DNA of 64,000 bases from Blastococcus capsensis (lineage in GTDB: Bacteria; Actinomycetota; Actinomycetes; Mycobacteriales; Geodermatophilaceae), in the NCBI RefSeq assembly GCF_030165005.1, contig NZ_JASNNW010000004.1:1-64000 (forward strand), given 5' to 3'. The position numbers and the translations under genes are program-made. Positions 1-64,000 of this stretch are shown in pieces. The notes beneath the pieces were generated by a model. The model did not search any database. It was not told the origin of the DNA and saw only the letters and a program-made list of their open reading frames with translations. Numbering within the stretch: the stretch's first letter is position 1; each line of letters begins with the position of its first letter.

Positions 1-43
1 CGAACACGACACTTCCGGCCGGACCCGGAAGGCGTCGTAGCCT

Positions 44-94
44 GGAACCGGTCGTCCGGGCGCCGTCGGGGAAGCGGCGCCCGGACGACCTTCC
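44..94. terminator. Strong hairpin downstream of accD6
   Basis: A perfect 16-bp inverted repeat (arms 50-65 and 75-90, 9-nt loop) is extended by GGAA/TTCC pairs at 44-47 and 91-94, with a two-base bulge on the left. It lies about 145 bp beyond the accD6 stop. There is no U-tract, which is usual for high-GC terminators. It could end transcription from either side. The rest of 1-238 shows no gene. Confidence 0.6.
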
Positions 95-238
95 ACGTTT
101 CCGGGAGCGTGATGGCCCGCGCCGACGACGTCCCCGAGGCGGTCATTCCGCAGCCCGGGATGTCCGCCTCCGGGACATCGTTGAGAGGCGGCCCCGGCCG
201 GCGGGAGGCCCAGTGATCGGCGGCCGCGCCCGCCCCTC

Positions 239-1651
239 TCAGAGCGGGATGTTGCCGTGCGCCCCGCGACCGAGCGGCGCCGAGGCGAGCGCCTCCACCA
301 GCCGCTGGCGGGTCCGCGACGGCTCGACCACCTCGTCGACGACGCCGATCTGCAGCGCCCGGTTCACCCCGCCGGCGATCCGCTCGTGCTCCTCGGCCAG
401 CTGGGCGTGCAGCGCTTCCCGCTCACCGGGCGGTGCGGCGGCCAGCTTCTTCCGGTGCAGGATGCCCACGGCGGCCTTCGCGCCCATGACGGCGACCTCG
501 GCTCCGGGCCAGGCGAAGACCGCGGTGGCGCCCAGGGACCGGGAGTTCATCGCGATGTAGGCGCCGCCGTAGGACTTGCGCGTCACCAGCGTCACGCGGG
601 GGACGACCGCCTCGGCGAAAGCGTGCAGCAGCTTGGCCCCACGCCGGACGACGCCGTCCCACTCCTGGCCGACGCCGGGCAGGTAGCCGGGCACGTCGAC
701 CAGCACCAGCAGCGGAACCCCGAACGCGTCGCACATCCGCACGAACCGGGCCGCCTTCTCCGCCGACGCGGAGTCCAGGCAGCCGCCCAGCCGCAGGGGG
801 TTGTTGGCGATGACCCCCACGGTGCGCCCCGCCAGCCGGCCGAGGGTCGTGACGACGTTCGGTGCGAACCGCGGGTGCAGCTCCAGGCCCGGCCCGTCGA
901 GCATCGCCGACACCAGCGGCTTCACGTCGTAGGCACGGTTGGTCTGCTCCGGCAGGAAGGACGCCAGCTCGGTGGCGGAGTCCTCGCCGGTGGGGGCGAA
1001 AGTGCCCTGGGCGGCGAGCAGGTCGACGGCCAGCCGGGCCGTCTCGAGCGCGGCGGGCTCGGAGTCGGTGACCACGTGCACCACGCCGCTGCGCCGGCCG
1101 TGGGTATCCGGGCCGCCGAGGCTCTCCATGTCGACGTTCTCCCCGGTGACCGAGCGGACCACCTCGGGACCGGTCACGAACACCCGGCCGGCCGGCCCCA
1201 TGATCACCAGGTCGGTGAGCGCCGGGCCGTACGCGGCGCCGCCCGCGGCCGGGCCGAGCACCACCGAGATCTGCGGGATCCGCCCCGAGGAGCGGACCAT
1301 CGCGGCGAACACCTCGCCGACGGCGTGCAGCGCGGTGACGCCCTCGGCCAGCCGCGCGCCGCCGGAGTGCCAGATGCCCACGACCGGCACCCGCTCGCGC
1401 AGCGCGGTGTCGATCGCGTCGACGATGTGCCGGCAACCGTCGACGCCCATGGCGCCGCCCATGACCGTCGCGTCGGTGCAGAAGGCGACGGCCGGGCTCC
1501 CCGAGACGGTGCCGCGGGCGGCCATGACCCCGGAGGTGTCCCGGGCCCCGAGCTGCTGCATCGTGTCCGTGTCGAAGAACCGGCGCAGCCGGTCCTCGGG
1601 GTCACGCGGGTCGTGGGTGGGCAGCGGGGGCGCGGCCTGGGCGGTCGTCAC
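239..1651 (-). CDS. accD6: Acyl-CoA carboxylase carboxyltransferase beta subunit (AccD6-like)
   Basis: 470 aa, the size of mycobacterial AccD6, which it resembles along its whole length from DPRDPEDRLRRFF at the start to the NIPL end. It carries both crotonase-like halves of a biotin-dependent carboxyltransferase. The N half has the GGARLAEGV and GPAAGGAAYGPALTD oxyanion segments. The C half has DVPGYLPG and KSYGGAYIAMNS. The expected role is transfer of carboxylate from biotinylated BCCP to acetyl- or propionyl-CoA, giving malonyl- or methylmalonyl-CoA for the FAS II genes upstream. The GTG start at 1651 is chosen because it lies 44 bp after the fabF stop with GAGGAG just upstream and gives the family N-terminus. 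It is the last gene of the operon. The alpha (biotin-carrying) subunit is not in the window. Confidence 0.93.
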   Translation of the reverse strand: MTTAQAAPPLPTHDPRDPEDRLRRFFDTDTMQQLGARDTSGVMAARGTVSGSPAVAFCTDATVMGGAMGVDGCRHIVDAIDTALRERVPVVGIWHSGGARLAEGVTALHAVGEVFAAMVRSSGRIPQISVVLGPAAGGAAYGPALTDLVIMGPAGRVFVTGPEVVRSVTGENVDMESLGGPDTHGRRSGVVHVVTDSEPAALETARLAVDLLAAQGTFAPTGEDSATELASFLPEQTNRAYDVKPLVSAMLDGPGLELHPRFAPNVVTTLGRLAGRTVGVIANNPLRLGGCLDSASAEKAARFVRMCDAFGVPLLVLVDVPGYLPGVGQEWDGVVRRGAKLLHAFAEAVVPRVTLVTRKSYGGAYIAMNSRSLGATAVFAWPGAEVAVMGAKAAVGILHRKKLAAAPPGEREALHAQLAEEHERIAGGVNRALQIGVVDEVVEPSRTRQRLVEALASAPLGRGAHGNIPL

Positions 1652-1695
1652 GGCGTCTCCTCGGGAAGCGGGCCAGGGGCCACGGGGTGGGGCGC

Positions 1696-2937
1696 TCAGG
1701 CGGTCGTGAAGACCAGCGCGATGTTGTGCCCGCCGAAGCCGAAGGAGTCGTTGACCGCCGCGCTCAGCGTGGTCCGGCGCGGCTCGTGCCGGACGATGTC
1801 CAGCGCCTGGACGGCGGCGTCGTCGTCGGGGTCGTCCAGATTGGCCGTCGCCGGGACGATCTGCTCGCGCAGCGCCAGGATGGCGAACACCGACTCCAGG
1901 GCACCGGCCGCGCCGAGCAGGTGGCCGGTCTGGCTCTTGGTGGCGCTGACCAGCACGTGCTCGCCCAGCGAGGAGCGGATCGCCGCGGCCTCGGCGGTGT
2001 CGCCGACCGGGGTCGACGTCGCGTGCGCGTTGACGTGCCCGATGTCGGCAGGGGAGAGCCCGGCGTCGCGCAGTGCGGCCGTGATCGCCCGGCCGGCGCC
2101 CTCGCCCTCCGGGTGCGGGGCGACGAGATCGTAGCCGTCGGCGCTGGCGCCGGCTCCGGCCAGCTTCGCATGCACGCGGGCGCCCCGGGCGGCGGCGGAG
2201 TCGGCCCGCTCGAGCACCAGCGCGGCCGCGCCCTCGCCGAGCACGAAGCCGTCGCGGGCCTTGTCGAACGGGCGGGACGCGCGCTCGGGCTCGTCGTTGC
2301 GGGTGGACATCGCCCGCATGGCGGCGAACCCGGCCATCGGCAGCGGGTGGACGCAGGCCTCCGCGCCGCCGACCAGGACGATGTCGGCCCGATCGAAGCG
2401 CAGCAGGTCCAGGCCCCAGCGGATGGCCTCGGCGCCGGAGGCGCAGGCGCTGACCGGTGCGTGCACGCCGCCCTTGGCGCCGACGGCCAGCCCGACGGCG
2501 GCGGCCGGGCCGTTGGGCATGAGCATCGGGATGGTGAAGGGCGAGACCCGCTTGGGGCCCTTCGCCTCCAGGACGTCGTCCTGCCCCAGCAGGGTCAGCG
2601 CGCCACCGATGCCGGTGCCGAAGACGACGGCGATCCGCTCGGGGGCCACGCCGGAGTCCGCGGCGCCGGACCCGGCCCAGGCCTGCTCGGCGGCGATGAC
2701 GGCCACCTGCTGGCTCCGGTCGAGCCGGCGGGCGCGCACCCGGTCGATCTGCTCGGCCGGGTCGGCGGCGAGGCGGGCGACGAGCTGGGCCGGGAACTCC
2801 TGCGCCCACTCGTCGGTGATCCGGCTGACGCCCGAGCGCCCGGCGAGCAAGGCGTCCCAGGTGCTGGCCACGTCGCCGCCGAGCGGCGTGGTGGCACCCA
2901 GGCCGGTGACGACGACGTCGGTGGTGGACGGGCTCAT
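1696..2937 (-). CDS. fabF: 3-oxoacyl-ACP synthase II (FabF/KasA type)
   Basis: 413 aa thiolase-fold condensing enzyme that elongates acyl-ACP with malonyl-ACP in FAS II. The active-site cysteine is in SACASGAEAI. The two catalytic histidines are in NAHATSTPVGD and SQTGHLLGAAG, and the C-terminal NSFGFGGHN motif is present. The ATG at 2937 gives the standard start MSPSTTDVVVTGLG. Translation further upstream would run through the intergenic hairpin. There is only one fabF copy, unlike the kasA-kasB pair of mycobacteria. Its neighbours acpP and accD6 make the FAS II assignment firm. Confidence 0.94.
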   Translation of the reverse strand: MSPSTTDVVVTGLGATTPLGGDVASTWDALLAGRSGVSRITDEWAQEFPAQLVARLAADPAEQIDRVRARRLDRSQQVAVIAAEQAWAGSGAADSGVAPERIAVVFGTGIGGALTLLGQDDVLEAKGPKRVSPFTIPMLMPNGPAAAVGLAVGAKGGVHAPVSACASGAEAIRWGLDLLRFDRADIVLVGGAEACVHPLPMAGFAAMRAMSTRNDEPERASRPFDKARDGFVLGEGAAALVLERADSAAARGARVHAKLAGAGASADGYDLVAPHPEGEGAGRAITAALRDAGLSPADIGHVNAHATSTPVGDTAEAAAIRSSLGEHVLVSATKSQTGHLLGAAGALESVFAILALREQIVPATANLDDPDDDAAVQALDIVRHEPRRTTLSAAVNDSFGFGGHNIALVFTTA

Positions 2938-2996
2938 GGGATCTCCTCGTGCGGGACGACGGCCGGGGAGGCCGGATCGGGGGGGAGGGCTTTCCC

Positions 2997-3038
2997 CCGG
3001 TGTGGGAGCGCGGCGCAGCCGCTCCGCTCCCACACCGG
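2997..3038. terminator. 14-bp perfect hairpin between acpP and fabF
   Basis: The inverted repeat CCGGTGTGGGAGCG (2997-3010) pairs exactly with 3025-3038 across a 14-nt loop. It sits in the 112-bp gap between acpP and fabF, inside an otherwise tight operon. A partial terminator or a processing and stability element would let acpP accumulate over fabF. That role is inferred; only the dyad is visible. Confidence 0.6.
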
Positions 3039-3049
3039 AGGTGCGAGGG

Positions 3050-3295
3050 TCAGCCCTGGTTCTTCTCGATGAAGCTCATCGCGTCGCCGACCGTCTTGAT
3101 GTTGGCGAGCTGGTCGTCGGGGATGGCGACGCCGAACTTGTCCTCGACGGCGGTGGCGATCTCGACCATCGACAGCGAGTCGACGTCGAGGTCCTCGGTG
3201 AAGGACTTCTCCGGGGTGGCGTCGGCGGGGGACACCCCGGCGACCTCCTCCAGGATCTCGGCCAGACCGGACTGGATCTCCTGGGTGCTGCTCAC
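3050..3295 (-). CDS. acpP: Acyl carrier protein
   Basis: 81 aa, acidic, the usual ACP length. The phosphopantetheine attachment serine is in DLDVDSLSMVE at about residue 40, and the four-helix pattern extends to SFIEKNQG. It carries growing acyl chains between FabD, FabH and FabF. The ATG at 3295 has GAGAGAGGACCC upstream. The gene lies between fabH and fabF, as in Streptomyces. A copy of the dispersed dyad repeat lies between fabH and this gene, and a strong hairpin follows it, so its mRNA segment is flanked by structure on both sides. Confidence 0.95.
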   Translation of the reverse strand: MSSTQEIQSGLAEILEEVAGVSPADATPEKSFTEDLDVDSLSMVEIATAVEDKFGVAIPDDQLANIKTVGDAMSFIEKNQG

Positions 3296-3327
3296 GCGAC
3301 GGGTCCTCTCTCTCGGATGGGGCGGTA

Positions 3328-3388
3328 GAAGGACCCCGTCCTGCCCACCACTCGCAAGCTCGTGGCGGTGCCCTGGACGGGGCCGTTC
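3328..3388. repeat. Dispersed dyad repeat, copy A (fabH-acpP gap)
   Basis: 61-bp element with outer arms GGACCCCGTCC and GGACGGGGCC and inner arms CCACCACTCG and CGTGGCGG around the central CGCAAGCTCG. The same design recurs at 7581-7645, 12660-12874, 25854-25912 and 57175-57288. It lies in the fab mRNA between the fabH stop and the acpP start. Confidence 0.7.
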
Positions 3389-3428
3389 GTCGTCCGGGAC
3401 TGGGTGTCCCGGGGATCTGGGGCGGCGC

Positions 3429-4397
3429 TCACGGCAGGACGACGACTTGGCCGGCGAAGGTCAGGCCCGCTCCGTACCCGAGCAGCAGGGCGACGTCCCC
3501 GCTCTTGGACTCGCCGCTCTCCTGCAGGGCCGAGAGCGCCAGCGGCACCGAGGCCGAGGACGTGTTGCCGGAGCGGACGATGTCGCGGGCGATGACCGTG
3601 CGCTCGGGCAGCTTCAGCCGCTTGGCCATGAGCTCGATGATCCGCAGGTTCGCCTGGTGCGGCGCGAACACGTCGATGTCGTCGGGCCCGACGCCGGCGC
3701 GGCGCATGGCCTCCACCAGGGTGTCGGTGAGCTTGGTGGTGGCCCAGCGGTACACCGCCTGGCCGGCCATGCTCATGCCCGTCTCGTCCGGGGGGATGGC
3801 GATCGCCTCGTGCAGGTCGCCGTCGCTGCCCCACACGGCCGGGCCGATGGCCGGCTCGTCGGAGGCGCTGACGACCGCCGCCCCCGCGCCGTCGGCGAAG
3901 ATGACCGCCGTCGCCCGGTCGTCGAGGTTGGTGTAGTCGGTGAGCCGCTCGCCACCGATGACCAGGGCGTTGCGCGCCGTGCCGCTGCGGATGGCGTCGG
4001 CGGCCGCGCTGAGCGCGTAGCACCAGCCGGCGCAGCCGGCGTTGAGGTCGAAGGCGCCGGGGCGGGGCACGCCGAGCTGGTAGGCGATCCGGGGCGCGAG
4101 ACCGGGGATCGCCTTCGGCGGGCTCGTGGTCGCGAGCAGGACGAGGTCGATGTCGCCGGCGTCGAGTCCGCTGGCCGCCAGCGCCTTGCCGCCGGCGGCG
4201 ACGGACATCTCCACGAGCGTCTCGTCGGGTTCGGCCCAGCGCCGTTCGGCGATGCCCACCCGGCTCTGGACCCACTCGTCGTTGGTGTCCATCCGCTGGG
4301 CGAGGTCGTGGTTGGTCACCCGGCGGCGGGGGCGGTAGCTCCCGAAGCCGAGGATGCGGGCACCGGGGGCGCCGGCCGGTAGCTGGAGTCGGGTCAC
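3429..4397 (-). CDS. fabH: 3-oxoacyl-ACP synthase III (beta-ketoacyl-ACP synthase III)
   Basis: 322 aa initiating condensing enzyme that joins acyl-CoA primers to malonyl-ACP. The catalytic cysteine is in NAGCAGWCYAL at about residue 110. The His and Asn of the triad are in APHQANLRI and SGNTSSAS. The GTG start at 4397 overlaps the fabD stop (GTGA), indicating translational coupling, and gives the family N-terminus ARILGFGSYRP. In branched-chain-fatty-acid actinobacteria FabH uses isobutyryl- or anteiso-CoA primers. Substrate choice cannot be read here. Confidence 0.94.
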   Translation of the reverse strand: MTRLQLPAGAPGARILGFGSYRPRRRVTNHDLAQRMDTNDEWVQSRVGIAERRWAEPDETLVEMSVAAGGKALAASGLDAGDIDLVLLATTSPPKAIPGLAPRIAYQLGVPRPGAFDLNAGCAGWCYALSAAADAIRSGTARNALVIGGERLTDYTNLDDRATAVIFADGAGAAVVSASDEPAIGPAVWGSDGDLHEAIAIPPDETGMSMAGQAVYRWATTKLTDTLVEAMRRAGVGPDDIDVFAPHQANLRIIELMAKRLKLPERTVIARDIVRSGNTSSASVPLALSALQESGESKSGDVALLLGYGAGLTFAGQVVVLP

Positions 4398-5602
4398 GCG
4401 GTCACCTCCGGGTAGAGCCGGGCGATCGGGTCGCCGGCGTCGACGAGGTCGCCCTCGTGCACCAGCCATTCGGCCAGCACACCGTCGTAGGCGGCGGAGA
4501 CGTTGAGCTCTTCCCGCCGGCCGCGGATGCACCCCAGCGGCGTGCCCGCAGGCAGGCGCGTGCCCTCGGCGACCTCGGCGGGGCTGACGGTGCCGCGGGC
4601 GGGGGCGACGACCATCCGCCAGTCGGGGAAGTACTCGGCCTCGGCGCGGCCGCGCTCGGCCTCGATGAGCGCCCGGGCGTGGTCGAGGTCCGCCGGGCTG
4701 CTGACGGCGAGCACCTCGATCCCCGCGCCCTTCCACTCGCGCTTGGCCAGCCCCGCCAGCGCCCCGGCGGGCGGCAGCTCGATCACGGCGGTGACACCGA
4801 GCTCGCGCATGGTGGCCAGGCAGGAGTCGAAGCGCACCGGGCTGGTGACCTGGCTGACCAGGCGGGCCAGCGCCTCGCGGCCGGAGTCGACGGCGGCGCC
4901 GTCGGCGTTGGAGAGCAGCAGCCGGCTCGGGTCGGCCGGACGCACCCCGCCGACCAGACTTTCGAGCTCCTCGCGCGCCGGGGCCATGTACTCGGTGTGG
5001 AAGGCGCCGGCGACCGGCAGCGGCATGACGCGGGCCTTGGTCGGCGGGTCGGCCTTGAGCGCGTCGAGCCCGTCGAGCGGGCCGGCGGCCACGATCTGGC
5101 CTGCCCCGTTCATGTTCGCCGGGGTCAGCCCGTGCCGGCCTATCGCCTCGAGGACCTCGTCGGGGTCGCCGCCCAGGACGGCGGACATCCCGGTGGGTGT
5201 GCGGGCGCACGCGGCGGCCATGGCCCGCCCGCGGACGGCGGTGAGCGCGATCGCCGCCTCGACGGACAGCACGCCGGCCAGCGCGGCGGCGGTGAGCTCA
5301 CCGACGCTGTGCCCGGTGATGACGACGTCGCGACCGGTGTGCGGCGTGTGGGTGACCGTCCCGGGGAGGCCGCCCAGCTCACGGGCGACGAAGATGCTCA
5401 TCGCGACGACGAGCGGCTGGGTGACGGCGGTGTCCTTGATCGCCTCGGCGTCACCGGTGGTGCCCAGGGTCAGCAGGTCCGCGCCGGCGATGGCCCCGGC
5501 CCAGCGGAAGAACGGCTCCGCTCCCGGCAGGTCGAGCCAGTCGGTGAGCATCCCGGGCTTCTGGGCCCCCTGACCAGGGGCGAGGACGGCGAGCACCTCC
5601 AC
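4394..5602 (-). CDS. fabD: Malonyl-CoA:ACP transacylase with C-terminal biotinyl/lipoyl-like domain
   Basis: 402 aa from the GTG at 5602. Residues 1 to about 310 are a standard FabD: APGQGAQKPGM at the start, the nucleophile in GHSVGE, and an arginine and histidine (AFHTEYM) in their usual places. It loads malonyl groups onto ACP. The last 75 or so residues are an extra domain that reads like a biotinyl/lipoyl hairpin (APARGTV, then VHEGDLVDAGDPIARL), but the MKM turn is replaced by GRREELN, so the acceptor lysine is absent. FabD is usually about 300-320 aa. The start is uncertain: no good ribosome site precedes 5602, and a GTG at 5689 would add 29 residues overlapping the operator at 5664-5680. 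Confidence 0.9.
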   Translation of the reverse strand: MEVLAVLAPGQGAQKPGMLTDWLDLPGAEPFFRWAGAIAGADLLTLGTTGDAEAIKDTAVTQPLVVAMSIFVARELGGLPGTVTHTPHTGRDVVITGHSVGELTAAALAGVLSVEAAIALTAVRGRAMAAACARTPTGMSAVLGGDPDEVLEAIGRHGLTPANMNGAGQIVAAGPLDGLDALKADPPTKARVMPLPVAGAFHTEYMAPAREELESLVGGVRPADPSRLLLSNADGAAVDSGREALARLVSQVTSPVRFDSCLATMRELGVTAVIELPPAGALAGLAKREWKGAGIEVLAVSSPADLDHARALIEAERGRAEAEYFPDWRMVVAPARGTVSPAEVAEGTRLPAGTPLGCIRGRREELNVSAAYDGVLAEWLVHEGDLVDAGDPIARLYPEVTA

Positions 5603-5663
5603 ACCGTGCCAGTGATCACCGCGGCGCGCGGCAGGATCGAGTACGAAAGGACACCGTTGATCT

Positions 5664-5680
5664 TTGTAGGATTCCTCCAA
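5664..5680. promoter_or_regulatory. Palindromic operator upstream of fabD (candidate FasR site)
   Basis: TTGTAGGA-T-TCCTCCAA is a 17-bp inverted repeat with one mismatch, AT-rich against its surroundings. It is 62-78 bp upstream of the likely fabD start and about 77 bp downstream of the stop of the adjacent regulator gene. In Streptomyces coelicolor FasR, encoded in the same position, activates fabD from a site in this intergenic region. Equating this dyad with that site is inference. Confidence 0.6.
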
Positions 5681-5756
5681 CACGCGCACGCGTTCGGCGT
5701 CGTCACCGATCGCTCAGTGGTGGGAACCGCACGCCTGACGCCCCTCGGCGACGGGC

Positions 5757-6935
5757 TCAGTGCCAGAGCGACCGGTCGCGGTCCAGGGCCGCCAGGACGA
5801 GCGCGACCTGCAGGGTCCAGCTGCCGCGGGGGTCGGTCGCCGAGAGGCCGGTCAGCTCGGCGGCGCGCTTGAGCCGGTACCGGACCGTGTTGGGGTGCAC
5901 GAAGATCGCCCGCGCGCTGGCCTCCAGGTTGCCGCCGCTGTTGAGCACCGCCCGGACGGTCTCCAGCACACCGCCGCCGGCCGAGCGCAGCGGCGCGGCC
6001 ACCCGCTCCTGCAGCGCCGCCCGGGCCAGCGGGTCGCCGTCGAGCGCGCGTTCGGCGAGCAGCGCGTCCGCGGCGACCGGGCGGGGGGCCTCGGGCCAGG
6101 CGCGCGCCGCCCGCAGCCCGGCGAGCGCCGCCGCCGCCGAGACCGCGGCCCGGCCCAGCCCGTCCACGACCGGGCCGGTGACCACCGGGCCGTCGCCGAA
6201 CTCGTCGCTGATCCGTTCCGCCACGGTCTCGAGGTCGCCGGTGCCGCCCAGCACCACGACCAGCTGCTCGGCGTGCACGCCGACCAGGATGTCGCAGCGC
6301 AGGCTCCGCGCGGCGCGGCGCACGGCGCCGTGCGGGTCGGCGAGCCCGGACGGGGTCGCCCCGACGACCACGAGGGCGAACGTGCCGGCCGCCCAGCCGA
6401 GCGCCGCCGCCCGGCCGGAGAGCTCGTCGGACCGTTCGCCACGCACCAGGGCGTCGACGACGAGCGCCTCCAGGCGCGCGTCCCAGGCCCCCCGGCTCTC
6501 GGCGAAGCTGGCGTAGACGTGCGCCGTGGCGAAGGCGACCTCCCGGCTGAACTGGAGGACCGCCAGCCGCAGGTCCTCCTCGTCCCCGGGCGCGGCCACG
6601 GAGGCGACGCGCTCCTCGACCACCTCGACGGTGACCTTGATCAGGTCCACCGTCTGCTTGAGCGCCACCGCCCGGACGAGCTCCCGGGGGGCCGCGCCGA
6701 ACACCTCCCCGGTGAGCCGGGGCGGACGGCCGGGGCTGCGGCACCAGTCGACCAGGGAGGCGATACCGGCCTGCGCCACGAGCGTCACCCACGATCGCTG
6801 GTCGGCCGGCATGGCCCGGAACCAGGACAGGTCCTCGTCCATCCGGGCGACGGCCTGGGTGGCCAACGACCCGGACGCGCGCTCCAGCCGCCGGAGCGTG
6901 GCATCGCTCGGCGGGCGGTTGGTCACCCGGCTCAC
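5757..6935 (-). CDS. fasR: PucR/CdaR-type transcriptional activator of the fab operon (FasR-like)
   Basis: 392 aa. The C-terminal about 60 residues form the PucR helix-turn-helix (GGNLEASARAIFVHPNTVRYRLKR split across the two helices). The middle carries a GGDEF-like/ligand module (ILVGVHAEQLVVVLGG). The N-terminus has a helical segment common to SCO2386 and Rv2242 relatives. It lies directly upstream of fabD on the same strand, the position of FasR in Streptomyces, where it activates fabD-fabH-acpP-fabF. The GTG at 6935 is used; a GTG at 6926 is also possible. Divergent transcription begins 41 bp away. This is distinct from the TetR-type FasR of mycobacteria. Confidence 0.85.
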   Translation of the reverse strand: MSRVTNRPPSDATLRRLERASGSLATQAVARMDEDLSWFRAMPADQRSWVTLVAQAGIASLVDWCRSPGRPPRLTGEVFGAAPRELVRAVALKQTVDLIKVTVEVVEERVASVAAPGDEEDLRLAVLQFSREVAFATAHVYASFAESRGAWDARLEALVVDALVRGERSDELSGRAAALGWAAGTFALVVVGATPSGLADPHGAVRRAARSLRCDILVGVHAEQLVVVLGGTGDLETVAERISDEFGDGPVVTGPVVDGLGRAAVSAAAALAGLRAARAWPEAPRPVAADALLAERALDGDPLARAALQERVAAPLRSAGGGVLETVRAVLNSGGNLEASARAIFVHPNTVRYRLKRAAELTGLSATDPRGSWTLQVALVLAALDRDRSLWH

Positions 6936-6976
6936 CCGGTCAGCGTGTCACGTCGGCCGAGCTCGGGAAGAGTGGA

Positions 6977-7576
6977 GTGGTGAACGTTCCCCCGGTCGGC
7001 GCCCTCGGGACCACCCCGGTGACCGGTCTGGAGTCCCGGGTCGTCCTCGCCCCCGACGACGGCTCCCTCGGCCCGCTGCTGCGGATCGCCGACGACCGGC
7101 TGGCCCCCGGGGCCGGCTACGGCCGGCACGAGCACCGCGCGGTCGACGTGGTCGCCGTCGTGCTCGCGGGGACGCTGACCCACCGGTGGGCGGCCGGGGC
7201 GCAGCTGACCACCGGCGACGTCGCGGTGCTGCGTGCGGGAGCGGGGCTGGCCCACGACGAGGTGGCCGGCAGCGAGGGTGCCTGGGTGCTGCAGTGCTAC
7301 CTGCGCAGCGCCGCACCGGCCGTCCCCGCGGCCCCGGCGGCCCACGTCGTCCACCGGGGGGCCGGTGGATGGGTGGACCTCGGCCGCGCGGACGCCCGCC
7401 TGTGGATCGGGCGCACCGAGGCGGGCGGTGAGCTGACGGCGCCCCCGGGGACGACGCTGGTCGCCGACGCCGGAGCGGTGCGCCGAGCCGACGGCGGGCG
7501 GGTGCGGCTGCAGGGACCGGGCCGCGTCCTGGTCTGGCAGCTCGACGTCGAGCGACCGGCCTGGGCAGAGTGGTGA
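6977..7576 (+). CDS. Pirin-like bicupin protein
   Basis: 199 aa. The first half is a cupin with the pirin/YhhW pattern: HEHRAVDVVAVVLAGTLTHR, a GDVAVLRAGAGLAHDE turn and metal-ligand histidines. The second half is a degenerate cupin ending in VLVWQLDVERP. Pirins are nuclear regulators in eukaryotes, and some bacterial ones are quercetinases. The substrate here is unknown. It is about 30-80 aa shorter than typical pirins. Two adjacent GTG codons (6977, 6980) are possible starts, with GGAAGAG upstream. It is divergent from fasR and overlaps the start of the peptidase gene that follows. Confidence 0.75.
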   Translation: MVNVPPVGALGTTPVTGLESRVVLAPDDGSLGPLLRIADDRLAPGAGYGRHEHRAVDVVAVVLAGTLTHRWAAGAQLTTGDVAVLRAGAGLAHDEVAGSEGAWVLQCYLRSAAPAVPAAPAAHVVHRGAGGWVDLGRADARLWIGRTEAGGELTAPPGTTLVADAGAVRRADGGRVRLQGPGRVLVWQLDVERPAWAEW

Positions 7577-8832
7577 GCATGGAATCGGCCTCCTCGCAGG
7601 GTCCCGCCGCGAGCGTGCGAGCGGAGGGGGGCGAGGAGGTCCTTTCTCTGCTCGCCGCCGCGTACTCCGACGCCGACCGCACCATCGAGCTGCGCCGGCA
7701 GCTGCACCGCACCCCGGAGATCGGGCTGCACCTCCCACGCACCCAGGCCACGGTCCTCGAGGCCTTCGCCGAACTGCCCATCGAGGTGACCACGGGTACC
7801 ACCACCAGCTCCGTCGTCGGGGTGCTGCGGGGTGCCCGCCCGGGGCCCACCTACCTCTTGCGCGGCGACATGGACGCCCTCCCGGTGCACGAGGACACCG
7901 GCCTGCCCTTCGCCTCGCAGGTGCCCGGCGCGATGCACGCCTGCGGGCACGACACCCACGTGGCGATGCTGGTGGGTGCGGCCCGGCTGCTCGCGGCGCG
8001 GCGGGAGGCGCTGGCCGGGCAGGTCGTCTTCATGGTCCAGCCGGGGGAGGAGGGCTTCCACGGCGCGCGCTACATGCTCGAGGAGGGCCTGCTCGACGTC
8101 GTCCCGGAGGCGCCGGTCAGCGGGGCGTTCGCGCTGCACGTCTCGTCCACGCTGCCCAGCGGCACGGTCAACGTCCGCCCGGGGGCGATGATGGCCGCCG
8201 CGGACCAGTGGCGGATGACCGTGCGCGGCCGCGGGGGGCACGCCTCCGAGCCGCACGCGGCCGCGGACCCCATCCCGGTGGCCGCCGAGATCGTGCTCGC
8301 GCTGCAGTCGATGGTCACCCGCCGGGTCGACGTCTTCGACCCCGCCGTGGTGACCGTCGCCCACATCGAGGCCGGCTCCACCAACAACGTCATCCCCGAC
8401 ACCGCCTACCTGGAGGGGACGATCCGGACCCTTTCGCCCGAGCGGCGGGCCGATGTGGTGGCCTCGGTGGAGCGGGTGGCCGGCCACGTCGCGGCCGCGC
8501 ACGAGATGGCGCTGCACTGGGAGCACATCGAGGGCTACCCGGTCACCATGAACGACCCGGGCATGGCCGCCCAGGTGCTGGAGGCGGCGGCCGACCTCCT
8601 GGGCCGGGAGGCCGCGGTGCTCATGCCCGCGCCGCTGATGGGTGCCGAGGACTTCTCCTACGTGCTGCAGCGGGTGCCCGGCGTCATGGCGTGGCTCGGC
8701 GCCCGGCCGCACGGCGTCGACCCGGCCACCGCGCCACCCAACCACTCCAACCTCGTCGTCTTCGACGAGGAGCCGCTGCCGGCCGGCGTGGCGCTCTACG
8801 CGCGGATGGCGCTGCAGGCACTGTCCGGCTGA
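7573..8832 (+). CDS. M20-family amidohydrolase/peptidase
   Basis: About 419 aa. Metal-site motifs typical of M20D amidohydrolases (IAA-amino acid hydrolase/hippurate hydrolase type) are present: RGDMDALPV, ACGHDTHVAML, the catalytic PGEEGFHGA and the C-terminal metal histidine in NHSN. The lid domain sits at about residues 200-310. It should hydrolyse N-acyl amino acids or related amides in the cytosol. The start is GTG 7573 (GTGA overlap with the pirin gene), with ATG 7579 as alternative. The first 25 or so residues are encoded by a copy of the dispersed dyad repeat (7581-7645) and lack family similarity. Homology begins around residue 28 with YSDADRTIELRRQLHRTPE. Confidence 0.88.
   Translation: MSMESASSQGPAASVRAEGGEEVLSLLAAAYSDADRTIELRRQLHRTPEIGLHLPRTQATVLEAFAELPIEVTTGTTTSSVVGVLRGARPGPTYLLRGDMDALPVHEDTGLPFASQVPGAMHACGHDTHVAMLVGAARLLAARREALAGQVVFMVQPGEEGFHGARYMLEEGLLDVVPEAPVSGAFALHVSSTLPSGTVNVRPGAMMAAADQWRMTVRGRGGHASEPHAAADPIPVAAEIVLALQSMVTRRVDVFDPAVVTVAHIEAGSTNNVIPDTAYLEGTIRTLSPERRADVVASVERVAGHVAAAHEMALHWEHIEGYPVTMNDPGMAAQVLEAAADLLGREAAVLMPAPLMGAEDFSYVLQRVPGVMAWLGARPHGVDPATAPPNHSNLVVFDEEPLPAGVALYARMALQALSG
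7581..7645. repeat. Dispersed dyad repeat, copy E (inside the 5' end of the M20 gene)
   Basis: Reverse-oriented copy of the repeat at 3328-3388. Read on the minus strand it has outer arms GGACCTCCTCGC and GCGAGGAGGCC around CGCTCGCACGCTCGCGGCG. Both arms differ from copy A yet remain complementary. It is translated as the N-terminal tail of the peptidase. Confidence 0.65.
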
Positions 8833-8859
8833 TGCGACCGGGCGGGTCCAGCCTGCCGA

Positions 8860-8980
8860 ACCGACGTGGGGGCCCCCCCGGGCGCGGGGCCCCGCCAGGC
8901 CGGCCGGGGGGAAGCGCGGGGGGCCCCCCGCCCGCCCCGGGGGGGGGGGGGGGGGGGGGGCCGCCCCCCCCCCGTCAGCC
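8860..8980. other. G/C homopolymer tract between convergent genes (likely sequence artefact over a terminator)
   Basis: Runs of C7, G5-6, C6, about G22 and C10 fill the gap between the M20 gene and aceE, which converge here. The bases on either side look normal. A GC hairpin terminator would be expected at this spot. The homopolymers look like miscalled or collapsed reads across it. No reading frame can be trusted in this segment. Confidence 0.6.
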
Positions 8981-9013
8981 GGTCAGGGTCGATCCGCGTG
9001 GGGCACCGGTCGT

Positions 9014-11815
9014 TCAGGTCGCCGGGCTGGGGTCCGACCGCTCCTCGGCCGGCGCGGCCTGCACGTCGCGCACCTGGTACTTCTCCACGGCCTGCCGGAC
9101 CGTCGCGCGTTCGACCTGCCCCTCGTCGGCCAGCGACGCCAGCGTGCGGACCACGATCGACTCGGCGTCCACGTGGAAGTGCCGGCGCAGCGCCGGGCGG
9201 GTGTCGGACAGCCCGAACCCGTCGGTACCCAGCGTCGACATGCCGCCGGGCACGTACGGCGCGATGAGGTCGGGGACGGCGCGCATCCAGTCCGACACCG
9301 CCACGACCGGGCCCACGGTCTCCTGCAGGCGCGAGGTCACGAACGGCATGCGCGGCTCCTCCTCCGGGTGCAGGAGGTTCCACTCGGCGCACTCGTCGGC
9401 CTGCCGGCGCAGCTCGCCCCAGGACGTCACCGACCAGACGTCGGCCGAGATCCCCCAGTCCTGCGCCAGCAGTTCCTGCGCCCGCAGCGCCCACGGCACC
9501 GCGACGCCGGAGGCGAGGACCTGTGCCTTCGGGCCGTCTCCCTGTGGGCCCTCGGCGTAGCGGTACATGCCCGCCAGCAGCCCCTGCACGTCGAGCCCCT
9601 CGGGCTCGGCCGGCTGGACGAACGGCTCGTTGTAGACCGTCAGGTAGTACATGACGTCCGGCGACCGGTGCCCGCCCAGCGGCGAGCCCTGGTCCTGGCC
9701 GTACATGCGCACCAGGGCGTCCTTGGTGATGTGCGCGACCTCGAAGGAGAACGCCGGGTCGTAGGAGACCACCGCCGGGTTGGTGTGCGCCAGGAGCAGC
9801 GAGTGCCCGTCCTCGTGCTGCAGGCCCTCGCCGTTAAGCGTCGTCCGGCCGGCCGTGGCGCCGAGCACGAAGCCCCGCGTCATCTGGTCCGCCGCCGCCC
9901 AGAAGCCGTCACCGGTCCGCTGGAACCCGAACATCGAGTAGAAGATGTAGATCGGGATCATCGGCTCGCCGTGCGTCGCGTACGAGCTGCCGACGGCGGT
10001 GAACGATGCCGTGGACCCGGCCTCGTTGATTCCTTCGTGCAGGATCACGCCCTGCTCGGATTCCTTGTAGGCCAGCATCAGCTCGCGGTCGACCGACGTG
10101 TAGCGCTGCCCGGCCGGGTTGTAGATCTTCTGCGACGGGAAGAGGGAATCCATCCCGAAGGTCCGTGCCTCGTCGGGGATGATCGGCACGAAGCGGGGGC
10201 CGAGCTCCTTGTCCTTCAGCAGCTCCTTCAGCAGGCGGACGAACGCCATCGTCGTCGCCACCTCCTGCTTGCCCGAGCCGCGGCGCAGCACCTCGAGCGC
10301 CTTGTCCTCGGGGGCCTTGAGGGTCTTGAACTCCGCCCGCCGTCGCGGCACCGCGCCGCCCAGCGCCCGGCGCCGCTCGAGCATGTACTGCATCTCGTCG
10401 GACTCGGGGTCGGGCTTGTAGTAGGGCGGCAGGGTCTTGTCCAGCGCCTCGTCCGGGATCGGCAGGTAGAGCCGGTCGCGGAAGTCGGCGAGGTCCTCCG
10501 CGGTCAGCTTCTTCATCTGGTGGGTGCTGTTGCGGCCCTCGAAGTGGCTGCCCAGCGTCCAGCCCTTGATGGTCTTGGCGAGGATCACCGTGGGCTGGCC
10601 CTTGTGCTCCATGGCGGCCTTGTAGGCGGCGTAGACCTTGCGGTAGTCGTGCCCGCCGCGGGCGAGGTCCCAGACCTCCTTGTCGCTCATCCCCTCGACG
10701 AGCTTGCGGGTGCGGGGGTCCCGCCCGAAGAAGTGCTCGCGGACGAACGCGCCGTCCTCGGCCTTGTAGGTCTGGTAGTCGCCGTCGGGCGTGGAGTTCA
10801 TCAGGTTGACCAGCGCGCCGTCGCGGTCGGCGGCCAGCAGCTTGTCCCAGCCGCGGCCCCAGATCACCTTGATCACGTTCCAGCCGGCGCCCCGGAAGAA
10901 CGACTCCAGCTCCTGGATGACCTTGCCGTTGCCGCGGACCGGGCCGTCGAGCCGCTGCAGGTTGCAGTTGACGACGAAGGTGAGGTTGTCCAGCTCCTCA
11001 CGGGCCGCCAGGCCGATCACGCCCAGCGACTCGGGCTCGTCCATCTCGCCGTCGCCGAGGAAGGCCCACACGTGCTGGTCGGAGGTGTCCTTGATGCCCC
11101 GGGCGTGCAGGTAGCGGTTGAACCGGGCCTGGTAGACGGCGTTCATCGGCCCGAGGCCCATGGAGACGGTGGGGAACTCCCAGAACTCGGGCATGAGCCG
11201 CGGGTGCGGGTAGGACGACAACCCGCCGCCGGGGTGGCTGACCTCCTGGCGGAAGCCGTCGAGCTGGTGCTCGGTCAGCCGGCCCTCCAGGAAGGCGCGG
11301 GCGTAGATGCCCGGGGAGGCGTGGCCCTGGAAGTAGATCTGGTCGCCGCCGCCGGGGTGGTCCTTGCCGCGGAAGAAGTGGTTGAAGCCCACCTCGTACA
11401 GCGAGGCCGAGGAGGCGTAGGAGGAGATGTGCCCGCCGACGCCGATGCCCGGGCGCTGCGCCCGGTGCACCATGATCGCGGCGTTCCAGCGGATGTACGC
11501 GCGGATCCGTCGCTCGACGTGCTCGTCGCCGGGGAACCACGGCTCCTGCTCCGGCGGGATGGTGTTGATGTAGTCGGTGCTGCGCAGGGCCGGCACGCCC
11601 ACCTGCTGCTCGCGGCTGCGCTGCAGCATGCGGAGCATCAGGTACCTGGCGCGGTTCCGGCCGGCGTGGTCCACGACGGCGTCGAGGGACTCCAGCCACT
11701 CCTGGGTCTCGTCGGGGTCGGTGTCGACCAGCTGACTGGGGAGCCCGTCGGTGATGACCGCTCGGGCGTGTCCTTCCCGGGCGGGGTCGCCGACCGGCTG
11801 CTGCGGTGCGCTCAT
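9014..11815 (-). CDS. aceE: Pyruvate dehydrogenase E1 component, homodimeric type
   Basis: 933 aa, matching the family's usual 880-940. Thiamine-diphosphate binding is shown by [12 protein letters not shown] at about residue 270. The N-terminal substrate segment [17 protein letters not shown] and the C-terminal transketolase-like domain are present. It decarboxylates pyruvate and passes acetyl to the lipoyl E2, giving acetyl-CoA that feeds the neighbouring fatty-acid genes. The ATG at 11815 is chosen: GGACGATAGGGCC precedes it and the protein then starts [10 protein letters not shown]2 and E3 are not nearby, as is usual for actinobacterial aceE. Its position between fasR/fabD and the DUF3052-ahpE pair is conserved in my recollection of Mycobacterium and Streptomyces. 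Confidence 0.96.
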
Positions 11816-12237
11816 GGCCCTATCGTCCACCGCCGACGTAGCCCTCGTCACGTCCGCTGCCGCTGGATGGAGAAGTCGTGTCGCGCCGCGGCCCGTCCCT
11901 GCGGCGGAGGCGGTGGCCCTACCAGGCTTGCGTCGTGCCGGTCATGGCCTACGCTTCCGCCTGCGGTGCCGTGACCTACGGCGCCTCCCGGATGTCCGGC
12001 CCTGACGGGCCGGGCGGCGGGCGCGTCGGTGGAGCGAGAGGGGTGACATGACCGGGGTGCGGGTGGTTCTCCCGCTGGTCGTGTCCGTCGTCCGCGCGCG
12101 CCCGTCCGGCCTCGTCCCGATCTCGTGGCCCGTACGGTCGTCGGTGTGACGCGTCCCCGTGCGCTCACCGGTCCGACAGGGCACCATCCACCCCACACCA
12201 GGTCAGCAGAGGACCCACCCATGGAGGAGCAGCAGGG
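11816..12237. other. Divergent intergenic region aceE/DUF3052
   Basis: 422 bp with no coding sequence I can support. It must hold the aceE promoter (leftward) and that of the DUF3052 gene (rightward). One weak rightward candidate is TTGCGT (11928-11933), a 16-bp spacer, then TACGCT (11950-11955). No clear operator, riboswitch or repeat was seen. Confidence 0.4.
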
Positions 12238-12657
12238 ATGAGCGTCGACAGCGCCGGCATGGCGGCCCGGCTGGGCATCAAGCCGGGCATGGTCGTGCAG
12301 GAGCTCGGCTGGAGCGAGGACGCCGACGAGGACCTGCGCGACTCCGTCGTCGAGGTCTCGGGCAGCGAGATGGTGGACGAGGACACCGACGAGGTGGCCG
12401 ACGTCGTGGTCCTGTGGTGGCGGGAGGACGACGGCGACCTGTTCGACGCCCTCACCGACGCGCTGACCTCGCTGGCCGACGAGGGCGTGGTCTGGCTGCT
12501 CGTGCCGAAGTCCGGCCGCCCCGGCCACGTCGAGCCCGGTGACGTCACCGAGGTCGCGCCCACCGCCGGTCTGTCGCAGACCAGCAGCATCTCCGCGGCT
12601 AAGGACTGGTCGGGCATCCGCCTGGTCACGCCGAAGGCCGCCCGCAGCCGCCGCTGA
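12238..12657 (+). CDS. DUF3052 family protein
   Basis: 139 aa, small and acidic, conserved across actinobacteria next to aceE and ahpE. The body contains GIKPGMVVQELGW, WWREDDGDLFDAL and the C-terminal KDWSGIRLV typical of DUF3052. The function is unknown, and no catalytic motif or membrane segment is visible. ATG 12238 has AGGAGCAGCAGGG immediately upstream. An ATG at 12221 is out of frame. It reads towards the tandem repeat array at 12660, which fills the gap to ahpE. Confidence 0.85.
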   Translation: MSVDSAGMAARLGIKPGMVVQELGWSEDADEDLRDSVVEVSGSEMVDEDTDEVADVVVLWWREDDGDLFDALTDALTSLADEGVVWLLVPKSGRPGHVEPGDVTEVAPTAGLSQTSSISAAKDWSGIRLVTPKAARSRR

Positions 12658-12659
12658 TT

Positions 12660-12874
12660 GAAGGGCCACCCCTCCCCCCACGCCTCGCAGGCTCGGCGCA
12701 GGCCCCTGAGGGGTGGCCGCTCCAGCACGTCACCAGGCTCGCGGCGGGTCCCTGCAGGAGGGCCGTTCCAGCCCGTCACCAGGCTCGGCGCGGGCCCTTG
12801 AGGGGTGGCCGTTGCAGTACGTCACCACGCTCGCGGCGGGCCCCTGGCAGGGGGCCGTTCCGGCACGTCACCAC
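12660..12874. repeat. 46-bp tandem array of the dispersed dyad repeat (copy D)
   Basis: A first unit of about 65 bp (12660-12724) is followed by three units of exactly 46 bp (12725-12770, 12771-12816, 12817-12862) and a 12-bp partial unit. The shared core is CGTCACCA-GCTCG-GGCGGG-CCCTG-GGCCGTTCCA. The core matches copies A-C and E of the dispersed repeat (GCTCGCGGCGGG, GGGCCGTTCC). It occupies almost the whole DUF3052-ahpE gap. Confidence 0.75.
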
Positions 12875-12893
12875 GTGAGGCACGATCACGGGC

Positions 12894-13355
12894 ATGAGCC
12901 TCTCCGTCGGTGACCGCGCGCCCGAGTTCAGCCTCCCCGACCAGGACAAGCAGGTCGTCTCACTCGCCGACCTGCGGGGCACGCCTGTGCTGCTGGTCTT
13001 CTACCCGTTCGCCTTCTCCGGCATCTGCACCGGTGAGCTGTGCCAGCTGCGCGACGAGCTGGGCGCCTACACCGGTGCCGGGGTGAAGGTGCTCGCGATC
13101 AGCACCGACCCCGTCTTCAGCCTCAAGGCGTTCCAGGCACAGGAGAACCTCGACTTCCCGCTGCTGTCGGACTTCTGGCCGCACGGGGCCACCGCCCAGA
13201 CCTACGGGGTCTTCAACGAGAAGGCCGGCATGGCCGTGCGGGGAACGTTCCTCATCGACGCCGAGGGCACCATCGCCTTCGCCGAGGTCAACGGGCCCGG
13301 GGACGCCCGCCAGCAGAGCGGCTGGAAGGACGCGGTCGCGAAGCTCGCCGCCTGA
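12894..13355 (+). CDS. ahpE: AhpE-like 1-Cys peroxiredoxin
   Basis: 153 aa thioredoxin-fold peroxidase. The peroxidatic cysteine is C45 in YPFAFSGICTGE, the same position as in M. tuberculosis AhpE. A second cysteine (C50) follows closely. It reduces hydrogen peroxide, organic peroxides or peroxynitrite in the cytosol, with a low-molecular-weight thiol such as mycothiol as probable reductant (family knowledge). ATG 12894 lies 20 bp after the tandem repeat array, which must form its 5' region or promoter. A hairpin and tRNA-Val follow. Confidence 0.9.
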   Translation: MSLSVGDRAPEFSLPDQDKQVVSLADLRGTPVLLVFYPFAFSGICTGELCQLRDELGAYTGAGVKVLAISTDPVFSLKAFQAQENLDFPLLSDFWPHGATAQTYGVFNEKAGMAVRGTFLIDAEGTIAFAEVNGPGDARQQSGWKDAVAKLAA

Positions 13356-13371
13356 ACGCCGACCGGCCACA

Positions 13372-13396
13372 GGGCCCGGGGCCATACCCTGGGCCC
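13372..13396 (+). terminator. Hairpin after ahpE
   Basis: GGGCCCGGGG (13372-13381) pairs with CCCTGGGCCC (13387-13396) with one mismatch across a 5-nt loop, 17 bp after the ahpE stop and 3 bp before tRNA-Val. It is a likely rho-independent type terminator without a U-tract. Confidence 0.5.
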
Positions 13397-13399
13397 GCG

Positions 13400-13471
13400 G
13401 GGCGCGTAGCTCAGCGGTAGAGCTCTCGCCTTACAAGCGAGCGGTCGCAGGTTCGAACCCTGCCGCGCCCA
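13400..13471 (+). tRNA. tRNA-Val (anticodon TAC)
   Basis: Complete 72-nt cloverleaf. The acceptor arms are GGGCGCG (13400-13406) and CGCGCCC (13464-13470) with discriminator A. The D stem is GCTC/GAGC. The anticodon stem CTCGC/GCGAG encloses CTTACAA, with TAC at 13432-13434. The T arm GCAGG-TTCGAAC-CCTGC is standard. CCA is not encoded. No variable arm. Confidence 0.96.
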
Positions 13472-13589
13472 CCCCACCTGACCGCGTCGTACGGGGTGCA
13501 CCCGGTTTCCGGCCCGCGTGCGTAGGACGGCGGTCGTGCGACCCGCGACGGCGACCCTCCTGCGCATCGTGGCGCACTACGGTCGCCGC

Positions 13590-13775
13590 ATGCCGTACTG
13601 CGACGCCGACGACGGGACCCGGCTGCACTACGACCGGCTCGGGGTCGGCGGCGGCGAGCCGCTGGTGGTGCTGGCCGGCGGCGCGGCGCGGCATCCGTCC
13701 TACCTCGGCGACCTTGCCGGGCTCGGTGAGGTGCGCCCGCTGGTGGTCCCGCACCTGCGGGGGATCGGGCGCTCG
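13590..13775 (+). pseudogene. Truncated alpha/beta hydrolase (N-terminal fragment)
   Basis: From the ATG at 13590 about 62 codons read as the N-terminus of an alpha/beta hydrolase: DGTRLHYDRLG, a PLVVLAGGAARHPSYL oxyanion segment and HLRGIGRSP, equivalent to the usual RGxGxS turn. Similarity stops at about 13775. Beyond it the frame stays open by chance through antisense of another relic. The catalytic serine, acid and histidine regions are all missing. It abuts, head-on, the cut end of a potassium-channel gene. Confidence 0.7.
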
Positions 13776-13785
13776 CCCCCGGAGC

Positions 13786-14141
13786 GCTGCGCCGGCGTAG
13801 CGGTTGAGCACGCTGAGCACGGTGACCAAGCGCAGCAGGCGCAGTGGTCGCAGCATCGGCAGGACCACGACGGCCAGGTCGAGCAGGTGCGTGCGGACGA
13901 ACCGCCCTCGGTCGTGCGCGAGCACCAGCCGCACGACGTAGTCGACGGCGAAGGCGGCCCAGGTCACTCACGCGACGACGTCGAAGGCGGTCCGCCACGG
14001 CCGGGCCAGGTCGGGGTCGAGGATCGGCCATGCGCAGGCGGCGAGGAACAGCAGCGAGGCTGCGGTCAGCGGCCACTCCGCCGTCCGTTCCCAGCGTTGG
14101 AGGCGGGTGGGGGACACCCGCCGAGGATCCCGTCCGCCCAT
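13786..14141 (-). pseudogene. Broken voltage-gated-type potassium channel gene
   Basis: On the minus strand from about 14141 (ATG; GTG 14117 also possible) the frame encodes an ion-channel voltage-sensor-like segment: EWPLTAASLLFLAACAWPIL, then FDVVA, then WAAFAVDYVVRLVL, RPLRLLRLVTVLSVLNRYAGAALRG. A TGA at 13970-13968 interrupts it in frame, between FDVVA and VTWAAF, where a tryptophan (TGG) would fit. The 3' part, including the pore and selectivity filter, is missing; similarity ends near 13786 against the hydrolase fragment. So it has a nonsense codon and is truncated. Confidence 0.7.
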
Positions 14142-14179
14142 CCGGCGCTTTCCCCGCCGGAGAAGGGGATGCGCCGTTC

Positions 14180-14992
14180 TCAGGCGGCGGACTGCGCGGA
14201 GATGGTGTCCGGGCTCGGCGCCGCCGGCGTGGCGGGCTTCGGGAAGGCGGGGCGCAGGAACGCCGGGGCCTTGAACGGCGCCCACTCGCCCTCGGGCTGG
14301 GCCAGCCGGTCGGCGATCGCCCACAGCGCCGCCGGGTGGTGGCCGATGCCCAGGTGGCTGGCGGTGACCGCGATGTTCTCGCAGCGCTCGCCGGGCACGT
14401 CCAGGCAGGTCTGCCAGTGCACGATGCCGTCGTAGTGCGAGTAGATCGACGTCGCGGGCACCGGCAGGGGGCAGCCTTCGGACTCGAGCGGGAACTGACG
14501 CTGCTCCACGTGCAGGTGGGCGTAGCGGTCGAACGCCTTGCTGGCCCGGGTCTGGCTGTGCCGCTCGATGCGGAACGGGCTGCCGAGGGTGATCACCTGG
14601 CGCACCTGGTCGGGGCACTGCCGGGCGAGGTCGCGGGCGAAGATGCCGCCCAGGCTCCAGCCGATGACCGTCACCTCGCGGCGGTAGCGGCCGTGCAGGT
14701 AGTCGAGCTTGTCGCGCAGTCCGTTGACGCAGGTGGCGGTCGGGCCGATGTTGCGGCCCAGGCCCCAGCCGTGCACCCGGTAGTCGAGCCGCCGGAGCGT
14801 CGCGCGGAGAACCCGGGTGGAGGAGTCGTCGGCGAGCAGCCCGGGCAGGACCAGCACCGGGTGCCCGTCGCCCCTGGGTAGCCGCTGTGCGAGCGGGCGG
14901 GCGGCCAGGTAGAGGCCGAAGTCCGCGACCGCCCGCCCGGGCTCGCTCAGGTAGAGCGGAAGAGCCGGACCGTCACCCTGCTGTCGTGCCAC
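14180..14992 (-). CDS. Alpha/beta hydrolase (lipase-like)
   Basis: 270 aa. The nucleophile elbow is GWSLGG (serine at about residue 120), preceded by HPVLVLPGLLADDSS and a substrate region rich in tyrosine and histidine. The acid and histidine are plausibly in SHYDGIVHW and ASHLGIGHHP. The closest recognised type is the triacylglycerol lipase/PGAP1-like family. It has no signal peptide. The start at 14992 follows a divergent promoter region shared with the hydrolase gene at 15213. Substrate unknown. Confidence 0.8.
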   Translation of the reverse strand: MARQQGDGPALPLYLSEPGRAVADFGLYLAARPLAQRLPRGDGHPVLVLPGLLADDSSTRVLRATLRRLDYRVHGWGLGRNIGPTATCVNGLRDKLDYLHGRYRREVTVIGWSLGGIFARDLARQCPDQVRQVITLGSPFRIERHSQTRASKAFDRYAHLHVEQRQFPLESEGCPLPVPATSIYSHYDGIVHWQTCLDVPGERCENIAVTASHLGIGHHPAALWAIADRLAQPEGEWAPFKAPAFLRPAFPKPATPAAPSPDTISAQSAA

Positions 14993-15083
14993 GTCGTCCT
15001 CCTGGCTGCCGTCCGTTGGTGGAACCGCTGTACCAATGTGCGGTCTGGCTCACACTTCCGCGGGCGCCCCGCGCGCACAGATG

Positions 15084-15112
15084 TTGCCGAACTGTGTCCT
15101 GCGTCATATCAG
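15084..15112 (+). promoter_or_regulatory. Sigma70-type promoter for the hydrolase at 15213
   Basis: TTGCCG (15084-15089), a 17-bp spacer and TATCAG (15107-15112) are close to housekeeping consensus in an otherwise GC-rich region. They would start transcription near 15119, about 95 bp before the ATG. Confidence 0.45.
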
Positions 15113-15212
15113 TCGTGGTCGTTCCGCTGGTGGGCGGCCGGAGGGCTGGTGCTGCGGGAGCTGGCAGGACGTGCCACCGTACGGGCGGCCTGACACGGGG
15201 AGAGGGGTACCG

Positions 15213-16124
15213 ATGGCGCAGAGCGGCATGCCGGGGCGCAGCGGCATCGTGGATCTGGGCGGGCCGGTGCACTACGTCGACTTCGGCGGCCCGGAGGAGG
15301 GGCCGGCGGTCGTGCTCGTGCACGGGCTGGGTGGCTCGCACCTGAACTGGGACCTCGTCGCCCCACTGCTGCGCGACCACGCGCGCGTGTGGGCGATCGA
15401 CCTGCCAGGTTTCGGACGCAGCGAGCCGGGGAGCCGCACGGCCGGCGTGACCGCGAACGTCGGCGTCCTGCACCGCTTCCTCACCGAGGTGGTCGCTGGA
15501 CCGGCCGTGCTCGTCGGCAACTCGATGGGCGGGATGATCTCCATCCTGGAGGCGGGCGAGCACCCGGAGGCGGTGCGCGGCCTGGTGCTGCTCGACCCCG
15601 CCGTCCCCGGTCCCCGCCGTGCCCTCGACCCGCTCGTCGCGGTGACCTTCGCCCTGTACGCGATCCCCTTCGTCGGAGAGCGGTTCCTCTGGTGGCGGCG
15701 GCAGCGTCGGTCGGCGCTCGGCCGCGTCTGCGACATGCTGCAGCTGGTGGGCGTCGACCCCGACCAGGTGCCGTCGCACGTCATCGACCGCTCGGTCACC
15801 CTCCTCGAGGAGCGGCGCGACGTCGCGGGCATGGACCGCGCCTTCCTGGCCGCCGCTCGTTCGGTGCTGCGGGTGCTGGCCGATCCTCGCCGCTACCGCG
15901 CGGCGATGGCAGCGATCGACGTCCCCGTGCTGCTGGTGCACGGCGACCGCGACCGGCTCGTGTCCGTGCAGGCGGCCCGCGACATCGCGGCCCGCCACCC
16001 CGGATGGCGCTACTCCGAGTGGGCCGGCGTGGGCCACGTGCCGCAGCTGCAGGCGCCGGGGCGGCTGGCCGACGAGCTGCTCGACTGGATGCGCGAGTCC
16101 GCACTGACTCGCTCCCCGGCCTGA
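15213..16124 (+). CDS. Alpha/beta hydrolase
   Basis: 303 aa. LVHGLGGSHLNW forms the oxyanion loop, GNSMGGMISI the nucleophile elbow, HGDRDRLV carries the acid and GVGHVPQLQ the histidine, so the triad is complete. ATG 15213 follows GGGGAGAGGGGTACCG. It resembles haloalkane-dehalogenase-fold esterases, with a basic patch (WWRRQRR) in the cap. It could act on lipid or acyl substrates alongside the acyltransferase genes that follow. That is inference from context only. Confidence 0.82.
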   Translation: MAQSGMPGRSGIVDLGGPVHYVDFGGPEEGPAVVLVHGLGGSHLNWDLVAPLLRDHARVWAIDLPGFGRSEPGSRTAGVTANVGVLHRFLTEVVAGPAVLVGNSMGGMISILEAGEHPEAVRGLVLLDPAVPGPRRALDPLVAVTFALYAIPFVGERFLWWRRQRRSALGRVCDMLQLVGVDPDQVPSHVIDRSVTLLEERRDVAGMDRAFLAAARSVLRVLADPRRYRAAMAAIDVPVLLVHGDRDRLVSVQAARDIAARHPGWRYSEWAGVGHVPQLQAPGRLADELLDWMRESALTRSPA

Positions 16125-16143
16125 GTCCGAACACCGCGGGCCG

Positions 16144-17196
16144 TTAGTTTCCGGGGTGGAGCGTGTCGCGCAGCGCCTCCAGCCCGGTGTACCGGGGCGA
16201 CCACCCGAGCTCCTCGCGGGCCCGCGTGGTGTCCATGATCGCCGGCCGACCGGCTGCCTCGATCCACTCGGCCACCGGCGGCAGGAACGGCAGCCGCGAG
16301 ACCGCCCGCGCCGCCGCCTGCGCGGGCGCGGCGGGGAGAGGGATCGGGATCGCACCGAACTCCCGGGCGACGTCGGCGGCGGTCAGCACGCCGTCGCCAG
16401 CGATGTTGTAGGCCCCGGGCGGGCCGGCGCCGAGCACGCACAGCAGCAGGGCCTGGCCCACGTCGTCCTCGTGGACGAACTGGAGCGGGTGCTGCGGCAC
16501 GAGCAGCGGTACGGGGAGCGGGCGGGGCCGGTCGAACAGCCGCCGCCCCAGCGGGGCCAGCGGGCCGGGCAGCACGTCCTTGGCGCCGACGGCGTTCGGA
16601 CCCAGCACCACCGGCGGGCGGATGAGGTAGAGGGCCGGCTCGGGCGCCGTCGCGGCCGCGTCCCGCAGGAGGTGCTCCAGCTCGGCCTTCTCCTGGGCGT
16701 AGAAGAGCCGCGCCGCCGGCCGCACCGGCCACTCCTCGGAGATCAGCTCCGGGTTGTCGCGGTGGAAGCCGTAGGCGGCCACCGACGAGGCGTGGACGAA
16801 GCGCCGGGCGCCGACGGAGGCAGCCGCCCGGAACGCGTTGAGCGTTCCGTCGACGTTGATCGACCGGGTCGTCCCGCGCGAGGCGTTCCCGGTGACGAGG
16901 AATGCCAGGTGGACGACGACGTCGGCGCCGGCGAACGCCTCCCGCAGGGCGTCGGGGTCCCGCACGTCGCCCTGCCGGTACTCCATCTTGGTCCAGCCGC
17001 GCTCGGCCGGGTCGAACGGCCGGCGGGCGATGCCGATGATCCGGGCGATCCGGTCGTCGTCCTGCAGGAGAGGGACCAGCCCGGCTCCCAACGTGCCGGT
17101 CGGCCCGGTGACTGCGACGGTGAGGCCGTCGTCGTCCCTCCGCTTGCGCTTCCGGGAGCCGTTGCCGGCGCTTCCGCGCTGCTCGACCGGGCTCAC
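16144..17196 (-). CDS. NAD-dependent epimerase/dehydratase family protein
   Basis: 350 aa extended short-chain dehydrogenase. The nucleotide-binding loop is VTGPTGTLGAGL (residues 24-35 or so), followed by DVRDPDAL, a serine in HASSVAAYG and a YAQEK catalytic pair. The first 20 residues form a basic tail (RKRKRRDDD). The GTG start at 17196 overlaps the stop of the WS/DGAT gene (GTGA), so the two are co-transcribed. Related proteins next to WS/DGAT genes are often annotated as sugar or sterol epimerases; the substrate is unknown. Confidence 0.82.
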   Translation of the reverse strand: MSPVEQRGSAGNGSRKRKRRDDDGLTVAVTGPTGTLGAGLVPLLQDDDRIARIIGIARRPFDPAERGWTKMEYRQGDVRDPDALREAFAGADVVVHLAFLVTGNASRGTTRSINVDGTLNAFRAAASVGARRFVHASSVAAYGFHRDNPELISEEWPVRPAARLFYAQEKAELEHLLRDAAATAPEPALYLIRPPVVLGPNAVGAKDVLPGPLAPLGRRLFDRPRPLPVPLLVPQHPLQFVHEDDVGQALLLCVLGAGPPGAYNIAGDGVLTAADVAREFGAIPIPLPAAPAQAAARAVSRLPFLPPVAEWIEAAGRPAIMDTTRAREELGWSPRYTGLEALRDTLHPGN

Positions 17197-18638
17197 CGAG
17201 CGCCCGCCCGGGCCGACCGCGGACCCTTCGGCTGGGTGACGTCCGGGGTGGCCTGGTCGGCCCGCGCGTACTCCAGCAGCTCCTCGATGCCGCGCCGGAT
17301 GCCGCCGGAGAGGACGTCGACGTCGGGGAAGGCGTCGAAGTCGGCGTTGATCCCGAAGGTCATGGTGTTCAGGTAGCTGAAGATCCCGATGGAGCAGCGG
17401 GTGCCGCCGGCGATCGGCACGTAGGCGTGCGCGGTGCACATCCGCCGGCCGAGGACGTAGAGCGGCACGCGGGGCCCCGGCACGTTGGTGGTCACCGCCT
17501 GGCACCACATCTGCCCGGCCTTCACCGCCGACCGGATACCGAGCGACAACAGGGTGGGGGCCACGAAGTCGCCCATCGAGATGATCGACGGCACGTCGAC
17601 GGCCTGCATGGCCTTCTTGTACTCGTCCATCTGGCCGCGGACGGTCCGCAGCCGGGAGACGGGGTCGGGGTCGCCGACGGGGAGGTCGACGAAGACGCAC
17701 GAGACCTGGTTGTCCAAGGTCCCGCGCTGCTTCGCCGAGCGCACCGACACCGGGACCATCGACCGGACCACGAGCTTCTCCGAGGAGAGCTCGCCGCGGC
17801 CCTGCAGGAGGTCGCGGAAGCCCTTGGTGATCGCGGTGAGGACGACGTCGTTCACGGTGCCGCCCAGCGCGGTGCGGACCGCCTTGAACTCCTCGAACTT
17901 CCCCTGCGTCCAGGCCCAGCGCCGGTGCGGGCCGATGTGCCCGTTCAGCGACCGGGCGGTGGGGGTGGCCGCCTGCTTGGCCAGCGAGGGCAGCGTCTGG
18001 GCGAGCGTGCGCCCGGCCCCGGTGACGCTGCGGGCGGCGGTGCCGACGCCCGGCAGGCTGGTGAGGGTCCGCATCGGCTGGGCGGCCGCCTCGGCGACCG
18101 CGCCGGCGACGAGGGCCACCGACGACGGGTCACGGCGCGGCGTCCAGTCCCGGGGGTCGTCGTGCGCCGCCTCCGGGTCGAGGTCGAACATCAGCTGCAT
18201 CAGGTCGGTGCCGGCGACGCCGTCGACCATGCAGTGGTGGACCTTGGAGATGATCGCCCAGCGCCCCTCGGCCAGGCCCTCCACGAGCCACAGCTCCCAC
18301 AGCGGCTTGGCCATGTCCAGGCGCTGCCCGAGCACCCGGCCCGCGAGGTTCCGCAGCTGCTCGTCGTTGCCGGGAGAGGGCACCGCGGTGTGCCGGACGT
18401 GGTACAAGATCTGGAAGTGGGGGTCGTCGACCCACATCGGACGGCCGAGCTGCAGCGGGACCTCGCGCACCCGCTGCCGGTACCGCGGCACGAGGGGCAG
18501 CTTGCTCAGCAGCAGGCGCACCACGTCGCCGTAGCTGGGGGCGGGCCCCTCGAAGACGGCCACCGACCCCACGTGCATGGGCGTGTTCTCGCTCTCCGCG
18601 AAGTAGAACCCGCTGTCGAGGGCGCTCATGCGGTCCAC
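17193..18638 (-). CDS. WS/DGAT family wax ester synthase/diacylglycerol acyltransferase
   Basis: 481 aa with the diagnostic condensing motif HHCMVDG at about residues 140-146, the N-terminal MSALDSGFYFAE and the C-terminal NVPGPRVPLYVLG and GIFSYL motifs. It makes triacylglycerols or wax esters from acyl-CoA, at the inner membrane or lipid droplets. The GTG at 18638 has GAGGAG 7 nt upstream. It is the first gene of a two-gene unit with the epimerase downstream. Actinobacteria usually encode several paralogues. The lipid substrate of this one cannot be told from sequence. Confidence 0.92.
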   Translation of the reverse strand: MDRMSALDSGFYFAESENTPMHVGSVAVFEGPAPSYGDVVRLLLSKLPLVPRYRQRVREVPLQLGRPMWVDDPHFQILYHVRHTAVPSPGNDEQLRNLAGRVLGQRLDMAKPLWELWLVEGLAEGRWAIISKVHHCMVDGVAGTDLMQLMFDLDPEAAHDDPRDWTPRRDPSSVALVAGAVAEAAAQPMRTLTSLPGVGTAARSVTGAGRTLAQTLPSLAKQAATPTARSLNGHIGPHRRWAWTQGKFEEFKAVRTALGGTVNDVVLTAITKGFRDLLQGRGELSSEKLVVRSMVPVSVRSAKQRGTLDNQVSCVFVDLPVGDPDPVSRLRTVRGQMDEYKKAMQAVDVPSIISMGDFVAPTLLSLGIRSAVKAGQMWCQAVTTNVPGPRVPLYVLGRRMCTAHAYVPIAGGTRCSIGIFSYLNTMTFGINADFDAFPDVDVLSGGIRRGIEELLEYARADQATPDVTQPKGPRSARAGAR

Positions 18639-18781
18639 GTCTCACTCCTCGCCGCCCCGGTCGCCTCTGGCCAGGGCCGTCGCACGTATCGGCCGGCAGC
18701 CGAAGTTATGTGTGCCGCGCAGTGCGCGCCAACCGATCTTGTGGCCCGGCGCACATCCTGGGGTGCCCGGGATCCGGCTGC

Positions 18782-19774
18782 TCAACCGGCCTCGCGCGCC
18801 CGGTGGTCCACGCGGTCGAGCAGGTCGAGGAAGGCGCGGTCGACCACGGCCCGGCGGGTGAGGTTGACGCTGTGACCGGCCCCCGGCACCACCACCAGTT
18901 CGGCACCGGCCCCGATGGTCTCGGCGATCCGCCGGCCGTGGGAGGCGGGGGTGAGCCGGTCGTGCGTCGCGGCCACCACCGTGACCGGCACGCGGCGCAG
19001 CACCGGCAGGGCGGCGGTCTCGTCGTGGTCGAGGAATGTCGCGTAGAACGCCATCGTCACCGGCAGCGGGGTCTCCTCCAGCAGTTGCTGGACCAGGCGC
19101 ACGCTGCGCGGATCGGCGTCGTCCCGCCCGAAGAGCAGCCGGCGGATCGCGCGGCGGCCGAGGACGGTCCCGCGCCGGCGCCGCCGCTCGAGGAACGGGG
19201 CCAGCCTCTGCAGCACCCACAGGTAGACCGACAGCAACCCCACCCGGCGCATGACCTTCACGGCGAACGCGAGCAGCCCGGTGTCCACGAGCCCGCCGGC
19301 GGAGGTGGCCAGCAGGAACGCGCCGACGACGCGGGTGCCGAACAGCTCCGGACGCTGCCGGGCGAGCGCCAGGATGCTCATCCCGCCCATCGAGTGCCCG
19401 GCCAGCACGACCGGTCCGCTGGGGACGACGGCGTCCAGCACCTGACCGAGGTCGCGCCCGGTCCGGTCGATCGTGGCCCGGGTCAGCGGCGTCCAGCCGG
19501 AGCGACCGTGCCCCCGCTGGTCCCACAGCACCAGGCGGACCCGGCCGCGCAGCGCTTCCCGCTGCAATTCCCACTCGGCCAGCCGGGCGGTGAACCCGTG
19601 GGAGAGGACGACGGTCAGCGGCGCGTCCGAGCCTCCGCCCGACCCACCGCCCCCGGCCGGTCCGTCGAACTCCACGTGCAGGTCGACGCCGTCGTCGGTG
19701 GTCACCGTCCGGGACCCGGGTGGAGGCGGCCCGTCGAGCGGGGGCAGGGTCAGCAGCGGCGGGTCGTTCGGCAC
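18782..19774 (-). CDS. Alpha/beta hydrolase
   Basis: 330 aa. The LSHGFTARLAEW oxyanion segment, GHSMGGMSIL nucleophile elbow, ATHDRLTP acid and GAGHSVNLTR histidine give a full triad. A glycine/serine-rich insert (GGGGSGGGSD) sits near residue 45. The 110-residue cap contains a very basic block (ERRRRRG). It is most like epoxide-hydrolase/lysophospholipase-type enzymes. It lies downstream of no obvious operon partner; 127 bp separate it from the FUSC gene. Confidence 0.82.
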   Translation of the reverse strand: MPNDPPLLTLPPLDGPPPPGSRTVTTDDGVDLHVEFDGPAGGGGSGGGSDAPLTVVLSHGFTARLAEWELQREALRGRVRLVLWDQRGHGRSGWTPLTRATIDRTGRDLGQVLDAVVPSGPVVLAGHSMGGMSILALARQRPELFGTRVVGAFLLATSAGGLVDTGLLAFAVKVMRRVGLLSVYLWVLQRLAPFLERRRRRGTVLGRRAIRRLLFGRDDADPRSVRLVQQLLEETPLPVTMAFYATFLDHDETAALPVLRRVPVTVVAATHDRLTPASHGRRIAETIGAGAELVVVPGAGHSVNLTRRAVVDRAFLDLLDRVDHRAREAG

Positions 19775-19901
19775 GGCGCCATCCCAGAGGGCGCGGCCGC
19801 CCGGCGCAACCGGGGGCGGGACGGGATGCGGTTGCGACGACCGCTAGAAGCCGCCTGCGCCGGGACGACGACGGGCGCGCGAGGACCACCGATGGAGCGG
19901 C

Positions 19902-21884
19902 TCAGTGCCCGGCACGGCGACCGGGCGCGGCCTCGCGGACCAGCCGGCGGGCGGTGTCCACCTCCCGGGCCACCGGGGCGAGCACGCCCTCGGCGTGCAG
20001 TTCGGCGTCGTCGGCGGCCTGCTGTGCCCGGACGTCGCCTTCCAGCCGGCGGATGGCCCGGCGCAGCACCGCCACCTGCGCCGGGTCGGGGGCCGGCTCG
20101 CCGCCGCGCGTGGCGATCACCGCTTCGGTGACCGCGTCGGAGGTGCGTTCCAGCTGCACGATCACCGGCCACCACGCAGCCGCGCGGCTGCTGATCGGAG
20201 GAGGCTCGGCCAGCCGCCGCTGCAGCTGGGTCTGCAGCTCGGTGAGCGCGCGGTAGTTCCGCCGGCGGGCTCGGCGGCGCTCGGCCGGGCCGCCGGTGAA
20301 GGCGGCGTCGACGAAGGCATCGAGGGCCAGCACCGCGTCCCGGAAAGCCTCGTCCAGCGGCGCCCGCCAGGTCTGCGGCCAGAGCAGGTAGCCGAAGACC
20401 AGCACGATCGCGCAGCCGATCAGCGTGTCGAGCAGCCGCGCGCCGACCAGCCCCGGGCCGCTGGGCAGCGCGAGGTCCAGCAGCAGGATGATCAGCGGCG
20501 TCTGGAACACCGAGAACATGCCGAAGTTCGCATCCCGGGCCCACGGCAGCACGGCCGCCGAGACGGTGAGCGCGACGAGCACCCAGGCGTCGTGGGGGAG
20601 GACCGCCAGCAGCGCCGAGCCGAGCAGGACGCCCAGCAGCGTGCCGGCGCCGCGCTGCACGGCGCGGGTGAACACCGACCCGAAGTCGGGCTTCAGCACG
20701 ATCGCGACGGTGAGCAGCACCCAGTAGGCACGTTCGATCGGCAGGTGCTGGCGGGCGATCTCGGCCACGGTCATGCACAGCGACAGGCGGACGGCGAAGG
20801 CACGGGTGTCGGCGCTGCCCAGGGTGTGCTCGACCAGCTCGTGCGCCCGTGCCCGCAGGCTCCGCGGCGCGGTCGTCGCTGCGGCGCTGGCCCGTTCTCC
20901 GGGATCGCCGACGACGTTCCAGACCAGCCGCACGCCGTGCCGCACCGCGCGCACGGCGGGGGAGCCCGCATCCAGCGGCGCCGGCAGCCGGCCGGTCAGC
21001 TCGCCGCTGCCGGTGAGCGCCGCGGCGAAGGCGTGGACGGCGGCCACGTCCTCCGGGTCGGGCGGTGTCCCTGCCCGGGCCGCGGCGACGGCGCCCTCGA
21101 CCAGCGGTGCGGCGGCGTTCAGCACCCCCGCGAGCTCCGACAGCTCGCGGCTGCGGCCGGCCGATCGGCTCCGGCTGCGGATCACCCGGTCGTAGGCGGC
21201 GTTGAGCGCGGTGGTGAGGGCTCGCCGCGCCTCCTGTGCGCGGTCGGTGCCGACGGCGGCGAGGAGGGCCTCGATGCGGCTGAACACCGCCGCCACCGCG
21301 GCCCGGTCCGGGTCCAGGAGCTCGCTCCGGGCCTGGACGAGCGTGGTGAGGGCCGCCCATCCCGCGCCGCACAGGAAGAAACCGACTCCCGCGGCGGCCG
21401 GCAGCGGGGTGACCAGCCCCGAGGCGAGCGCGGTGTAGATCAGCAGCTGCAGCGCGCCGAGGGAGAGCGCCGCGTTGACGGCGCTGACCAGCGCCGCGAT
21501 CGCCGAGAGCGCGGCGATGACGACGACGGGCGCCCAGCCGCCGCCGGTGGCGTACTGGCCGGCCAGGAGCCCCAGCATGCCGAAGACCGTGGCGGCGCCG
21601 GTCCGGCGCAGCCGGTCGCGCAGCGGCCCGGGCTGGGGCGCCAGCGCCGCCGCCAGCGCACCCATCGTCCCGAACACGCCGGCGCCGAGGACGGCCTCGG
21701 ACTCCAGCCCGCCCAGGGTCACCGCCAGCGCCAGCGGGGCGGGTACCGAGACGGCGAAGCGGGCGACGTCGCGCCACGGCACCGGTGGCGGCGTGGTGCG
21801 CACCAGCTCCTCGAGCCACGCCGGGGCCCGCAGCGCCCGTTCCCGACGCCGCTGGTCCGCCACAGGGAAAGCTTGGCATTCCAC
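19902..21884 (-). CDS. FUSC-family inner membrane protein (aromatic acid exporter-like)
   Basis: 660 aa built as two membrane halves, each with about five to six hydrophobic segments (roughly residues 45-190 and 370-510), separated and followed by soluble helical regions. The second half contains the FUSC signature FAVRLSLCMTVAEIARQHL and ERAYWVLLTVAIVLKPDFG. Relatives (YccS, AaeB) export aromatic acids or are of unknown function. The start is uncertain: GTG 21884 is listed, GTG 21863 is equally possible, and neither has a good ribosome site. It is divergent from the nif3-like gene 40 bp away. Confidence 0.82.
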   Translation of the reverse strand: MECQAFPVADQRRRERALRAPAWLEELVRTTPPPVPWRDVARFAVSVPAPLALAVTLGGLESEAVLGAGVFGTMGALAAALAPQPGPLRDRLRRTGAATVFGMLGLLAGQYATGGGWAPVVVIAALSAIAALVSAVNAALSLGALQLLIYTALASGLVTPLPAAAGVGFFLCGAGWAALTTLVQARSELLDPDRAAVAAVFSRIEALLAAVGTDRAQEARRALTTALNAAYDRVIRSRSRSAGRSRELSELAGVLNAAAPLVEGAVAAARAGTPPDPEDVAAVHAFAAALTGSGELTGRLPAPLDAGSPAVRAVRHGVRLVWNVVGDPGERASAAATTAPRSLRARAHELVEHTLGSADTRAFAVRLSLCMTVAEIARQHLPIERAYWVLLTVAIVLKPDFGSVFTRAVQRGAGTLLGVLLGSALLAVLPHDAWVLVALTVSAAVLPWARDANFGMFSVFQTPLIILLLDLALPSGPGLVGARLLDTLIGCAIVLVFGYLLWPQTWRAPLDEAFRDAVLALDAFVDAAFTGGPAERRRARRRNYRALTELQTQLQRRLAEPPPISSRAAAWWPVIVQLERTSDAVTEAVIATRGGEPAPDPAQVAVLRRAIRRLEGDVRAQQAADDAELHAEGVLAPVAREVDTARRLVREAAPGRRAGH

Positions 21885-21924
21885 CGGGTCGGTCGCCGGG
21901 ACCTTCCGCCTACCCTGCGGAGTC

Positions 21925-22746
21925 GTGACCGTGCGACTCGGTGAAGTTCTCGCCGCCCTGGACGCCCGCTACGACCCCGCGCTCGCCGAGAGCTGGGACG
22001 CCGTCGGCCTGGTGTGCGGCGACCCGGCCGAGGAGGTGCGGCGGGTGCTGTTCGCCGTCGATCCCACGGCAGCCGTCGTCGACGAGGTGATCGAGACCGG
22101 GACCCAGCTGCTCGTCACCCACCACCCGTTGTTCCTCAGCCCCGTCCACGGGGTGCCGGCCGACGACCCCAAGGGCCGGCTGGTGCACCGGCTGGTGCGG
22201 GCCGGCGCGGCGCTGTTCGTCGCGCACACCAACGCCGACCGGGCGCCCGACCACGGGGTCAACGCCGCGCTGGCCGGCGTCCTGGGGCTCGTCGACGCTG
22301 TTCCGCTCCAGCCGGTCGCGCACGATCCCCGGGCGGGCCTGGGGCGGGTGGGCCGCCTCCCGGAGGCGATCCCCCTCCGGGAGTTCGCCGGGCGGGCCGC
22401 CGCGGCGCTGCCGGTCACCGCCGGCGGGGTGCGCGCCGCCGGCGACCCGGACCGGATCGTCGGCACGGTCGCGGTGTGCGGCGGCAGCGGCGGCTCGCTG
22501 CTCGGCGCGGCGGCTGCGGCCGGCGCCGACGTGCTGCTGACCAGCGACCTGAAGCACCACCCGGTGTCCGACGCCCTGGAGGTGCCCGGCCCGGCGCTGT
22601 GCGACGTGGCGCACTACGCCTCCGAGTGGCCCTGGCTGCCGGTGGCCGCTGAGGTGCTGCGCGGCGACCTGGGCGGCCGGGCGGAGGTCGCCGTCTCCAC
22701 CCGGCGGACCGATCCGTGGAGCCTCCGGGCGGACGCGCCGGGGTGA
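21925..22746 (+). CDS. Nif3-like dinuclear metal centre hexameric protein
   Basis: 273 aa, GTP cyclohydrolase I type 2/NIF3 family. Metal ligands are visible in THHPLFL (residues 73-74), the central HTNAD and a C-terminal HYASE. ESWDAVGLVCGDP near the N-terminus is family-typical. The biochemical role of the family is unsettled. In mycobacteria (Rv2230c) it forms a cluster with a zinc-ribbon protein and RNase HI/phosphatase. Here those two genes lie 3.2 kb downstream, separated by an insertion containing cstA. Starts at GTG 21925 or 21931. Confidence 0.9.
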   Translation: MTVRLGEVLAALDARYDPALAESWDAVGLVCGDPAEEVRRVLFAVDPTAAVVDEVIETGTQLLVTHHPLFLSPVHGVPADDPKGRLVHRLVRAGAALFVAHTNADRAPDHGVNAALAGVLGLVDAVPLQPVAHDPRAGLGRVGRLPEAIPLREFAGRAAAALPVTAGGVRAAGDPDRIVGTVAVCGGSGGSLLGAAAAAGADVLLTSDLKHHPVSDALEVPGPALCDVAHYASEWPWLPVAAEVLRGDLGGRAEVAVSTRRTDPWSLRADAPG

Positions 22747-22756
22747 CCGGTCCGGG

Positions 22757-23536
22757 CTACGCGTGACCGGCGGCCTTGAGCGCCTGGATGCAGGCCCGCT
22801 CGAGGCTCCGCTGGCGGCGCATCCGGGCGAAGAGCCCCGGCACCGGCTCCAGCTGCCGGGTGGCGGCCGGCCGCACCCCGGTCAGCCCGCCGTCGGCGTA
22901 CCGGCCGGTGGTGGTGTGCACCGTCCACCGTTCGACGTCGGGCACGGAGATCTCCTGGCCGATCAGCACGGCCGGGCCGGAGGCCTCCGGAGGCCCGTCG
23001 AGCACCGGCAGGGGATCGGCGTCCCAGTCGGGGACCCGGACGGTACGGACGTGCAGGCGACCGTCGTCGACGCCGAGGACGGCGTCCGCCGGGCCGTCGC
23101 GGCGCCCGCCCGGGACGACGTCGACGGCATCGAGCACGAGCACCAGACGCGGGAGGTACCACCAGTGCTCGCGGCGCAGCATGGGTGAGTCCGCCAGGGC
23201 GCGCGCCGGCGGGTGCTTGCGCACCTCCTGGGCGAGCAGCTCCTCGGTGAACAGGTCGCCGTCGCCGTCCTCGACGAGGGTCAGGCGGCCGGTCGCCACG
23301 AGCGGCGCCCACCGGGAACCGGCCAGCCGCGGATCGGAGAGGACCAGTGCCGCGGTGTCGCTCGCGGCTGCCGCACGGGCCGTGCCGACGTGCGCCCAGG
23401 GCATCGCGACCGTCGGCTTCCCTCCCAGGAGGAGGGGGACGACCCCGATGGCGCCCGGAGGTCCGTCCGGGCTGCGCCATAACAGTTCGGCCACGCCCGC
23501 CGAGCGAAATGCGGCCTCAACACTTGTGGGGTCCAT
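22757..23536 (-). CDS. Conserved actinobacterial protein, possibly FMN-binding split-barrel fold
   Basis: 259 aa. I recognise only a weak resemblance to pyridoxamine-phosphate-oxidase-like split barrels in the first 80 residues (GAIGVVPLLLGGKPTVAMPW, then TAALVLSDPRL). The remainder has no motif I can name and ends with a basic helix (MRRQRSLERACIQALKAAGHA split at its middle). It has no signal peptide or membrane segment. ATG 23536 faces cstA divergently with 63 bp between, so the two probably share a regulatory region. Confidence 0.5.
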   Translation of the reverse strand: MDPTSVEAAFRSAGVAELLWRSPDGPPGAIGVVPLLLGGKPTVAMPWAHVGTARAAAASDTAALVLSDPRLAGSRWAPLVATGRLTLVEDGDGDLFTEELLAQEVRKHPPARALADSPMLRREHWWYLPRLVLVLDAVDVVPGGRRDGPADAVLGVDDGRLHVRTVRVPDWDADPLPVLDGPPEASGPAVLIGQEISVPDVERWTVHTTTGRYADGGLTGVRPAATRQLEPVPGLFARMRRQRSLERACIQALKAAGHA

Positions 23537-23599
23537 CACCTGGTTGTCTACTCCCCTCGGACGGCGGCAACCGAGCCGCCTTGGGACCAGGGAGTCGCC

Positions 23600-25399
23600 G
23601 TGCCTGCGATCGTCGTGGCCGTCGTGGTCGGGGTGCTGTTCTTCCTCGGCTACCGGTACTACTCCAGCTATCTCGCCAGGAAGGTCTACGCCCTCGATCC
23701 GGCGTTCGTCACGCCGGCGCACGAGTTCAACGACGGCAACGACTTCGTGCCGACCAACAAGCACGTGCTGTTCGGCCACCACTTCACCTCGGTGGCCGGT
23801 GCCGCGCCGATCGTCGGCCCGGCCATCGCGGTCTTCTGGGGCTGGGGACCGGCGTTGCTGTGGATCGTCCTCGGCACGATCTTCGCCGCCGGGGTGCACG
23901 ACTTCGGCGCGCTGGCGGTCTCGGTGCGGCACAAGGCCAAGAGCATCGGCACGCTGGCCGGCGACGTGATCAACGGCCGCGCGCGCATGCTCTTCATGAT
24001 CATCATTTTCTTCCTGCTCACCCTGGTGAACGCGGTCTTCGCCGTCGTCATCGGCAACCTGTTCGTGGGCAACCCCGCGGCCGTCATCCCGATCATCGTG
24101 GAGATCCCGATGGCCATGGCGATCGGGCAGTACATCTACAAGACGCGCTCGTCGGCGCTGATCCCGTCGATCGTCGGCGTGATCGTCCTGTACGCGCTGA
24201 TCCTCGTCGGCCAGGCGTTCCCGATCTCGCTCGACGGCCTGGCCGAGGCGCTGGGTGTCGAGCAGACCCGCAACGTCTGGGTCGTCCTGCTGTTCATCTA
24301 CACCTGGGTCGCCTCGCGCATCCCGGTCTGGATGCTGCTGCAGCCGCGGGACTACATCAACAGCCACCAGCTCTTCATCGCCCTCGGTGTCATCGCGCTC
24401 GGGGTGATCGTCGGCATGAACACCATCCAGGCGCCGGTGGTCAACGACGTGCCGGAGGGGTCGCCGAACTTCTTCCCGTTCCTGTTCATCACCGTGGCCT
24501 GCGGGGCGGTCTCCGGATTCCATTCACTGGTCTCCTCGGGTACGACGTCCAAGCAGCTGGACAAGGAGACCGACGCCCGCTACGTCGGTTACATGGGCGC
24601 GGTCGGCGAGGGCTCGCTGGCCACCGGCGCAGTGCTCGCGGCCACCGCCGGCGTCGCGGCGTCGGAGGTGGAGTGGAACGCGCTGTACGCCGACTTCGCG
24701 ACCGCGTCCGGCGGCGCCGCCGGCAACTTCGTCAACGGCGTGGCGCAGTTCGCCAACAACCTCGCGATCCCGCTGGACCTCGCGACCACCTTCGCGGCGG
24801 TCGTCGTCATCAGCTTCGCGGCGACGACGATGGACACCGGCGTCCGGCTGCAGCGCTACCTCGTGCAGGAGATCGGCGAACAGCTCAGGATCAAGGTGCT
24901 CGCCCGCAACCTCACCGTGGCGACGACCGTCGCCGTCCTCATCCCGCTGGCGATGGCGCTGCTGCCCGGTGGCGGCGCGTCGGGCTACACCTTCGGCGTC
25001 CTGTGGCAGCTGTTCGGGACGACCAACCAGCTGACCGCCGGGCTGGCGCTCTCGGTGATCGCGGTGTGGGTGACCCGCCGCGGGCGCAACCCGCTCGCCG
25101 CGATCATCCCGCTGGTCTTCCTGCTGGCCATGACCACCTGGGCGCTGATCCTGAACCTGCGGAACTTCATCGAGGCCGAGCAGTGGGTGCTGGCGCCGCT
25201 GGACGCGCTGATCTTCGTCCTGGCGATCTGGCTGATCGTGGAAGCGGTGCTGGCGCTGGTCGCGGCCCGGCGGGAACGCCCCGCCGTGCCGGTCGAGGGC
25301 ACGGGCACCGGGGAGGAGTCCGTCGTCGCCCGGGCCAACCCGGACCAGGCGACGTCCGACGTCCCGCTGGGCGGGGCCGACCGGGACGACCGCCGGTGA
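23600..25399 (+). CDS. cstA: Carbon starvation protein CstA (pyruvate/peptide transporter family)
   Basis: 599 aa polytopic membrane protein with about 14-16 hydrophobic segments. Family signatures include HVLFGHHFTSVAGAAPIVGP, GVHDFGALAVSVRH, FHSLVSSGTTSKQL and the region with TTMDTGVRLQRYL. In E. coli CstA and its paralogue BtsT import pyruvate and possibly peptides. Starvation control there is by CRP and CsrA; nothing equivalent is visible here. GTG 23600 has CAGGGAG upstream. The next gene overlaps its stop by 4 bp. Confidence 0.94.
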   Translation: MPAIVVAVVVGVLFFLGYRYYSSYLARKVYALDPAFVTPAHEFNDGNDFVPTNKHVLFGHHFTSVAGAAPIVGPAIAVFWGWGPALLWIVLGTIFAAGVHDFGALAVSVRHKAKSIGTLAGDVINGRARMLFMIIIFFLLTLVNAVFAVVIGNLFVGNPAAVIPIIVEIPMAMAIGQYIYKTRSSALIPSIVGVIVLYALILVGQAFPISLDGLAEALGVEQTRNVWVVLLFIYTWVASRIPVWMLLQPRDYINSHQLFIALGVIALGVIVGMNTIQAPVVNDVPEGSPNFFPFLFITVACGAVSGFHSLVSSGTTSKQLDKETDARYVGYMGAVGEGSLATGAVLAATAGVAASEVEWNALYADFATASGGAAGNFVNGVAQFANNLAIPLDLATTFAAVVVISFAATTMDTGVRLQRYLVQEIGEQLRIKVLARNLTVATTVAVLIPLAMALLPGGGASGYTFGVLWQLFGTTNQLTAGLALSVIAVWVTRRGRNPLAAIIPLVFLLAMTTWALILNLRNFIEAEQWVLAPLDALIFVLAIWLIVEAVLALVAARRERPAVPVEGTGTGEESVVARANPDQATSDVPLGGADRDDRR

Positions 25400-25851
25400 C
25401 CTCGCGGGTCGTCCTCGTCCGCGGCCTCCGCGACGTCGCTGCCTCCGGCGGGTGCTGCAGCGGCGACGTGCGGCCGTTCGACGAGGGCGGCTCGCACTGC
25501 CACGCACCGCGCGACGAGAGCGACGACGGCGTCGCCCCGGTGTACCGCGCCCTGCGCGCGGCGCTGCCGGGCGACGTCGCCGTCGAGATCGTCTCGCCGT
25601 CGAACTGGGTGTGGCTGGTGCCGGAGCTGGTGCGGGGCGGCCGCCGAAGGGGCCTGCGCGGCCCGGCGCTCCGGCGGTCGGTGCGCGCCGGGATGGCGGT
25701 CGAGTCGCTGATCGTCGACGGCGTGGTGCTCGCCTCCGGCCGGCTGCCGGCCCCCGCTGCCGCGGTCGCCGCGGTCGAAGCCGAACTGGCCCTGCGGGAA
25801 GCCGGGCACGGGCCGGCTCACCGGCGCGGGGCGAGGGCGGTGCGCAGGTAG
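25396..25851 (+). CDS. Small protein coupled to cstA, unknown function
   Basis: 151 aa, GTG start inside the cstA stop (GTGA), hence translationally coupled. I do not recognise the family. The predicted pattern is strand (RVVLVRG), a Cys-Cys segment (GGCCSGDVRPF) with nearby histidines (SHCHAP), helix, strand (DVAVEIVSP), and a C-terminal VDGVVLASGRLPAP turn and helix, which resembles a thioredoxin-like layout with a vicinal cysteine pair. It might bind metal or act in redox control of the transporter. That is speculative. The usual small CstA partner (YbdD/YjiX type) is not present here. Confidence 0.55.
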   Translation: MTSRVVLVRGLRDVAASGGCCSGDVRPFDEGGSHCHAPRDESDDGVAPVYRALRAALPGDVAVEIVSPSNWVWLVPELVRGGRRRGLRGPALRRSVRAGMAVESLIVDGVVLASGRLPAPAAAVAAVEAELALREAGHGPAHRRGARAVRR

Positions 25852-25853
25852 CA

Positions 25854-25912
25854 GAAGGACCCCCGTGCCCCCCACCACTCGCATGCTCGTGGTGGGCCCC
25901 TGCACGGGGGCC
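25854..25912. repeat. Dispersed dyad repeat, copy B
   Basis: Clear dyad: outer arms GGACCCCCGTGC and GCACGGGGGCC, inner arms CCCACCAC and GTGGTGGG around TCGCATGCTC. The pairing is better than in copy A, with matched changes on both sides (GTGC/GCAC versus GTCC/GGAC). It lies 2 bp after a stop codon and 33 bp before the zinc-ribbon gene. Confidence 0.72.
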
Positions 25913-25944
25913 GGAGGTGGTGGGCGCACGGGTAGGTTGGACGG

Positions 25945-26685
25945 GTGAAAGCTGACCATTTCGAGCAGCAGAAGCTTCTGGAGCTGGCGGCGGAGGACGT
26001 CGCGCTGACCCAGCTCGCGCACCGCAGGCGGACGTTGCCGGAGGCCGCCGCCGTCGAGTCCGCCGCCGGGGCGGAACGGGCGCTGGCCGACGACGCCGTC
26101 CGGGCCGAGACCGCGGCGCGGGACCTGCAGCGTGAAGTGAAGCGGCTGGAGGCCGACGTGGAGACGGTCCGGGCGCGCGCGGCCAAGGACCAGAAGCTGC
26201 TCGACTCCGGCAGCGTCTCGCCGAAGCAGATGACCGACCTGCAGCACGAGCTGCAGTCACTGGCGCGCCGTCAGTCGGATCTGGAGGACCAGGAGCTCGA
26301 GCTCATGGAACAGCTCGAGACCGCCGAGGCGGCGCTCCGGTCCGCCCAGGAGGGCCGGGACGAGGCGCGGGCAGCGCTCGAGCGGGCCGAGCAGCTGCGC
26401 GACGACGCGCTGGCCGACATCGCCGACGGCACCACCCGGCACGAGGCTGCGCGGGCCGCCGTCGCCGGGGGCATCTCGGCGCCCTTGCTGAGCCTCTACG
26501 ACCGGATGCGCACGCAGACCGGCACCACCGGGGCGGCGATGCTGAAGACCCGGCAGTGCCAGGGGTGCCGGATCGAGCTGAACGGCCGAGACCTGGCCAC
26601 GGTGCGCAACGCCGACCCGCACGAGGTCGTCCGCTGCGAGAACTGCGGCCGGATCCTGGTGCGCACGGCTGAGTCAGGACTGTGA
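25945..26685 (+). CDS. Coiled-coil zinc-ribbon protein (C4-type, DUF164/CT398-like)
   Basis: 246 aa. Residues 20-170 are a long heptad-rich coiled coil (for example QHELQSLARRQSDLEDQELE). The C-terminus is a zinc ribbon with two Cys pairs, CQGC and CENC. Relatives (Rv2229c; CT398 of Chlamydia) are of uncertain role, suggested in nucleic-acid or membrane-complex organisation. GTG 25945 is used. In other actinobacteria it sits between the nif3-like gene and the RNase H/phosphatase, which follows here after a structured 100-bp gap. Confidence 0.88.
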   Translation: MKADHFEQQKLLELAAEDVALTQLAHRRRTLPEAAAVESAAGAERALADDAVRAETAARDLQREVKRLEADVETVRARAAKDQKLLDSGSVSPKQMTDLQHELQSLARRQSDLEDQELELMEQLETAEAALRSAQEGRDEARAALERAEQLRDDALADIADGTTRHEAARAAVAGGISAPLLSLYDRMRTQTGTTGAAMLKTRQCQGCRIELNGRDLATVRNADPHEVVRCENCGRILVRTAESGL

Positions 26686-26697
26686 CCGCGAGAGCGA

Positions 26698-26757
26698 CGG
26701 TCGAGGGAGCATCGCCCCAGGCTGGGGGCACCTCCCGCTTGCGGGGGACAGCGACCG
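26698..26757 (+). promoter_or_regulatory. Multi-hairpin element before the RNase H/phosphatase gene
   Basis: Outer arms CGGTCG (26698-26703) and CGACCG (26752-26757) enclose two small hairpins: GCCCC/GGGGC (26714-26729) and CCCGC-TT-GCGGG (26734-26745). The layout resembles a three-way junction in the RNA upstream of the ATG at 26786. It matches no riboswitch I know, and may be another genomic repeat. Confidence 0.4.
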
Positions 26758-26785
26758 AGGAGCGGATCGAGACCGGAGCCGAGCG

Positions 26786-27880
26786 ATGACTCGCCGGTTC
26801 ATCGTCGAGGCGGACGGCGGCTCGCGGGGCAACCCCGGGCCGGCCGGTTACGGCGCGCTGGTGCGGGACGCGCAGACCGGGCGGGTGCTGGCCGAGCGCG
26901 CCGCATCCGTCGGCCGGGCGACCAACAACGTCGCCGAGTACGGCGGCCTGGTGGCCGGCCTGCAGGCAGCGCTCGACCTCGATGCCTCCGCGCAGGTCGA
27001 GGTCCGCATGGACTCCAAGCTCGTCGTCGAGCAGATGTCGGGGCGCTGGAAGATCAAGCACCCGGACATGCAGCAGCTGGCGCTGCAGGCCCAGCAGATC
27101 GCCCGCAAACTCGGCGGCGTCCGGTACACCTGGGTGCCGCGGGCGCAGAACGGCGCCGCCGACGCCCTGGCCAACAGCGCGATGGACGGCAAGCCGGTCC
27201 ACCGCGACATCGCGGCCGAGCCGTCCGTGGCCGAGGACGACGTCCAGCCCACGGCCGAGCCGGCGCCCGTCGTCACCACGGTCACGCACCTGCTCCGCCA
27301 CGGCCAGACCGAGCACACCCCCGAACGCAGGTTCAGCGGCCGAAACGACCTGCCGCTGTCCCGCACCGGGCGGGCCGAGGCCGAGGCGGCCGGGGTACGC
27401 GTCGCCGCGCTGGGCGTCGAGGTGGTCGTCGCCTCCCCGCTGCGCCGGACCCGGGAGACCGCCGAGATCGTGGCCGCCGCGCTGGGGCTGCCCGTCGAGT
27501 TCGACGACGACCTGGTGGAGCTGGACTTCGGCGACCTGGAGGGGCTCACCTTCGACGAGGCCCGGGCCCGGCACCCGCTCGCGGTGCGCCGGTTCATGGG
27601 GGAGGTCACCGTCGCCGCGCCCGGCGGGGAGTCCATCGCCGACGTGAGCGCGCGGGTGGCCGGTGCGCGGCGTCGCGTGCTGACCCGGCACGCCGGCAAG
27701 ACGGTGCTGCTGGTCAGCCACGTCACGCCGATCAAGCTGCTGCTCGCGGCCGGGCTGGGAGTGGGCGACGACGTCGTCCACCGGGTGTTCCTGGAGGCGG
27801 CCTCCCTGTGCACCGTCGCCTGGACCTCCGACGGCCGGGCTTCGGTACGGCTGGTGAACGACACCGCGCACCTGCGCTGA
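26786..27880 (+). CDS. Bifunctional RNase HI / histidine phosphatase fusion
   Basis: 364 aa. Residues 1-135 are RNase HI type: EADGGSRGNPGPAGYGA with the first catalytic Asp, the NVAEYGGL glutamate, MDSKLVV and NGAADALAN. A proline-rich linker of about 35 residues follows. Residues 172-364 are a phosphoglycerate-mutase-like phosphatase with the LLRHGQTEHT phosphohistidine motif, SPLRRTRETAE and VSHVTPI. In mycobacteria (Rv2228c) the same fusion degrades RNA in RNA/DNA hybrids and has acid/alpha-ribazole phosphatase activity. ATG 26786 follows GGAGCCGAGCG. Confidence 0.95.
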   Translation: MTRRFIVEADGGSRGNPGPAGYGALVRDAQTGRVLAERAASVGRATNNVAEYGGLVAGLQAALDLDASAQVEVRMDSKLVVEQMSGRWKIKHPDMQQLALQAQQIARKLGGVRYTWVPRAQNGAADALANSAMDGKPVHRDIAAEPSVAEDDVQPTAEPAPVVTTVTHLLRHGQTEHTPERRFSGRNDLPLSRTGRAEAEAAGVRVAALGVEVVVASPLRRTRETAEIVAAALGLPVEFDDDLVELDFGDLEGLTFDEARARHPLAVRRFMGEVTVAAPGGESIADVSARVAGARRRVLTRHAGKTVLLVSHVTPIKLLLAAGLGVGDDVVHRVFLEAASLCTVAWTSDGRASVRLVNDTAHLR

Positions 27881-27909
27881 CCCCTGTCGCGTCGACCATC
27901 GGCGAACGG

Positions 27910-28083
27910 CTAGTTGGTCACGTTCGCCGCCACGGTGCCCAGCCCGAGCGCGACGAGCGTGGGGAAGAGGATCAGCGAGCCGCCGCCGGCGATGGAGTTC
28001 ACGACGCCCGCCAGGAGTGCGATCCCGGCCGCGATGAGCAGGTCGGCGGCGGATATGACGCGTGACCCTACGGTGAGACGCAT
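27910..28083 (-). pseudogene. TauE/SafE sulfite-exporter fragment (N-terminal stub)
   Basis: 57 codons from ATG 28083. ADLLIAAGIALLAGVVNSIA and then GGGSLILFPTLVALGLGTVA AANVTN are the first transmembrane segments of a TauE/SafE permease, normally about 250 aa. A TAG follows directly after NVTN, and no downstream continuation exists because the RNase H/phosphatase gene ends 29 bp away. It is almost certainly a truncated relic. Its start codon overlaps the next gene's start in the palindrome CATG. Confidence 0.7.
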
Positions 28084-28441
28084 GCGGGCAGAGACGCGAG
28101 CGCTGGGAATGGCTGCCGGGCTGACCGGGACCGGGGTGTTCCACCTGGTGCGGCCGCAGGTCTACGAATGGATGATCCCTCCGGAGCTCGGCCCCGCCCG
28201 GCCGTGGGTGATCGGCAGCGGTGTCGTCGAACTGGCCACCGCGGCGCTGCTCGCGGTGCCCGGGACCCGGCGCGCCGGCGGCTGGGCGGCGGTCGGGCTG
28301 CTGCTCGGGGTGCTGCCGGCGCACCTGCAGACGCTTCGGGCCACCCGGCACCAGCCCGCCAAGCTGGCGGTGGCCGCGGCCCGCATCCCTTTCCAGGTGC
28401 CCATGCTGCAGGCCGCGCTGCGGGTGGCCCGCGGCCGCTGA
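28082..28441 (+). CDS. DoxX-like small membrane protein
   Basis: 119 aa with four hydrophobic segments. FHLVRPQVYEWMIPPELG, then SGVVELATAALLAVPGTRRAGGWAAVG match the DoxX-like/YphA family pattern (FH-RP ... SGV-E). The function of this branch is unknown; DoxX relatives are linked to thiosulfate or thiol redox. The ATG at 28082 is taken because upstream sequence in frame is antisense to the TauE relic. The two start codons overlap on opposite strands, so promoter arrangement here was disturbed by the truncation. Confidence 0.7.
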   Translation: MRAETRALGMAAGLTGTGVFHLVRPQVYEWMIPPELGPARPWVIGSGVVELATAALLAVPGTRRAGGWAAVGLLLGVLPAHLQTLRATRHQPAKLAVAAARIPFQVPMLQAALRVARGR

Positions 28442-28581
28442 CCCGGTGCATCGTCGCCGTGCCGGCGACCGCGCCTGGGCGCGCTGACCGCCGGTGCCGC
28501 GGCGCGGTGCCCAGGACCGCGCTGCGGGGCGGCATCCCCGCCACACCGCGGATCCGCCCCATCGACGGCAGACTCGGCTCC

Positions 28582-29304
28582 GTGCCCACCGCTCCCATGC
28601 CCGACGACTGGCAGCGCGCCCTCGTCGTCGCCGCCCATCCCGACGACATCGAGTACGGCCTCGCCGCCGCCGTCGCGGTGTGGACGGCGGCCGGCAAGGA
28701 GGTGCACTACCTGCTGGCCACCCGTGGTGAGGCGGGCATCGCCGGCATGCCGCCGGAGGAGGCCGCGCCGCTGCGCGAGGCGGAGCAGCGCGCATCGGCC
28801 GCCGCCGTGGGGGTGACCGAGGTGGAGTTCCTCGACCACCGGGACGGCGTGCTGGAGGCCGGCCCGGCGCTGCGGCGGGAGCTGGCCGGGGGGATCCGGC
28901 GGCACCGGCCCGACCTCGTGGTGACCATGTGGGGCGGCGACACCTGGACGCCGCCGGGCGTGAGCCCCGGGGCGCTCAACTCGCCCGATCACCGGGCGCT
29001 GACCCGGTCGGTGCTCGACGCGGTCGCCGACGCCGCGAACGAGTGGATCTTCCCGGACCTGACCGAGGAGCCCTGGTCGGGCGTGCAGTACGTCGCGGTG
29101 CAGCACATGGGCGGCGAACCGCCGCACGCGATGGACGTCAGCGGGGGAGTGGCGGCCGCCGTCGCGTCGCTGACCGAGCACCGGCGGTACCTCGAGGCTC
29201 TCTCGGACGAGTCGGTCGATGAACAGGCACGGCGACAGATCGACATGTCGACCCTGACCGAGGACGGCGACCGCCGGGTGGGCTTCTCGCTCTACTGGGG
29301 ATGA
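28582..29304 (+). CDS. PIG-L family N-acetylglucosamine-type deacetylase
   Basis: 240 aa from GTG 28582 (ATG 28597 also possible). The zinc site is AAHPDDIEYG with the partner histidine in SPDHRALTRSVLDA. The family includes MshB and Mca of mycothiol metabolism and sugar deacetylases. The central TRGEAGIAG and TMWGGDTW segments are typical of the LmbE branch. Sequence alone does not distinguish mycothiol S-conjugate amidase from other deacetylases. It lies immediately upstream of rnpB. Confidence 0.85.
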   Translation: MPTAPMPDDWQRALVVAAHPDDIEYGLAAAVAVWTAAGKEVHYLLATRGEAGIAGMPPEEAAPLREAEQRASAAAVGVTEVEFLDHRDGVLEAGPALRRELAGGIRRHRPDLVVTMWGGDTWTPPGVSPGALNSPDHRALTRSVLDAVADAANEWIFPDLTEEPWSGVQYVAVQHMGGEPPHAMDVSGGVAAAVASLTEHRRYLEALSDESVDEQARRQIDMSTLTEDGDRRVGFSLYWG

Positions 29305-29330
29305 CCGCCCCTTACACTGGCCGGCACGAC

Positions 29331-29735
29331 GGACGAGTCGGCTGGGCGGTCGCGTCGGCGGGGGAGACCCCGTCGCCGAGGAACGTCCGGGCTCCACAGG
29401 GCAGGGTGGTCGTTAACGGCGACCCGGGGTGACCCGCGGGACAGTGCCACAGAGAACAGACCGCCAGCGGCTCGCCGCTGGTAAGGGTGAAACGGCGGTG
29501 TAAGAGACCACCGCACACCGGGTGACCGGTGTGGCTCGGTAAACCCCACCCGGAGCTAGGTCAAGAAGGGACGGCGGTTCGCCGACGTCCTGCGCAGGCG
29601 TTCGAGGGCGGCCCGCCCGAGCCTGCGGGTAGACCGCTCGAGCCGGCCGGCAACGGCCGGCCTAGATGGATGACCGCCCATCGGGAGGCCGCGAGGCGCC
29701 CGTGGACAGAACCCGGCGTACAGGCCGACTCGTCC
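29331..29735 (+). ncRNA. rnpB: RNase P RNA, bacterial type A
   Basis: About 405 nt. The P1 helix pairs GGACGAGTCGG (29331-29341) with CCGACTCGTCC (29725-29735). Conserved core elements are present in order: GAGGAACGTCCGGGCTCCACAGG split over CR-I/P3, CAGTGCCACAGAGAACAGACC, AAGGGTGAAACGG, GGTAAACCCCACC and the 3' AGAACCCGGCGTACAGG. It is the catalytic RNA that matures tRNA 5' ends. TACACT (29313-29318) is a possible -10 box. Confidence 0.96.
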
Positions 29736-30037
29736 GTCGTCCCCCTCCGGCCGGGACCTGCCGGCGCGGTCCGATCGGTGTGTCACGGAACGTCATGTGC
29801 ACGATCGGGTGATGCGCGTTCGAGATGAACCGGTCCGGGCATCGGATGCGAACGCCCTGTGGCGGGCCTGGTGGACGCGGACCTCTCCGGGGCCGACCAC
29901 CGCACTGCCGGGTTCTCCCCGACCTGCGTTCTCCGATCGGCGAACCGATTCGCCGTCCGCACACGGGTGCCGGTTCCGAACCGTGCCCGATGCCCTCCGC
30001 ACCACGGGAGGGTTGACCCCGAGACGAAGGAGTCCTC
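29736..30037 (+). other. Intergenic region before the CHRD-like gene
   Basis: 302 bp without a supportable gene. It holds a small dyad CGGCGAA/TTCGCCG (29938-29944, 29949-29955) and the ribosome site GAAGGAG before ATG 30038. No convincing promoter was identified. Confidence 0.4.
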
Positions 30038-30811
30038 ATGCGCAAGGCATTCGCACTTCCGACCGTCGCCCTCGCCGCCGCGGCGTTCCCGCTGCTGACC
30101 GCGACCTCGGCGCTGGCCGCCCACGACGGCAGCTACCAGGCCGACCTCGGGTCGCTGAACGACTCCGGCGTCACCGGCACGGGCATGGTCACGCTCGAGG
30201 GCGACCAGGCCACCGTCACGGTCGAGGCGAACGGGGTCCTCGCGGGCTCCCCGCACGCCCAGCACTTCCACATCGGCGCCCAGGGCGTCTGCCCGCCCGC
30301 GTCCGCCGACTCGGACGGTGACGGCATCATCAGCACCGCCGAGGGGCAGCCGTTCTACGGCATGATCGGGACCTCGCTGACCACCGAGGGCGACACCGGG
30401 CCGGACAGCGGCCTGGCCGTCGACCGGTTCCCGACCCCCGAGAACGACTCGTACACCTACGAGCGCACCTTCACGGTGACCCAGGACGTGCAGGAGGCCT
30501 TCGCGGCCGGCAACGCGGTGCTGGTCGTCCACGGCATCGACGTCAACGGCAACGGCTCCTACGACGCCGAGGCCGGCCAGAGCTCGCTGGACCCGTCGCT
30601 GCCGCTGGAGGCCACTGCTCCCGCTGCCTGTGGCGTGCTGAACGCCTCGCAGATGGGCCAGATGCCCGCCGGTGGTGCCGAGACCGGTGCCGGCTCGACC
30701 AGCGGCATCGAGCAGCAGGCCGCGATCGGCGTGGGTGCCCTCGCCGCGGCCGGTGCGGCCGCCGCCGGCGCCGTCGCCTACCGCCGCCGTCAGGCCACCG
30801 ACCAGGCCTGA
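30038..30811 (+). CDS. Secreted CHRD-like protein with C-terminal anchor
   Basis: 257 aa. Residues 1-28 or so are a signal peptide (LPTVALAAAAFPLL, cleavage near ALAAHD). The body resembles CHRD/superoxide-dismutase-like surface domains (VTVEANGVLAGSPHAQHFHIG). Two calcium-binding-like loops occur: DSDGDGIISTAEG and DVNGNGSYDAEAG. The C-terminus has GGAETG, a spacer, a hydrophobic stretch of about 22 residues rich in Ala/Gly and the tail RRRQ. That layout suggests a cell-wall sorting signal, but the motif only approximates LAETG and could be a plain membrane anchor. ATG 30038 follows GAAGGAGTCCTC. Confidence 0.72.
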   Translation: MRKAFALPTVALAAAAFPLLTATSALAAHDGSYQADLGSLNDSGVTGTGMVTLEGDQATVTVEANGVLAGSPHAQHFHIGAQGVCPPASADSDGDGIISTAEGQPFYGMIGTSLTTEGDTGPDSGLAVDRFPTPENDSYTYERTFTVTQDVQEAFAAGNAVLVVHGIDVNGNGSYDAEAGQSSLDPSLPLEATAPAACGVLNASQMGQMPAGGAETGAGSTSGIEQQAAIGVGALAAAGAAAAGAVAYRRRQATDQA

Positions 30812-30827
30812 TCGCACAGCCCGGTCC

Positions 30828-30924
30828 GGGGGGGGGGGGGCGGCCCCCCCCCCCCCCCCCCGGCCCCCCCCCCCCGGGGGGCCGCGGGGGCCCCCCCCCC
30901 CCCCCCCGGGCCCCCCGGCCCCGG
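30828..30924. other. Second G/C homopolymer tract (likely sequence artefact)
   Basis: G15, C20, C13, G6, C17 and similar runs begin 17 bp after the CHRD-like gene stop. Bases on both sides are ordinary. As at 8860-8980 the tract lies just where a terminator hairpin is expected. A small normal dyad CGATCGGCG/CGCCGATCG follows at 30927-30959. Confidence 0.6.
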
Positions 30925-31072
30925 CTCGATCGGCGGCCCGTGATCCCGGTCGCCGATCGGGCCTTCGGGTATCGAGGCCCACCGATCATGGAGGAGCGGG
31001 GCGCTGCGCTCATGGCTGGTGACGCGCCGTGCTTCTTCGCGGAGGGTCCCAGAAAAGCTAGCGCGTGACCTA

Positions 31073-31100
31073 TTGGCGCCCCGCCCGGCCTGTCTAGCCT
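31073..31100 (+). promoter_or_regulatory. Promoter for the c-di-AMP riboswitch/LysM unit
   Basis: TTGGCG (31073-31078), a 16-bp spacer and TAGCCT (31095-31100) predict a start near 31107, directly at the 5' edge of the conserved leader. Position and sequence agree, but the -10 box is only moderate. Confidence 0.5.
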
Positions 31101-31106
31101 TCGCAG

Positions 31107-31293
31107 GTCCGCCGATCGGCGGACCCGGATGGCCGCCCGCCGAACCTGCCCACGGCCACCGGAGGCGTCGAGACGACGGGCAGACGCGGGGGACCCACGG
31201 ACAGTGGCCCTCCGGGCCTCGGGGTGAAGCCGCACGACGCGGCCGGGCAGCTCTCGCCCGAACCCGACAGCTAACTCCGCAGGCGGTGAGAGG
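31107..31293 (+). promoter_or_regulatory. ydaO/yuaA-type c-di-AMP riboswitch
   Basis: The leader shows the conserved blocks of this class in order: CGCCGAACCTGCCCACGG (31140-31157 or so), CGACGGGCAGACG, GGGGTGAAGCCGC (31220-31232), CGCCCGAACCCGACAGCTAAC (31255-31275, read in two parts) and CCGCAGGCGGTGAGAG. Actinobacterial members commonly precede genes for cell-wall enzymes and turn them off when c-di-AMP binds (family knowledge). The next gene encodes a LysM wall protein 12 bp downstream, which fits. Exact boundaries are approximate. Confidence 0.85.
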
Positions 31294-31304
31294 CTCACCA
31301 CTCC

Positions 31305-32030
31305 ATGCGCACCAGCTACCGCACCAAGCAACGACACCGTCGTCCCACCCGCAACCGCGCCGTCGCGGCCGTGGCGTACCCCGCCGTCGTCCTCGCGGCG
31401 GTATCGGCCGTCTCGCTCGGGAACATCGCTCCGGCGGCGGCACACACCGGGGAGCACACGGTTCGTTCCGGCGACACCCTCAGCAAGCTCGCGGCCGGCC
31501 ATGGCACCTCCTGGCGGGGCATCTACGCCGACAACCGCGCCACGATCGGCGCCAACCCGAACCTCCTGCGCGTCGGGCAGGTTCTGCGCATCGGCGGCGC
31601 AGCGACCCTGGCGGCCGCGCCGAGTGCGGCTCCTGAGCGTGCCAGCCGATCGGGCCGGGCCGCCCCGGCTCCGTCGCCCGCACCGGCTGCGGCTCCGCGC
31701 TCCTACGGTGCCTGGGACCCGCACGTCCGGCCCGCCGTCCAGGAGGTCGCCGAGCGGTTCGGCGTCTCGACGGTCGTCACGCGCCCCGGCCACAGTCCCA
31801 CCCAGGGCCGCGCGGCCGACTTCATGGTCCACACCGACCGTGCCAAGGGTGACGCCGTCGCTCAGTACGTGATCGACAACGCGGCCCGATTCGGCGTCGA
31901 GTACGTGATCTGGGCCCAACGGGTCGCCGGTCCGTGGACCGGTTGGGCGTGGCGAGACATGGCCGACCGCGGATCCGCCACGGCCAACCACATGGATCAC
32001 CCCCACGTGTCCTTCCGGCCGGCTGGATGA
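31305..32030 (+). CDS. Secreted LysM protein with C-terminal ARB-07466-like domain
   Basis: 241 aa. A basic N-terminus and a hydrophobic segment (residues 20-45, ending APAAAHTG) form a signal peptide. One LysM domain follows (EHTVRSGDTLSKLAAGH ... LLRVGQVLRIGG), which binds peptidoglycan. An Ala/Pro-rich linker leads to a C-terminal domain of about 105 residues (WDPHVRPAVQEVAERFGV ... HMDHPHVSF) often found at the end of actinobacterial secreted LysM and Rpf-type proteins. Its activity is unknown; the conserved Asp and His residues suggest a metal site. It is under the c-di-AMP riboswitch just upstream. Confidence 0.85.
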   Translation: MRTSYRTKQRHRRPTRNRAVAAVAYPAVVLAAVSAVSLGNIAPAAAHTGEHTVRSGDTLSKLAAGHGTSWRGIYADNRATIGANPNLLRVGQVLRIGGAATLAAAPSAAPERASRSGRAAPAPSPAPAAAPRSYGAWDPHVRPAVQEVAERFGVSTVVTRPGHSPTQGRAADFMVHTDRAKGDAVAQYVIDNAARFGVEYVIWAQRVAGPWTGWAWRDMADRGSATANHMDHPHVSFRPAG

Positions 32031-32065
32031 CCCACCTCGGGGCCGCGGGGCTCCGGGACCGATGA

Positions 32066-32105
32066 ACGAGCGCCCCCTGCCCGGTTCAGGGCAGGGGGCG
32101 CTCGT
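32066..32105. terminator. Bidirectional terminator
   Basis: A perfect 17-bp stem (32066-32082 with 32089-32105) and 6-nt loop GGTTCA lie between the convergent LysM gene and methyltransferase gene. It is the clearest terminator in the window. Confidence 0.85.
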
Positions 32106-32156
32106 CGGTGCAGGGGCGCGGCTCGCGCCGCCCGCGCTCGGACGTCGCCGCGGCGG

Positions 32157-32888
32157 TCAGGCGGCGACAGCGGTGACGAACGTGCAGATCCCCTCGCCGG
32201 AGTCGGCCCGCTGGCGCACCCCGATGAGCCACAGCAGGCCGATCTCGACCCGGTGGGCGATCCGGCGCGGCCCTTCGAACCAGGTGCTGCCGGCGGTCGT
32301 CACCGTGACGTCCTCGAACCCGGCCAGCCGGACGTGCTCGGTGAGCATCCAGTCGGGGAGGATCGTGATGTGTCCGGGCCGGTGGTAGTGCGTCGGGCCG
32401 AAGATGAACGGCGCGCCGCGCAGGAACATCTTCAGCCGGGAGTGCGGGTGGGTCACGTTCGGCGTGCTCACCAGCAGCTTGTCGCCGGGCCGCAGCAGTG
32501 ACCTGATCGAGCGCAGCACCTTCCGCGGGTTCTCCACGTGCTCGAGGGTCTCGACGCAGACCACCATGTCGAAGGGGCCGCGGGTCTCCTCGGTCCACTC
32601 CGGATCGTCGAGGTCCAGGCGGTGGATCCAGTCGTGGTCGTGCGGCGGCTCCAGGTCGGTCGGCACGACGTCGAAACCGGCGTCGCGAAGCCGGCAGGCC
32701 AGCGCGCCGCACCCGGCGCCGACCTCCAGGATCCGACCGCCCTCCGGCAGCGCCCGGCGCACCAGCTCGACGGTGTACTCGTGCACCCCCGGAGCGGCAT
32801 GGACGCCGTGTCCCCGGTACGACCCTGTGGCAGCGGTCCGGGGCGGGGTGGGGCGCGGTTCCGCGGTCACGTCGGGAGTCTGACCCAC
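32157..32888 (-). CDS. Class I SAM-dependent methyltransferase
   Basis: 243 aa. The SAM site is ILEVGAGCGALACRL (motif I) followed by PTDLEPP and CVETLEHVENPRKVL (motifs II-III), as in the UbiE/COQ5-like and methyltransferase_11/23 groups. The C-terminal STPNVTHPHSRLKMFLRG segment is common in methyltransferases near surface-polysaccharide genes. No substrate can be assigned. GTG 32888 is used (GTG 32870 is an alternative). It is 9 bp downstream of the permease stop on the same strand, so it is probably co-transcribed with it. Confidence 0.82.
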   Translation of the reverse strand: MGQTPDVTAEPRPTPPRTAATGSYRGHGVHAAPGVHEYTVELVRRALPEGGRILEVGAGCGALACRLRDAGFDVVPTDLEPPHDHDWIHRLDLDDPEWTEETRGPFDMVVCVETLEHVENPRKVLRSIRSLLRPGDKLLVSTPNVTHPHSRLKMFLRGAPFIFGPTHYHRPGHITILPDWMLTEHVRLAGFEDVTVTTAGSTWFEGPRRIAHRVEIGLLWLIGVRQRADSGEGICTFVTAVAA

Positions 32889-32897
32889 CTGCGGTCG

Positions 32898-34160
32898 TCA
32901 GGCGCGGTGATCGGGCGGGCGGCGCCCGAGTGCCCGGAGACCGGCACCCACGGCAAGGGTGGCGACGCCGACCGCTACCGATGACCAGGGCAGTGTCGCG
33001 GCCAGGACGATGCAGCCGGTGCCGCCGGCCACCTGCAGCGCCCGCGGCCAGCGCCGGTGGTCGGCCGGCTGCGTGTACGCGGCCACGTTCGCGACCAGGT
33101 AGTACAGCAGGACGCCGAACGACGAGAACCCGATGAGGGCCCGCAGGTCGGCGGTCAGGACCAGCCCGCACACGACCGCGCCGAGGGCGAGCTCCGCGTG
33201 GTGCGGCACCCGGTGCCGGGGGTGCACCGCGGCCAGCCAGCCGGGGAGGTCACCGGTGCGGGCCATCGCCAGGCCGGTCCGTCCCACCCCGGCGACCAGC
33301 CCCAGCAGCGCGCCGAGCGAGGCCGCCGCCGCGCCGATGCCGACGAGCGGGGAGGCCCACTCCCACGGCCCGGCCGCGACCGCGCCGGCGACGGGGGTCC
33401 CCGATGCGGCGATGCCCCGCGGTCCCAGCGCGACCAGCAACGTTCCCGCCACGACGGCGTAGACGGCGACGGCGATGCCGAGCGCCAGCGGGATGGCCCG
33501 GGGGATCGTCCGGGCCGGGTCGCGCACCTCCTCCCCGAGGGTGGCCAGGCGGGCGTAGCCGGCGAAGGCGAAGAAGAGCAGCCCGGCCGCCTGCAGCACG
33601 CCGTACCAGCCGTGCGGGACGTCGGACCAGTCGGTCAGCCGACCGGCGTCCGCGGTCTCCGCCGAGAGGGCCGCGAGCACCGCCACGGCGAGCGCGGCGA
33701 GCACGACCGCCAGGAGCAACCGGGTCAGGCGGGCCGTGCGGGTGATGCCTCGGTAGTTCACCGCCACCAGCGCGACGACGGCGGCGACCGCGGCCGGGCG
33801 CTGCCAGGCCGGCGGAACGGTGTAGGCGGCGAAGGTCAGCGCCATGGCGGCGCAGCTGGCGGTCTTGCCGACGACGAACGCCCAGCCGGCGAAGAAGCCC
33901 CACCAGGGGCCGAGGCGTTCGCGGCCGTAGACGTAGGTGCCGCCGGACTCCGGGTACTGCGCGGCCAGCTGCGCCGAGGCGGTCGCGTTGCAGTAGGCCA
34001 CCACGGCGGCCAGGCCCAGACCGATCAGCAGCCCCGAGCCGGCGGCGCGGGCCGCCGGGGCGAAGGCGGCGAAGACCCCGGCGCCGATCATCGACCCCAG
34101 ACCGAGGACGACGGCGTCCCCGGTGCCCAGCCGGCGGTCCAACCGCGGCTCGCTGCTCAT
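32898..34160 (-). CDS. APC-superfamily amino acid permease
   Basis: 420 aa with about 12 hydrophobic segments. The family's first helix reads LGLGSMIGAGVFAAFAPAA and helix 6 LLFFAFAGYARLATLGEEV, both typical of APC-type transporters of amino acids or polyamines. The start MSSEPRLDRRLGTGDAVVLG at ATG 34160 has GGAGAGGGGTCCG upstream. The protein is slightly short but complete. Substrate unknown. Confidence 0.88.
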   Translation of the reverse strand: MSSEPRLDRRLGTGDAVVLGLGSMIGAGVFAAFAPAARAAGSGLLIGLGLAAVVAYCNATASAQLAAQYPESGGTYVYGRERLGPWWGFFAGWAFVVGKTASCAAMALTFAAYTVPPAWQRPAAVAAVVALVAVNYRGITRTARLTRLLLAVVLAALAVAVLAALSAETADAGRLTDWSDVPHGWYGVLQAAGLLFFAFAGYARLATLGEEVRDPARTIPRAIPLALGIAVAVYAVVAGTLLVALGPRGIAASGTPVAGAVAAGPWEWASPLVGIGAAAASLGALLGLVAGVGRTGLAMARTGDLPGWLAAVHPRHRVPHHAELALGAVVCGLVLTADLRALIGFSSFGVLLYYLVANVAAYTQPADHRRWPRALQVAGGTGCIVLAATLPWSSVAVGVATLAVGAGLRALGRRPPDHRA

Positions 34161-34237
34161 CGGACCCCTCTCCGCCTGGCGCCGCGGGTGACTCCATCAC
34201 ACCGGCCCGCGCGCTCACCGGGCAGCCGGCCGCGGGG

Positions 34238-34536
34238 TCAGTTCAGCAGGTGCAGGATGCCCTGGGTGCCTGGTCGGCCTCGGCGAGCATCGCCGTCCCG
34301 GCCTGGACCAGCACCTGGTTCCGGGTGAGGAGGGTCATCTCCGCCGCGACGTCGGCGTCGCGGATGAGGGAGAACGCGGCCGTCGTGTTCTCCACCGACA
34401 CGTCCGGCCGGGCGACGGTGTGCTCCAGGCGGTTCTCGATCGCGCCCAGGCCCGCCCGGATCGCGCTGACCCGGCTGATCGCCCCGTCGATGGCGCGCAC
34501 CGCCGCGCCGGTGTCCAGCGTGGCCGAGTAAGTTCC
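34238..34536 (-). pseudogene. Flagellin C-terminal fragment with frameshift
   Basis: On the minus strand from about 34536 the frame gives a flagellin D1/D0 C-terminus: TYSATLDTGAAVRAIDGAIS, GLGAIENRLEHTV, RDADVAAEMTLLTRNQ and VLVQAGTAMLAEADQAP. After QAP the frame changes: the expected QGILHLLN and stop lie in the next frame, ending at 34238, consistent with loss of one C in a CCC run. The N-terminal and variable domains are absent upstream. No other flagellar gene is in the window. The remaining part of 34161-34709 holds nothing recognisable. Confidence 0.8.
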
Positions 34537-34709
34537 AGCTGAGCCGTTGCCCGTCGGCGACGGTCGATCCGGTGCCCGGGGTGGGGTCTCGCCGGTGGAC
34601 ACCAGTCCGCTGGAGGCCGCGGTGCGGAGTCGCCACCCAGCCTGCCGGAACAGGGGTCGCACCTGTGCGAGGGTGACGTCGTGATCACGCCGCGTCAGGT
34701 ACGCACGCC

Positions 34710-35369
34710 GTGACCGGGGTGCTCGTGGGCCTCGCGGCAGCCGCCGGGCTGGTCGTGGGCGCGGGCGCCAACCGGGCAGCCGGTGCCTTCCCGTGGCGCG
34801 CCGACGGAGCGCCCGGCGCCCGGCGTGCCGTTCGTCGGCCGCTGCTGGAACTGGCGACCGCGGCGCTGTTCGCCCTGGTGGCCCTGCGCGCCGGCCCGGC
34901 GGCGGAGCTGCCCGCTTTCCTCGCCGTCGCGGGGGCGGGCGTGCTGCTGGCCGTGATCGATCTGCAGCACCGGCTGCTGCCCAATCGGGTGATCGGCCCG
35001 GCCGCCGGTGTCACCGCCGGCCTGCTGACCCTGGCCGCGGCCGTGGACGGCGCCTGGGACGCCCTGCTCCGCGCCGGCATCGCGGCGGCGGTGCTCTTCG
35101 GCAGCTACCTGGTGCTGGCGCTGATCTCACCTTCCGGGCTCGGCATGGGTGACGTGAAGCTGGCCGGGCTGCTCGGCCTCCCGCTCGGCTGGCTCGGGTG
35201 GGACGCGGTGCTGCTCGGCGCGGTGGCCGGCTTCGTCGTCCAGGCGGCCCTGGCCCTGCTCCTCCTCGCCACGCGGCGGATCGGGCTGAAGGCGGAGCTG
35301 CCGTTCGGTCCGGCCATGCTGCTCGGCGCGGCGGTCGCCATCGGCTGGAGCGGGTCGCTCGCCGCCTGA
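34710..35369 (+). CDS. tadV: Prepilin peptidase (TadV/CpaA, A24 family)
   Basis: 219 aa with about six to seven membrane helices. The two catalytic aspartates are in VIDLQHRLLPN and the GMGDVKL motif. The N-terminal methylase zinc site (two CXXC pairs) of larger prepilin peptidases is missing, as in TadV/CpaA. It cleaves the Flp pilin encoded just downstream. GTG 34710 is used, but other GTG codons (34719) are possible and no clear ribosome site is present. Confidence 0.88.
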   Translation: MTGVLVGLAAAAGLVVGAGANRAAGAFPWRADGAPGARRAVRRPLLELATAALFALVALRAGPAAELPAFLAVAGAGVLLAVIDLQHRLLPNRVIGPAAGVTAGLLTLAAAVDGAWDALLRAGIAAAVLFGSYLVLALISPSGLGMGDVKLAGLLGLPLGWLGWDAVLLGAVAGFVVQAALALLLLATRRIGLKAELPFGPAMLLGAAVAIGWSGSLAA

Positions 35370-35501
35370 GCGCCGCTGTTCCGTAACGGTGCGTGAGCAA
35401 GGCCCCTCGCCGTCGCCCTGATGGTGGAGCGATGTCCCCGGATGGGGTGAGGACCGCTCAAGCCGCGACCCGTCCTGCCCGACTAGCCCTCCAGTAGCTG
35501 C

Positions 35502-35526
35502 GATCCGGATCACGCCGATCCGGATC
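35502..35526. promoter_or_regulatory. Twin palindromes upstream of the Flp pilin gene
   Basis: The 10-bp palindrome GATCCGGATC occurs twice (35502-35511, 35517-35526), 15 bp apart start to start, 28 bp before the pilin ATG. Such phased identical palindromes suggest a dimeric regulator site or a hairpin in the leader. The regulator is unknown. Confidence 0.5.
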
Positions 35527-35553
35527 CACGGCCCACGACTGAGGGAGTTCCAC

Positions 35554-35772
35554 ATGATCAACGCCTACGCCACGCTCGCCAGCCTCGTCGCCTTCGCGCA
35601 GGACCGCCTGAAGCGCGAGGAGAAGGGTGCGACCGCCGTCGAGTACGGCCTCATGGTCGGCCTCATCGCCGTCGTGATCATCGCGGCGGTGACCCTGCTC
35701 GGTGAGCAGCTGAACGGCCTCTTCCAGTCGGTCACCGGCAGCCTCGGTGGCACCACTACCACGACCCCGTAA
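35554..35772 (+). CDS. flp: Flp/Fap-type pilin
   Basis: 72 aa. After a charged leader the processing site is KG-ATAVEYGLMV with the conserved Glu at +5 and Tyr next to it, then a single helix LIAVVIIAAVTLLGEQL and a Thr-rich tail. TadV should cut after the glycine, and the mature pilin is assembled by TadA/B/C. ATG 35554 has GAGGGAGTTCCAC upstream. A strong hairpin follows, so pilin mRNA probably exceeds that of downstream genes. Confidence 0.93.
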   Translation: MINAYATLASLVAFAQDRLKREEKGATAVEYGLMVGLIAVVIIAAVTLLGEQLNGLFQSVTGSLGGTTTTTP

Positions 35773-35800
35773 GCGCATCCGGTCCGGTAGCGGCCGTGAC

Positions 35801-35833
35801 GGCGCAGCGGCCCCTTCGCGGGGCCGCTGCGCC
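35801..35833 (+). terminator. Hairpin between flp and tadE
   Basis: 14-bp perfect stem (35801-35814 with 35820-35833) and TTCGC loop, starting 28 bp after the pilin stop. It probably attenuates transcription into tadE, giving high pilin to assembly-protein ratio. Confidence 0.7.
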
Positions 35834-35861
35834 GCTGCACGAGGAGAGGCGGTGACCAGAG

Positions 35862-36272
35862 ATGACCAGACGTCTGCGCGGCGAGCGCGGCGCCACCGCG
35901 GTGGAGTTCGCCTTCATCGTGCCGCTGCTGCTCGTGCTGGTCATCGGCATCATCGAGTTCGGCCACGCCTTCCAGGTGCAGGGCACGCTCTCTGCGGCCG
36001 CCCGTGAGGGCGTGCGGGCGATGGCCCTGCGCAACGACCCGGTGGACGCACGGGCCGTCGTCCGCACCGCCGCCGCGTCGCTGAGCCCGGTGATCACCGA
36101 CGACCAGATCGACATCGTCATCGTCGGCGGCACGGAAGAGACCTGTCCCACCACGGGCGCCGGCGACACCGCCGTCCGCCTCACCATCGCCTATCCGAAG
36201 CCGTACCTGACCGGCTTCTTCGGTTCCCAGATCGAACTCACCGGAACGGGGGTCATGCGATGCAACGGCTGA
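35862..36272 (+). CDS. tadE: TadE-like pseudopilin
   Basis: 136 aa. The N-terminus GERGATAVEFAFIVPLLLV is the TadE processing site and transmembrane helix, with Glu at +5 after cleavage. A soluble domain of about 100 residues with two cysteines follows. It is a minor pseudopilin of the Tad system. ATG 35862 has GAGGAGAGGCGG upstream at a rather long distance. Its stop overlaps the next gene's start by 13 bp. Confidence 0.88.
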   Translation: MTRRLRGERGATAVEFAFIVPLLLVLVIGIIEFGHAFQVQGTLSAAAREGVRAMALRNDPVDARAVVRTAAASLSPVITDDQIDIVIVGGTEETCPTTGAGDTAVRLTIAYPKPYLTGFFGSQIELTGTGVMRCNG

Positions 36273-37231
36273 CCTCCCGAGCCCGGCGCAGGCTGGACGG
36301 CGAACGCGGCGCCACCGCGGTCGTCTTCGCGCTGCTGCTGGTCCCCATGCTCGGTTTCGCGGCGATCGCAGTGGACATCGGCGCCCTCTACGCCGAGCGT
36401 GCCCGGCTCCAGGTCGCGGCCGATGCCGCCGCCATCGCCGTGGCCCAGGACTGCTCGCGCGGCAACTGCGGCGACATGCAGGCGACGGCCCAGCACCTGA
36501 TCAGCCTCAACGACCCCACCGGCACGGCCGGCCAGCCGGTGCTCAGCAGCGACCCGCTCAGCGTGACCGTCACCGGTGGCGCCCCCAAGGAGCACTGGTT
36601 CGCACCGGTGATCGGGCACGACCGCAGCCAGGTTTCGGCCACCGCGACCGTCGGCTGGGGCGCTCCCAGCCAGGGCACCGCGGTGCTTCCGCTGACCTTC
36701 TCCTGGTGCTCCTTCGCGGCGCAGACCGGCGGCGGGCTGCCCTCGACCGAGACCGAGCAGACGATCATGTTCAGCAAGTCCGACGACGTCGGTGGCTGCA
36801 CCGGACCGTCGGGCAACTTCGTGCCCGGCGGCTTCGGGTGGGTGGTGCCTGACGAGGGCAGGTGCCACGCCACCTCCGCCATCGGTCAGAACCTCACGTC
36901 CGATCCGGGTGTCGCGCTGCCGTCGGGCTGCACCCAGGCCGATCTCGACGGGTGGCTGGACCAGACCATCCTGCTGCCGCTCTTCGACGATTTCGGGGAC
37001 GGCGGGAGCAACGGCTGGTACCGCGTCTACGGCTACGCCGCCTTCACGCTGACCGGCTACGCCGTCAACGGCTCGATCAAGAGCGGCAACAAGGTGTGCG
37101 GGCCGGGCACGAACTCCAGCGACCGGTGCGTCACCGGCTACTACACCCGCTTCGTCGAGCTGTCCGACGCCTGGAACTACAGCCCGAACGCCCCGCAGAC
37201 GGGCGCCTCCATCCTCCGACTGATCCGATAG
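36260..37231 (+). CDS. TadG/TadE-like pilus assembly protein
   Basis: 323 aa. GERGATAVVFALLLVPMLG resembles a TadE/TadG helix, followed by AIDIG-like AVDIGALYAERARLQVAADAAA, the usual Tad-domain start (DUF2134). A long extracellular part with several cysteines and aromatic residues follows. It overlaps tadE by 13 bp, which suggests coupling. Whether it corresponds to TadF or TadG of Gram-negatives is not decidable; there is no von Willebrand domain visible. Confidence 0.8.
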   Translation: MQRLTSRARRRLDGERGATAVVFALLLVPMLGFAAIAVDIGALYAERARLQVAADAAAIAVAQDCSRGNCGDMQATAQHLISLNDPTGTAGQPVLSSDPLSVTVTGGAPKEHWFAPVIGHDRSQVSATATVGWGAPSQGTAVLPLTFSWCSFAAQTGGGLPSTETEQTIMFSKSDDVGGCTGPSGNFVPGGFGWVVPDEGRCHATSAIGQNLTSDPGVALPSGCTQADLDGWLDQTILLPLFDDFGDGGSNGWYRVYGYAAFTLTGYAVNGSIKSGNKVCGPGTNSSDRCVTGYYTRFVELSDAWNYSPNAPQTGASILRLIR

Positions 37232-37241
37232 GGCCCCACTC

Positions 37242-37985
37242 GTGAGACGTCGACTCCTGGCCGCTGTCGCGGCCCTCGTCCTGCTCGTCGTCGGCACCGT
37301 CGTCCTCGTGGGCTACGTGCGCGGCGCGGAGAACCGTGCCCTCGCGGGGGTGCAGACGGTGGACGTGCTGGTGGCCGGAGCCTCCATCCCGGCCGGCACC
37401 CCCGGCAGCGCCCTGGCAGGACTGGTGCGCACCGAGCTGCTGCCGTCGAAGGCGGCGCTGCCGGGCCGGGTCACCGATCTCGCCGCGCTGGCCGACCGCG
37501 TGACCACCGTCGACCTGGCGCCGGGGGAGCAGTTGCTCGGCAGCCGCTTCGTGCGGCCCGAGGAGCGGCAGGCGCCCGGCACGGTCCCGGTGCCCGAGGG
37601 GATGCAGGAGGTCAGCATCGTCCTGGAGCCGCAGCGCGCCGTGGGCGGCCGGCTGGCCGCCGGCGACACGGTGGGCATCTTCGTCTCCATGGGCGGCGAC
37701 GCCGGAGGAACCACCCACGCCGTCCTGCACGAGGTCCTGGTCACCCAGGTGCAGGGCGCCCCGGCACCGCCGGCGCCGCCGGCCGACGGTGCCTCAGCCG
37801 TCTCGGGTCCCGCTCCCTCGGGCAGTCTCATGATCACCTTCGCGGTCACCGCCGCCCAGGCCGAGGCCATCGTCTTCGGCGCCGAGCACGCCAGCATCTG
37901 GCTGTCCCTCGAGCCCGTCGACCCCGACGTCGCCCGCACGCAGGTGCTGACGCCGGACACCATCTACGGAAAGGCCTACTCATGA
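37242..37985 (+). CDS. cpaB: Flp pilus assembly protein CpaB (RcpC)
   Basis: 247 aa with an N-terminal membrane helix (LLAAVAALVLLVVGTVVL) and an SAF domain (VDVLVAGASIPAG ... LAPGEQLLGSRFV). The RcpC/CpaB C-terminal region follows (VSIVLEPQRAVGGRLAAGDTVGIF). In monoderms it probably acts at the cell envelope to support pilus passage. GTG 37242 is 10 bp after the previous stop. Confidence 0.87.
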   Translation: MRRRLLAAVAALVLLVVGTVVLVGYVRGAENRALAGVQTVDVLVAGASIPAGTPGSALAGLVRTELLPSKAALPGRVTDLAALADRVTTVDLAPGEQLLGSRFVRPEERQAPGTVPVPEGMQEVSIVLEPQRAVGGRLAAGDTVGIFVSMGGDAGGTTHAVLHEVLVTQVQGAPAPPAPPADGASAVSGPAPSGSLMITFAVTAAQAEAIVFGAEHASIWLSLEPVDPDVARTQVLTPDTIYGKAYS

Positions 37986-38040
37986 GCGGGCGCTCGTCAA
38001 CACGGTGCAGCCGTTCCGCTCCGGCACCGGAGGTGGGTCC

Positions 38041-39234
38041 GTGAGCCGCGTCGTCCTGGCCGGAGCGGGCGAGGACCTGATCCTGCGGGTCAAGCAGGCC
38101 ACCGACGGCGACGTCCACGTCCTGCCGCCGGGCCGGCTGCCCGGCGACCCGGCCCGCCTGTTCGAGCAGCTGGTCGACGGCGAGCTGCCCGACGTGCTGC
38201 TCGTGGGCCCGCACGCCCCGGCGGAGGAGGTGCTCAGCCTGGCGAGCCGGCTCGACGTCCAGTCGCCGGGGATCACCGTCGTCCTGGTGACCGATCCGTC
38301 GCCGGAGATGTGGCAGGCGGCCATGCGCGCGGGCATCCGCGACCTGCTGCCGCCCGACGCCGACGTGGCGGACATCTCCGCTGCCGTCGAGCGCGCCGGG
38401 CGGGCAGCCGCGGGCCGGCGCCGGGTGCTGCGGCCCAGCAGCGAGACCGACCGCTACGCGGGACGGGTCATCACCGTCGCCTCGCCCAAGGGCGGGGTGG
38501 GGAAGACGACGGTCTCGACGAACCTGGCGATCGGGCTGACCGCGGCCGCGCCGCAGTCCACCGTCCTGGTCGACCTCGACGTGCAGTTCGGCGACGTCGC
38601 CTCGGCGCTGGGCCTGGTGCCCGAGTACACGCTCCCCGACGCCGTTCGCGGGCCGGCAGCCGAGGACACCATGGTCCTCAAGACCTTCCTCACCCAGCAC
38701 CCGAGCGGGCTGTTCGCCGTGTGCGGTGCGGAGTCCCCGGCGGCCGGTGACACGGTCAGCGGGGAGGACGTCACCCGCCTCCTCGCCTCCCTGGCCCGCG
38801 AGTTCCGCTACGTCGTCGTCGACACCGCACCGGGCCTGTCGGAGCAGACCCTGGCGGCGCTGGACCGCGCCTCCGACGTGGTCATGCTGACCAGCATGGA
38901 CGTGCCCGGCGTCCGTGGGCTGCGCAAGGAGCTCGACGTGCTGCGCGAGCTCGCCATGATCCCGGCGGGGCGGCACGTCGTCATGAACTTCGCCGACCCG
39001 AAGGGCGGGCTGACGGTGCGCGACGTCGAGACGACGATCGGCACCGGCGTCGACGTCGTGCTGCCGCGGTCGAAGGCCGTGCCGGCCTCGACGAACCAGG
39101 GCGTCCCGATCCTGGCCAGCGGGGGGCGCCGCGACCCGATGGTGCGCGAGCTGCGCCGGCTGGTGTCCCGCTTCTCGGCCACCCCGCTGGTGAGCTCCGG
39201 CCGCTACCGGGCCAAGCACCGGGCATCGTCGTGA
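38041..39234 (+). CDS. tadZ: Pilus localisation ATPase TadZ/CpaE
   Basis: 397 aa. An N-terminal response-regulator-like domain (residues 1-125, with LLVGPHAPAEEVLSL) precedes a MinD/ParA ATPase with the deviant Walker A SPKGGVGKTT and the Walker B segment VVVDTAPGL. It positions the Tad machine at the cell pole. GTG 38041 has GGAGGTGGGTCC upstream and is preferred over a GTG at 38005. The stop overlaps the tadA start (GTGA). Confidence 0.88.
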   Translation: MSRVVLAGAGEDLILRVKQATDGDVHVLPPGRLPGDPARLFEQLVDGELPDVLLVGPHAPAEEVLSLASRLDVQSPGITVVLVTDPSPEMWQAAMRAGIRDLLPPDADVADISAAVERAGRAAAGRRRVLRPSSETDRYAGRVITVASPKGGVGKTTVSTNLAIGLTAAAPQSTVLVDLDVQFGDVASALGLVPEYTLPDAVRGPAAEDTMVLKTFLTQHPSGLFAVCGAESPAAGDTVSGEDVTRLLASLAREFRYVVVDTAPGLSEQTLAALDRASDVVMLTSMDVPGVRGLRKELDVLRELAMIPAGRHVVMNFADPKGGLTVRDVETTIGTGVDVVLPRSKAVPASTNQGVPILASGGRRDPMVRELRRLVSRFSATPLVSSGRYRAKHRASS

Positions 39235-40703
39235 ACCTCGCCCAGCGGCTGGAGGCCGCGCGCGGTGGGGGAGGGGCGGCGCCTGCCACCGGGCAGCCCG
39301 CCCCCGCCCAGGCGCCGGTGGCCGCGCGGCCCGCGGCGCCTGCGGCGACCCCCGCCGTCCGCACCCTGCCCAAGCCCCGTCCGGCCGTGCCCACGGCACC
39401 CGTGCCGCCGACCGACGCGCTGGCCCGGCTCAAGGACCGCGTGGGAAAAGCGCTGTTCGAGCGCATGGGCAGCCGGATGAACGACCCCTCGATGGCCGAG
39501 GACGCGCTGCGCGCGGTCGTGCTCAAGGAGCTGGACGAGGTCGTCGAGGAGGAGAACGTCCCGCTCAGCACCGAGGAGCGGCAGCGACTCACCGCCGAGT
39601 TGGCCGACGACGTGCTGGGGTACGGGCCGCTGCAGCGGCTGCTCGACGACTCCGCGGTCAGCGAGATCATGGTCAACGGCCCGGACGCCATCTACGTCGA
39701 GCGCAGCGGCCGGCTGGAGCGCACCGCCACGCGGTTCACCTCCGAAGAGCACCTGAGGCGGGTCATCGACCGCATCGTCTCCCGGGTGGGACGGCGGATC
39801 GACGAGTCCTCGCCCCTGGTCGACGCACGCCTGGCCGATGGCTCCCGTGTCAACGCGGTGATCCCGCCGCTGGCGTTCAGCGGCTCCACGCTGACCATCC
39901 GCAAGTTCTCCAAGGACCCGTTCACGGTCGAGGACCTGATCAACTTCGGCACGCTCTCCCCGGAGATGGCCGAGCTGCTCAACGCCTGCGTCGAGGCCCG
40001 GCTCAACGTGATCGTCTCCGGCGGTACCGGTACGGGGAAGACCACGCTGCTCAACGTGCTCTCGTCCTTCATCCCCGACGGCGAGCGCATCGTCACGATC
40101 GAGGACGCCGTCGAGCTGCAGCTGCAACAGGACCACGTCGTCCGGCTGGAGTCCCGGCCGCCCAACATCGAGGGCAAGGGAGCGATCACCATCCGCGACC
40201 TGGTCCGCAACTCCCTCCGCATGCGGCCGGACCGGATCGTGGTGGGGGAGTGCCGGGGTGGGGAGTCCCTGGACATGCTCCAGGCGATGAACACCGGCCA
40301 CGACGGGTCGCTGTCGACCGTGCACGCCAACACCCCGCGCGATGCGATCGCCCGGCTGGAGACCCTGGTCCTGATGGCCGGCATGGACCTGCCGCTGCGG
40401 GCCATCCGCGAGCAGATCGCCTCCGCCGTCGACCTCGTCGTGCAGGTCACCCGCCTGCGCGACGGCAGCCGGCGCGTCACCCACGTGACCGAGGTGCAGG
40501 GCATGGAGGGGGAGACCGTGACCCTGCAGGACGCGTTCCTCTTCGACTACTCCGCCGGCGTCGACGCGCACGGGAAGTTCCTCGGCAAGCCGGTGCCTAC
40601 CGGCGTCCGCCCCCGGTTCACCGACAAGTTCGACGACCTGGGCATCACGCTCTCGCCGCGGGTCTTCGGCGCGGTCGAGCCGGCCGCTGCCAAGAGGTGG
40701 TGA
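39231..40703 (+). CDS. tadA: Type II/IV secretion ATPase TadA (CpaF)
   Basis: 490 aa. An Ala/Pro-rich N-terminal linker of about 60 residues precedes the GspE/VirB11 ATPase: Walker A SGGTGTGKTTLLN, the Asp box ERIVTIEDAVELQL, Walker B RIVVGECRGGE and the His box TGHDGSLSTVHANTP. It powers pilin assembly. Its start lies within the tadZ stop, and tadB follows after 2 bp. Confidence 0.95.
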   Translation: MNLAQRLEAARGGGGAAPATGQPAPAQAPVAARPAAPAATPAVRTLPKPRPAVPTAPVPPTDALARLKDRVGKALFERMGSRMNDPSMAEDALRAVVLKELDEVVEEENVPLSTEERQRLTAELADDVLGYGPLQRLLDDSAVSEIMVNGPDAIYVERSGRLERTATRFTSEEHLRRVIDRIVSRVGRRIDESSPLVDARLADGSRVNAVIPPLAFSGSTLTIRKFSKDPFTVEDLINFGTLSPEMAELLNACVEARLNVIVSGGTGTGKTTLLNVLSSFIPDGERIVTIEDAVELQLQQDHVVRLESRPPNIEGKGAITIRDLVRNSLRMRPDRIVVGECRGGESLDMLQAMNTGHDGSLSTVHANTPRDAIARLETLVLMAGMDLPLRAIREQIASAVDLVVQVTRLRDGSRRVTHVTEVQGMEGETVTLQDAFLFDYSAGVDAHGKFLGKPVPTGVRPRFTDKFDDLGITLSPRVFGAVEPAAAKRW

Positions 40704-40705
40704 CC

Positions 40706-41647
40706 ATGTCCGCAGCCCTCCTGCCCCTCGGCATCGGGGCGGTCGCCGCGGCCGTGCTGATCGTCGCCCTCGTCGTCCTCCCGGGCGGCCCGTCACGGGT
40801 GCCGCTGAGCCGCCTCGACCCGTCGGTGGCGCCTCCCACGTCGACGCTGGCCGGTGCCGGCGCGGCGGTCGGGACTGCCGTGGAGAAGGTGCTGCACAAG
40901 CGCGGTCGGCTGGCCGCCGGCGCCGCGGCGCTGGAGCGGGCCGGCATGTCGACGACGCTGCCCAACTTCGTCCTCGCCGTCGGGCTGACCACGGTCGTCG
41001 GCACGGTCGTCGGGGCCCTGCTGGGGGGCCCCCTGGTGGCGGTCCTCTTCCTCGTGCTCGTCCCGTTCGGCGCCAGGCTGGTGCTCGGTTTCCGCGCCGG
41101 GCGGCGGCAGGCGGCCTTCGCCGACCAGCTCGACGACTCGCTGCAGTTGATGGCCAGCAGCCTGCGCGCGGGCCACAGCCTCCTGCGTGCGGTCGACTCG
41201 GTGTCGCACGAAGCGGAGGCGCCGACGTCGGAGGAGTTCGCCCGGATCGTCAACGAGACCCGCGTGGGCCGCGATCTCAACGACGCGCTCGACGAGGTCG
41301 CCGCGCGCATGGGCAGTGAGGACTTCAGCTGGGTCGCGCAGGCCATCGCCATCCACCGCGAGGTCGGTGGCAACCTCGCCGAGGTGCTCGACGCGGTCGG
41401 CAACACCATCCGCGAGCGCAACGCCATCCGACGGCAGGTGAAGGCGCTCTCGGCCGAGGGCAAGCTCTCGGCGACCGTGCTGATGGCGCTGCCCTTCGGC
41501 GTGACCGGGTTCCTCTCGGTCAGCAACCCGGAGTACCTGGCGAAGTTCACCGAGAGCCTCGTCGGCTACGGCATGCTCGCCGGGGCGGCAGTGATGCTCC
41601 TGCTCGGCGGCCTGTGGCTCAGGAAGACCGTGAGGATCACCTTCTGA
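40706..41647 (+). CDS. tadB: Tad pilus inner-membrane platform protein TadB
   Basis: 313 aa, type II secretion F-domain protein. It has N-terminal and central membrane helices (ALLPLGIGAVAAAVLIVALV; TTVVGTVVGALLGGPLVAVL), the cytosolic T2SSF four-helix segment (DSLQLMASSLRAGHSLLRAV ... IRERNAIRRQVKALSAEGK) and C-terminal helices. It pairs with TadC as the machine's membrane platform. ATG 40706 lies 2 bp after tadA. Confidence 0.9.
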   Translation: MSAALLPLGIGAVAAAVLIVALVVLPGGPSRVPLSRLDPSVAPPTSTLAGAGAAVGTAVEKVLHKRGRLAAGAAALERAGMSTTLPNFVLAVGLTTVVGTVVGALLGGPLVAVLFLVLVPFGARLVLGFRAGRRQAAFADQLDDSLQLMASSLRAGHSLLRAVDSVSHEAEAPTSEEFARIVNETRVGRDLNDALDEVAARMGSEDFSWVAQAIAIHREVGGNLAEVLDAVGNTIRERNAIRRQVKALSAEGKLSATVLMALPFGVTGFLSVSNPEYLAKFTESLVGYGMLAGAAVMLLLGGLWLRKTVRITF

Positions 41648-41718
41648 TGACCAACACTGCTCCGCAGGGGAACCGGGACACGGTCCTCGTCGCTGCCCCG
41701 CAGGGGGAGCCGTGCTGA
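41647..41718 (+). CDS. Possible 23-codon leader peptide between tadB and tadC
   Basis: An ATG overlaps the tadB stop (TGATG) and opens 23 codons (MTNTAPQGNRDTVLVAAPQG, then EPC) that stop 7 bp inside tadC, past its GTG start. The reading frame exactly bridges the tadB-tadC gap, so it may couple translation rather than make a functional product. The motif APQG occurs twice. Low certainty. Confidence 0.35.
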   Translation: MTNTAPQGNRDTVLVAAPQGEPC

Positions 41719-42620
41719 CGCCGTCCTCGCCTGTCGCCGTGCTCCTGGCCGCGGGAGCCGTCTCCGTGGCCCTGCCCGTGCTCGGCTGGTCGCTGTTCTC
41801 CGGAGCGGGCGCGGCGAGCGCCCAGGCCCGCGACAACCTCGTGCGCGGCATCGTGGCGGCCGGTCCCGTCGGCCCGGCCGGCCGCACGGGCCCGGGCCTT
41901 CTCTCCAGGCTGGCGCGGGGCCTCACCCCGCGGGGGACGGTCGCCCGGCTGGACCGCCTGGCCGGCCGGGCCGGGCGCCCCGCGGCGTGGCCGGTGCCGA
42001 AGCTCGTGGCGGCGAAGCTGGTCCTCGGACTGGTCGCGGGAGCGCTCGGGCTTCTCCTGGCCACGTCCTCACCGGGCCCGTTGACCGGTGGTGCCGCGAT
42101 CATCGGCACCGTCGTCTGCTATTTCCTCCCGGAGCTGCTGCTGCACAGCCGCGGGCAGGAGCGCCAGGAGGCGATCGCCCTGGAGCTGGCCGACACCCTC
42201 GACCAGATGACCATCGCCGTGGAGGCGGGGCTGGGGTTCGAGTCGGCCATGGCGCGCGCCGGCAACAACGGAAAGGGCGCGCTGGCCGAGGAGCTGGTGC
42301 GCACCCTGCAGGACATCGCCGTCGGCCAACCGCGGCGCGACGCCTACCTGGCTCTGGCCGAGCGGACCGGCGTCCCGGACCTGCGCCGGTTCATCCGCGC
42401 CGTCGTGCAGGCCGACCAGTACGGCGTCTCCATCGCCGACGTGCTGCGCACCCAGGCGGCGGAGATGCGGCTCAAGCGCCGTCAGCGTGCCGAGGAGAAG
42501 GCCATGCAGATCCCGGTCAAGGTGATCTTCCCGCTGATCCTCTGCATCCTGCCGACCCTGTTCATCGTGCTGCTCGGTCCGGCGGTCATGGACATCGCCG
42601 CCGCCTTCAGCGGGCCGTGA
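41712..42620 (+). CDS. tadC: Tad pilus inner-membrane platform protein TadC
   Basis: 302 aa, second T2SSF-domain protein: helices near the N-terminus and at about residues 95-140, the domain ALELADTLDQMTIAVEAGLG ... MRLKRRQRAEEKAMQIPVKV and C-terminal helices LILCILPTLFIVLLGPAV. GTG 41712 follows GGGGGAGCC. It is the last gene of the Tad operon. A 55-bp inverted repeat follows 50 bp after its stop. Confidence 0.9.
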   Translation: MLTPSSPVAVLLAAGAVSVALPVLGWSLFSGAGAASAQARDNLVRGIVAAGPVGPAGRTGPGLLSRLARGLTPRGTVARLDRLAGRAGRPAAWPVPKLVAAKLVLGLVAGALGLLLATSSPGPLTGGAAIIGTVVCYFLPELLLHSRGQERQEAIALELADTLDQMTIAVEAGLGFESAMARAGNNGKGALAEELVRTLQDIAVGQPRRDAYLALAERTGVPDLRRFIRAVVQADQYGVSIADVLRTQAAEMRLKRRQRAEEKAMQIPVKVIFPLILCILPTLFIVLLGPAVMDIAAAFSGP

Positions 42621-42669
42621 CATCGTCGTCCTCCGGACGACACCGCGACCAACTGCCGTACACGGCGGC

Positions 42670-42724
42670 GAATGCGACGAACTCGTGGCCATCAGCAGCT
42701 GATGACCACGAGTGCGTCGCATTC
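42670..42724. terminator. 55-bp near-perfect palindrome after the Tad operon
   Basis: Two 27-bp arms (42670-42696, 42698-42724) around a single A, with only two mismatches (42680/42714, 42689/42705). It lies between the convergent tadC and DUF8129-like genes and would form a very stable hairpin in either transcript. It is much longer than the other terminators here. Confidence 0.65.
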
Positions 42725-42763
42725 GGCGGGCTGGATCAGGTCGCACTAGGCGGGCTGGATCAG
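42725..42763. repeat. 24-bp direct duplication at the end of the minus-strand gene
   Basis: GGCGGGCTGGATCAG occurs at 42725-42739 and 42749-42763, with a 9-bp spacer (24-bp period). The second copy contains the stop codon of the gene at 42760-43104. It touches the end of the palindrome at 42670-42724. Confidence 0.6.
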
Positions 42764-43104
42764 CCGGTCGAGCGGGGCTGCGCCGGGTTGGTCGGGTCGC
42801 CCTGCGACGGCGGGTTCATCTTCGGTCCCGTCGTCGCCTCGGACACCTTGGAGCCCCCCGCGGCCGCCGGCGCAGCCTCGGGGGCGGGTGCCGCCGGGTC
42901 GCCACCGGAAGGCTCGGCGCCCTCGGCGAGCCCGTTCAGCCGGTGCTCCATCGCGGCCACCACCTGCATGCGGTTGGCGTGGGAACGCTCGTAGTCCAGC
43001 AGCGTCTTGAGGTCATCGGAACCCAGCGTGCGGATCCGGGACGTGAGCGAACCCACGGGCAGGTGGTCGTAGTCGGGCAACGGCAGATCGTCGCGCACGG
43101 TCAT
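42760..43104 (-). CDS. Small actinobacterial protein (DUF8129-like)
   Basis: 114 aa. Residues 1-55 form a compact conserved part (DLPLPDYDHLPVGSLTSRIR ... LLDYERSHANRMQVVAAME), which I recall as a small domain of unknown function in actinobacteria. The rest is a disordered Pro/Ala/Gly-rich tail. The ATG at 43104 has TCTCGAGAGGATGAGCG before it. The function is unknown; the neighbouring genes have a stress-response flavour. Confidence 0.65.
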   Translation of the reverse strand: MTVRDDLPLPDYDHLPVGSLTSRIRTLGSDDLKTLLDYERSHANRMQVVAAMEHRLNGLAEGAEPSGGDPAAPAPEAAPAAAGGSKVSEATTGPKMNPPSQGDPTNPAQPRSTG

Positions 43105-43278
43105 CGCTCATCCTCTCGAGAGGTTCTCGGGTCGGGAGCCGCCTACCCGGCCGCCTGCGATCCGACACCGGGTGTGAGCTGCCGGTCGGTGGGTAGGCGG
43201 CGACGGCGGGAGTCGCGGCCACCGGTCGCGGCTCCCGGTCCGAGCACCCCCGATCGACCGAGGAGTTGTCCCGCTGTC

Positions 43279-44412
43279 ATGGACGTGTCCTTCCTGGAGC
43301 CGGTGTTCGCCGCCGCTGGGCCCTACGCCACCGTGTGCGCCGACGTCACCCACACCACCGAGAGCGCCGACGCGGAGCTCGATCTGCGGGTGCGTGCGCT
43401 GACCGAGCAGCTGGCCGAGCAGGGCGCCCCCGAGGCCGTCGTCGAGGCTGTGCGCGCCCGGTTGACCGAGGGCAACGAGGGGGGCGAGGCCGGCACGCTG
43501 AAGGGCCGGGCGGTCGTCGTCGCCGCCGACGGGTCGGTCGTGCTCGACCAGGTGCTGGCCGACGCTCCTGCCCGCGAGACCGCCGAGTGGGCGCCCCACC
43601 CCGACCTGCTCCCGGTGCTGCGCCAGCTCGCCGGCCGGGTGCCGCACATCGTGGTCGTCGCCGACCGGGTGGGCGCCGACATCACCGTCGCGGGGCTCGC
43701 GGGCCAGCCGGACGAGGAGCGGCAGGTGGAGGGCGACACCTTCCACATGCGCAAGGTGAAGGTCGGCGGCTGGGCGCACAACACCTACATGCACACCGCC
43801 GAGAACCAGTGGGAGGAGAACGCCGGGCTGGTGATCGACGAGCTGACCTCCTTCGCCCGTCGCCTGCAGCTCAGGTTCGTCCTGATCGCCGGCGATGTGC
43901 GGGCCCGGCAGATCCTCAGCGACAAGGCGCCCGCCGCGTGGTCCGATCTCGTCGTCACCATGGAGGAGGGCGGCCGTGCCGCCGGTGCCGACCGCGAGCC
44001 GGTCGAGCGGCGGACGGCGGAACTGATCGCCGAGCACGAGGCCCGCGACATCGCCACCGCGGTGGAGCAGGTGCAGGGCGCCGGCGCGCACGGTCTCGCC
44101 GTCGCCGGCACCCCGGCCGTCGTCGAGGCGCTGCGCAAGGGTCAGGTCGAGACGCTGGTCCTCACCGACCCCTGGGACGACGACGCCACGCTGCTGGTGG
44201 GCAGCGGCCCGCTGGAGCTCGGCGTGAAGCAGCAGGACATGGACGCCCTGGGCGTCCACGGTGAGGTCGTCCCGGCCGGCGCAGCGCTCGTCGAGGCCGG
44301 GGTCGCCAGCGCCGCCGGCGTGCTCGTCGTCCCTGGTGCCGCGCTGCCCGGCGAGGAGCCGGTGGCGGCGATCCTCCGCTACACCGACGCCTCCACGCCG
44401 TCGGCCCAGTGA
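43279..44412 (+). CDS. Rv2629-like protein of the Pelota/eRF1-related (Balon-type) family
   Basis: 377 aa, like mycobacterial Rv2629 and MSMEG_1130. The order is an N-terminal region, a central VIAGDVRARQIL segment of the eRF1 domain-2 fold and a C-terminal L7Ae-like domain (EVVPAGAALVEAGVASAAGV). Conserved GWAHNTYMHTAENQWEENAG is present, read in two parts. As I recall, Balon and its mycobacterial homologue bind the ribosomal A site as hibernation factors in stress. Applying that here is inference. ATG 43279 is used; GAGGAGTTG lies about 15 bp upstream. Two small acidic-protein genes follow closely. Confidence 0.8.
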   Translation: MDVSFLEPVFAAAGPYATVCADVTHTTESADAELDLRVRALTEQLAEQGAPEAVVEAVRARLTEGNEGGEAGTLKGRAVVVAADGSVVLDQVLADAPARETAEWAPHPDLLPVLRQLAGRVPHIVVVADRVGADITVAGLAGQPDEERQVEGDTFHMRKVKVGGWAHNTYMHTAENQWEENAGLVIDELTSFARRLQLRFVLIAGDVRARQILSDKAPAAWSDLVVTMEEGGRAAGADREPVERRTAELIAEHEARDIATAVEQVQGAGAHGLAVAGTPAVVEALRKGQVETLVLTDPWDDDATLLVGSGPLELGVKQQDMDALGVHGEVVPAGAALVEAGVASAAGVLVVPGAALPGEEPVAAILRYTDASTPSAQ

Positions 44413-44446
44413 TCCAGACCCGCACCGGACGACCCGAGGAGACCCC

Positions 44447-44704
44447 GTGACCGACCCGCACCAGCCCGCCACCCCGCCCGGCACCAGTGCGGGCGACATC
44501 GAGCGCCGCGCGGCGATCGCCGAGGCCCTGGGCAAGGAGGTGTGGCCGGCCGACCGCGACCAGCTGGTCGCCAGAGCCCAGGAGGGGCCCGCTGCCGACC
44601 GCGTCCTCGCCGACCTCCGGCGGCTGCCCGCAGACCAGCAGTTCGAGAACGTCCAGGAGGTCGCCGAGGCGCTGGGCCTGGGCACCGAGCAGCAGCGGTT
44701 CTGA
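44447..44704 (+). CDS. DUF2795 family protein
   Basis: 85 aa. GTG 44447 has GAGGAGACCCC upstream. The sequence contains the pattern AIAEALGKEVWPADRDQLVA ... LRRLPADQQFENVQEVAEAL, typical of DUF2795 (helical, about 60-100 aa, often with stress proteins). Function unknown. It is 34 bp downstream of the Balon-like gene and 1 bp before the next small gene, so these form a transcription unit. Confidence 0.72.
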   Translation: MTDPHQPATPPGTSAGDIERRAAIAEALGKEVWPADRDQLVARAQEGPAADRVLADLRRLPADQQFENVQEVAEALGLGTEQQRF

Positions 44705-44705
44705 G

Positions 44706-44936
44706 GTGACCACGCAGAAGAAGCCCAGCCCCGAGGCGCTGGACAACGTCACCGAAGGCAACATCGAGACCCGCTCCCAGCTACTCCCCGAGGAGGAGGC
44801 GGTGAAGGGCAGCGGCATGGAGGAGGTCGCCGCCGAGGTGATCCTCGCCGAGTCCGAGGAGCGCACGGTCAACACCGATGCCGACGACGCCCAGGGCGGG
44901 CACCGGCAGTCGTCCGACACCGCCGACTTGCCCTGA
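44706..44936 (+). CDS. Small acidic protein, unknown function
   Basis: 76 aa, GTG 44706 one base after the preceding stop. Very acidic, rich in Glu, Asp and Ser (LLPEEEAVKGSGMEEVAAEV), with no hydrophobic segment or motif, so probably disordered. It lies in a run of closely spaced genes. I do not recognise it. Confidence 0.5.
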   Translation: MTTQKKPSPEALDNVTEGNIETRSQLLPEEEAVKGSGMEEVAAEVILAESEERTVNTDADDAQGGHRQSSDTADLP

Positions 44937-44937
44937 C

Positions 44938-45321
44938 GTGCGGCACGAGCACCCGGTCCGGCTGCGCTGGTCGGACCCCGACATGCTGGGGCACGTCAAC
45001 CACGCACGGGCGCTGAGCCTCCTCGAGGACGCGCGGTTGGCGCTGGGCGACGACCACGCCGGCGGCGGGCTGATCCTGGCCCGTCTGGAGGTCGACTACC
45101 TGCGCCAGCTCTACTACCGGGTCGGTGAGGAGCTCTGCGTGCACAGCTGGGTGACCCGGCTGGGCAGCAAGTCCTTCACCCTCCGGCAGGAGCTGGCGCA
45201 GGACGGCGAGGTGGCGATCCGGGCCGACGTCGTCCTGGTGGTGTTCGACTACGGCACGAACGCCAGCCGGGCCATGACCGACGGCGAGCGCGCGCACTGG
45301 AGCCGGTACCTGGAGGGCTGA
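44938..45321 (+). CDS. Acyl-CoA thioesterase (4HBT hotdog fold)
   Basis: 127 aa. RWSDPDMLGHVNHARALSLL is the YbgC-like 4-hydroxybenzoyl-CoA thioesterase signature with the catalytic Asp. The rest is a single hotdog domain. It hydrolyses acyl-CoA to free acid; the chain length is unknown. GTG 44938 is 1 bp after the small acidic gene, and the next gene starts 1 bp after its stop, so the unit 44447-45955 is tightly packed. Confidence 0.85.
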   Translation: MRHEHPVRLRWSDPDMLGHVNHARALSLLEDARLALGDDHAGGGLILARLEVDYLRQLYYRVGEELCVHSWVTRLGSKSFTLRQELAQDGEVAIRADVVLVVFDYGTNASRAMTDGERAHWSRYLEG

Positions 45322-45322
45322 G

Positions 45323-45955
45323 GTGCCGTTCTTCGACGGCTTCACCGAGCAACGGGTCGACGTCGGCGGCGGTGTCGTCCTCCGGGTGCGCAGCGGCGGC
45401 CGGGGGCCGCCGGTGGTTCTGCTGCACGGGCACCCACGGACGCACACCACATGGCATCGGGTCGCCCCGCTGCTGGTCGCCGCCGGGCACACCGTCGTCT
45501 GCCCGGACCTGCGCGGCTACGGGCGGTCCACGGTGGTACCGACGACTCCCGACCACGCGCCCTACTCGACGCGCGCGATGGCGGGTGACGTCGTCGCCCT
45601 GATGCGGTCCCTCGGCCACGACCGGTTCGCCGTCGTGGGCCACGACAGGGGCAGTTACGTGGCGCTGCGCACGGCGCTGGACCACCCGGGCGCCGTCAGC
45701 CGGCTGGCGGTGCTCGACTGCATCCCGATCGTCGAGCACCTGGACCGGGCCGCCGAGGAGGCCGACCGGGCCGCGGGACGGAAGGTCACCTGCCCGACCC
45801 TGGTGCTGTGGTCGGCCCGCGACGACATCGAGCAGCTGCACGGGGACCCGCGGGCGATCTGGGCCGGCTGGACCACCGACCTGCGCGGCGGCAGCCGGAT
45901 CGAAAGCGGGCACCACATGGCCGAGGAGGCGCCGGAGGAGCTGCTCCCGCGCTGA
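45323..45955 (+). CDS. Alpha/beta hydrolase, haloacetate-dehalogenase-like, cap domain missing
   Basis: 210 aa. The N half is a typical haloacetate dehalogenase/epoxide hydrolase: LHGHPRTHTTWHRVAP, RGYGRST, nucleophile elbow GHDRGSYVAL. The C half has LVLWSARDDI and the histidine GHHMAEEAPEELL. Relatives are about 290 aa; here LDCIPIVEHL runs almost directly into AAGRKVTCPTLVLW, so roughly 80 residues that form the helical cap are absent without breaking the frame. It may be inactive or act on a larger substrate. GTG 45323 is used. Confidence 0.75.
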   Translation: MPFFDGFTEQRVDVGGGVVLRVRSGGRGPPVVLLHGHPRTHTTWHRVAPLLVAAGHTVVCPDLRGYGRSTVVPTTPDHAPYSTRAMAGDVVALMRSLGHDRFAVVGHDRGSYVALRTALDHPGAVSRLAVLDCIPIVEHLDRAAEEADRAAGRKVTCPTLVLWSARDDIEQLHGDPRAIWAGWTTDLRGGSRIESGHHMAEEAPEELLPR

Positions 45956-46024
45956 TCGGCGTTCCTCGCGATGTGATCATCTCCGGCGTCCTGGGTAGGG
46001 CCGCTCCCGACGAGAGGAGAGGTC

Positions 46025-46453
46025 ATGCCCAAGACGAAGAAGGATGGCAAGGCGAAGAAGGAAGAGCTGCCGAGCACGATCCAGCGCTCGGACAAGAAGG
46101 CGCAGCGCACCTACGCCAAGGCGCACGACTCCGCAGTGGAGTCCTACGGCGAGGGCCGCCGGGCGCACCAGACCGCGTACTCGGCGCTCAAGCACACCCA
46201 CGAGAAGGTCGGCGATCACTGGGAGCCCAAGGAGGGCGGCAAGAAGGGACCCTCCGACGAGCAGGCCGAAGGCGGCCGCGGTACGAACAAGGAGACCAAG
46301 GGTGGGGTCGACGCCAACGCCACCAAGGACCATCTGAAGAAGTTGGCCAAGAAGCTGGACATCTCCGGCCGCTCGAAGATGAAGAAGAAGGAACTGGTCG
46401 ACGCCATCCAGAAGGCGAACGGCAAGAAGACCGCCGCCGCGCGGAAGAAGTAG
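46025..46453 (+). CDS. ChaB-domain protein with C-terminal Rho-N/SAP-like domain
   Basis: 142 aa, strongly basic. Residues 12-70 follow the ChaB pattern (ELPSTIQRSDKKAQRTYAKA ... AYSALKHTHEKVGDHW). The C-terminal 45 residues read like a Rho N-terminal/SAP helix-extended-loop domain (LKKLAKKLDISGRSKMKKKE LVDAI). ChaB is named for cation transport regulation in E. coli, but this combination is common in actinobacteria and may bind nucleic acid. ATG 46025 has GAGAGGAGAGGTC upstream. Confidence 0.82.
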   Translation: MPKTKKDGKAKKEELPSTIQRSDKKAQRTYAKAHDSAVESYGEGRRAHQTAYSALKHTHEKVGDHWEPKEGGKKGPSDEQAEGGRGTNKETKGGVDANATKDHLKKLAKKLDISGRSKMKKKELVDAIQKANGKKTAAARKK

Positions 46454-46458
46454 GTCGC

Positions 46459-46491
46459 CCACCGGCGGTCCCTGTGCGGGACCGCCGGTGG
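46459..46491. terminator. Bidirectional terminator between ChaB-like and M24 genes
   Basis: 14-bp perfect stem CCACCGGCGGTCCC (46459-46472) with 46478-46491, loop TGTGC. It starts 6 bp after one stop and ends 1 bp before the convergent gene's stop. Confidence 0.8.
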
Positions 46492-47796
46492 TCAGCCGAT
46501 GAGCAGGAACTCGGTCTGCCGGCCGTCGAGGTACTCCACGCCGTCGTCGGTGAGCGCGATGCCCTCCTCGAGGCCCAGCCGCACGCACTGACCGCCCCAC
46601 TCGGGCACCGGCCGGCGGACCGCGAGCTCCAGCGCGTACGCCGTGTCGCGGTGCACCGGGTAGTCGCCGGCCCCCGGTACGCCGCCCTGCTCGTCCCACT
46701 GCCCGATCGCCGGTCCGGCGCCGTGGCCGTGGTAACCGATCGGGTGCGAGTAGACGTCGCCGTCGATCCCCTCGGCGACCGCGGCCACCCGGGCCGCGGT
46801 CAGCACCTCGTTGCCCGTGCGGCCGGGCACGAGAGCGGCGGTGGTGAGCTCCTGCAGCCGGTTCGCCGTCCGCAGCGCGGCCCGCAACCCGTCGGGGGCG
46901 GCGGACTCGCCCGGGCGGAGCACGTAGGCGTTGCGCTGGGTGTCGGTCCGCAGCCCCAGGCTGGTCAGCCCCACGTCGCACTGCATCAGGTCGCCGGGCT
47001 GGACGACGGCGTCGTAGGGGACCGCGGGCAGGAGCGTGCCCTGCTCCTCGGTGAGGGGCACCCCGGCCCGCTGCAGCACGACCGTGGGCTGGAACCACGG
47101 TTCCACGCCCAGATCGTGGAAGCGCTGCCGGATCCACCAGGCCACGTCGAGCGCCGTCGTCGTCCCCACCGTGACGACGGCAGGGGAGAACGCCTCGGCG
47201 ATTACCTGGTGCACCAGCCGGTTGAGCACGTGCAGCACCGCGATCTCCTCGGCCAGCCGGGTCTCCAGCCACCCGACGGCCAGCTGCTCGGCCGACACCA
47301 GCCGCTCGGCGTAGGGTCCGAGCGCCTCGGTGAGCAGGCGGTGGTCGGTGTGCGACAGACCGTCGGCCAGGGCGAACCGTTCGGAGACGTCGACGCCGAT
47401 CCGGAGCGGACCGGCCTGCTCCACGAACCGCCGCACCTCCGCCCACTGGGCACGTTCGGTGGCGCGCCCGGTGGAGCGCGCGGCCGTCCAGGCGGGCAGG
47501 AACTGCCCCACCGGGTACCGGGAGACCGCCGCGGGGGTGACGCCGTCGTCGCTGCGGTGCAGCAGCAGGATCGTCCGCCGCCGGGCCGTGAGCCAGGTGG
47601 CCGGCAGCAGCGTGGCCAGGACCGGGTCCTCGTTGTACTCGCGGCCGACCACCACCCACAGGTCGATGCCGGCCCGGTCCATCAGCCCGGGGAGCACGTC
47701 GAGGAGCCGTTCGGTCAGCCACCGGTCGCGCACGTCGGCCTGCTCCCGCAGCGGCAGCGGGACCGTCCGCGTCGGATCAGGCGCGACGAGCGACAT
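46492..47796 (-). CDS. M24-family metallopeptidase (Xaa-Pro aminopeptidase-like)
   Basis: 434 aa. An N-terminal creatinase-like domain of about 180 residues precedes the pita-bread catalytic domain. Visible metal-site elements are the aspartates in QCDVGLTSLGLRTDTQ and the histidine in HPIGYHGHG, with glutamates in ALELAVRRPVPEW and RLGLEEGIAL. The first catalytic Asp in the usual D-x11-D spacing is present. The substrate peptide is unknown. ATG 47796 is used. Confidence 0.85.
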   Translation of the reverse strand: MSLVAPDPTRTVPLPLREQADVRDRWLTERLLDVLPGLMDRAGIDLWVVVGREYNEDPVLATLLPATWLTARRRTILLLHRSDDGVTPAAVSRYPVGQFLPAWTAARSTGRATERAQWAEVRRFVEQAGPLRIGVDVSERFALADGLSHTDHRLLTEALGPYAERLVSAEQLAVGWLETRLAEEIAVLHVLNRLVHQVIAEAFSPAVVTVGTTTALDVAWWIRQRFHDLGVEPWFQPTVVLQRAGVPLTEEQGTLLPAVPYDAVVQPGDLMQCDVGLTSLGLRTDTQRNAYVLRPGESAAPDGLRAALRTANRLQELTTAALVPGRTGNEVLTAARVAAVAEGIDGDVYSHPIGYHGHGAGPAIGQWDEQGGVPGAGDYPVHRDTAYALELAVRRPVPEWGGQCVRLGLEEGIALTDDGVEYLDGRQTEFLLIG

Positions 47797-47885
47797 GCCC
47801 TAGAGCGAAGCAGAGAACCGCCGAACCCACCGGTCGAGACGCCGGAGCGCGGCCGGCGCCGTCCCCCGGTCGTGCGACAGCGCCG

Positions 47886-48998
47886 TCAGCAGACGGTCGT
47901 CTGCTCCGGCTCCGGCGACCGCGCGGAGGTGCACACCCGGTCCCGCCCCGCGCGCTTCGCCTCGTACATGGCGACGTCGGCCCGGTCGACGAGCCGCCAC
48001 AGCGCGGCGACGGGGTCCTCGCCGTCGACCGGGCGGGCCACGGCCAGGCCGACCGATGCGGTCACCGCGTGCCGCTCCGCGCCGTGGCTCTCCGCCACGG
48101 ACGTCCGGAGGCGCTCGGCGAGGCGGATCGCCTCCGCGAGGTCGGTGACCGCGCCCAGGACGACCAGCTCCTCGCCGCCGGTACGGGCCAGGACGTCGGC
48201 CGGGCGGACGGTGCTCTGCAGCGACCTGGCGACGGCGCCGAGCACGGAGTCGCCCACCGCGTGCCCGAACTGGTCGTTGAGCCGCTTGAAGTGGTCCAGG
48301 TCCAGCACCATGGCGCTCACCTGGGTGGCGTCCCGGCGCGCCTGGCGCCACAGCCGCGGCGCCTGCTCGACGAGGTACCGGCGGTTGTGCAGCCCGGTCA
48401 GCGGGTCGAGGCGGCTGAGGGTCTCGGTGGCCACCAGGAGCCGCTGCACCCGCCGGCGGAGCAGGAAGACCCCCACCGCCGCGGCGTTCAGCGTGCCGGC
48501 GCTGACCCCGACCTGGACGCCGAGCCCCACGGCGCTGTCGTAGCTCGGCCACAGCGCCGCGAGGCAGACCGCCGCCGTCACCACCATGTGCACGTAGAGC
48601 TGCCGCAGATCCAGGAACCAGGCCGCCACGAGTGCCGGGAACAACAGCATCAGCGGGGTGGCGTACCGCAGCGGGTCCTCGATGCAGAGCACGACGACGA
48701 GGTAGATCAGGTCGCCGAGCAGCACCAGCGCGAAGGTGTGCCCGCCCCCGACCCGGCCCCGCACCGCCAGGGAGACGGCGATCGCGAGCAGCAGGAGCAT
48801 GGTCCCGCCGTAGACCCAGCGGGCTGTCCCATCGCGGAGCACCCCGTCCACGACGAGGTTGATCGAGCCCATGAGCGCACCGACGACGAGCAGCACGGCC
48901 AGCGTGACGGCGGCGACCTCGCGCTCCACACGGTCGGCCGCGGCCGGTTCCGGAGCGCTGATGCCGAGGTCAGGAGCGCGTCCGTCCGGGTGGATCAC
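47886..48998 (-). CDS. Membrane diguanylate cyclase (GGDEF)
   Basis: 370 aa. Six or so membrane helices (residues 25-190), then a GGDEF domain: LDPLTGLHNRRYLVEQ, LDLDHFKRLNDQFGHAVGD and active site ARTGGEELVV (GGEEL variant, functional in the family). No EAL domain. It makes c-di-GMP, which may tie to surface attachment via the Tad pili nearby (inference). The start is uncertain: GTG 48998 is listed, GTG 49013 is possible. Confidence 0.87.
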   Translation of the reverse strand: MIHPDGRAPDLGISAPEPAAADRVEREVAAVTLAVLLVVGALMGSINLVVDGVLRDGTARWVYGGTMLLLLAIAVSLAVRGRVGGGHTFALVLLGDLIYLVVVLCIEDPLRYATPLMLLFPALVAAWFLDLRQLYVHMVVTAAVCLAALWPSYDSAVGLGVQVGVSAGTLNAAAVGVFLLRRRVQRLLVATETLSRLDPLTGLHNRRYLVEQAPRLWRQARRDATQVSAMVLDLDHFKRLNDQFGHAVGDSVLGAVARSLQSTVRPADVLARTGGEELVVLGAVTDLAEAIRLAERLRTSVAESHGAERHAVTASVGLAVARPVDGEDPVAALWRLVDRADVAMYEAKRAGRDRVCTSARSPEPEQTTVC

Positions 48999-49173
48999 TG
49001 CAGCAGGATGCACGACGGATTCGTTTCCCGGCACCGTCTCGTGCGCGACGGGCCGGGGATGCAATCGATCGGAGGATCCCCCGCCGGCGGCAGGCCCGGA
49101 CCGGCCGAGGCCTGAGCGGGCGCGGCCGGGGGATGCCAGGCTGGTGGGAGGACGACGAGCGAAGGAGCGGTAC

Positions 49174-49356
49174 ATGGCCGAGGGACCCTGGTTCTTCTGT
49201 CTCAAGCACCACGCGGTCGAGCCGCGGGAGGGCTGCGCCGAGCGGCACCGGCTGGGCCCGTACGACACCCGGCAGGAGGCCGAGCACGCCCTCGAGGCCG
49301 TCGCCGAGCGGAACGAGGAGCTCGATGCCGAGGATCGTCGCTGGAAGGGCGACTGA
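49174..49356 (+). CDS. Small conserved actinobacterial protein
   Basis: 60 aa. WFFCLKHHAVEPREGCAE with Cys, His pair and Cys, followed by RLGPYDTRQEAEHALEAVAE, is a short motif family seen as single small genes in many actinobacteria (function unknown). The cysteine and histidines could bind zinc. ATG 49174 has GAAGGAGCGG before it. Confidence 0.72.
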   Translation: MAEGPWFFCLKHHAVEPREGCAERHRLGPYDTRQEAEHALEAVAERNEELDAEDRRWKGD

Positions 49357-49420
49357 GCCCGGTTTCCGCGGCGGGGCATGATCGGTCGGAGGAGCCGGGC
49401 TGTCCGGCGCCGCGGAAGGG

Positions 49421-50122
49421 GTGGACGTGACGGACGGGCGCGCGGTCGAGGAGCTGGTCGTCGGAGTGCTGGGTGGCACCGGGCCGCAGGGTCGCGGGCT
49501 GGCCGTCCGGCTCGCCGCCCAGGGCCAGCGGATGCTGCTCGGGTCGCGGGACGCCGACCGCGCGGCGGAGGTGGCCGCAGAGGTCGCCGAGCGGGCGGCG
49601 ACGGTCGCCGGGAACGCCGCCGTCTCGGTCACGGGCGGCTCCAACGTCGACGTCGCGGGCGCTGCGGACCTCGTCATCGTGGCCGTTCCCTTCGCCGGGC
49701 ACGGCCAGACGCTCCGCGAGCTCGTCACTCCGCTGGCCGGCAAGGTCGTCGTCGACTGCGTCGTGCCCATGGGCTTCGACGAGCTGGGCGCCTACGTGCT
49801 CGACGTGGAGGAGGGCAGCGTCGCCCAGCAGGCGGCTGCGCTGCTGCCCGACTCGCACGTTGTGGGGGCGTTCCACCACCTGTCGGCCAAGCTGCTGGAG
49901 GACCTCTCGCAGCCGACCATCGACGGCGACGTGATGGTGGTCGGCGACGACCGCGCCTCGATGGACACGGTGCAGGCGCTGGCCGGGCGCATCCCCGGCA
50001 TGCGCGGCATCTACGCCGGCCGGCTGCGCAACGCCCGCCAGGTGGAGGCCCTCACGGTCAATCTCGTGTCGGTGAACCGCCGCTACAAGGTGCACGCCGG
50101 CATCCGCGTCACCGACGTGTAG
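49421..50122 (+). CDS. npdG: F420-dependent NADP reductase-like protein (NpdG)
   Basis: 233 aa. The Rossmann loop VGVLGGTGPQGRGLAVRLA and LGSRDADRA (for NADP phosphate binding), and the domain VDCVVPMGFDE and GAFHHLSAKLLEDL match F420H2:NADP oxidoreductase. It would exchange hydride between F420H2 and NADPH. No F420 synthesis genes are in the window. The GTG at 49421 is listed; GTG 49427 is an alternative. Confidence 0.85.
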   Translation: MDVTDGRAVEELVVGVLGGTGPQGRGLAVRLAAQGQRMLLGSRDADRAAEVAAEVAERAATVAGNAAVSVTGGSNVDVAGAADLVIVAVPFAGHGQTLRELVTPLAGKVVVDCVVPMGFDELGAYVLDVEEGSVAQQAAALLPDSHVVGAFHHLSAKLLEDLSQPTIDGDVMVVGDDRASMDTVQALAGRIPGMRGIYAGRLRNARQVEALTVNLVSVNRRYKVHAGIRVTDV

Positions 50123-50125
50123 CCG

Positions 50126-50872
50126 TTGCGGGACGACCGGGGAACGGCCTACGGCGGTCCGCCGCCGCGCCGTGTCGTGTCGCTGGTCCCGTCGCTGACC
50201 GAGGCGATCGCGGCCACCGACGCCGGGCTCCTCGCCGGCGCCACCGACTGGTGCACCCATCCGGCCGGCCTGGACGTGCCGCGTGTCGGCGGGACGAAGT
50301 GGCCGGACCTCGCCCGGGTGCTCGAGCTGGCCCCCGACCTGGTGGTCGCCAACGCAGAGGAGAACCGGGACGAGGACGTCGCGGCGCTGCGGGCCGCCGG
50401 CGTCCCGGTCTGGGTCACGGCCCCGGCCACGGTGCCGCAGGCGCTCGACTCGCTGGCCCGCATGCTCCAGGTGCTGGGCCGCTCCGATCCCGCCTGGCTG
50501 CGGCGCGCCCGCGACGTCTGGGCGGCTCCACCGGCGGTGCCTGCCGTCGACGCCGTCGTCCCGATCTGGCGCCGTCCGTGGATGGTGCTGGGCCGGGACA
50601 CCTTCGCCGGCGACGTGCTGGCGAGGCTGGGCGTGCGCAACGTCTTCGCCGGGCACGCCGACCGGTACCCGCAGCTGGGCCGGGACGAGCCTGCGGCCGT
50701 CGCCGCGGAGCTGGTGGTGTTCCCGGACGAGCCGTACGCGTTCGCCCCGGACGACGGGCCGGAGGCGTGGCCGCAGGCCCGGCCGGTCTTCGTCAGCGGC
50801 CGGCACCTCACCTGGTACGGCCCGTCGCTGGTCGAGGCCCCGGAGGTGCTGGCGCGCCGGCTGTCCGGGTGA
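50126..50872 (+). CDS. Helical-backbone metal receptor (cobalamin-binding-type) protein
   Basis: 248 aa. RVVSLVPSLTEAIAATDAG and then VGGTKWPDLARVLELAPDLV are the first lobe of the TroA/BtuF-like substrate-binding fold, with two lobes and a connecting helix. There is no signal peptide or lipobox, so it is cytosolic. Relatives are annotated cobalamin-binding protein; a transport partner is not seen. The start is a TTG at 50126 by position 3 bp after the previous stop; a GTG at 50173 would shorten it by 15 residues. Confidence 0.72.
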   Translation: MRDDRGTAYGGPPPRRVVSLVPSLTEAIAATDAGLLAGATDWCTHPAGLDVPRVGGTKWPDLARVLELAPDLVVANAEENRDEDVAALRAAGVPVWVTAPATVPQALDSLARMLQVLGRSDPAWLRRARDVWAAPPAVPAVDAVVPIWRRPWMVLGRDTFAGDVLARLGVRNVFAGHADRYPQLGRDEPAAVAAELVVFPDEPYAFAPDDGPEAWPQARPVFVSGRHLTWYGPSLVEAPEVLARRLSG

Positions 50873-50891
50873 TCGGTGCCAGACTGCGGGC

Positions 50892-51278
50892 GTGCTGCTG
50901 CTCGCGGACGCGGTGGCCGTCCTGCACGCGGCCGCCGTCCTGTTCATGCTCACCGGCGCGCTGCTCGCGCTCCGGTGTCCCCGGGTGCTGTGGCTGCACG
51001 TGCCGGTGGGCCTGGCGATCCTGGCCGTCAACCTGGCCGGGGCCGACTGCCCGCTGACCGAACTGGAGCTCTGGCTGCGGAAACGCGCCGGGGCGGACCC
51101 GTTCCAGAGCGGGTTCCTCGGGCACTACGTCTTCGACCCGCTGGGCCTCGACGTCGCCGCGACCGGTACCCGGCTGGGCGTCTACACCGTGGCGTTCGGG
51201 CTCAACGCCCTCGGCTACGGGCTGCTGACCGTGCGGCACCGCCGGCGGAGGGGGCGCATCCCGGCCGCGATGTCCTGA
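50892..51278 (+). CDS. DUF2784 membrane protein
   Basis: 128 aa with three or four hydrophobic segments (LLADAVAVLHAAAVLFMLTG; LHVPVGLAILAVNLAG). The conserved CPLTELELWLRKRAGADPF segment identifies the DUF2784 family. Function unknown. GTG 50892 is used. A hairpin at 51355 lies between it and panB, which converges from the right. Confidence 0.78.
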   Translation: MLLLADAVAVLHAAAVLFMLTGALLALRCPRVLWLHVPVGLAILAVNLAGADCPLTELELWLRKRAGADPFQSGFLGHYVFDPLGLDVAATGTRLGVYTVAFGLNALGYGLLTVRHRRRRGRIPAAMS

Positions 51279-51354
51279 CGAGCGGGGGCCGGAGGCCGCC
51301 CCGAGGGGGCACGCAGCGGCTCAGCCCGACCGGGGCACGGCCATCGGCGCGGTC

Positions 51355-51373
51355 GATCGCCCGGAGGGCGATC
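51355..51373. terminator. Hairpin at the panB stop
   Basis: GATCGCCC (51355-51362) and GGGCGATC (51366-51373) with loop GGA. It overlaps the panB stop codon and lies in the gap between two convergent genes. Confidence 0.5.
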
Positions 51374-52202
51374 AGTCGAACGAGTGCTCGGGTCCCGGGA
51401 AGACCCCACCGCGGACCTCGTCGGCGTACTCCTTCGCCGCACGCAGCAGCTCGCCCCGCAGGTCGGCGTACTTCTTCACGAACTTCGGCACCCGACCGCC
51501 GTTGAGGCCGGCCATGTCCGGCCACACCAGCACCTGCGCGTCGCAGTCCACGCCGGCGCCGATGCCGATCGTCGGGATGGACAGCTCCTTGGTCACCCGA
51601 CCGGCGATCTCGGCCGGCACCATCTCCAGGACGACGGCGAACGCGCCGGCCTCCTGCACCGCGTGCGCGTCGGCGAGCAACTGCTCGGCGCCGGCGCCAC
51701 GGCCCTGCACCCGGAAACCGCCGAGGGCGTGCTCGCTCTGCGGCGTGAACCCGATGTGCGCCATCACGGGGATGCCGGACTCCTGCAGCAGCGTGATCTG
51801 CGGAGCCACCCGCGCTCCGCCCTCGAGCTTCACCGCCTGCGCACCGCCGTCCTTCATCATGCGGACGGCGGTGTCGAAGGCCTGCTGCGGCCCGCTCTCG
51901 TAGCTGCCGAACGGCAGGTCGGCGACGATCAGCGCCCGCTTCGTGGAGCGGGTGACCGCCCTGGTCATCACCAGCAGGTCCTCCACGGTGACCGCGACGG
52001 TGCTGGTGTGCCCGAGGACGACGTTGCCGGCGGAGTCACCCACCAGCATCACCGGGATGCCGGCCTCCTCGAAGATGGCCGCGCTGTAGGTGTCGTAGGC
52101 GGTGAGCATCGCCCACTTCTCGCCGCGGGCCTTGGCCTGCTGCAGGTGGTGGATCCGCACCCGGGCCGACGAGGAGCCGCCGTAGAGCACCGACTCGGTC
52201 AT
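51372..52202 (-). CDS. panB: 3-methyl-2-oxobutanoate hydroxymethyltransferase
   Basis: 276 aa, standard PanB length. [12 protein letters not shown] with the metal-binding Asp, the catalytic EMVPAEIA region and [11 protein letters not shown] are clear. It makes ketopantoate from alpha-ketoisovalerate and methylene-tetrahydrofolate for pantothenate and CoA synthesis. The ATG at 52202 overlaps the nadE stop (ATGA), so panB and nadE are translationally coupled. panE and panC are not in the window. Confidence 0.96.
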
Positions 52203-54031
52203 GGCTTCGCTCCCTCTCGCACGGTGGGCAGGGTCTCGCGCCACCGGTTGGTGACGGGCAGGCGCCGGTCCCGCCCGAACGCCTTCAGGCTGATCTTGGT
52301 GCCGGGGGCGGACTGGCGGCGCTTGAACTCGGCGCCGTCCACCAGTCGCAGCACCCGCGCCACCACCTCGGGGTCATGGCCCCTCTCCAGCAGCTCGGCC
52401 ATGCCGAGGTCGCCGTCGACGTAGTCGGCGATGACCGCGTCGAGCTCCTCGTAGGAGGGCAGCGAGTCGCTGTCGACCTGACCCGGCGCCAGCTCCGCCG
52501 ACGGCGGCTTGTCGATCGAGTTCCGCGGGATCGGTTCGGTCTCCCCGCGGCGCCGGGCCTCGTCGTTGCGCCAGCGGGCCAGCTCCCAGACCAGGGTCTT
52601 GGGCACGTCCTTGATGGGTGCGAACCCGCCGGCCGAGTCGCCGTACAGGGTCGAGTAGCCGACGGCGATCTCGCTCTTGTTGCCGGTCGTCAGCAGGAGG
52701 TGCCCGTGCTGGTTCGACAGCCCCATGAGCAGCGTGCCGCGGACCCGCGCCTGCAGGTTCTCGGCCGCGACGCCGGTGAGCTCGGCCGCCCCGTGGAAGG
52801 CGTCGACCATCGGCGCGATCGGCACCGCGGAGTAGTGCAGGCCGGTACGGTGCGCGAGGTCCTCGGCGTCGGCGAGCGAGTGCTCGCTGGACCACTTCGA
52901 GGGCAGCCCGACGCCGTGCACGCGGTCGGCGCCGAGCGCGTCGACGGCCAGGGCGGCGACCACGGCGGAGTCGATGCCGCCCGAGAGCCCGAGCACCACC
53001 GAGGGCATGCCGTTCTTGTCGATGAAGTCCCTGAGGCCCAGCACCAGGGCCCGCCAGACCTCCTCGCAGTCGCTGAGCGGATCGGCGATCGTGGGCGGCT
53101 GCGCCTCGTAGACATCGACCGGCTGCTCCGACAACACGTGCCGGGTGACGGTCATCGGGCCGACCCGGCCTGCGCGCCGCTCGGGTACCGCAGACGGGTC
53201 GAGCGCCAGGTCGACGGTCAGCAGGTGCTCGACGAACTGCGGCGCCCGGGCCAGCAGCTCGCCGGTGGGGGAGACCGCCATCGAGTCGCCGTCGAAGACG
53301 AGCTCGTCCTGGCCGCCGACCTGGTTGCAGTAGAGGATCGCCGCCCGCGCCTCAGCGGCCCGGCGCTGCACCAGCGGAAGCCGGAGATCGTCCTTGGCCC
53401 GCTCGTACGGTGAGGCGTTGGGGGAGACGACCAGGTCGACCCCGGCCTGACCGGCCACTCCGCACGGGCCGCCCTCCACCCAGAGGTCCTCGCACACGGT
53501 CAGGGCCACGTCCACCCCGTGCAGCCGCACGACGGGCAGCTCGGTGCCGGGCACGAAGTAGCGGGCCTCGTCGAAGACGCCGTAGTTGGGGAGGTGCCGC
53601 TTGTAGTAGCGGACGACGACGTCGCCTCCGTGCAGGAGCGCGGCGGCGTTCCGCGGCGCGCCCCGGCGGGGGTTGGCGTCGGAGGGCCGATCGTCGTCGG
53701 TGGGGGGCTCGTCCACCGGTGCCGGGCCGCTGCCCTCGGTGTGCGCCAGGTACCCGACGACGACGGCGAGGTTCCCGAGCCCGTCGGCGGCCAGCCGGGC
53801 CCCGAGGTCCACCAGCGCCTGTTCGCTGGCGCGGGCGAAGGACTCCCGCAGCACCAGGTCCTCCGGGGGGTAACCGGTCAGCGTCATCTCCGGGAAGACG
53901 ACGAGGTGGGCGCCGGCCTCTGCGGCCTTCGCCGCCCAGCGGAGGACGAGGTCGCTGTTGCCCGCCAGGTCGCCGACCCGGGTGTCGACCTGCGCCATGG
54001 CCACCCGCAACTGCACCGGCTGCTCGTTCAC
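52199..54031 (-). CDS. nadE: Glutamine-dependent NAD+ synthetase
   Basis: 610 aa two-domain enzyme. Residues 1-290 are a nitrilase-type glutaminase with the Glu (FPEMTLTGY), Lys ([14 protein letters not shown]) and Cys ([12 protein letters not shown]) triad. Residues 310-610 are the synthetase with the P-loop [11 protein letters not shown] and [11 protein letters not shown]. It converts deamido-NAD to NAD with glutamine as amide donor. An extended segment around residues 100-125 ([16 protein letters not shown]) is a linker insertion. GTG 54031 is used; panB overlaps its stop. Confidence 0.96.
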
Positions 54032-54145
54032 ACCGCACAGTCTCGCCGTTCACCGCGGGACAGGGCCAGGTGGGGGACCGGCCAGATGATCACCGGGGTC
54101 CTGCGCCGACGGGGTGGCAGGTGCCGTCGGACTGCCGGCCACGTC

Positions 54146-55177
54146 CTACCGCCGGAGCCCCGGGCGGGTCCGCCTGCCCGTCGGGGCCGGCGGGACGACG
54201 GCCACGGCTCCGGGCACCCCGTCGACCACGGCGCGGCTCACCGACCCGAACACCGCGCCACGGGCCGGCCCGCGCCCGCGGGTGCCCACCACGACGAGGG
54301 CGGCGCCGGCCGCGCCCTCGATCAGCGCGGAGGTCGGATCCCGGCGGACCACCTCGACGTCCACGGGGACGTCGGGGTACTCCGTGCGCCACCGGGCGAG
54401 CGAGGTGTGCAGGAGGTCGTACGCGCCCACCTCGCTGGTCATCAGGGGCGCGGTGACCGCTTCCAGGTCGGCGGGGCGGTCGGCGGCCCAGGCGTGGACC
54501 GCCGTCACGGTCAGCCCGCGCTGGTGCGCCGCCCGGAAGGCGAACCCGACGGCCGCATCGCACCGGCGGCTGCCGCCGACCCCCACGACGACGCGTGAGC
54601 CGATCGCCTCCGGCGGAGTCGCGCCGGCCGTGGGACGGACCACCGCGACCGGGCAGCGTGCCGAGGCGCTGAGCCGGGCGGCGAGGGAACCCGGCAACCG
54701 CCGCTGCGTGCTCCGCGGCTGCCCGGTCGACCGGCAGCCGAGCACGAGCAGCCGTGCCTCGCCGCTCTGCCGCAGCAGGACGTGCCCTGGGCTGCCCTGC
54801 ACGAGATGGGCAGTCACCTCCAGGCCAGGGTGCACCGACCGTGCGTGGGTGACGGCCGCTTCCAGCACGTGCGCGCCCGTGGCCTCCGCCGTCCGTAGGT
54901 CCACGAACCCGGGGAACATGCCGAAGGGGTCCAGCCCGGTCGGGAGGCGCAGCACGTGGACCACCCGCAGCGGGCACTGCTGGGCCGCGGCCTCCGCGGC
55001 CGCCCACTCGACGGCGCGCCCCGCGGTGTCGCTCCTGGCGGTCACCCCGACGACGACCGGGGCGGCGAGCCCGCGGAGGCGGTCGGCGACCGGCAGCACC
55101 ATGCGGGCGAACTCCGGGTCCGAGAGCAGGTCGCCCTCGATCTCCCGCACCGTCCGACGTTCCCTGTCACTGAGCAC
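54146..55177 (-). CDS. Tandem universal stress protein with DUF3040-like N-terminus
   Basis: 343 aa. Residues 1-35 (MLSDRERRTVREIEGDLLSD) read like the N-terminal helix of DUF3040 proteins. Two UspA domains follow, with nucleotide-binding loops VVVGVTARSDTAGRAVEWA and VLGCRSTGQP, then VVVGVGGSRRCDAAVGFAF and VVVGTRGRGPARGAVFGSVS, the second with the full G-2x-G-9x-G(S/T) motif. Such tandem USPs bind ATP and respond to hypoxia or starvation in actinobacteria. GTG 55177 has GAGGAGG 6 nt upstream. The gene is divergent from a MarR regulator. Confidence 0.85.
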   Translation of the reverse strand: MLSDRERRTVREIEGDLLSDPEFARMVLPVADRLRGLAAPVVVGVTARSDTAGRAVEWAAAEAAAQQCPLRVVHVLRLPTGLDPFGMFPGFVDLRTAEATGAHVLEAAVTHARSVHPGLEVTAHLVQGSPGHVLLRQSGEARLLVLGCRSTGQPRSTQRRLPGSLAARLSASARCPVAVVRPTAGATPPEAIGSRVVVGVGGSRRCDAAVGFAFRAAHQRGLTVTAVHAWAADRPADLEAVTAPLMTSEVGAYDLLHTSLARWRTEYPDVPVDVEVVRRDPTSALIEGAAGAALVVVGTRGRGPARGAVFGSVSRAVVDGVPGAVAVVPPAPTGRRTRPGLRR

Positions 55178-55212
55178 GAGCGCCTCCTCAAGGCGATCCG
55201 CACCGGGGGTGT

Positions 55213-55231
55213 TGCATCGTAACGCGATACA
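55213..55231. promoter_or_regulatory. Palindromic operator in the USP/MarR divergent region
   Basis: TGCATCG-TAACG-CGATACA is a 19-bp dyad with one mismatch and a perfect inner ATCG/CGAT. It is AT-richer than its surroundings and lies 36 bp from the USP start and 50 bp from the MarR start. This is the size and position expected of a MarR dimer site controlling both genes. Confidence 0.55.
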
Positions 55232-55280
55232 TCCGGTCGCGGTAGCGGACGACGCGCTGCGCCCGTGGTCTCATGTCGGC

Positions 55281-55709
55281 GTGGCCGCTCCCGACGACGC
55301 ACCCGGCGGTCCGCCGCTGAGCAAGCGGGACTTCGAGGCGCTCGCCCGTTTCCGGTTCGGCATCCGCCGGTACCTGCGGTTCAGCGAGGAGACGGTGCGC
55401 CGGCACGGGCTCACCCCGCAGCAGTACCAGCTGCTCCTGGCGATCAAGGGCTTCCCGGACCGGGATTGGGCCACGGTGCGGGAACTGGCCGACCGGCTCC
55501 AGCTGCGGCACCACAGCGTGGTGGAGCTGGTCAACCGGGCGCAGGGCCAGGGTCTCGTGGACCGGACTCCGCACCCGACGGACGCGCGCGCGGTACGGGT
55601 CGTGTTGACGGCCGAGGGGGAGCGCATCCTCGCCCGGCTCAGCGCGCTGCACCGGGATGAACTGCGCCGGCAGGACACCGCGCTGTTCCCGCCCACCTGG
55701 GAGGGTTGA
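55281..55709 (+). CDS. MarR-family transcriptional regulator
   Basis: 142 aa. A winged helix-turn-helix is clear: QYQLLLAIKGFPDRDWATVR, ELADRLQLRHHSVVELVNRA, wing HPTDARAVRVVLT, and the C-terminal dimer helices. The likely ligand is unknown. The GTG at 55281 is used. It is divergent from the universal stress protein gene, which is the likely target together with itself through the dyad at 55213-55231. Confidence 0.86.
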   Translation: MAAPDDAPGGPPLSKRDFEALARFRFGIRRYLRFSEETVRRHGLTPQQYQLLLAIKGFPDRDWATVRELADRLQLRHHSVVELVNRAQGQGLVDRTPHPTDARAVRVVLTAEGERILARLSALHRDELRRQDTALFPPTWEG

Positions 55710-55750
55710 TCCGGCAACCAGGACGGCCACGACCCGATCGGGAAAGCGCG

Positions 55751-55809
55751 GCACCGTGTGCGAAACGCCCGGACGGGGCACGCTTGCGCTGATTTCACAT
55801 CCCGGAAAC
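55751..55809 (+). promoter_or_regulatory. Candidate GlnR boxes upstream of glnA2
   Basis: TTCAC-ATCCCG-GAAAC (55794-55809) matches the actinobacterial GlnR pattern gTnAC-n6-GaAAC at every defined base but the first. GCACC-GTGTGC-GAAAC (55751-55766) is a weaker upstream copy. They lie 14 and 57 bp before the start codon. GlnR control of nitrogen genes is known in Streptomyces and mycobacteria. Binding at these sites is inferred. Confidence 0.6.
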
Positions 55810-55823
55810 GAGCGGACTGGATC

Positions 55824-57173
55824 ATGGCGGGCATGGACCGACAGCAGGAATTCGTCCTGCGGACCCTCGAAGAGCGCGACATCCGCTTCGTGCGGCTGTG
55901 GTTCACCGACGTCAGCGGCTACCTCAAGGCCGTCGCGGTGGCCCCCGCCGAGATCGAGGCCGCGTTCGCCGAGGGCATCGGCTTCGACGGGTCGGCGATC
56001 GAGGGCTTCGCGCGCGTCTACGAGTCCGACATGCTCGCCAAGCCCGACCCCGGCACGTTCCAGGTGATGCCCGCCCGCGAGGGGCGGGCCAGCGACACCG
56101 CCCGGATGTTCTGCGACATCACCCTGCCCGACGGCTCACCCTCGTGGGCCGACCCCCGCCACGTGCTGCGCCGGGCCCTGGCCAAGGCCGCCGACATGGG
56201 GTTCACCTTCTACACCCATCCCGAGATCGAGTTCTTCCTGCTGAAGGACCTGCCCACCGACGGCAGCGCCCCGCAGCCGGCGGACACCGGCGGCTACTTC
56301 GACCTGTCCACGCACAACGTGGCGCACGACTTCCGCCGGGAGGCCGTCTTCGCGCTCGAGGCCATGGGCATCTCGGTGGAGTTCAGCCACCACGAGGTCG
56401 CGCCCGGCCAGCAGGAGATCGACCTCCGGTACGCCGACGCGCTGTCGATGGCAGACAACATCATGACGCTGCGGCACGTCGTCCGGGAGGTGGCGCTGGC
56501 CCAGGGTGTGCATGCCACGTTCATGCCCAAGCCGTTCACCGAGCTGGCCGGCTCCGCGATGCACACCCACCTGTCGCTGTTCGAGGGCGACCGAAACGCC
56601 TTCCACGACCCGGCCGACCCGATGCGGCTGTCCACGACCGGCAAGCAGTTCATCGCCGGCCTGCTCACCCACGCCCGAGAGGTCACCGCCGTCACCAACC
56701 AGACGGTGAACTCCTACCGGCGGCTGCTGGCCGGCACCGAGGCGCCGACCGCGGCGACGTGGGGCCGGGCCAACCGCTCCGCGCTGGTGCGGCTGCCCTC
56801 CTACAAGCCGAGCAAGGCGCAGTCCGCCCGCGTCGAGATCCGCTCGCCGGACTCCGCGTGCAACCCGTACCTCACCTTCGCCATCCTGCTGGCCGCCGGG
56901 CTGCGGGGCATCGAGAGGGGCTACGAGCTGCCGCCGGAGGCCGAGGACGACGTCTGGTCGCTGACCGACACCGAGCGCCGCGCGGCCGGGTACGAGGACC
57001 TGCCGGTCTCCCTCGGTGAGGCGCTGACCGCGATGCAGGGCAGCGAGCTGGTCGCCGAGACCCTCGGCGAGCACGTGTTCGAGTTCTTCCTGCGCAACAA
57101 GTGGGAGGAGTTCAACTCCTACCGCCGGAACGTGACGCCGTTCGAGCTGCAGCGCTACCTGCCGGGGCTCTGA
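55824..57173 (+). CDS. glnA2: Glutamine synthetase (GlnA2 type)
   Basis: 449 aa, close to mycobacterial GlnA2 (about 446 aa). GFDGSAIEGF, metal-site EIEFFLL and GQQEIDLRY, AGSAMHTHLSL and the ATP/ammonium motifs RRLLAGTEAPTAATWGRANR are present. The adenylylation tyrosine region near the C-terminus (NLYxLP type) of GSI-beta enzymes is replaced by YRRNVTPFELQRYL, as in GlnA2, which is not adenylylated in the usual way. The start is ATG 55824 (or 55833, giving MDRQQEF as in relatives). The glutamine amidotransferase and glnE follow. Confidence 0.92.
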   Translation: MAGMDRQQEFVLRTLEERDIRFVRLWFTDVSGYLKAVAVAPAEIEAAFAEGIGFDGSAIEGFARVYESDMLAKPDPGTFQVMPAREGRASDTARMFCDITLPDGSPSWADPRHVLRRALAKAADMGFTFYTHPEIEFFLLKDLPTDGSAPQPADTGGYFDLSTHNVAHDFRREAVFALEAMGISVEFSHHEVAPGQQEIDLRYADALSMADNIMTLRHVVREVALAQGVHATFMPKPFTELAGSAMHTHLSLFEGDRNAFHDPADPMRLSTTGKQFIAGLLTHAREVTAVTNQTVNSYRRLLAGTEAPTAATWGRANRSALVRLPSYKPSKAQSARVEIRSPDSACNPYLTFAILLAAGLRGIERGYELPPEAEDDVWSLTDTERRAAGYEDLPVSLGEALTAMQGSELVAETLGEHVFEFFLRNKWEEFNSYRRNVTPFELQRYLPGL

Positions 57174-57174
57174 G

Positions 57175-57288
57175 GAAGGAGCCCCTCGCTCCCCACGGCG
57201 TGCTCCGTGGAAGGACCCCGCCCTCCTCACCACTCGCAAGCTCGCGGCGAGCCTCCGGACGGGGCCGCCCCTGCGAGGGGGCCGTTCC
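57175..57288. repeat. Dispersed dyad repeat, nested copy C
   Basis: An outer unit (GAAGGAGCCCCTCGC at 57175 and GCGAGGGGGCCGTTCC ending 57288) is split by a second, full unit (57209-57266 or so) that runs from GAAGGACCCCG to GACGGGGCC around ACCACTCGCAAGCTCG. The outer arms pair (CCCCTCGC/GCGAGGGG). It looks like one copy inserted in another, 2 bp after the glnA2 stop. Confidence 0.65.
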
Positions 57289-57302
57289 ATAAGCTCACCT
57301 CC

Positions 57303-58022
57303 GTGGCCCGCCTGCTCGTCGTCGTCCCCAGCGAGTCCGACCCGCCCGCGCGGTTGGGGGAGTGGCTGCGGGCCACGGGACTGGAACTCGACGAGCGGCA
57401 CCTGGGACTCGGCGACCCGCTGCCGCCGACCCTCGACGGGTTCGACGGGCTGGTGGTCCTCGGTGGCCCGCAGTCGTCGATGGACGACGAGACCACCAGC
57501 CCCGAGCTCGTCGGCGTCCGCGCCCTCCTGCGGCAGGCCATCGACGCGGACCTGCCCACGCTGGCGGTCTGCCTCGGCGCCCAGCTGCTCGCGCAGGCGG
57601 GCGGTGGCCGCATCCGCGTCGGCGTCGACGGGCCCGAGGTGGGCGCCACCCTGGTGGCCAAGCGCGACGCCGCCGACGCCGACCCGGTGTTCGGGCCGCT
57701 GCCGCTGTCGCCCGACGTCATCCAGTGGCACCACGACGAGATCGCCGAGCTGCCGACCGGCGCCACCCTGCTGGCGAGCAACCCGCACTACCCGCACCAG
57801 GCCTTCCGGGTGGGGTCGGGGGTGTACGGCCTGCAGTTCCACATCGAGACGACGCCCGAGACGGTGCGTGCCTGGGCCGGCAGCGACCCGGTGGGTGTGG
57901 CGGCCAGCCCGCTGGACGTCGAGGCCCTCTGCGCCCGCGCCACCGCCGCGCACGACGACGTCGCGGAGGCCTGGCAGCCGTTCGCCACCCGGTTCGCCGG
58001 GCTGGTGAGGGCTCGCGCGTGA
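57303..58022 (+). CDS. Class I glutamine amidotransferase-like protein
   Basis: 239 aa. The nucleophile is in LAVCLGAQLLAQA (Cys at about residue 84) and the His-Glu pair in LQFHIETTPE, so the GATase-1 triad is complete. The fold matches GMP-synthase-like stand-alone amidotransferases. It lies between glnA2 and glnE, and the glnE start overlaps its stop, so it may act in glutamine handling. Which acceptor it serves is unknown. GTG 57303 is preceded by a weak ribosome site. Confidence 0.8.
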   Translation: MARLLVVVPSESDPPARLGEWLRATGLELDERHLGLGDPLPPTLDGFDGLVVLGGPQSSMDDETTSPELVGVRALLRQAIDADLPTLAVCLGAQLLAQAGGGRIRVGVDGPEVGATLVAKRDAADADPVFGPLPLSPDVIQWHHDEIAELPTGATLLASNPHYPHQAFRVGSGVYGLQFHIETTPETVRAWAGSDPVGVAASPLDVEALCARATAAHDDVAEAWQPFATRFAGLVRARA

Positions 58023-61000
58023 CCGCGCCCCAGGCGGAGATCCCGCGCCGGGCGATCGTCCGTCTGGTCCGCTTCGGCTTCGAGGACGGCGAGCGCGCCG
58101 CCCGGCTGCTGTCGAACCCGTCCCTGGGCCTGTGGGACCTGGAGCGCAACGAGCCGGCCGATCCGGAGGCCGGCCCGGTGGTTGCCGCGCTGGCCCGTGC
58201 CGGCGATCCAGACCTCGCCGTCCGGTCGCTGCACCGCCTCGTGGAGGCGCTGGACGCTGCCGACGACACCGGAGGAGCGGCCGCGACGCTGCTGGCCCGG
58301 CTGCGCGGTTCCGGGCACCTGCGGGGCCGGCTGATCGCCGTCCTCGGCGCCAGCTCCGGCCTGGCCGACCACCTGGCCGCCCACCCGCTGGACTGGGACG
58401 TCCTCGATGACGAGGAGTACGGGCCGAACCGGCCGACCCCGCACGCCCTGGAGCAGCAGATGCTGCGCGCCGTCGGTGCCGACCCCGACGACCCGCCCTG
58501 GGGCGTCCGGCTGGGCAAGGGGGCGCCCGACCCCGCTCCGGAGCGCGTGACCGCGCTCCGGCTGGCCTACCGGCGGGCGATCCTCTCGCTCGCGGGGCGG
58601 GACCTGGCCGACGGCGTGCCGGCCGAGGAGGCTGCCGCGGAGCTCGCCGACATCGCCGCCGCCGTGCTCGCCGCCGGGCTGGCGATCGCTGTCGCCGAGC
58701 AGCCGGCCGACGCCGCGGCCTGCCGGCTGGCGGTCATCGCCCTCGGCAAGACCGGTGGGCGGGAGCTGAACTACGTCAGCGACGTCGACGTCGTCTTCGT
58801 GGCCGAGCCGGTCCACCCCAGCGATCCCGAGAGCCCGGCCCTGGCCAGCGCCACCCGCGTGGCCGCGGCGCTCATGCGGATCTGCCGGGAGGCGGCCTGG
58901 GAGGTCGACGCGGCGCTGCGCCCCGAGGGCAGGGCGGGCGCCCTGGTGCGCACCGTCGCGGGGCACGCCGCCTACTACGACCAGTGGGCCGACACGTGGG
59001 AGTTCCAGGCGCTGCTCAAGATGCGCCCGGTCGCCGGTGACCCGGACCTGGGCCGCTCCTACGTCGAGGCGTTGTGGCCGCTGGTGTGGAAGGCCGGCGA
59101 CCGGCCCGGCTTCGTCGGCGAGGTGCAGGCCATGCGCCGCCGGGTGGAGGCCAACATCCCCCCGGCGCAGGCCGAGCGGGAGCTGAAACTCGGCCGGGGC
59201 GGCCTGCGCGACGTCGAGTTCGCCGTCCAGCTGCTGCAGATGGTCCACGGGCGGGTCGACCCCGGCCTGCGCGTGGGCGGAACCCTGCCGGCGCTCATGG
59301 CCCTGTCGGCCGGTGGCTACGTCGGGCGGGACGACGCCGCGACGCTCATCGCCTCCTACCGCTTCCTGCGCACGGTCGAACACCGGCTGCAGCTGCTCCG
59401 CCTACGCCGCACCCACCTGCTGCCGACCGACGAGCAGCAACTGCGCTGGCTCGCCCGGTCCCTGGGCTACAAGCCGGACCATCGCGGCGACGCCGTCGCC
59501 GTGCTGCGGGCGGAGCTGGCCCTGCACACCCGCGAGGTGCGCCGGCTGCACGAGAAGCTCTTCTACCGCCCGCTGCTGTCCGCCGTCGCCCGGGTGCCGG
59601 GGGAGCAGCTGCAGCTCGGGTCGAAGGCGGCCGGTGACTGGCTGCGGGCGCTGGGCTTCGCCGATCCTGACGGGGCGCTGCGGCACCTGGGCGCGCTCAC
59701 CGGCGGGCTCTCCCGGTCGGCGTCGATGCAGAGGTACCTGCTGCCCGTGCTGCTGCAGACCTTCGCCTCCTGCCCGAACCCCGACGCCGGGCTGCTGGCC
59801 TACCGCCAGGTGAGCGAGGCCCTCGGTGGCAACCAGTGGTACCTGCGCCTGCTGCGCGACGAGGGGCAGGTGGCCGAGCGGCTGGCCCGGCTCCTGGGCT
59901 CGAGCCAGTACGTCGCCTCGCTGCTCACGCGCACGCCCGAGGCGCTGCGGTTGCTCGCCGACGACGCCGAGCTCGAGCCCCGGGAGGCGGCCACGCTGAC
60001 CAGGGCATGGCGGCAGGCCGCCGGGCGGGCGCCCGATCCGCAGGCCGGCATCCGGGTCATCCGCGGGCTGCGTCGGCAGGAGCTGCTGCGGATCGCCTCC
60101 GCCGATCTGCTGGGCCGCCTGGACGTGCACCGGGTGGGGCGGGCGCTCACCGACGTCGCCGTCGCCACGCTGCAGGCCGGGCTGGACACCGCGCTGCGGG
60201 CGCACGCCCTCGAGACCCGCGTCGAGGTCGCGGAGCTGCCCATGGACCTCGCCGTCATCGGGATGGGGCGCCTGGGCGGGGCCGAGATGGGCTTCGGTTC
60301 CGACGCCGACGTGCTGTTCGTGCACCGGCCCCGGGCGGTGCGGGGGGAGACCGCAGCCGACGAGACGAAGGCGTCGGCCGCGGCGAACGCGGTGGCGCAC
60401 ACGCTCCGTCGGCTGCTCGCCGAACCGGCGCCGGATCCCGCGTTCGAGGTGGACGCCGACCTGCGGCCCGAGGGCCGGCAGGGTCCGCTGGTGCGCAGCC
60501 TGTCGGCGTTCCGGGAGTACTACGAGCGCTGGGTGTCGGTCTGGGAGGTGCAGGCGCTGCTGCGCGCGGTGCCGGTGGCCGGCGACGAGGACCTCGGCGC
60601 CGCGTTCACCGCCCTCGTCGACCCGATCCGCTATCCGGCCGAGGGGCTGTCCCCGGAGCAGGTCGCCGAGATCCGCCGGATCAAGGCCCGGGTGGAGCGG
60701 GAACGGCTGCCCCGGGGCGCCGATCCCGCCACCCACACCAAGCTGGGCCGCGGCGGCCTCGCCGACGTCGAGTGGACCGTCCAGTTGCTGCAGCTCCAGA
60801 ACGCCGCCGAGGTCCCCGCGCTCCAGGCGCCCTCGACCCCGGGCGCGCTGGACGCGCTCACGGCGGCGTCGCTGCTCGACGTCGACCGGGCCGACGCGTT
60901 GCGGGCCGCGTGGGAGCTGGCGACCCGCGCGCGGAACGCGATCTTCCTGGTGCGCGGGCGTCCCAGCGACCAGCTGCCCCGGCCGGGGCTGGAGCTGGCG

Positions 61001-61129
61001 GGGGTCGCCCGGGCGTGCGGGTACGGGGTGGACGACGACCCGGGTCAGTTCGTCGACGACTACCGCCGCACCACCCGGCACGCCCGGACCGTGGTCGAGC
61101 AGGTCTTCTACGGCCAGCCGGGGCAGTGA
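58019..61129 (+). CDS. glnE: Bifunctional glutamine synthetase adenylyltransferase/deadenylase
   Basis: 1036 aa. Two nucleotidyltransferase domains are visible: the first with IALGKTGGRELNYVSDVDVV at about residues 235-255, the second with IGMGRLGGAEMGFGSDADV at about 745-765, each with the SD-x-D metal pair. Linking and C-terminal helical domains are full length. It covalently controls glutamine synthetase according to nitrogen status. Its GTG start overlaps the amidotransferase stop (GTGA). glnA1 is not in the window. Confidence 0.95.
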   Translation: MTAPQAEIPRRAIVRLVRFGFEDGERAARLLSNPSLGLWDLERNEPADPEAGPVVAALARAGDPDLAVRSLHRLVEALDAADDTGGAAATLLARLRGSGHLRGRLIAVLGASSGLADHLAAHPLDWDVLDDEEYGPNRPTPHALEQQMLRAVGADPDDPPWGVRLGKGAPDPAPERVTALRLAYRRAILSLAGRDLADGVPAEEAAAELADIAAAVLAAGLAIAVAEQPADAAACRLAVIALGKTGGRELNYVSDVDVVFVAEPVHPSDPESPALASATRVAAALMRICREAAWEVDAALRPEGRAGALVRTVAGHAAYYDQWADTWEFQALLKMRPVAGDPDLGRSYVEALWPLVWKAGDRPGFVGEVQAMRRRVEANIPPAQAERELKLGRGGLRDVEFAVQLLQMVHGRVDPGLRVGGTLPALMALSAGGYVGRDDAATLIASYRFLRTVEHRLQLLRLRRTHLLPTDEQQLRWLARSLGYKPDHRGDAVAVLRAELALHTREVRRLHEKLFYRPLLSAVARVPGEQLQLGSKAAGDWLRALGFADPDGALRHLGALTGGLSRSASMQRYLLPVLLQTFASCPNPDAGLLAYRQVSEALGGNQWYLRLLRDEGQVAERLARLLGSSQYVASLLTRTPEALRLLADDAELEPREAATLTRAWRQAAGRAPDPQAGIRVIRGLRRQELLRIASADLLGRLDVHRVGRALTDVAVATLQAGLDTALRAHALETRVEVAELPMDLAVIGMGRLGGAEMGFGSDADVLFVHRPRAVRGETAADETKASAAANAVAHTLRRLLAEPAPDPAFEVDADLRPEGRQGPLVRSLSAFREYYERWVSVWEVQALLRAVPVAGDEDLGAAFTALVDPIRYPAEGLSPEQVAEIRRIKARVERERLPRGADPATHTKLGRGGLADVEWTVQLLQLQNAAEVPALQAPSTPGALDALTAASLLDVDRADALRAAWELATRARNAIFLVRGRPSDQLPRPGLELAGVARACGYGVDDDPGQFVDDYRRTTRHARTVVEQVFYGQPGQ

Positions 61130-61246
61130 CCCGGCGCGGGTCGCGGTGTGACGATCCGGTTGCATCGGGCCGGGACGGGTTGGCAGCCGGGACGTGCGGC
61201 AAGGGCTCCGGGAGAACCTGACCCCGAGACCAAGGCAGGACAGGCG

Positions 61247-62377
61247 ATGCGCTTCCTCTCCGCCGGATTCTGCGCGGCCCTGCTCCTCACGTCGTGCACG
61301 ACGGACGACGGCTCCTCGGCCGGCGCCGACCCGACCGCGTCACCGACCGCGTCACCGACCGCGTCGCCCACCGAGTCACCGCCGGCCACCGAGCCGCGCG
61401 ACGACCCGGCTGACGAGCCGGGCGGCCAGCCGTCGGACGACGGCCCGATCGCGCCGGTCGGCGCCGGTGACACGGCCGGGTCCACCGCCCCGGGGAACGG
61501 CCCGCCGGTGGCCCTCACCGACGTGCGGCTCGGCGTCCACGACGAGTTCGACCGGATCGTCTTCGAGGTCGCCGGCGAGGGGGAGGCCGGCTGGCAGATC
61601 GGCTACACCGACGAGCCGCGGGCCCAGGGATCGGGAGCCCTCGTCGAGGTGCCCGGCGACGCCGTCCTCGGCATCACGCTGACCAACATCGCGCTGCCGG
61701 GTGACGCGCCGGAGGGCGTGCAGCCCTGGGCGGGGGCGTCCACGCTGACCGTCGACGGTGCGTCCGTGCTCGGCACCCTGGTCGAGGACACCCTCTACGA
61801 GGGGCGGTACACCTACTTCGCCGGGCTCGACCGGGAACGGCCGTTCGCGGTGGGCACGCTGACCTCGCCGCAGCGGATCGTGGTCGACGTCCTCGCGGAG
61901 GAGCCGACGGCTCCCGTCGGGCTCTCGCAGCGCTGCGCGAGCCCGGCCGGCTTCTCGATCTCCTATCCGGAGGGATGGTCGGTCAACTCGGGGCTGACCG
62001 TGCCCGCGTGCACGCGGTTCGCCCCGGAGCCGTTCACGGTGCCGCCCGGTACCGACGCCCGGGTGGGTGCGGTGACCGCTTCGGTGGAGTCCGTTCCCTT
62101 CGACCGCGTCGCGGACTCGGGCAGCGCCGACGAACGGAGCCGGACCGAGACCACGGTCGACGGCCGGACCGCGGTCCGGATCGAGCGGGTCTCCTCTGGT
62201 GAAGGCCTCTGGCCCGAGGGGGTGCGGACGACCAGCTACGTCGTCGACCTCGGCGAGGGAGAGGACGGACCCCGCATGCTGGTGGTCAACACGATCGACC
62301 TGCGGCAGTTCGACTACGCGGCCAACGTCCGGGTCCTGGACCGCATGGCGGAGACGCTCGAGTTCACGGAGTCCTGA
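61247..62377 (+). CDS. Lipoprotein with AMIN-like domain
   Basis: 376 aa. The signal peptide ends in the lipobox LLLTSC (Cys 17). A low-complexity linker follows with TASP repeated three times and TESP (a 12-bp tandem repeat), then a stretch of acidic and proline residues. Residues 105-230 resemble the AMIN-like beta-sandwich (VRLGVHDEFDRIVFEVAGEG ... SPQRIVVDVL). The C-terminal part (residues 240-376) is a separate domain like the DUF4232/LpqN-type folds, not confidently assigned. It is anchored outside the membrane. ATG 61247 has GGCAGGACAGGCG before it. Confidence 0.72.
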   Translation: MRFLSAGFCAALLLTSCTTDDGSSAGADPTASPTASPTASPTESPPATEPRDDPADEPGGQPSDDGPIAPVGAGDTAGSTAPGNGPPVALTDVRLGVHDEFDRIVFEVAGEGEAGWQIGYTDEPRAQGSGALVEVPGDAVLGITLTNIALPGDAPEGVQPWAGASTLTVDGASVLGTLVEDTLYEGRYTYFAGLDRERPFAVGTLTSPQRIVVDVLAEEPTAPVGLSQRCASPAGFSISYPEGWSVNSGLTVPACTRFAPEPFTVPPGTDARVGAVTASVESVPFDRVADSGSADERSRTETTVDGRTAVRIERVSSGEGLWPEGVRTTSYVVDLGEGEDGPRMLVVNTIDLRQFDYAANVRVLDRMAETLEFTES

Positions 62378-62426
62378 TCCGGGGCCGGCGCGGTGTGGTC
62401 CCGCGTCGTCAGGGCATGCTGGGAGC

Positions 62427-62753
62427 GTGTCGCGATCACTGTCGGCCGAGCCGGACCGCCCCGAGGACGTCGACCCCGGAGGCGTGCCCGCGGGCGAGCC
62501 TGCGGACGGCGCCACGATCACCCCCTACCGGGACGGACCGCTGATCGTGCGCGGCAACTTCCGGCTGGTCGACCAGGACGGTGCGGAGATCGATCCTGGC
62601 CGGGAGACGGTCGCGCTGTGCCGGTGCGGCAAGTCGGGGATCAAGCCGTTCTGCGACGGCTCGCACAAGCGGGGCGGGTTCTCCGCCCCGAGCGCGCCGA
62701 GCAGGCCGCGTCCGGCCGCGCAGCTCCGCCGCGAGGACCGTCGGGAGGCCTGA
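62427..62753 (+). CDS. CDGSH iron-sulfur domain protein
   Basis: 108 aa. The 2Fe-2S ligand motif is ALCRCGKSGIKPFCDGSHK, with the three-Cys/one-His pattern in CRCG and CDGSH. An N-terminal acidic/proline tail of about 35 residues precedes it and a basic tail follows. Family members carry a labile 2Fe-2S cluster. The next gene, convergent and 46 bp away, encodes an iron-containing redox enzyme, and this pairing is common in actinobacteria. GTG 62427 has CTGGGAGC upstream. Confidence 0.88.
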   Translation: MSRSLSAEPDRPEDVDPGGVPAGEPADGATITPYRDGPLIVRGNFRLVDQDGAEIDPGRETVALCRCGKSGIKPFCDGSHKRGGFSAPSAPSRPRPAAQLRREDRREA

Positions 62754-62799
62754 CCCTCCCGATGCTCCCCGCGGATCAGCGCGCCGCCTGGCGCGGCGC

Positions 62800-63813
62800 T
62801 CAGGCGGCCAGCGCGGCCTGACCGCGCAGGCCCGAGCGGCCGGCCTCCCACGCGCCCAGCAGGTGGCGTGCCGCGAGCCCGTCGAGGGCCAGTGACGCGC
62901 CGGCGCCGAACAGCACGTCGGCAGCCAGCCCCGGCTCCTCGACGACCAGCGATCCGCACATGTCCACCGACGCGATCTGCTCGTGGACGGCGTCGGCCTC
63001 CACGTGCTCGTCGTAGAAGACGGTCGTGCGCTCGTCGAACCCCAGCCGGCGGAGCCCGGCGGAGTACCGCCGGCTGGGCTCGGACGACGTCATCTCCACG
63101 GCGGTGAGGTGGCCCAGCGCCGCGGCGCGCAGCCGGCGGTGCAGACCGAACAGCGACATGGTGTTCACCGCGGCGAAGGCGACCGCCGGGGCCTCGTTCC
63201 ACAGCGCGCCGTACCCGGCGTCCAGGTCGAGGTCGCGCATCAGCCCGGCGAACAGCTCGCTGTGCATCCGCTCGGCGGAGCCGCCGCCGTACTCGTCGGC
63301 CTGGATCTCCACCATCGCGGCCTTGGCCCGGCCGGACAGCCGCGGGATGGCGAACGTGTGCGGATCGCCCTCCTTGAGGTGGTACACCGACCGCAGGGTG
63401 AGGTGCTCCCGCCACTGCTCGAGCGTGCCCTGCTTGGCGAGGTAGGACGACAGCGACGGGCCGTCGTCGGCGGCGATCAGCGCCGTCAGCTGCTGGTCGA
63501 TCGGCTCGTCGGTGACCGGGACGTCGCCCGCCAGTTCCCGCAGCGCCGCCTCGTGACGCCGCTCCAGGCCGGCCCGCAGCCCGATCAGCGCGGGATCCCA
63601 CTCCCAGTCCTCGGAGACGCCCTCGAAGCCGCGGTAGTGGAGCTCGTAGCAGACGGCGAGCGCCAGCTGCCGGTCGTCGTCGGTCAGCGCCGCGGCGTCG
63701 TCCTCGGCCACCCGCCGGGCGCGCTCGAGCGTCGTCGCGGAGAGGCCGGTGCAGGTGGTGAGGTCGCGGAAGAGGGCGTCGGTGAGAGGGCCCCGTGACT
63801 CGGGCAGGCGCAT
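62800..63813 (-). CDS. Iron-containing redox enzyme family protein (heme-oxygenase-like diiron oxidase fold)
   Basis: 337 aa, all-helical. Putative iron ligands include MVEIQADEYGGGSAERMHSE and the helix with YDEHVEADAVHEQ, the Glu/His pattern of the HDO superfamily. The exact reaction is unknown; related enzymes include oxygenases that cleave C-C bonds. The start is ATG 63813 (MRLPESRGPL); ATG 63825 would add four residues, and neither has a strong ribosome site. Confidence 0.8.
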   Translation of the reverse strand: MRLPESRGPLTDALFRDLTTCTGLSATTLERARRVAEDDAAALTDDDRQLALAVCYELHYRGFEGVSEDWEWDPALIGLRAGLERRHEAALRELAGDVPVTDEPIDQQLTALIAADDGPSLSSYLAKQGTLEQWREHLTLRSVYHLKEGDPHTFAIPRLSGRAKAAMVEIQADEYGGGSAERMHSELFAGLMRDLDLDAGYGALWNEAPAVAFAAVNTMSLFGLHRRLRAAALGHLTAVEMTSSEPSRRYSAGLRRLGFDERTTVFYDEHVEADAVHEQIASVDMCGSLVVEEPGLAADVLFGAGASLALDGLAARHLLGAWEAGRSGLRGQAALAA

Positions 63814-63888
63814 GATCGTCAGCATGCCCACCGACCGCGGAAAGGATGCGCGGGTGGGTGTGATGTCGCCCGTGGGTAGGAGGCGGCC

Positions 63889-64000
63889 ATGACCTCTCTC
63901 CGACCGCGTCGTGCTCGTCACCGGGGGAAGCGCGGGCATCGGCCGCTCCACCGTCGCCCGACTGGCGGCCGACGGCGCGCGCGTCGTCACCTGCGCCCGT
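63889..64000 (+). pseudogene. Short-chain dehydrogenase, 5' end, frameshifted; cut by window edge
   Basis: ATG 63889 has a strong ribosome site (GGAGG, 7 nt). The frame it opens does not encode a dehydrogenase. One base shift at 63902 gives DRVVLVTGGSAGIGRSTVAR LAADGARVVTC, the standard NAD-binding start of an SDR, which continues to the edge. The sequence ATGACCTCTCTCCGAC would be in frame if two more bases (CT) were present. So it is either a CT-repeat slip or a sequencing error. Confidence 0.6.

What the first reader, a model, noticed from the sequence alone, without database searches (positions are those of the whole stretch)
3328..57288. Dispersed dyad repeat family with compensated arms
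About 60-bp elements occur at 3328-3388, 7581-7645, 12660-12874, 25854-25912 and 57175-57288. All share a core CACTCGCA-GCTCG and outer arms that differ between copies but stay complementary (GTCC/GGAC in A, GTGC/GCAC in B, CCTCCTCGC/GCGAGGAGG in E). Matched changes suggest selection on the hairpin or a mechanism that copies palindromes. Four of five loci are intergenic. It resembles a REP/MITE-like element, with no transposase here.
Basis: partly seen in the sequence, partly recalled or inferred. Interest (0 to 1): 0.75.

Follow-up and report, generated by a model that had tools for sequence, protein, structure and literature searches.

The report
Mobile hairpin repeats at stop codons
The five repeats belong to a large family of short DNA hairpins, scattered through soil bacteria related to Blastococcus, that appear to jump into the ends of genes, often right at the stop codon, and keep their folded shape even as their sequence changes, although no enzyme that moves them has been found.

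Summary
All five loci carry one element of about 63 bases; a covariance model built from 11 copies finds all five. The genome is a Blastococcus relative with 139 matches at E<=1e-5 among 150 candidates scored. Arms covary beyond shuffled and slid controls. One strand folds best: outer helix with a bulged T, 5/2 internal loop, inner helix, tandem G.A, GC-NT-GC tip. The family is nearly confined to Geodermatophilaceae (32 of 36 genomes; 0 of 24 from other families).

Copies are present or absent between relatives at the same site and nest inside each other. In 26 of 47 own copies one end abuts a stop codon (1.7% expected). Eight orthologous copies show G-C, G.T and A-T states on the folded strand, favouring selection on the hairpin over palindrome copying there. 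At glnA, eight copies are 86-97% identical where silent sites are 68-84%, so some copies look recruited.

Anatomy is REP-like, but size, GTAG tag and RAYT transposase (0 of 112 genomes) are not met. Verdict: a REP-like family with an unknown mover; a new variant of a known kind.

The parts
3327..3389 (-). Element A, complete (8-bp variable arm CCCCGTCC/GGACGGGG), between a beta-ketoacyl-ACP synthase III gene (3429-4397, -) and a short gene (3050-3295, -), not at a stop codon; no copy at this site in 5 of 5 relatives compared
   Evidence: R1 match 58.3 bits, E 7.7e-13; Pfam ACP_syn_III; relatives
7582..7646 (+). Element B, complete (9-bp arm CCTCCTCGC/GCGAGGAGG); lies inside the open frame of an M20 peptidase gene at its start (7570-8832, +); also present in G018
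   Evidence: R1 84.4 bits; Pfam Peptidase_M20; alignment
12659..12723 (-). Element C, complete (arm CCACCCCTC/GAGGGGTGG), 1 nt after the stop of a DUF3052 gene (12238-12657, +)
   Evidence: R1 76.8 bits; Pfam DUF3052; distance
12688..12871 (.). Tandem 46-base right-half units overlapping and following element C (AGGCTCGCGGCGGGnCCCTG..GGCCGTTCCAGCACGTCACC)
   Evidence: the repeat finder family D2, spacing 46
25853..25917 (-). Element D, complete (arm CCCCCGTGC/GCACGGGGG), 1 nt after the TAG of gene 25396-25851 (+); shared with G007, no copy in G008, G018, G017
   Evidence: R1 85.8 bits; distance; alignment
57211..57266 (-). Element E, inner copy of a nested pair downstream of glnA (55824-57173, +)
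   Evidence: R1 match 57209-57271, 58.3 bits; boundaries and fold; glnA by Pfam
57176..57288 (-). Element E, outer older copy (57176-57210 plus 57267-57288), 2 nt after the glnA stop, interrupted in its loop by the inner copy; single uninterrupted counterpart in G007 and G013
   Evidence: (joined flanks fold as one hairpin, -32.6 kcal/mol)

Best explanation
A REP-like, non-autonomous mobile hairpin family of the Geodermatophilaceae. Each copy is about 63 bases and folds from one strand (the one reading CGAGCNTGCGAG): foot GG..CC, a 10-11 bp outer helix with a bulged T on its 3' arm, a 5/2 internal loop, an 8-bp inner helix, a tandem G.A and a GC-NT-GC tip. Shown: large copy number, covariation, presence/absence between relatives, nesting into older copies, both orientations, tight placement of one end at stop codons in over half of the own copies (T then a purine run; CT|GA is the commonest form, T|AG the next). 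Inferred: copies are spread in trans by an unidentified enzyme that recognises the folded single strand and joins it after a T, favouring CT; no Y1/RAYT transposase was found to do it. Inferred with support: after insertion a copy becomes the 3'-end hairpin of the upstream gene, can take the place of a native hairpin, and at some loci (glnA, upstream of icd) is then kept by selection. Arms therefore change in matched steps because the fold, more than the arm sequence, is constrained.
For: Copies: 147 matches at E<=1, 139 of them at E<=1e-5, of 150 candidates scored (capped); 47 places in 864 kb scanned whole. Covariation: 10 of 21 pairs with double changes in 11 copies; 131 double-changed cells against 37 in shuffles in the 48 rows of A3. 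Folded strand: lower energy on that strand at 5 of 5 window loci, lower z at 4 of 5; outer-helix G.T 26 against A.C 9, p 0.006 (rows partly related). Mobility: no copy at site A in 5 of 5 relatives and at D in 3 of 4 read; at C45:271212, 5 of 20 relatives have a full copy, two of them inverted; nesting at 57176-57288 and in Geodermatophilus L164; 0 to 88 matches within one genus under one setting. Stop adjacency: 26 of 47 within 6 nt of a stop, chance 1.7%, p 6e-34; CTGA 16 of 18 against 395 of 664 genes, p 0.013; T before the purine run in 58 of 79 own copies against a 26% share. Host-level selection: 8 orthologous copies with, at one pair, G-C in four, G.T in two, A-T in one, G/A in one; glnA-site copies 86-97% identical where glnA 4-fold sites are 68-84%, the element higher in 28 of 28 pairs, while Blastococcus copies from other loci reach at most 0.88 to those eight.
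Against: No mobilising gene and no longer autonomous relative: a search for split elements with complementary arms further apart found 5 pairs, none convincing. No target duplication was evident; some sites show replaced rather than simply interrupted sequence (site A). No two of 85 distinct own copies exceed 92.3% identity, so the own genome shows no very recent burst (in G014 five matches, three of them in tandem, share one score, but their sequences were not read). Two G.T positions make up 40 of 47 inner-helix G.T cells in A3; outside them the inner helix is 7 to 7. At locus B the z-score is lower on the other strand (-3.80 against -2.43), and the 86-base stretch at E folds no better than many shuffles (z -1.45). 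In A3 the number of pairs with double changes is only modestly above shuffles (12 against 8.7, 3 of 500 reach it). One of the 8 orthologous copies has a G/A mismatch. CTGA counts in relatives (34 of 37) come from repeated loci and are not independent. Orthology of the glnA copies is inferred; repeated insertion of one subfamily is not excluded, and no Klenkia or Modestobacter copies from other loci were compared. Zero counts in relatives are at E<=1e-5 with strict filters.
Confidence: 0.6

Rival explanations
1. Host 3'-end hairpins (terminators or mRNA stabilisers) that are not transposons: selected hairpins at gene ends whose sequence is homogenised and moved by ectopic recombination or gene conversion between copies.
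For: One end sits at stop codons; few copies between divergent genes (2 of 42 against 130 of 549 gaps, p 0.003); at the icd-upstream locus 11 of 20 genomes read have the element where the other 9 have a different hairpin that includes the stop codon (by eye); conservation at glnA; loop types differ at one glnA site while flanks agree (L135 against L147).
Against: Insertion into the loop of an existing copy and into the start of a coding region (7582), sites without a copy in relatives, opposite orientations at one locus, and few or no matches in same-genus genomes such as G022 (0) and G011 (2). A T run of four or more follows the foot of the hairpin in only 3 of 85 distinct own copies on the folded strand and 0 of 85 on the other (one further copy, C40:112419, by eye); none of the 3 terminator-like sites in window 1-20000 falls on elements A, B or C.
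Confidence: 0.25
2. Palindrome-copying: matched arm changes arise because one arm templates repair of the other (quasipalindrome template switching), not by selection.
For: Two adjacent pairs differ together between orthologous copies in G000 and G008 (CCCCTTCGC/GCGAAGGGG against CCCCTCTGC/GCAGAGGGG); C-G to G-C swaps are common in the outer helix (16 against 21 at one pair).
Against: Bulged T, 5/2 loop and G.T pairs persist; orthologous copies show one-sided departures, 3 of 4 of them G.T on the folded strand.
Confidence: 0.08
3. A RAYT-mobilised REP family whose transposase was missed or has been lost.
For: REP-like placement, stop-codon supply, stem variants and nesting in palindromes (PMC3733652, sections and passages); TnpAREP cuts at CT next to the REP (PMC8266576, passages) and the element end here most often follows CT (23 of 79, GT 19 of 79).
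Against: NF047646 in 0 of 112 family genomes, PF01797 in 0 of 36, while 32 of those 36 carry the element; no conserved GTAG tag; about 63 bases instead of 20-40.
Confidence: 0.05

Closest known systems
GTAG and CGTC REPs (repetitive extragenic palindromes; Di Nocera 2013, PMC3733652: abstract, passages and sections 5, 6, 15 read)
   Same: [quoted passage not shown] CGTC REPs also lack a dedicated transposase
   Different: About 63 bases with two helices and an internal loop instead of 20-40; no conserved GTAG or CGTC tag; another lineage (a term search of that paper has 0 hits for Actinobacteria)
TnpAREP/REPtrons of E. coli and Stenotrophomonas (Corneloup 2021, PMC8266576: abstract and passages read)
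   Same: Bulged or interrupted hairpin on one strand; element end next to CT
   Different: No RAYT-type Y1 HUH transposase in 112 family genomes
RepRanger REP predictions (PMC12306157: passages read)
   Same: Predicts REPs in bacteria at large, three Actinomycetota species among those in a table passage
   Different: 0 hits for Geodermatophil- or Blastococcus in the main text; predictions by general criteria, no covarying family like this one seen in the passages
Rickettsia palindromic elements (as described in PMC3733652)
   Same: Copy B lies within a coding frame
   Different: Only 5 of 47 own copies overlap called genes
MITEs
   Same: Short, dispersed, non-coding, terminal complementarity
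   Different: No target duplication seen; no parent transposon found

Membership tests
REP (GTAG/CGTC super-families) | 20-40 bp palindrome | tested here: not met
   81 of 85 distinct own matches span 60-67 bases, model flanks of 9 bases included; size range from PMC3733652 abstract
REP (GTAG/CGTC super-families) | Conserved unpaired GTAG (over 90% of members in most families) or CGTC tag at one end | tested here: not met
   At the stop-codon end of 26 copies only 5 have GTAG; 18 have TGA. CGTC occurs in the optional extension GTTCCAGCACGTCACC but not as a constant tag
REP (GTAG/CGTC super-families) | High copy number, mainly intergenic, near 3' ends of upstream ORFs | tested here: met
REP (GTAG/CGTC super-families) | Stem variants with complementary changes | tested here: met
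RAYT/TnpAREP-mobilised REP | RAYT (Y1 HUH) gene in the genome | tested here: not met
   NF047646 0 of 112 family genomes (rings in 6 of 14 control genomes, over the cut-off in 1); PF01797 0 of 36 (rings in 5 of 14 controls)
RAYT/TnpAREP-mobilised REP | Cleavage of the folded single strand at CT beside the hairpin | not testable with these tools
   Only the junction preference (T before the purine run, CT commonest) was seen
MITE | Terminal inverted repeats shared with a transposase-bearing parent | tested here: inconclusive
   No convincing distant arm pair in the stretches scanned; the whole genome was not scanned
MITE | Target site duplication | tested here: not met
   None evident in comparisons read by eye; in L164 a 2-base AG repeat at the junction would also fit
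Intrinsic terminator | GC hairpin followed by a T run | tested here: not met
   T run of 4 or more in 3 of 85 copies (folded strand) and 0 of 85 (other strand); no terminator-like site on A, B or C (D and E not scanned)
Integron attC site | R'/R'' end boxes and an integron integrase | not tested
   Considered for its bulge, one-strand fold and place after a stop; boxes known to me from recall only
Known Rfam RNA families | Match to a family | tested here: not met
   No element locus among the 4 listed matches at E<=1

The most novel reading that the evidence does not exclude
A hairpin-dispersal system of its own kind: an enzyme unrelated to Y1/RAYT transposases moves a folded single strand and joins it at T, preferably CT|GA, that is at stop codons, where the hairpin is immediately usable as a gene's 3' end and can be recruited by the host.
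Probability: 0.3. Interest if true: 0.8.

Novelty: new variant of a known kind. Interest (0 to 1): 0.55.

Why it matters
REPs are the usual example of bacterial palindromes thought to be spread by a domesticated HUH transposase. A family with REP-like anatomy and placement, in a lineage where no such transposase was found, in a genus where matches run from 0 to more than 100 per genome, makes two open questions testable: what else can disperse hairpins, and how a selfish hairpin turns into a conserved 3'-end element (glnA, upstream of icd).

Tried and rejected
Rfam: no match at the elements. RAYT/Y1: not found in the family genomes searched. Plasmid and phage records: no match to copy D at E<=0.01. 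Split or autonomous version: 5 distant arm pairs in the window, own stretches and relatives' stretches; four look like chance coding matches, one (L223) pairs an element arm with another hairpin. Cruciform on both strands: disfavoured by the outer-helix excess of G.T over A.C. Exclusively convergent terminators: 31 of 47 lie between co-directional genes. Intrinsic terminators by T run. Integron attC-like site: considered, not tested. A second palindrome type noticed at glnA in relatives was looked for in 864 kb of the own genome with a loose pattern; the 29 hits looked unrelated to it by eye. Literature on such a repeat in this bacterial family: the listed rows showed none, and searches listed no paper; the lists were cut to the best rows, and most subscription journals are not held. 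One paper on Geodermatophilaceae genomes was searched for 'palindromic' and 'repeat' and gave CRISPR and unrelated mentions only; PMC2817692 gave no hit for the terms tried. No supplementary files were read.
Full report
CHECK. The five loci were read. A covariance model (R1) was built from 11 own-genome copies that share a 9-bp variable arm, three of them from the window (B, C, D). It finds the five window loci at E 5e-20 to 8e-13, with the next match at E 1.3. In alignment A2, 98.7% of cells pair, 10 of 21 pairs have changes on both sides, and 0 of 500 shuffles reach any of the five measures; slid partners score 0.05-0.14 against 0.32. In A3 (48 rows from 864 kb; one row is the reverse strand of another copy) 131 cells have a double change against 37 in shuffles; pairs with a double change number 12 against 8.7 (3 of 500 reach it). 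A3 was fitted to the model and so leans towards it; A2 was ungapped.

STRUCTURE. On the strand reading CGAGCNTGCGAG: GG + 8-9 bp variable helix, a bulged base (mostly T) in the 3' arm, a 5/2 internal loop (AGGGN/GG), an 8-bp inner helix, tandem G.A, tip GC-NT-GC, then TTC after the CC foot. That strand has the lower energy at 5 of 5 window loci and the lower z-score at 4 of 5; at B the other strand has the lower z, and the 86-base stretch at E is weak (z -1.45). The ends of the outer helix hardly vary; its middle six pairs mix C-G, G-C, T-A and a few others. G.T exceeds A.C in the outer helix (10 against 3 in A3, 16 against 6 in A4; together p 0.006; some A4 rows are orthologous). In the inner helix two G.T positions carry the excess and the rest is 7 to 7. 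This favours one strand as the folded one, as RNA or as single-stranded DNA; the data do not separate these.

COPIES AND SPREAD. The longer core pattern has 27 hits in the own genome and 0 reversed. In 864 kb scanned whole there are 47 places, which would extrapolate to about 240 per genome. Of 60 genomes (own included), 32 have matches, all 32 among the 36 of the own family and 0 among 24 from other families. Across the class, 3 of 197 have matches: the own genome and two weak ones. Named relatives place the genome with Blastococcus. In the own genus matches run from 0 (G022), 2 and 4 to 88 in a search with strict filters that scored 87 or so candidates per genome; with 150 scored, G018 has 121 and G008 48. 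In G014 five matches have one and the same score, three of them 66 bases apart; they may be near-identical, but were not read.

PRESENCE AND ABSENCE. Site A is filled only in G000 among six genomes. D is filled in G000 and G007, without a copy in three, and unread in G013. B is shared with G018. At C45:271212, G000, G008 and G018 share a copy, G002 has other arms, G007 and G015 have inverted copies, G021 a remnant, and 14 of 20 relatives have neither. At C45:271744 17 of 20 relatives lack a copy, G016 has a short one, and where the others read ATCTGA, G000, G013 and G018 read ATCTAG: the element supplies AG. Further sites behave alike. No target duplication was evident; several sites show short replaced stretches. 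Nesting: at 57176-57288 the outer copy has its uninterrupted counterpart in G007 and G013 (4 of 22 glnA ends read in the genus carry an element, G010 gave no reading), and the joined flanks fold as one hairpin; Geodermatophilus L164 shows the same arrangement.

STOP CODONS. The CCTTC end (AAGG on the gene's strand) lies within 6 nt of a same-direction stop in 26 of 47, 14 of them at distance 0; 1.7% is expected for non-coding positions. In the window itself this is true of C and D, and of the outer copy at E; A, B and the inner copy at E do not do so. TGA is preceded by C in 16 of 18 against 395 of 664 genes (p 0.013). In relatives 51 of 60 copies have a stop triplet there against 6 of 60 at a control position 25 nt upstream (triplets not checked by gene calls, loci not independent). 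The base before the purine run is T in 58 of the 79 own copies in which the foot was found, of 85 distinct copies, against a 26% share; CT is the commonest pair (23), then GT (19). This includes the stop-codon copies.

HOST USE. Upstream of icd (named by eye from its start), 11 of 20 genomes read have an element directly after the stop and the other 9, own included, have a different hairpin there by eye; one genome, G006, gave no reading. Eight of the 11 share the 3' flank; on the folded strand one pair is G-C in four, G.T in two, A-T in one and G/A in one, and in one of the four the next pair is T.G. Fixed copies do not need to move, so matched change there points to a role for the host. At glnA, 17 of 46 loci from genome contigs hold a match. 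For eight of them from Blastococcus, Modestobacter and Klenkia, chosen for their shared loop type, element identity is 0.86-0.97 and glnA 4-fold-site identity 0.68-0.84, the element being higher in 28 of 28 pairs. Copies from other loci, all from Blastococcus, reach at most 0.88 to those eight (L196:7026 listed there is the G013 glnA copy itself, and the G007 glnA copy was left out). Descent with constraint is my reading; repeated insertion of one subfamily is not excluded.

TERMINATOR TEST. A T run of four or more follows the foot in 3 of 85 distinct own copies on the folded strand and in 0 of 85 on the other (C40:112419 has one that the counting window cut off). The pattern scan of window 1-20000 puts none of its 3 sites on A, B or C.

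MOVER. PF01797 hits 0 of 36 family genomes and NF047646 0 of 112; both ring in control genomes. No autonomous version was found in the stretches scanned. E. coli TnpAREP cuts at CT beside the REP (PMC8266576, passages), so the CT preference here is suggestive of similar chemistry by something else. That is inference.

COMPARISON. REPs described in PMC3733652 (abstract, passages, sections 5, 6 and 15) share placement, stop supply, complementary stem variants, G-T pairs, insertion in palindromes and coding insertions. Size, tag and RAYT were tested here and not met. Hence: works like a REP, is not filed as one.

Noticed in passing
L113, L115, L120, L123, L128 (glnA downstream region): A second palindrome type (CTCTGCGGGT-CTGCAGG-ACCCGCAGAGC-like) sits downstream of glnA in several relatives and in Geodermatophilus L159, L160, L165.
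   Followed up: partly
window 31186-31280: c-di-AMP riboswitch match (48.3 bits); also RNase P RNA at 29334-29736 and a tRNA at 13400-13471.
   Followed up: no
window 8889-8988 and 30819-30925: Long runs of G and C in two inverted places; may be real intergenic tracts or assembly artefacts.
   Followed up: no
L006 around 1501-1514: The core tip within a hairpin with wholly different arms; a similar solo tip lies upstream of icd in G000.
   Followed up: no
L065, L067, L068: Hairpins with the same CTCGCANGCTCG tip but other arms in a genome of another family (G061), 7 weak matches.
   Followed up: partly
G018 whole chromosome (one search list): Folded-strand orientation seems biased about two to one between the two halves of the chromosome (hand count of a list cut at 150 rows); may follow from gene orientation.
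   Followed up: partly
L105 around 13445-13507: A copy seen in G000 but in none of 20 relatives, directly beside what looks by eye like a tRNA gene end.
   Followed up: no
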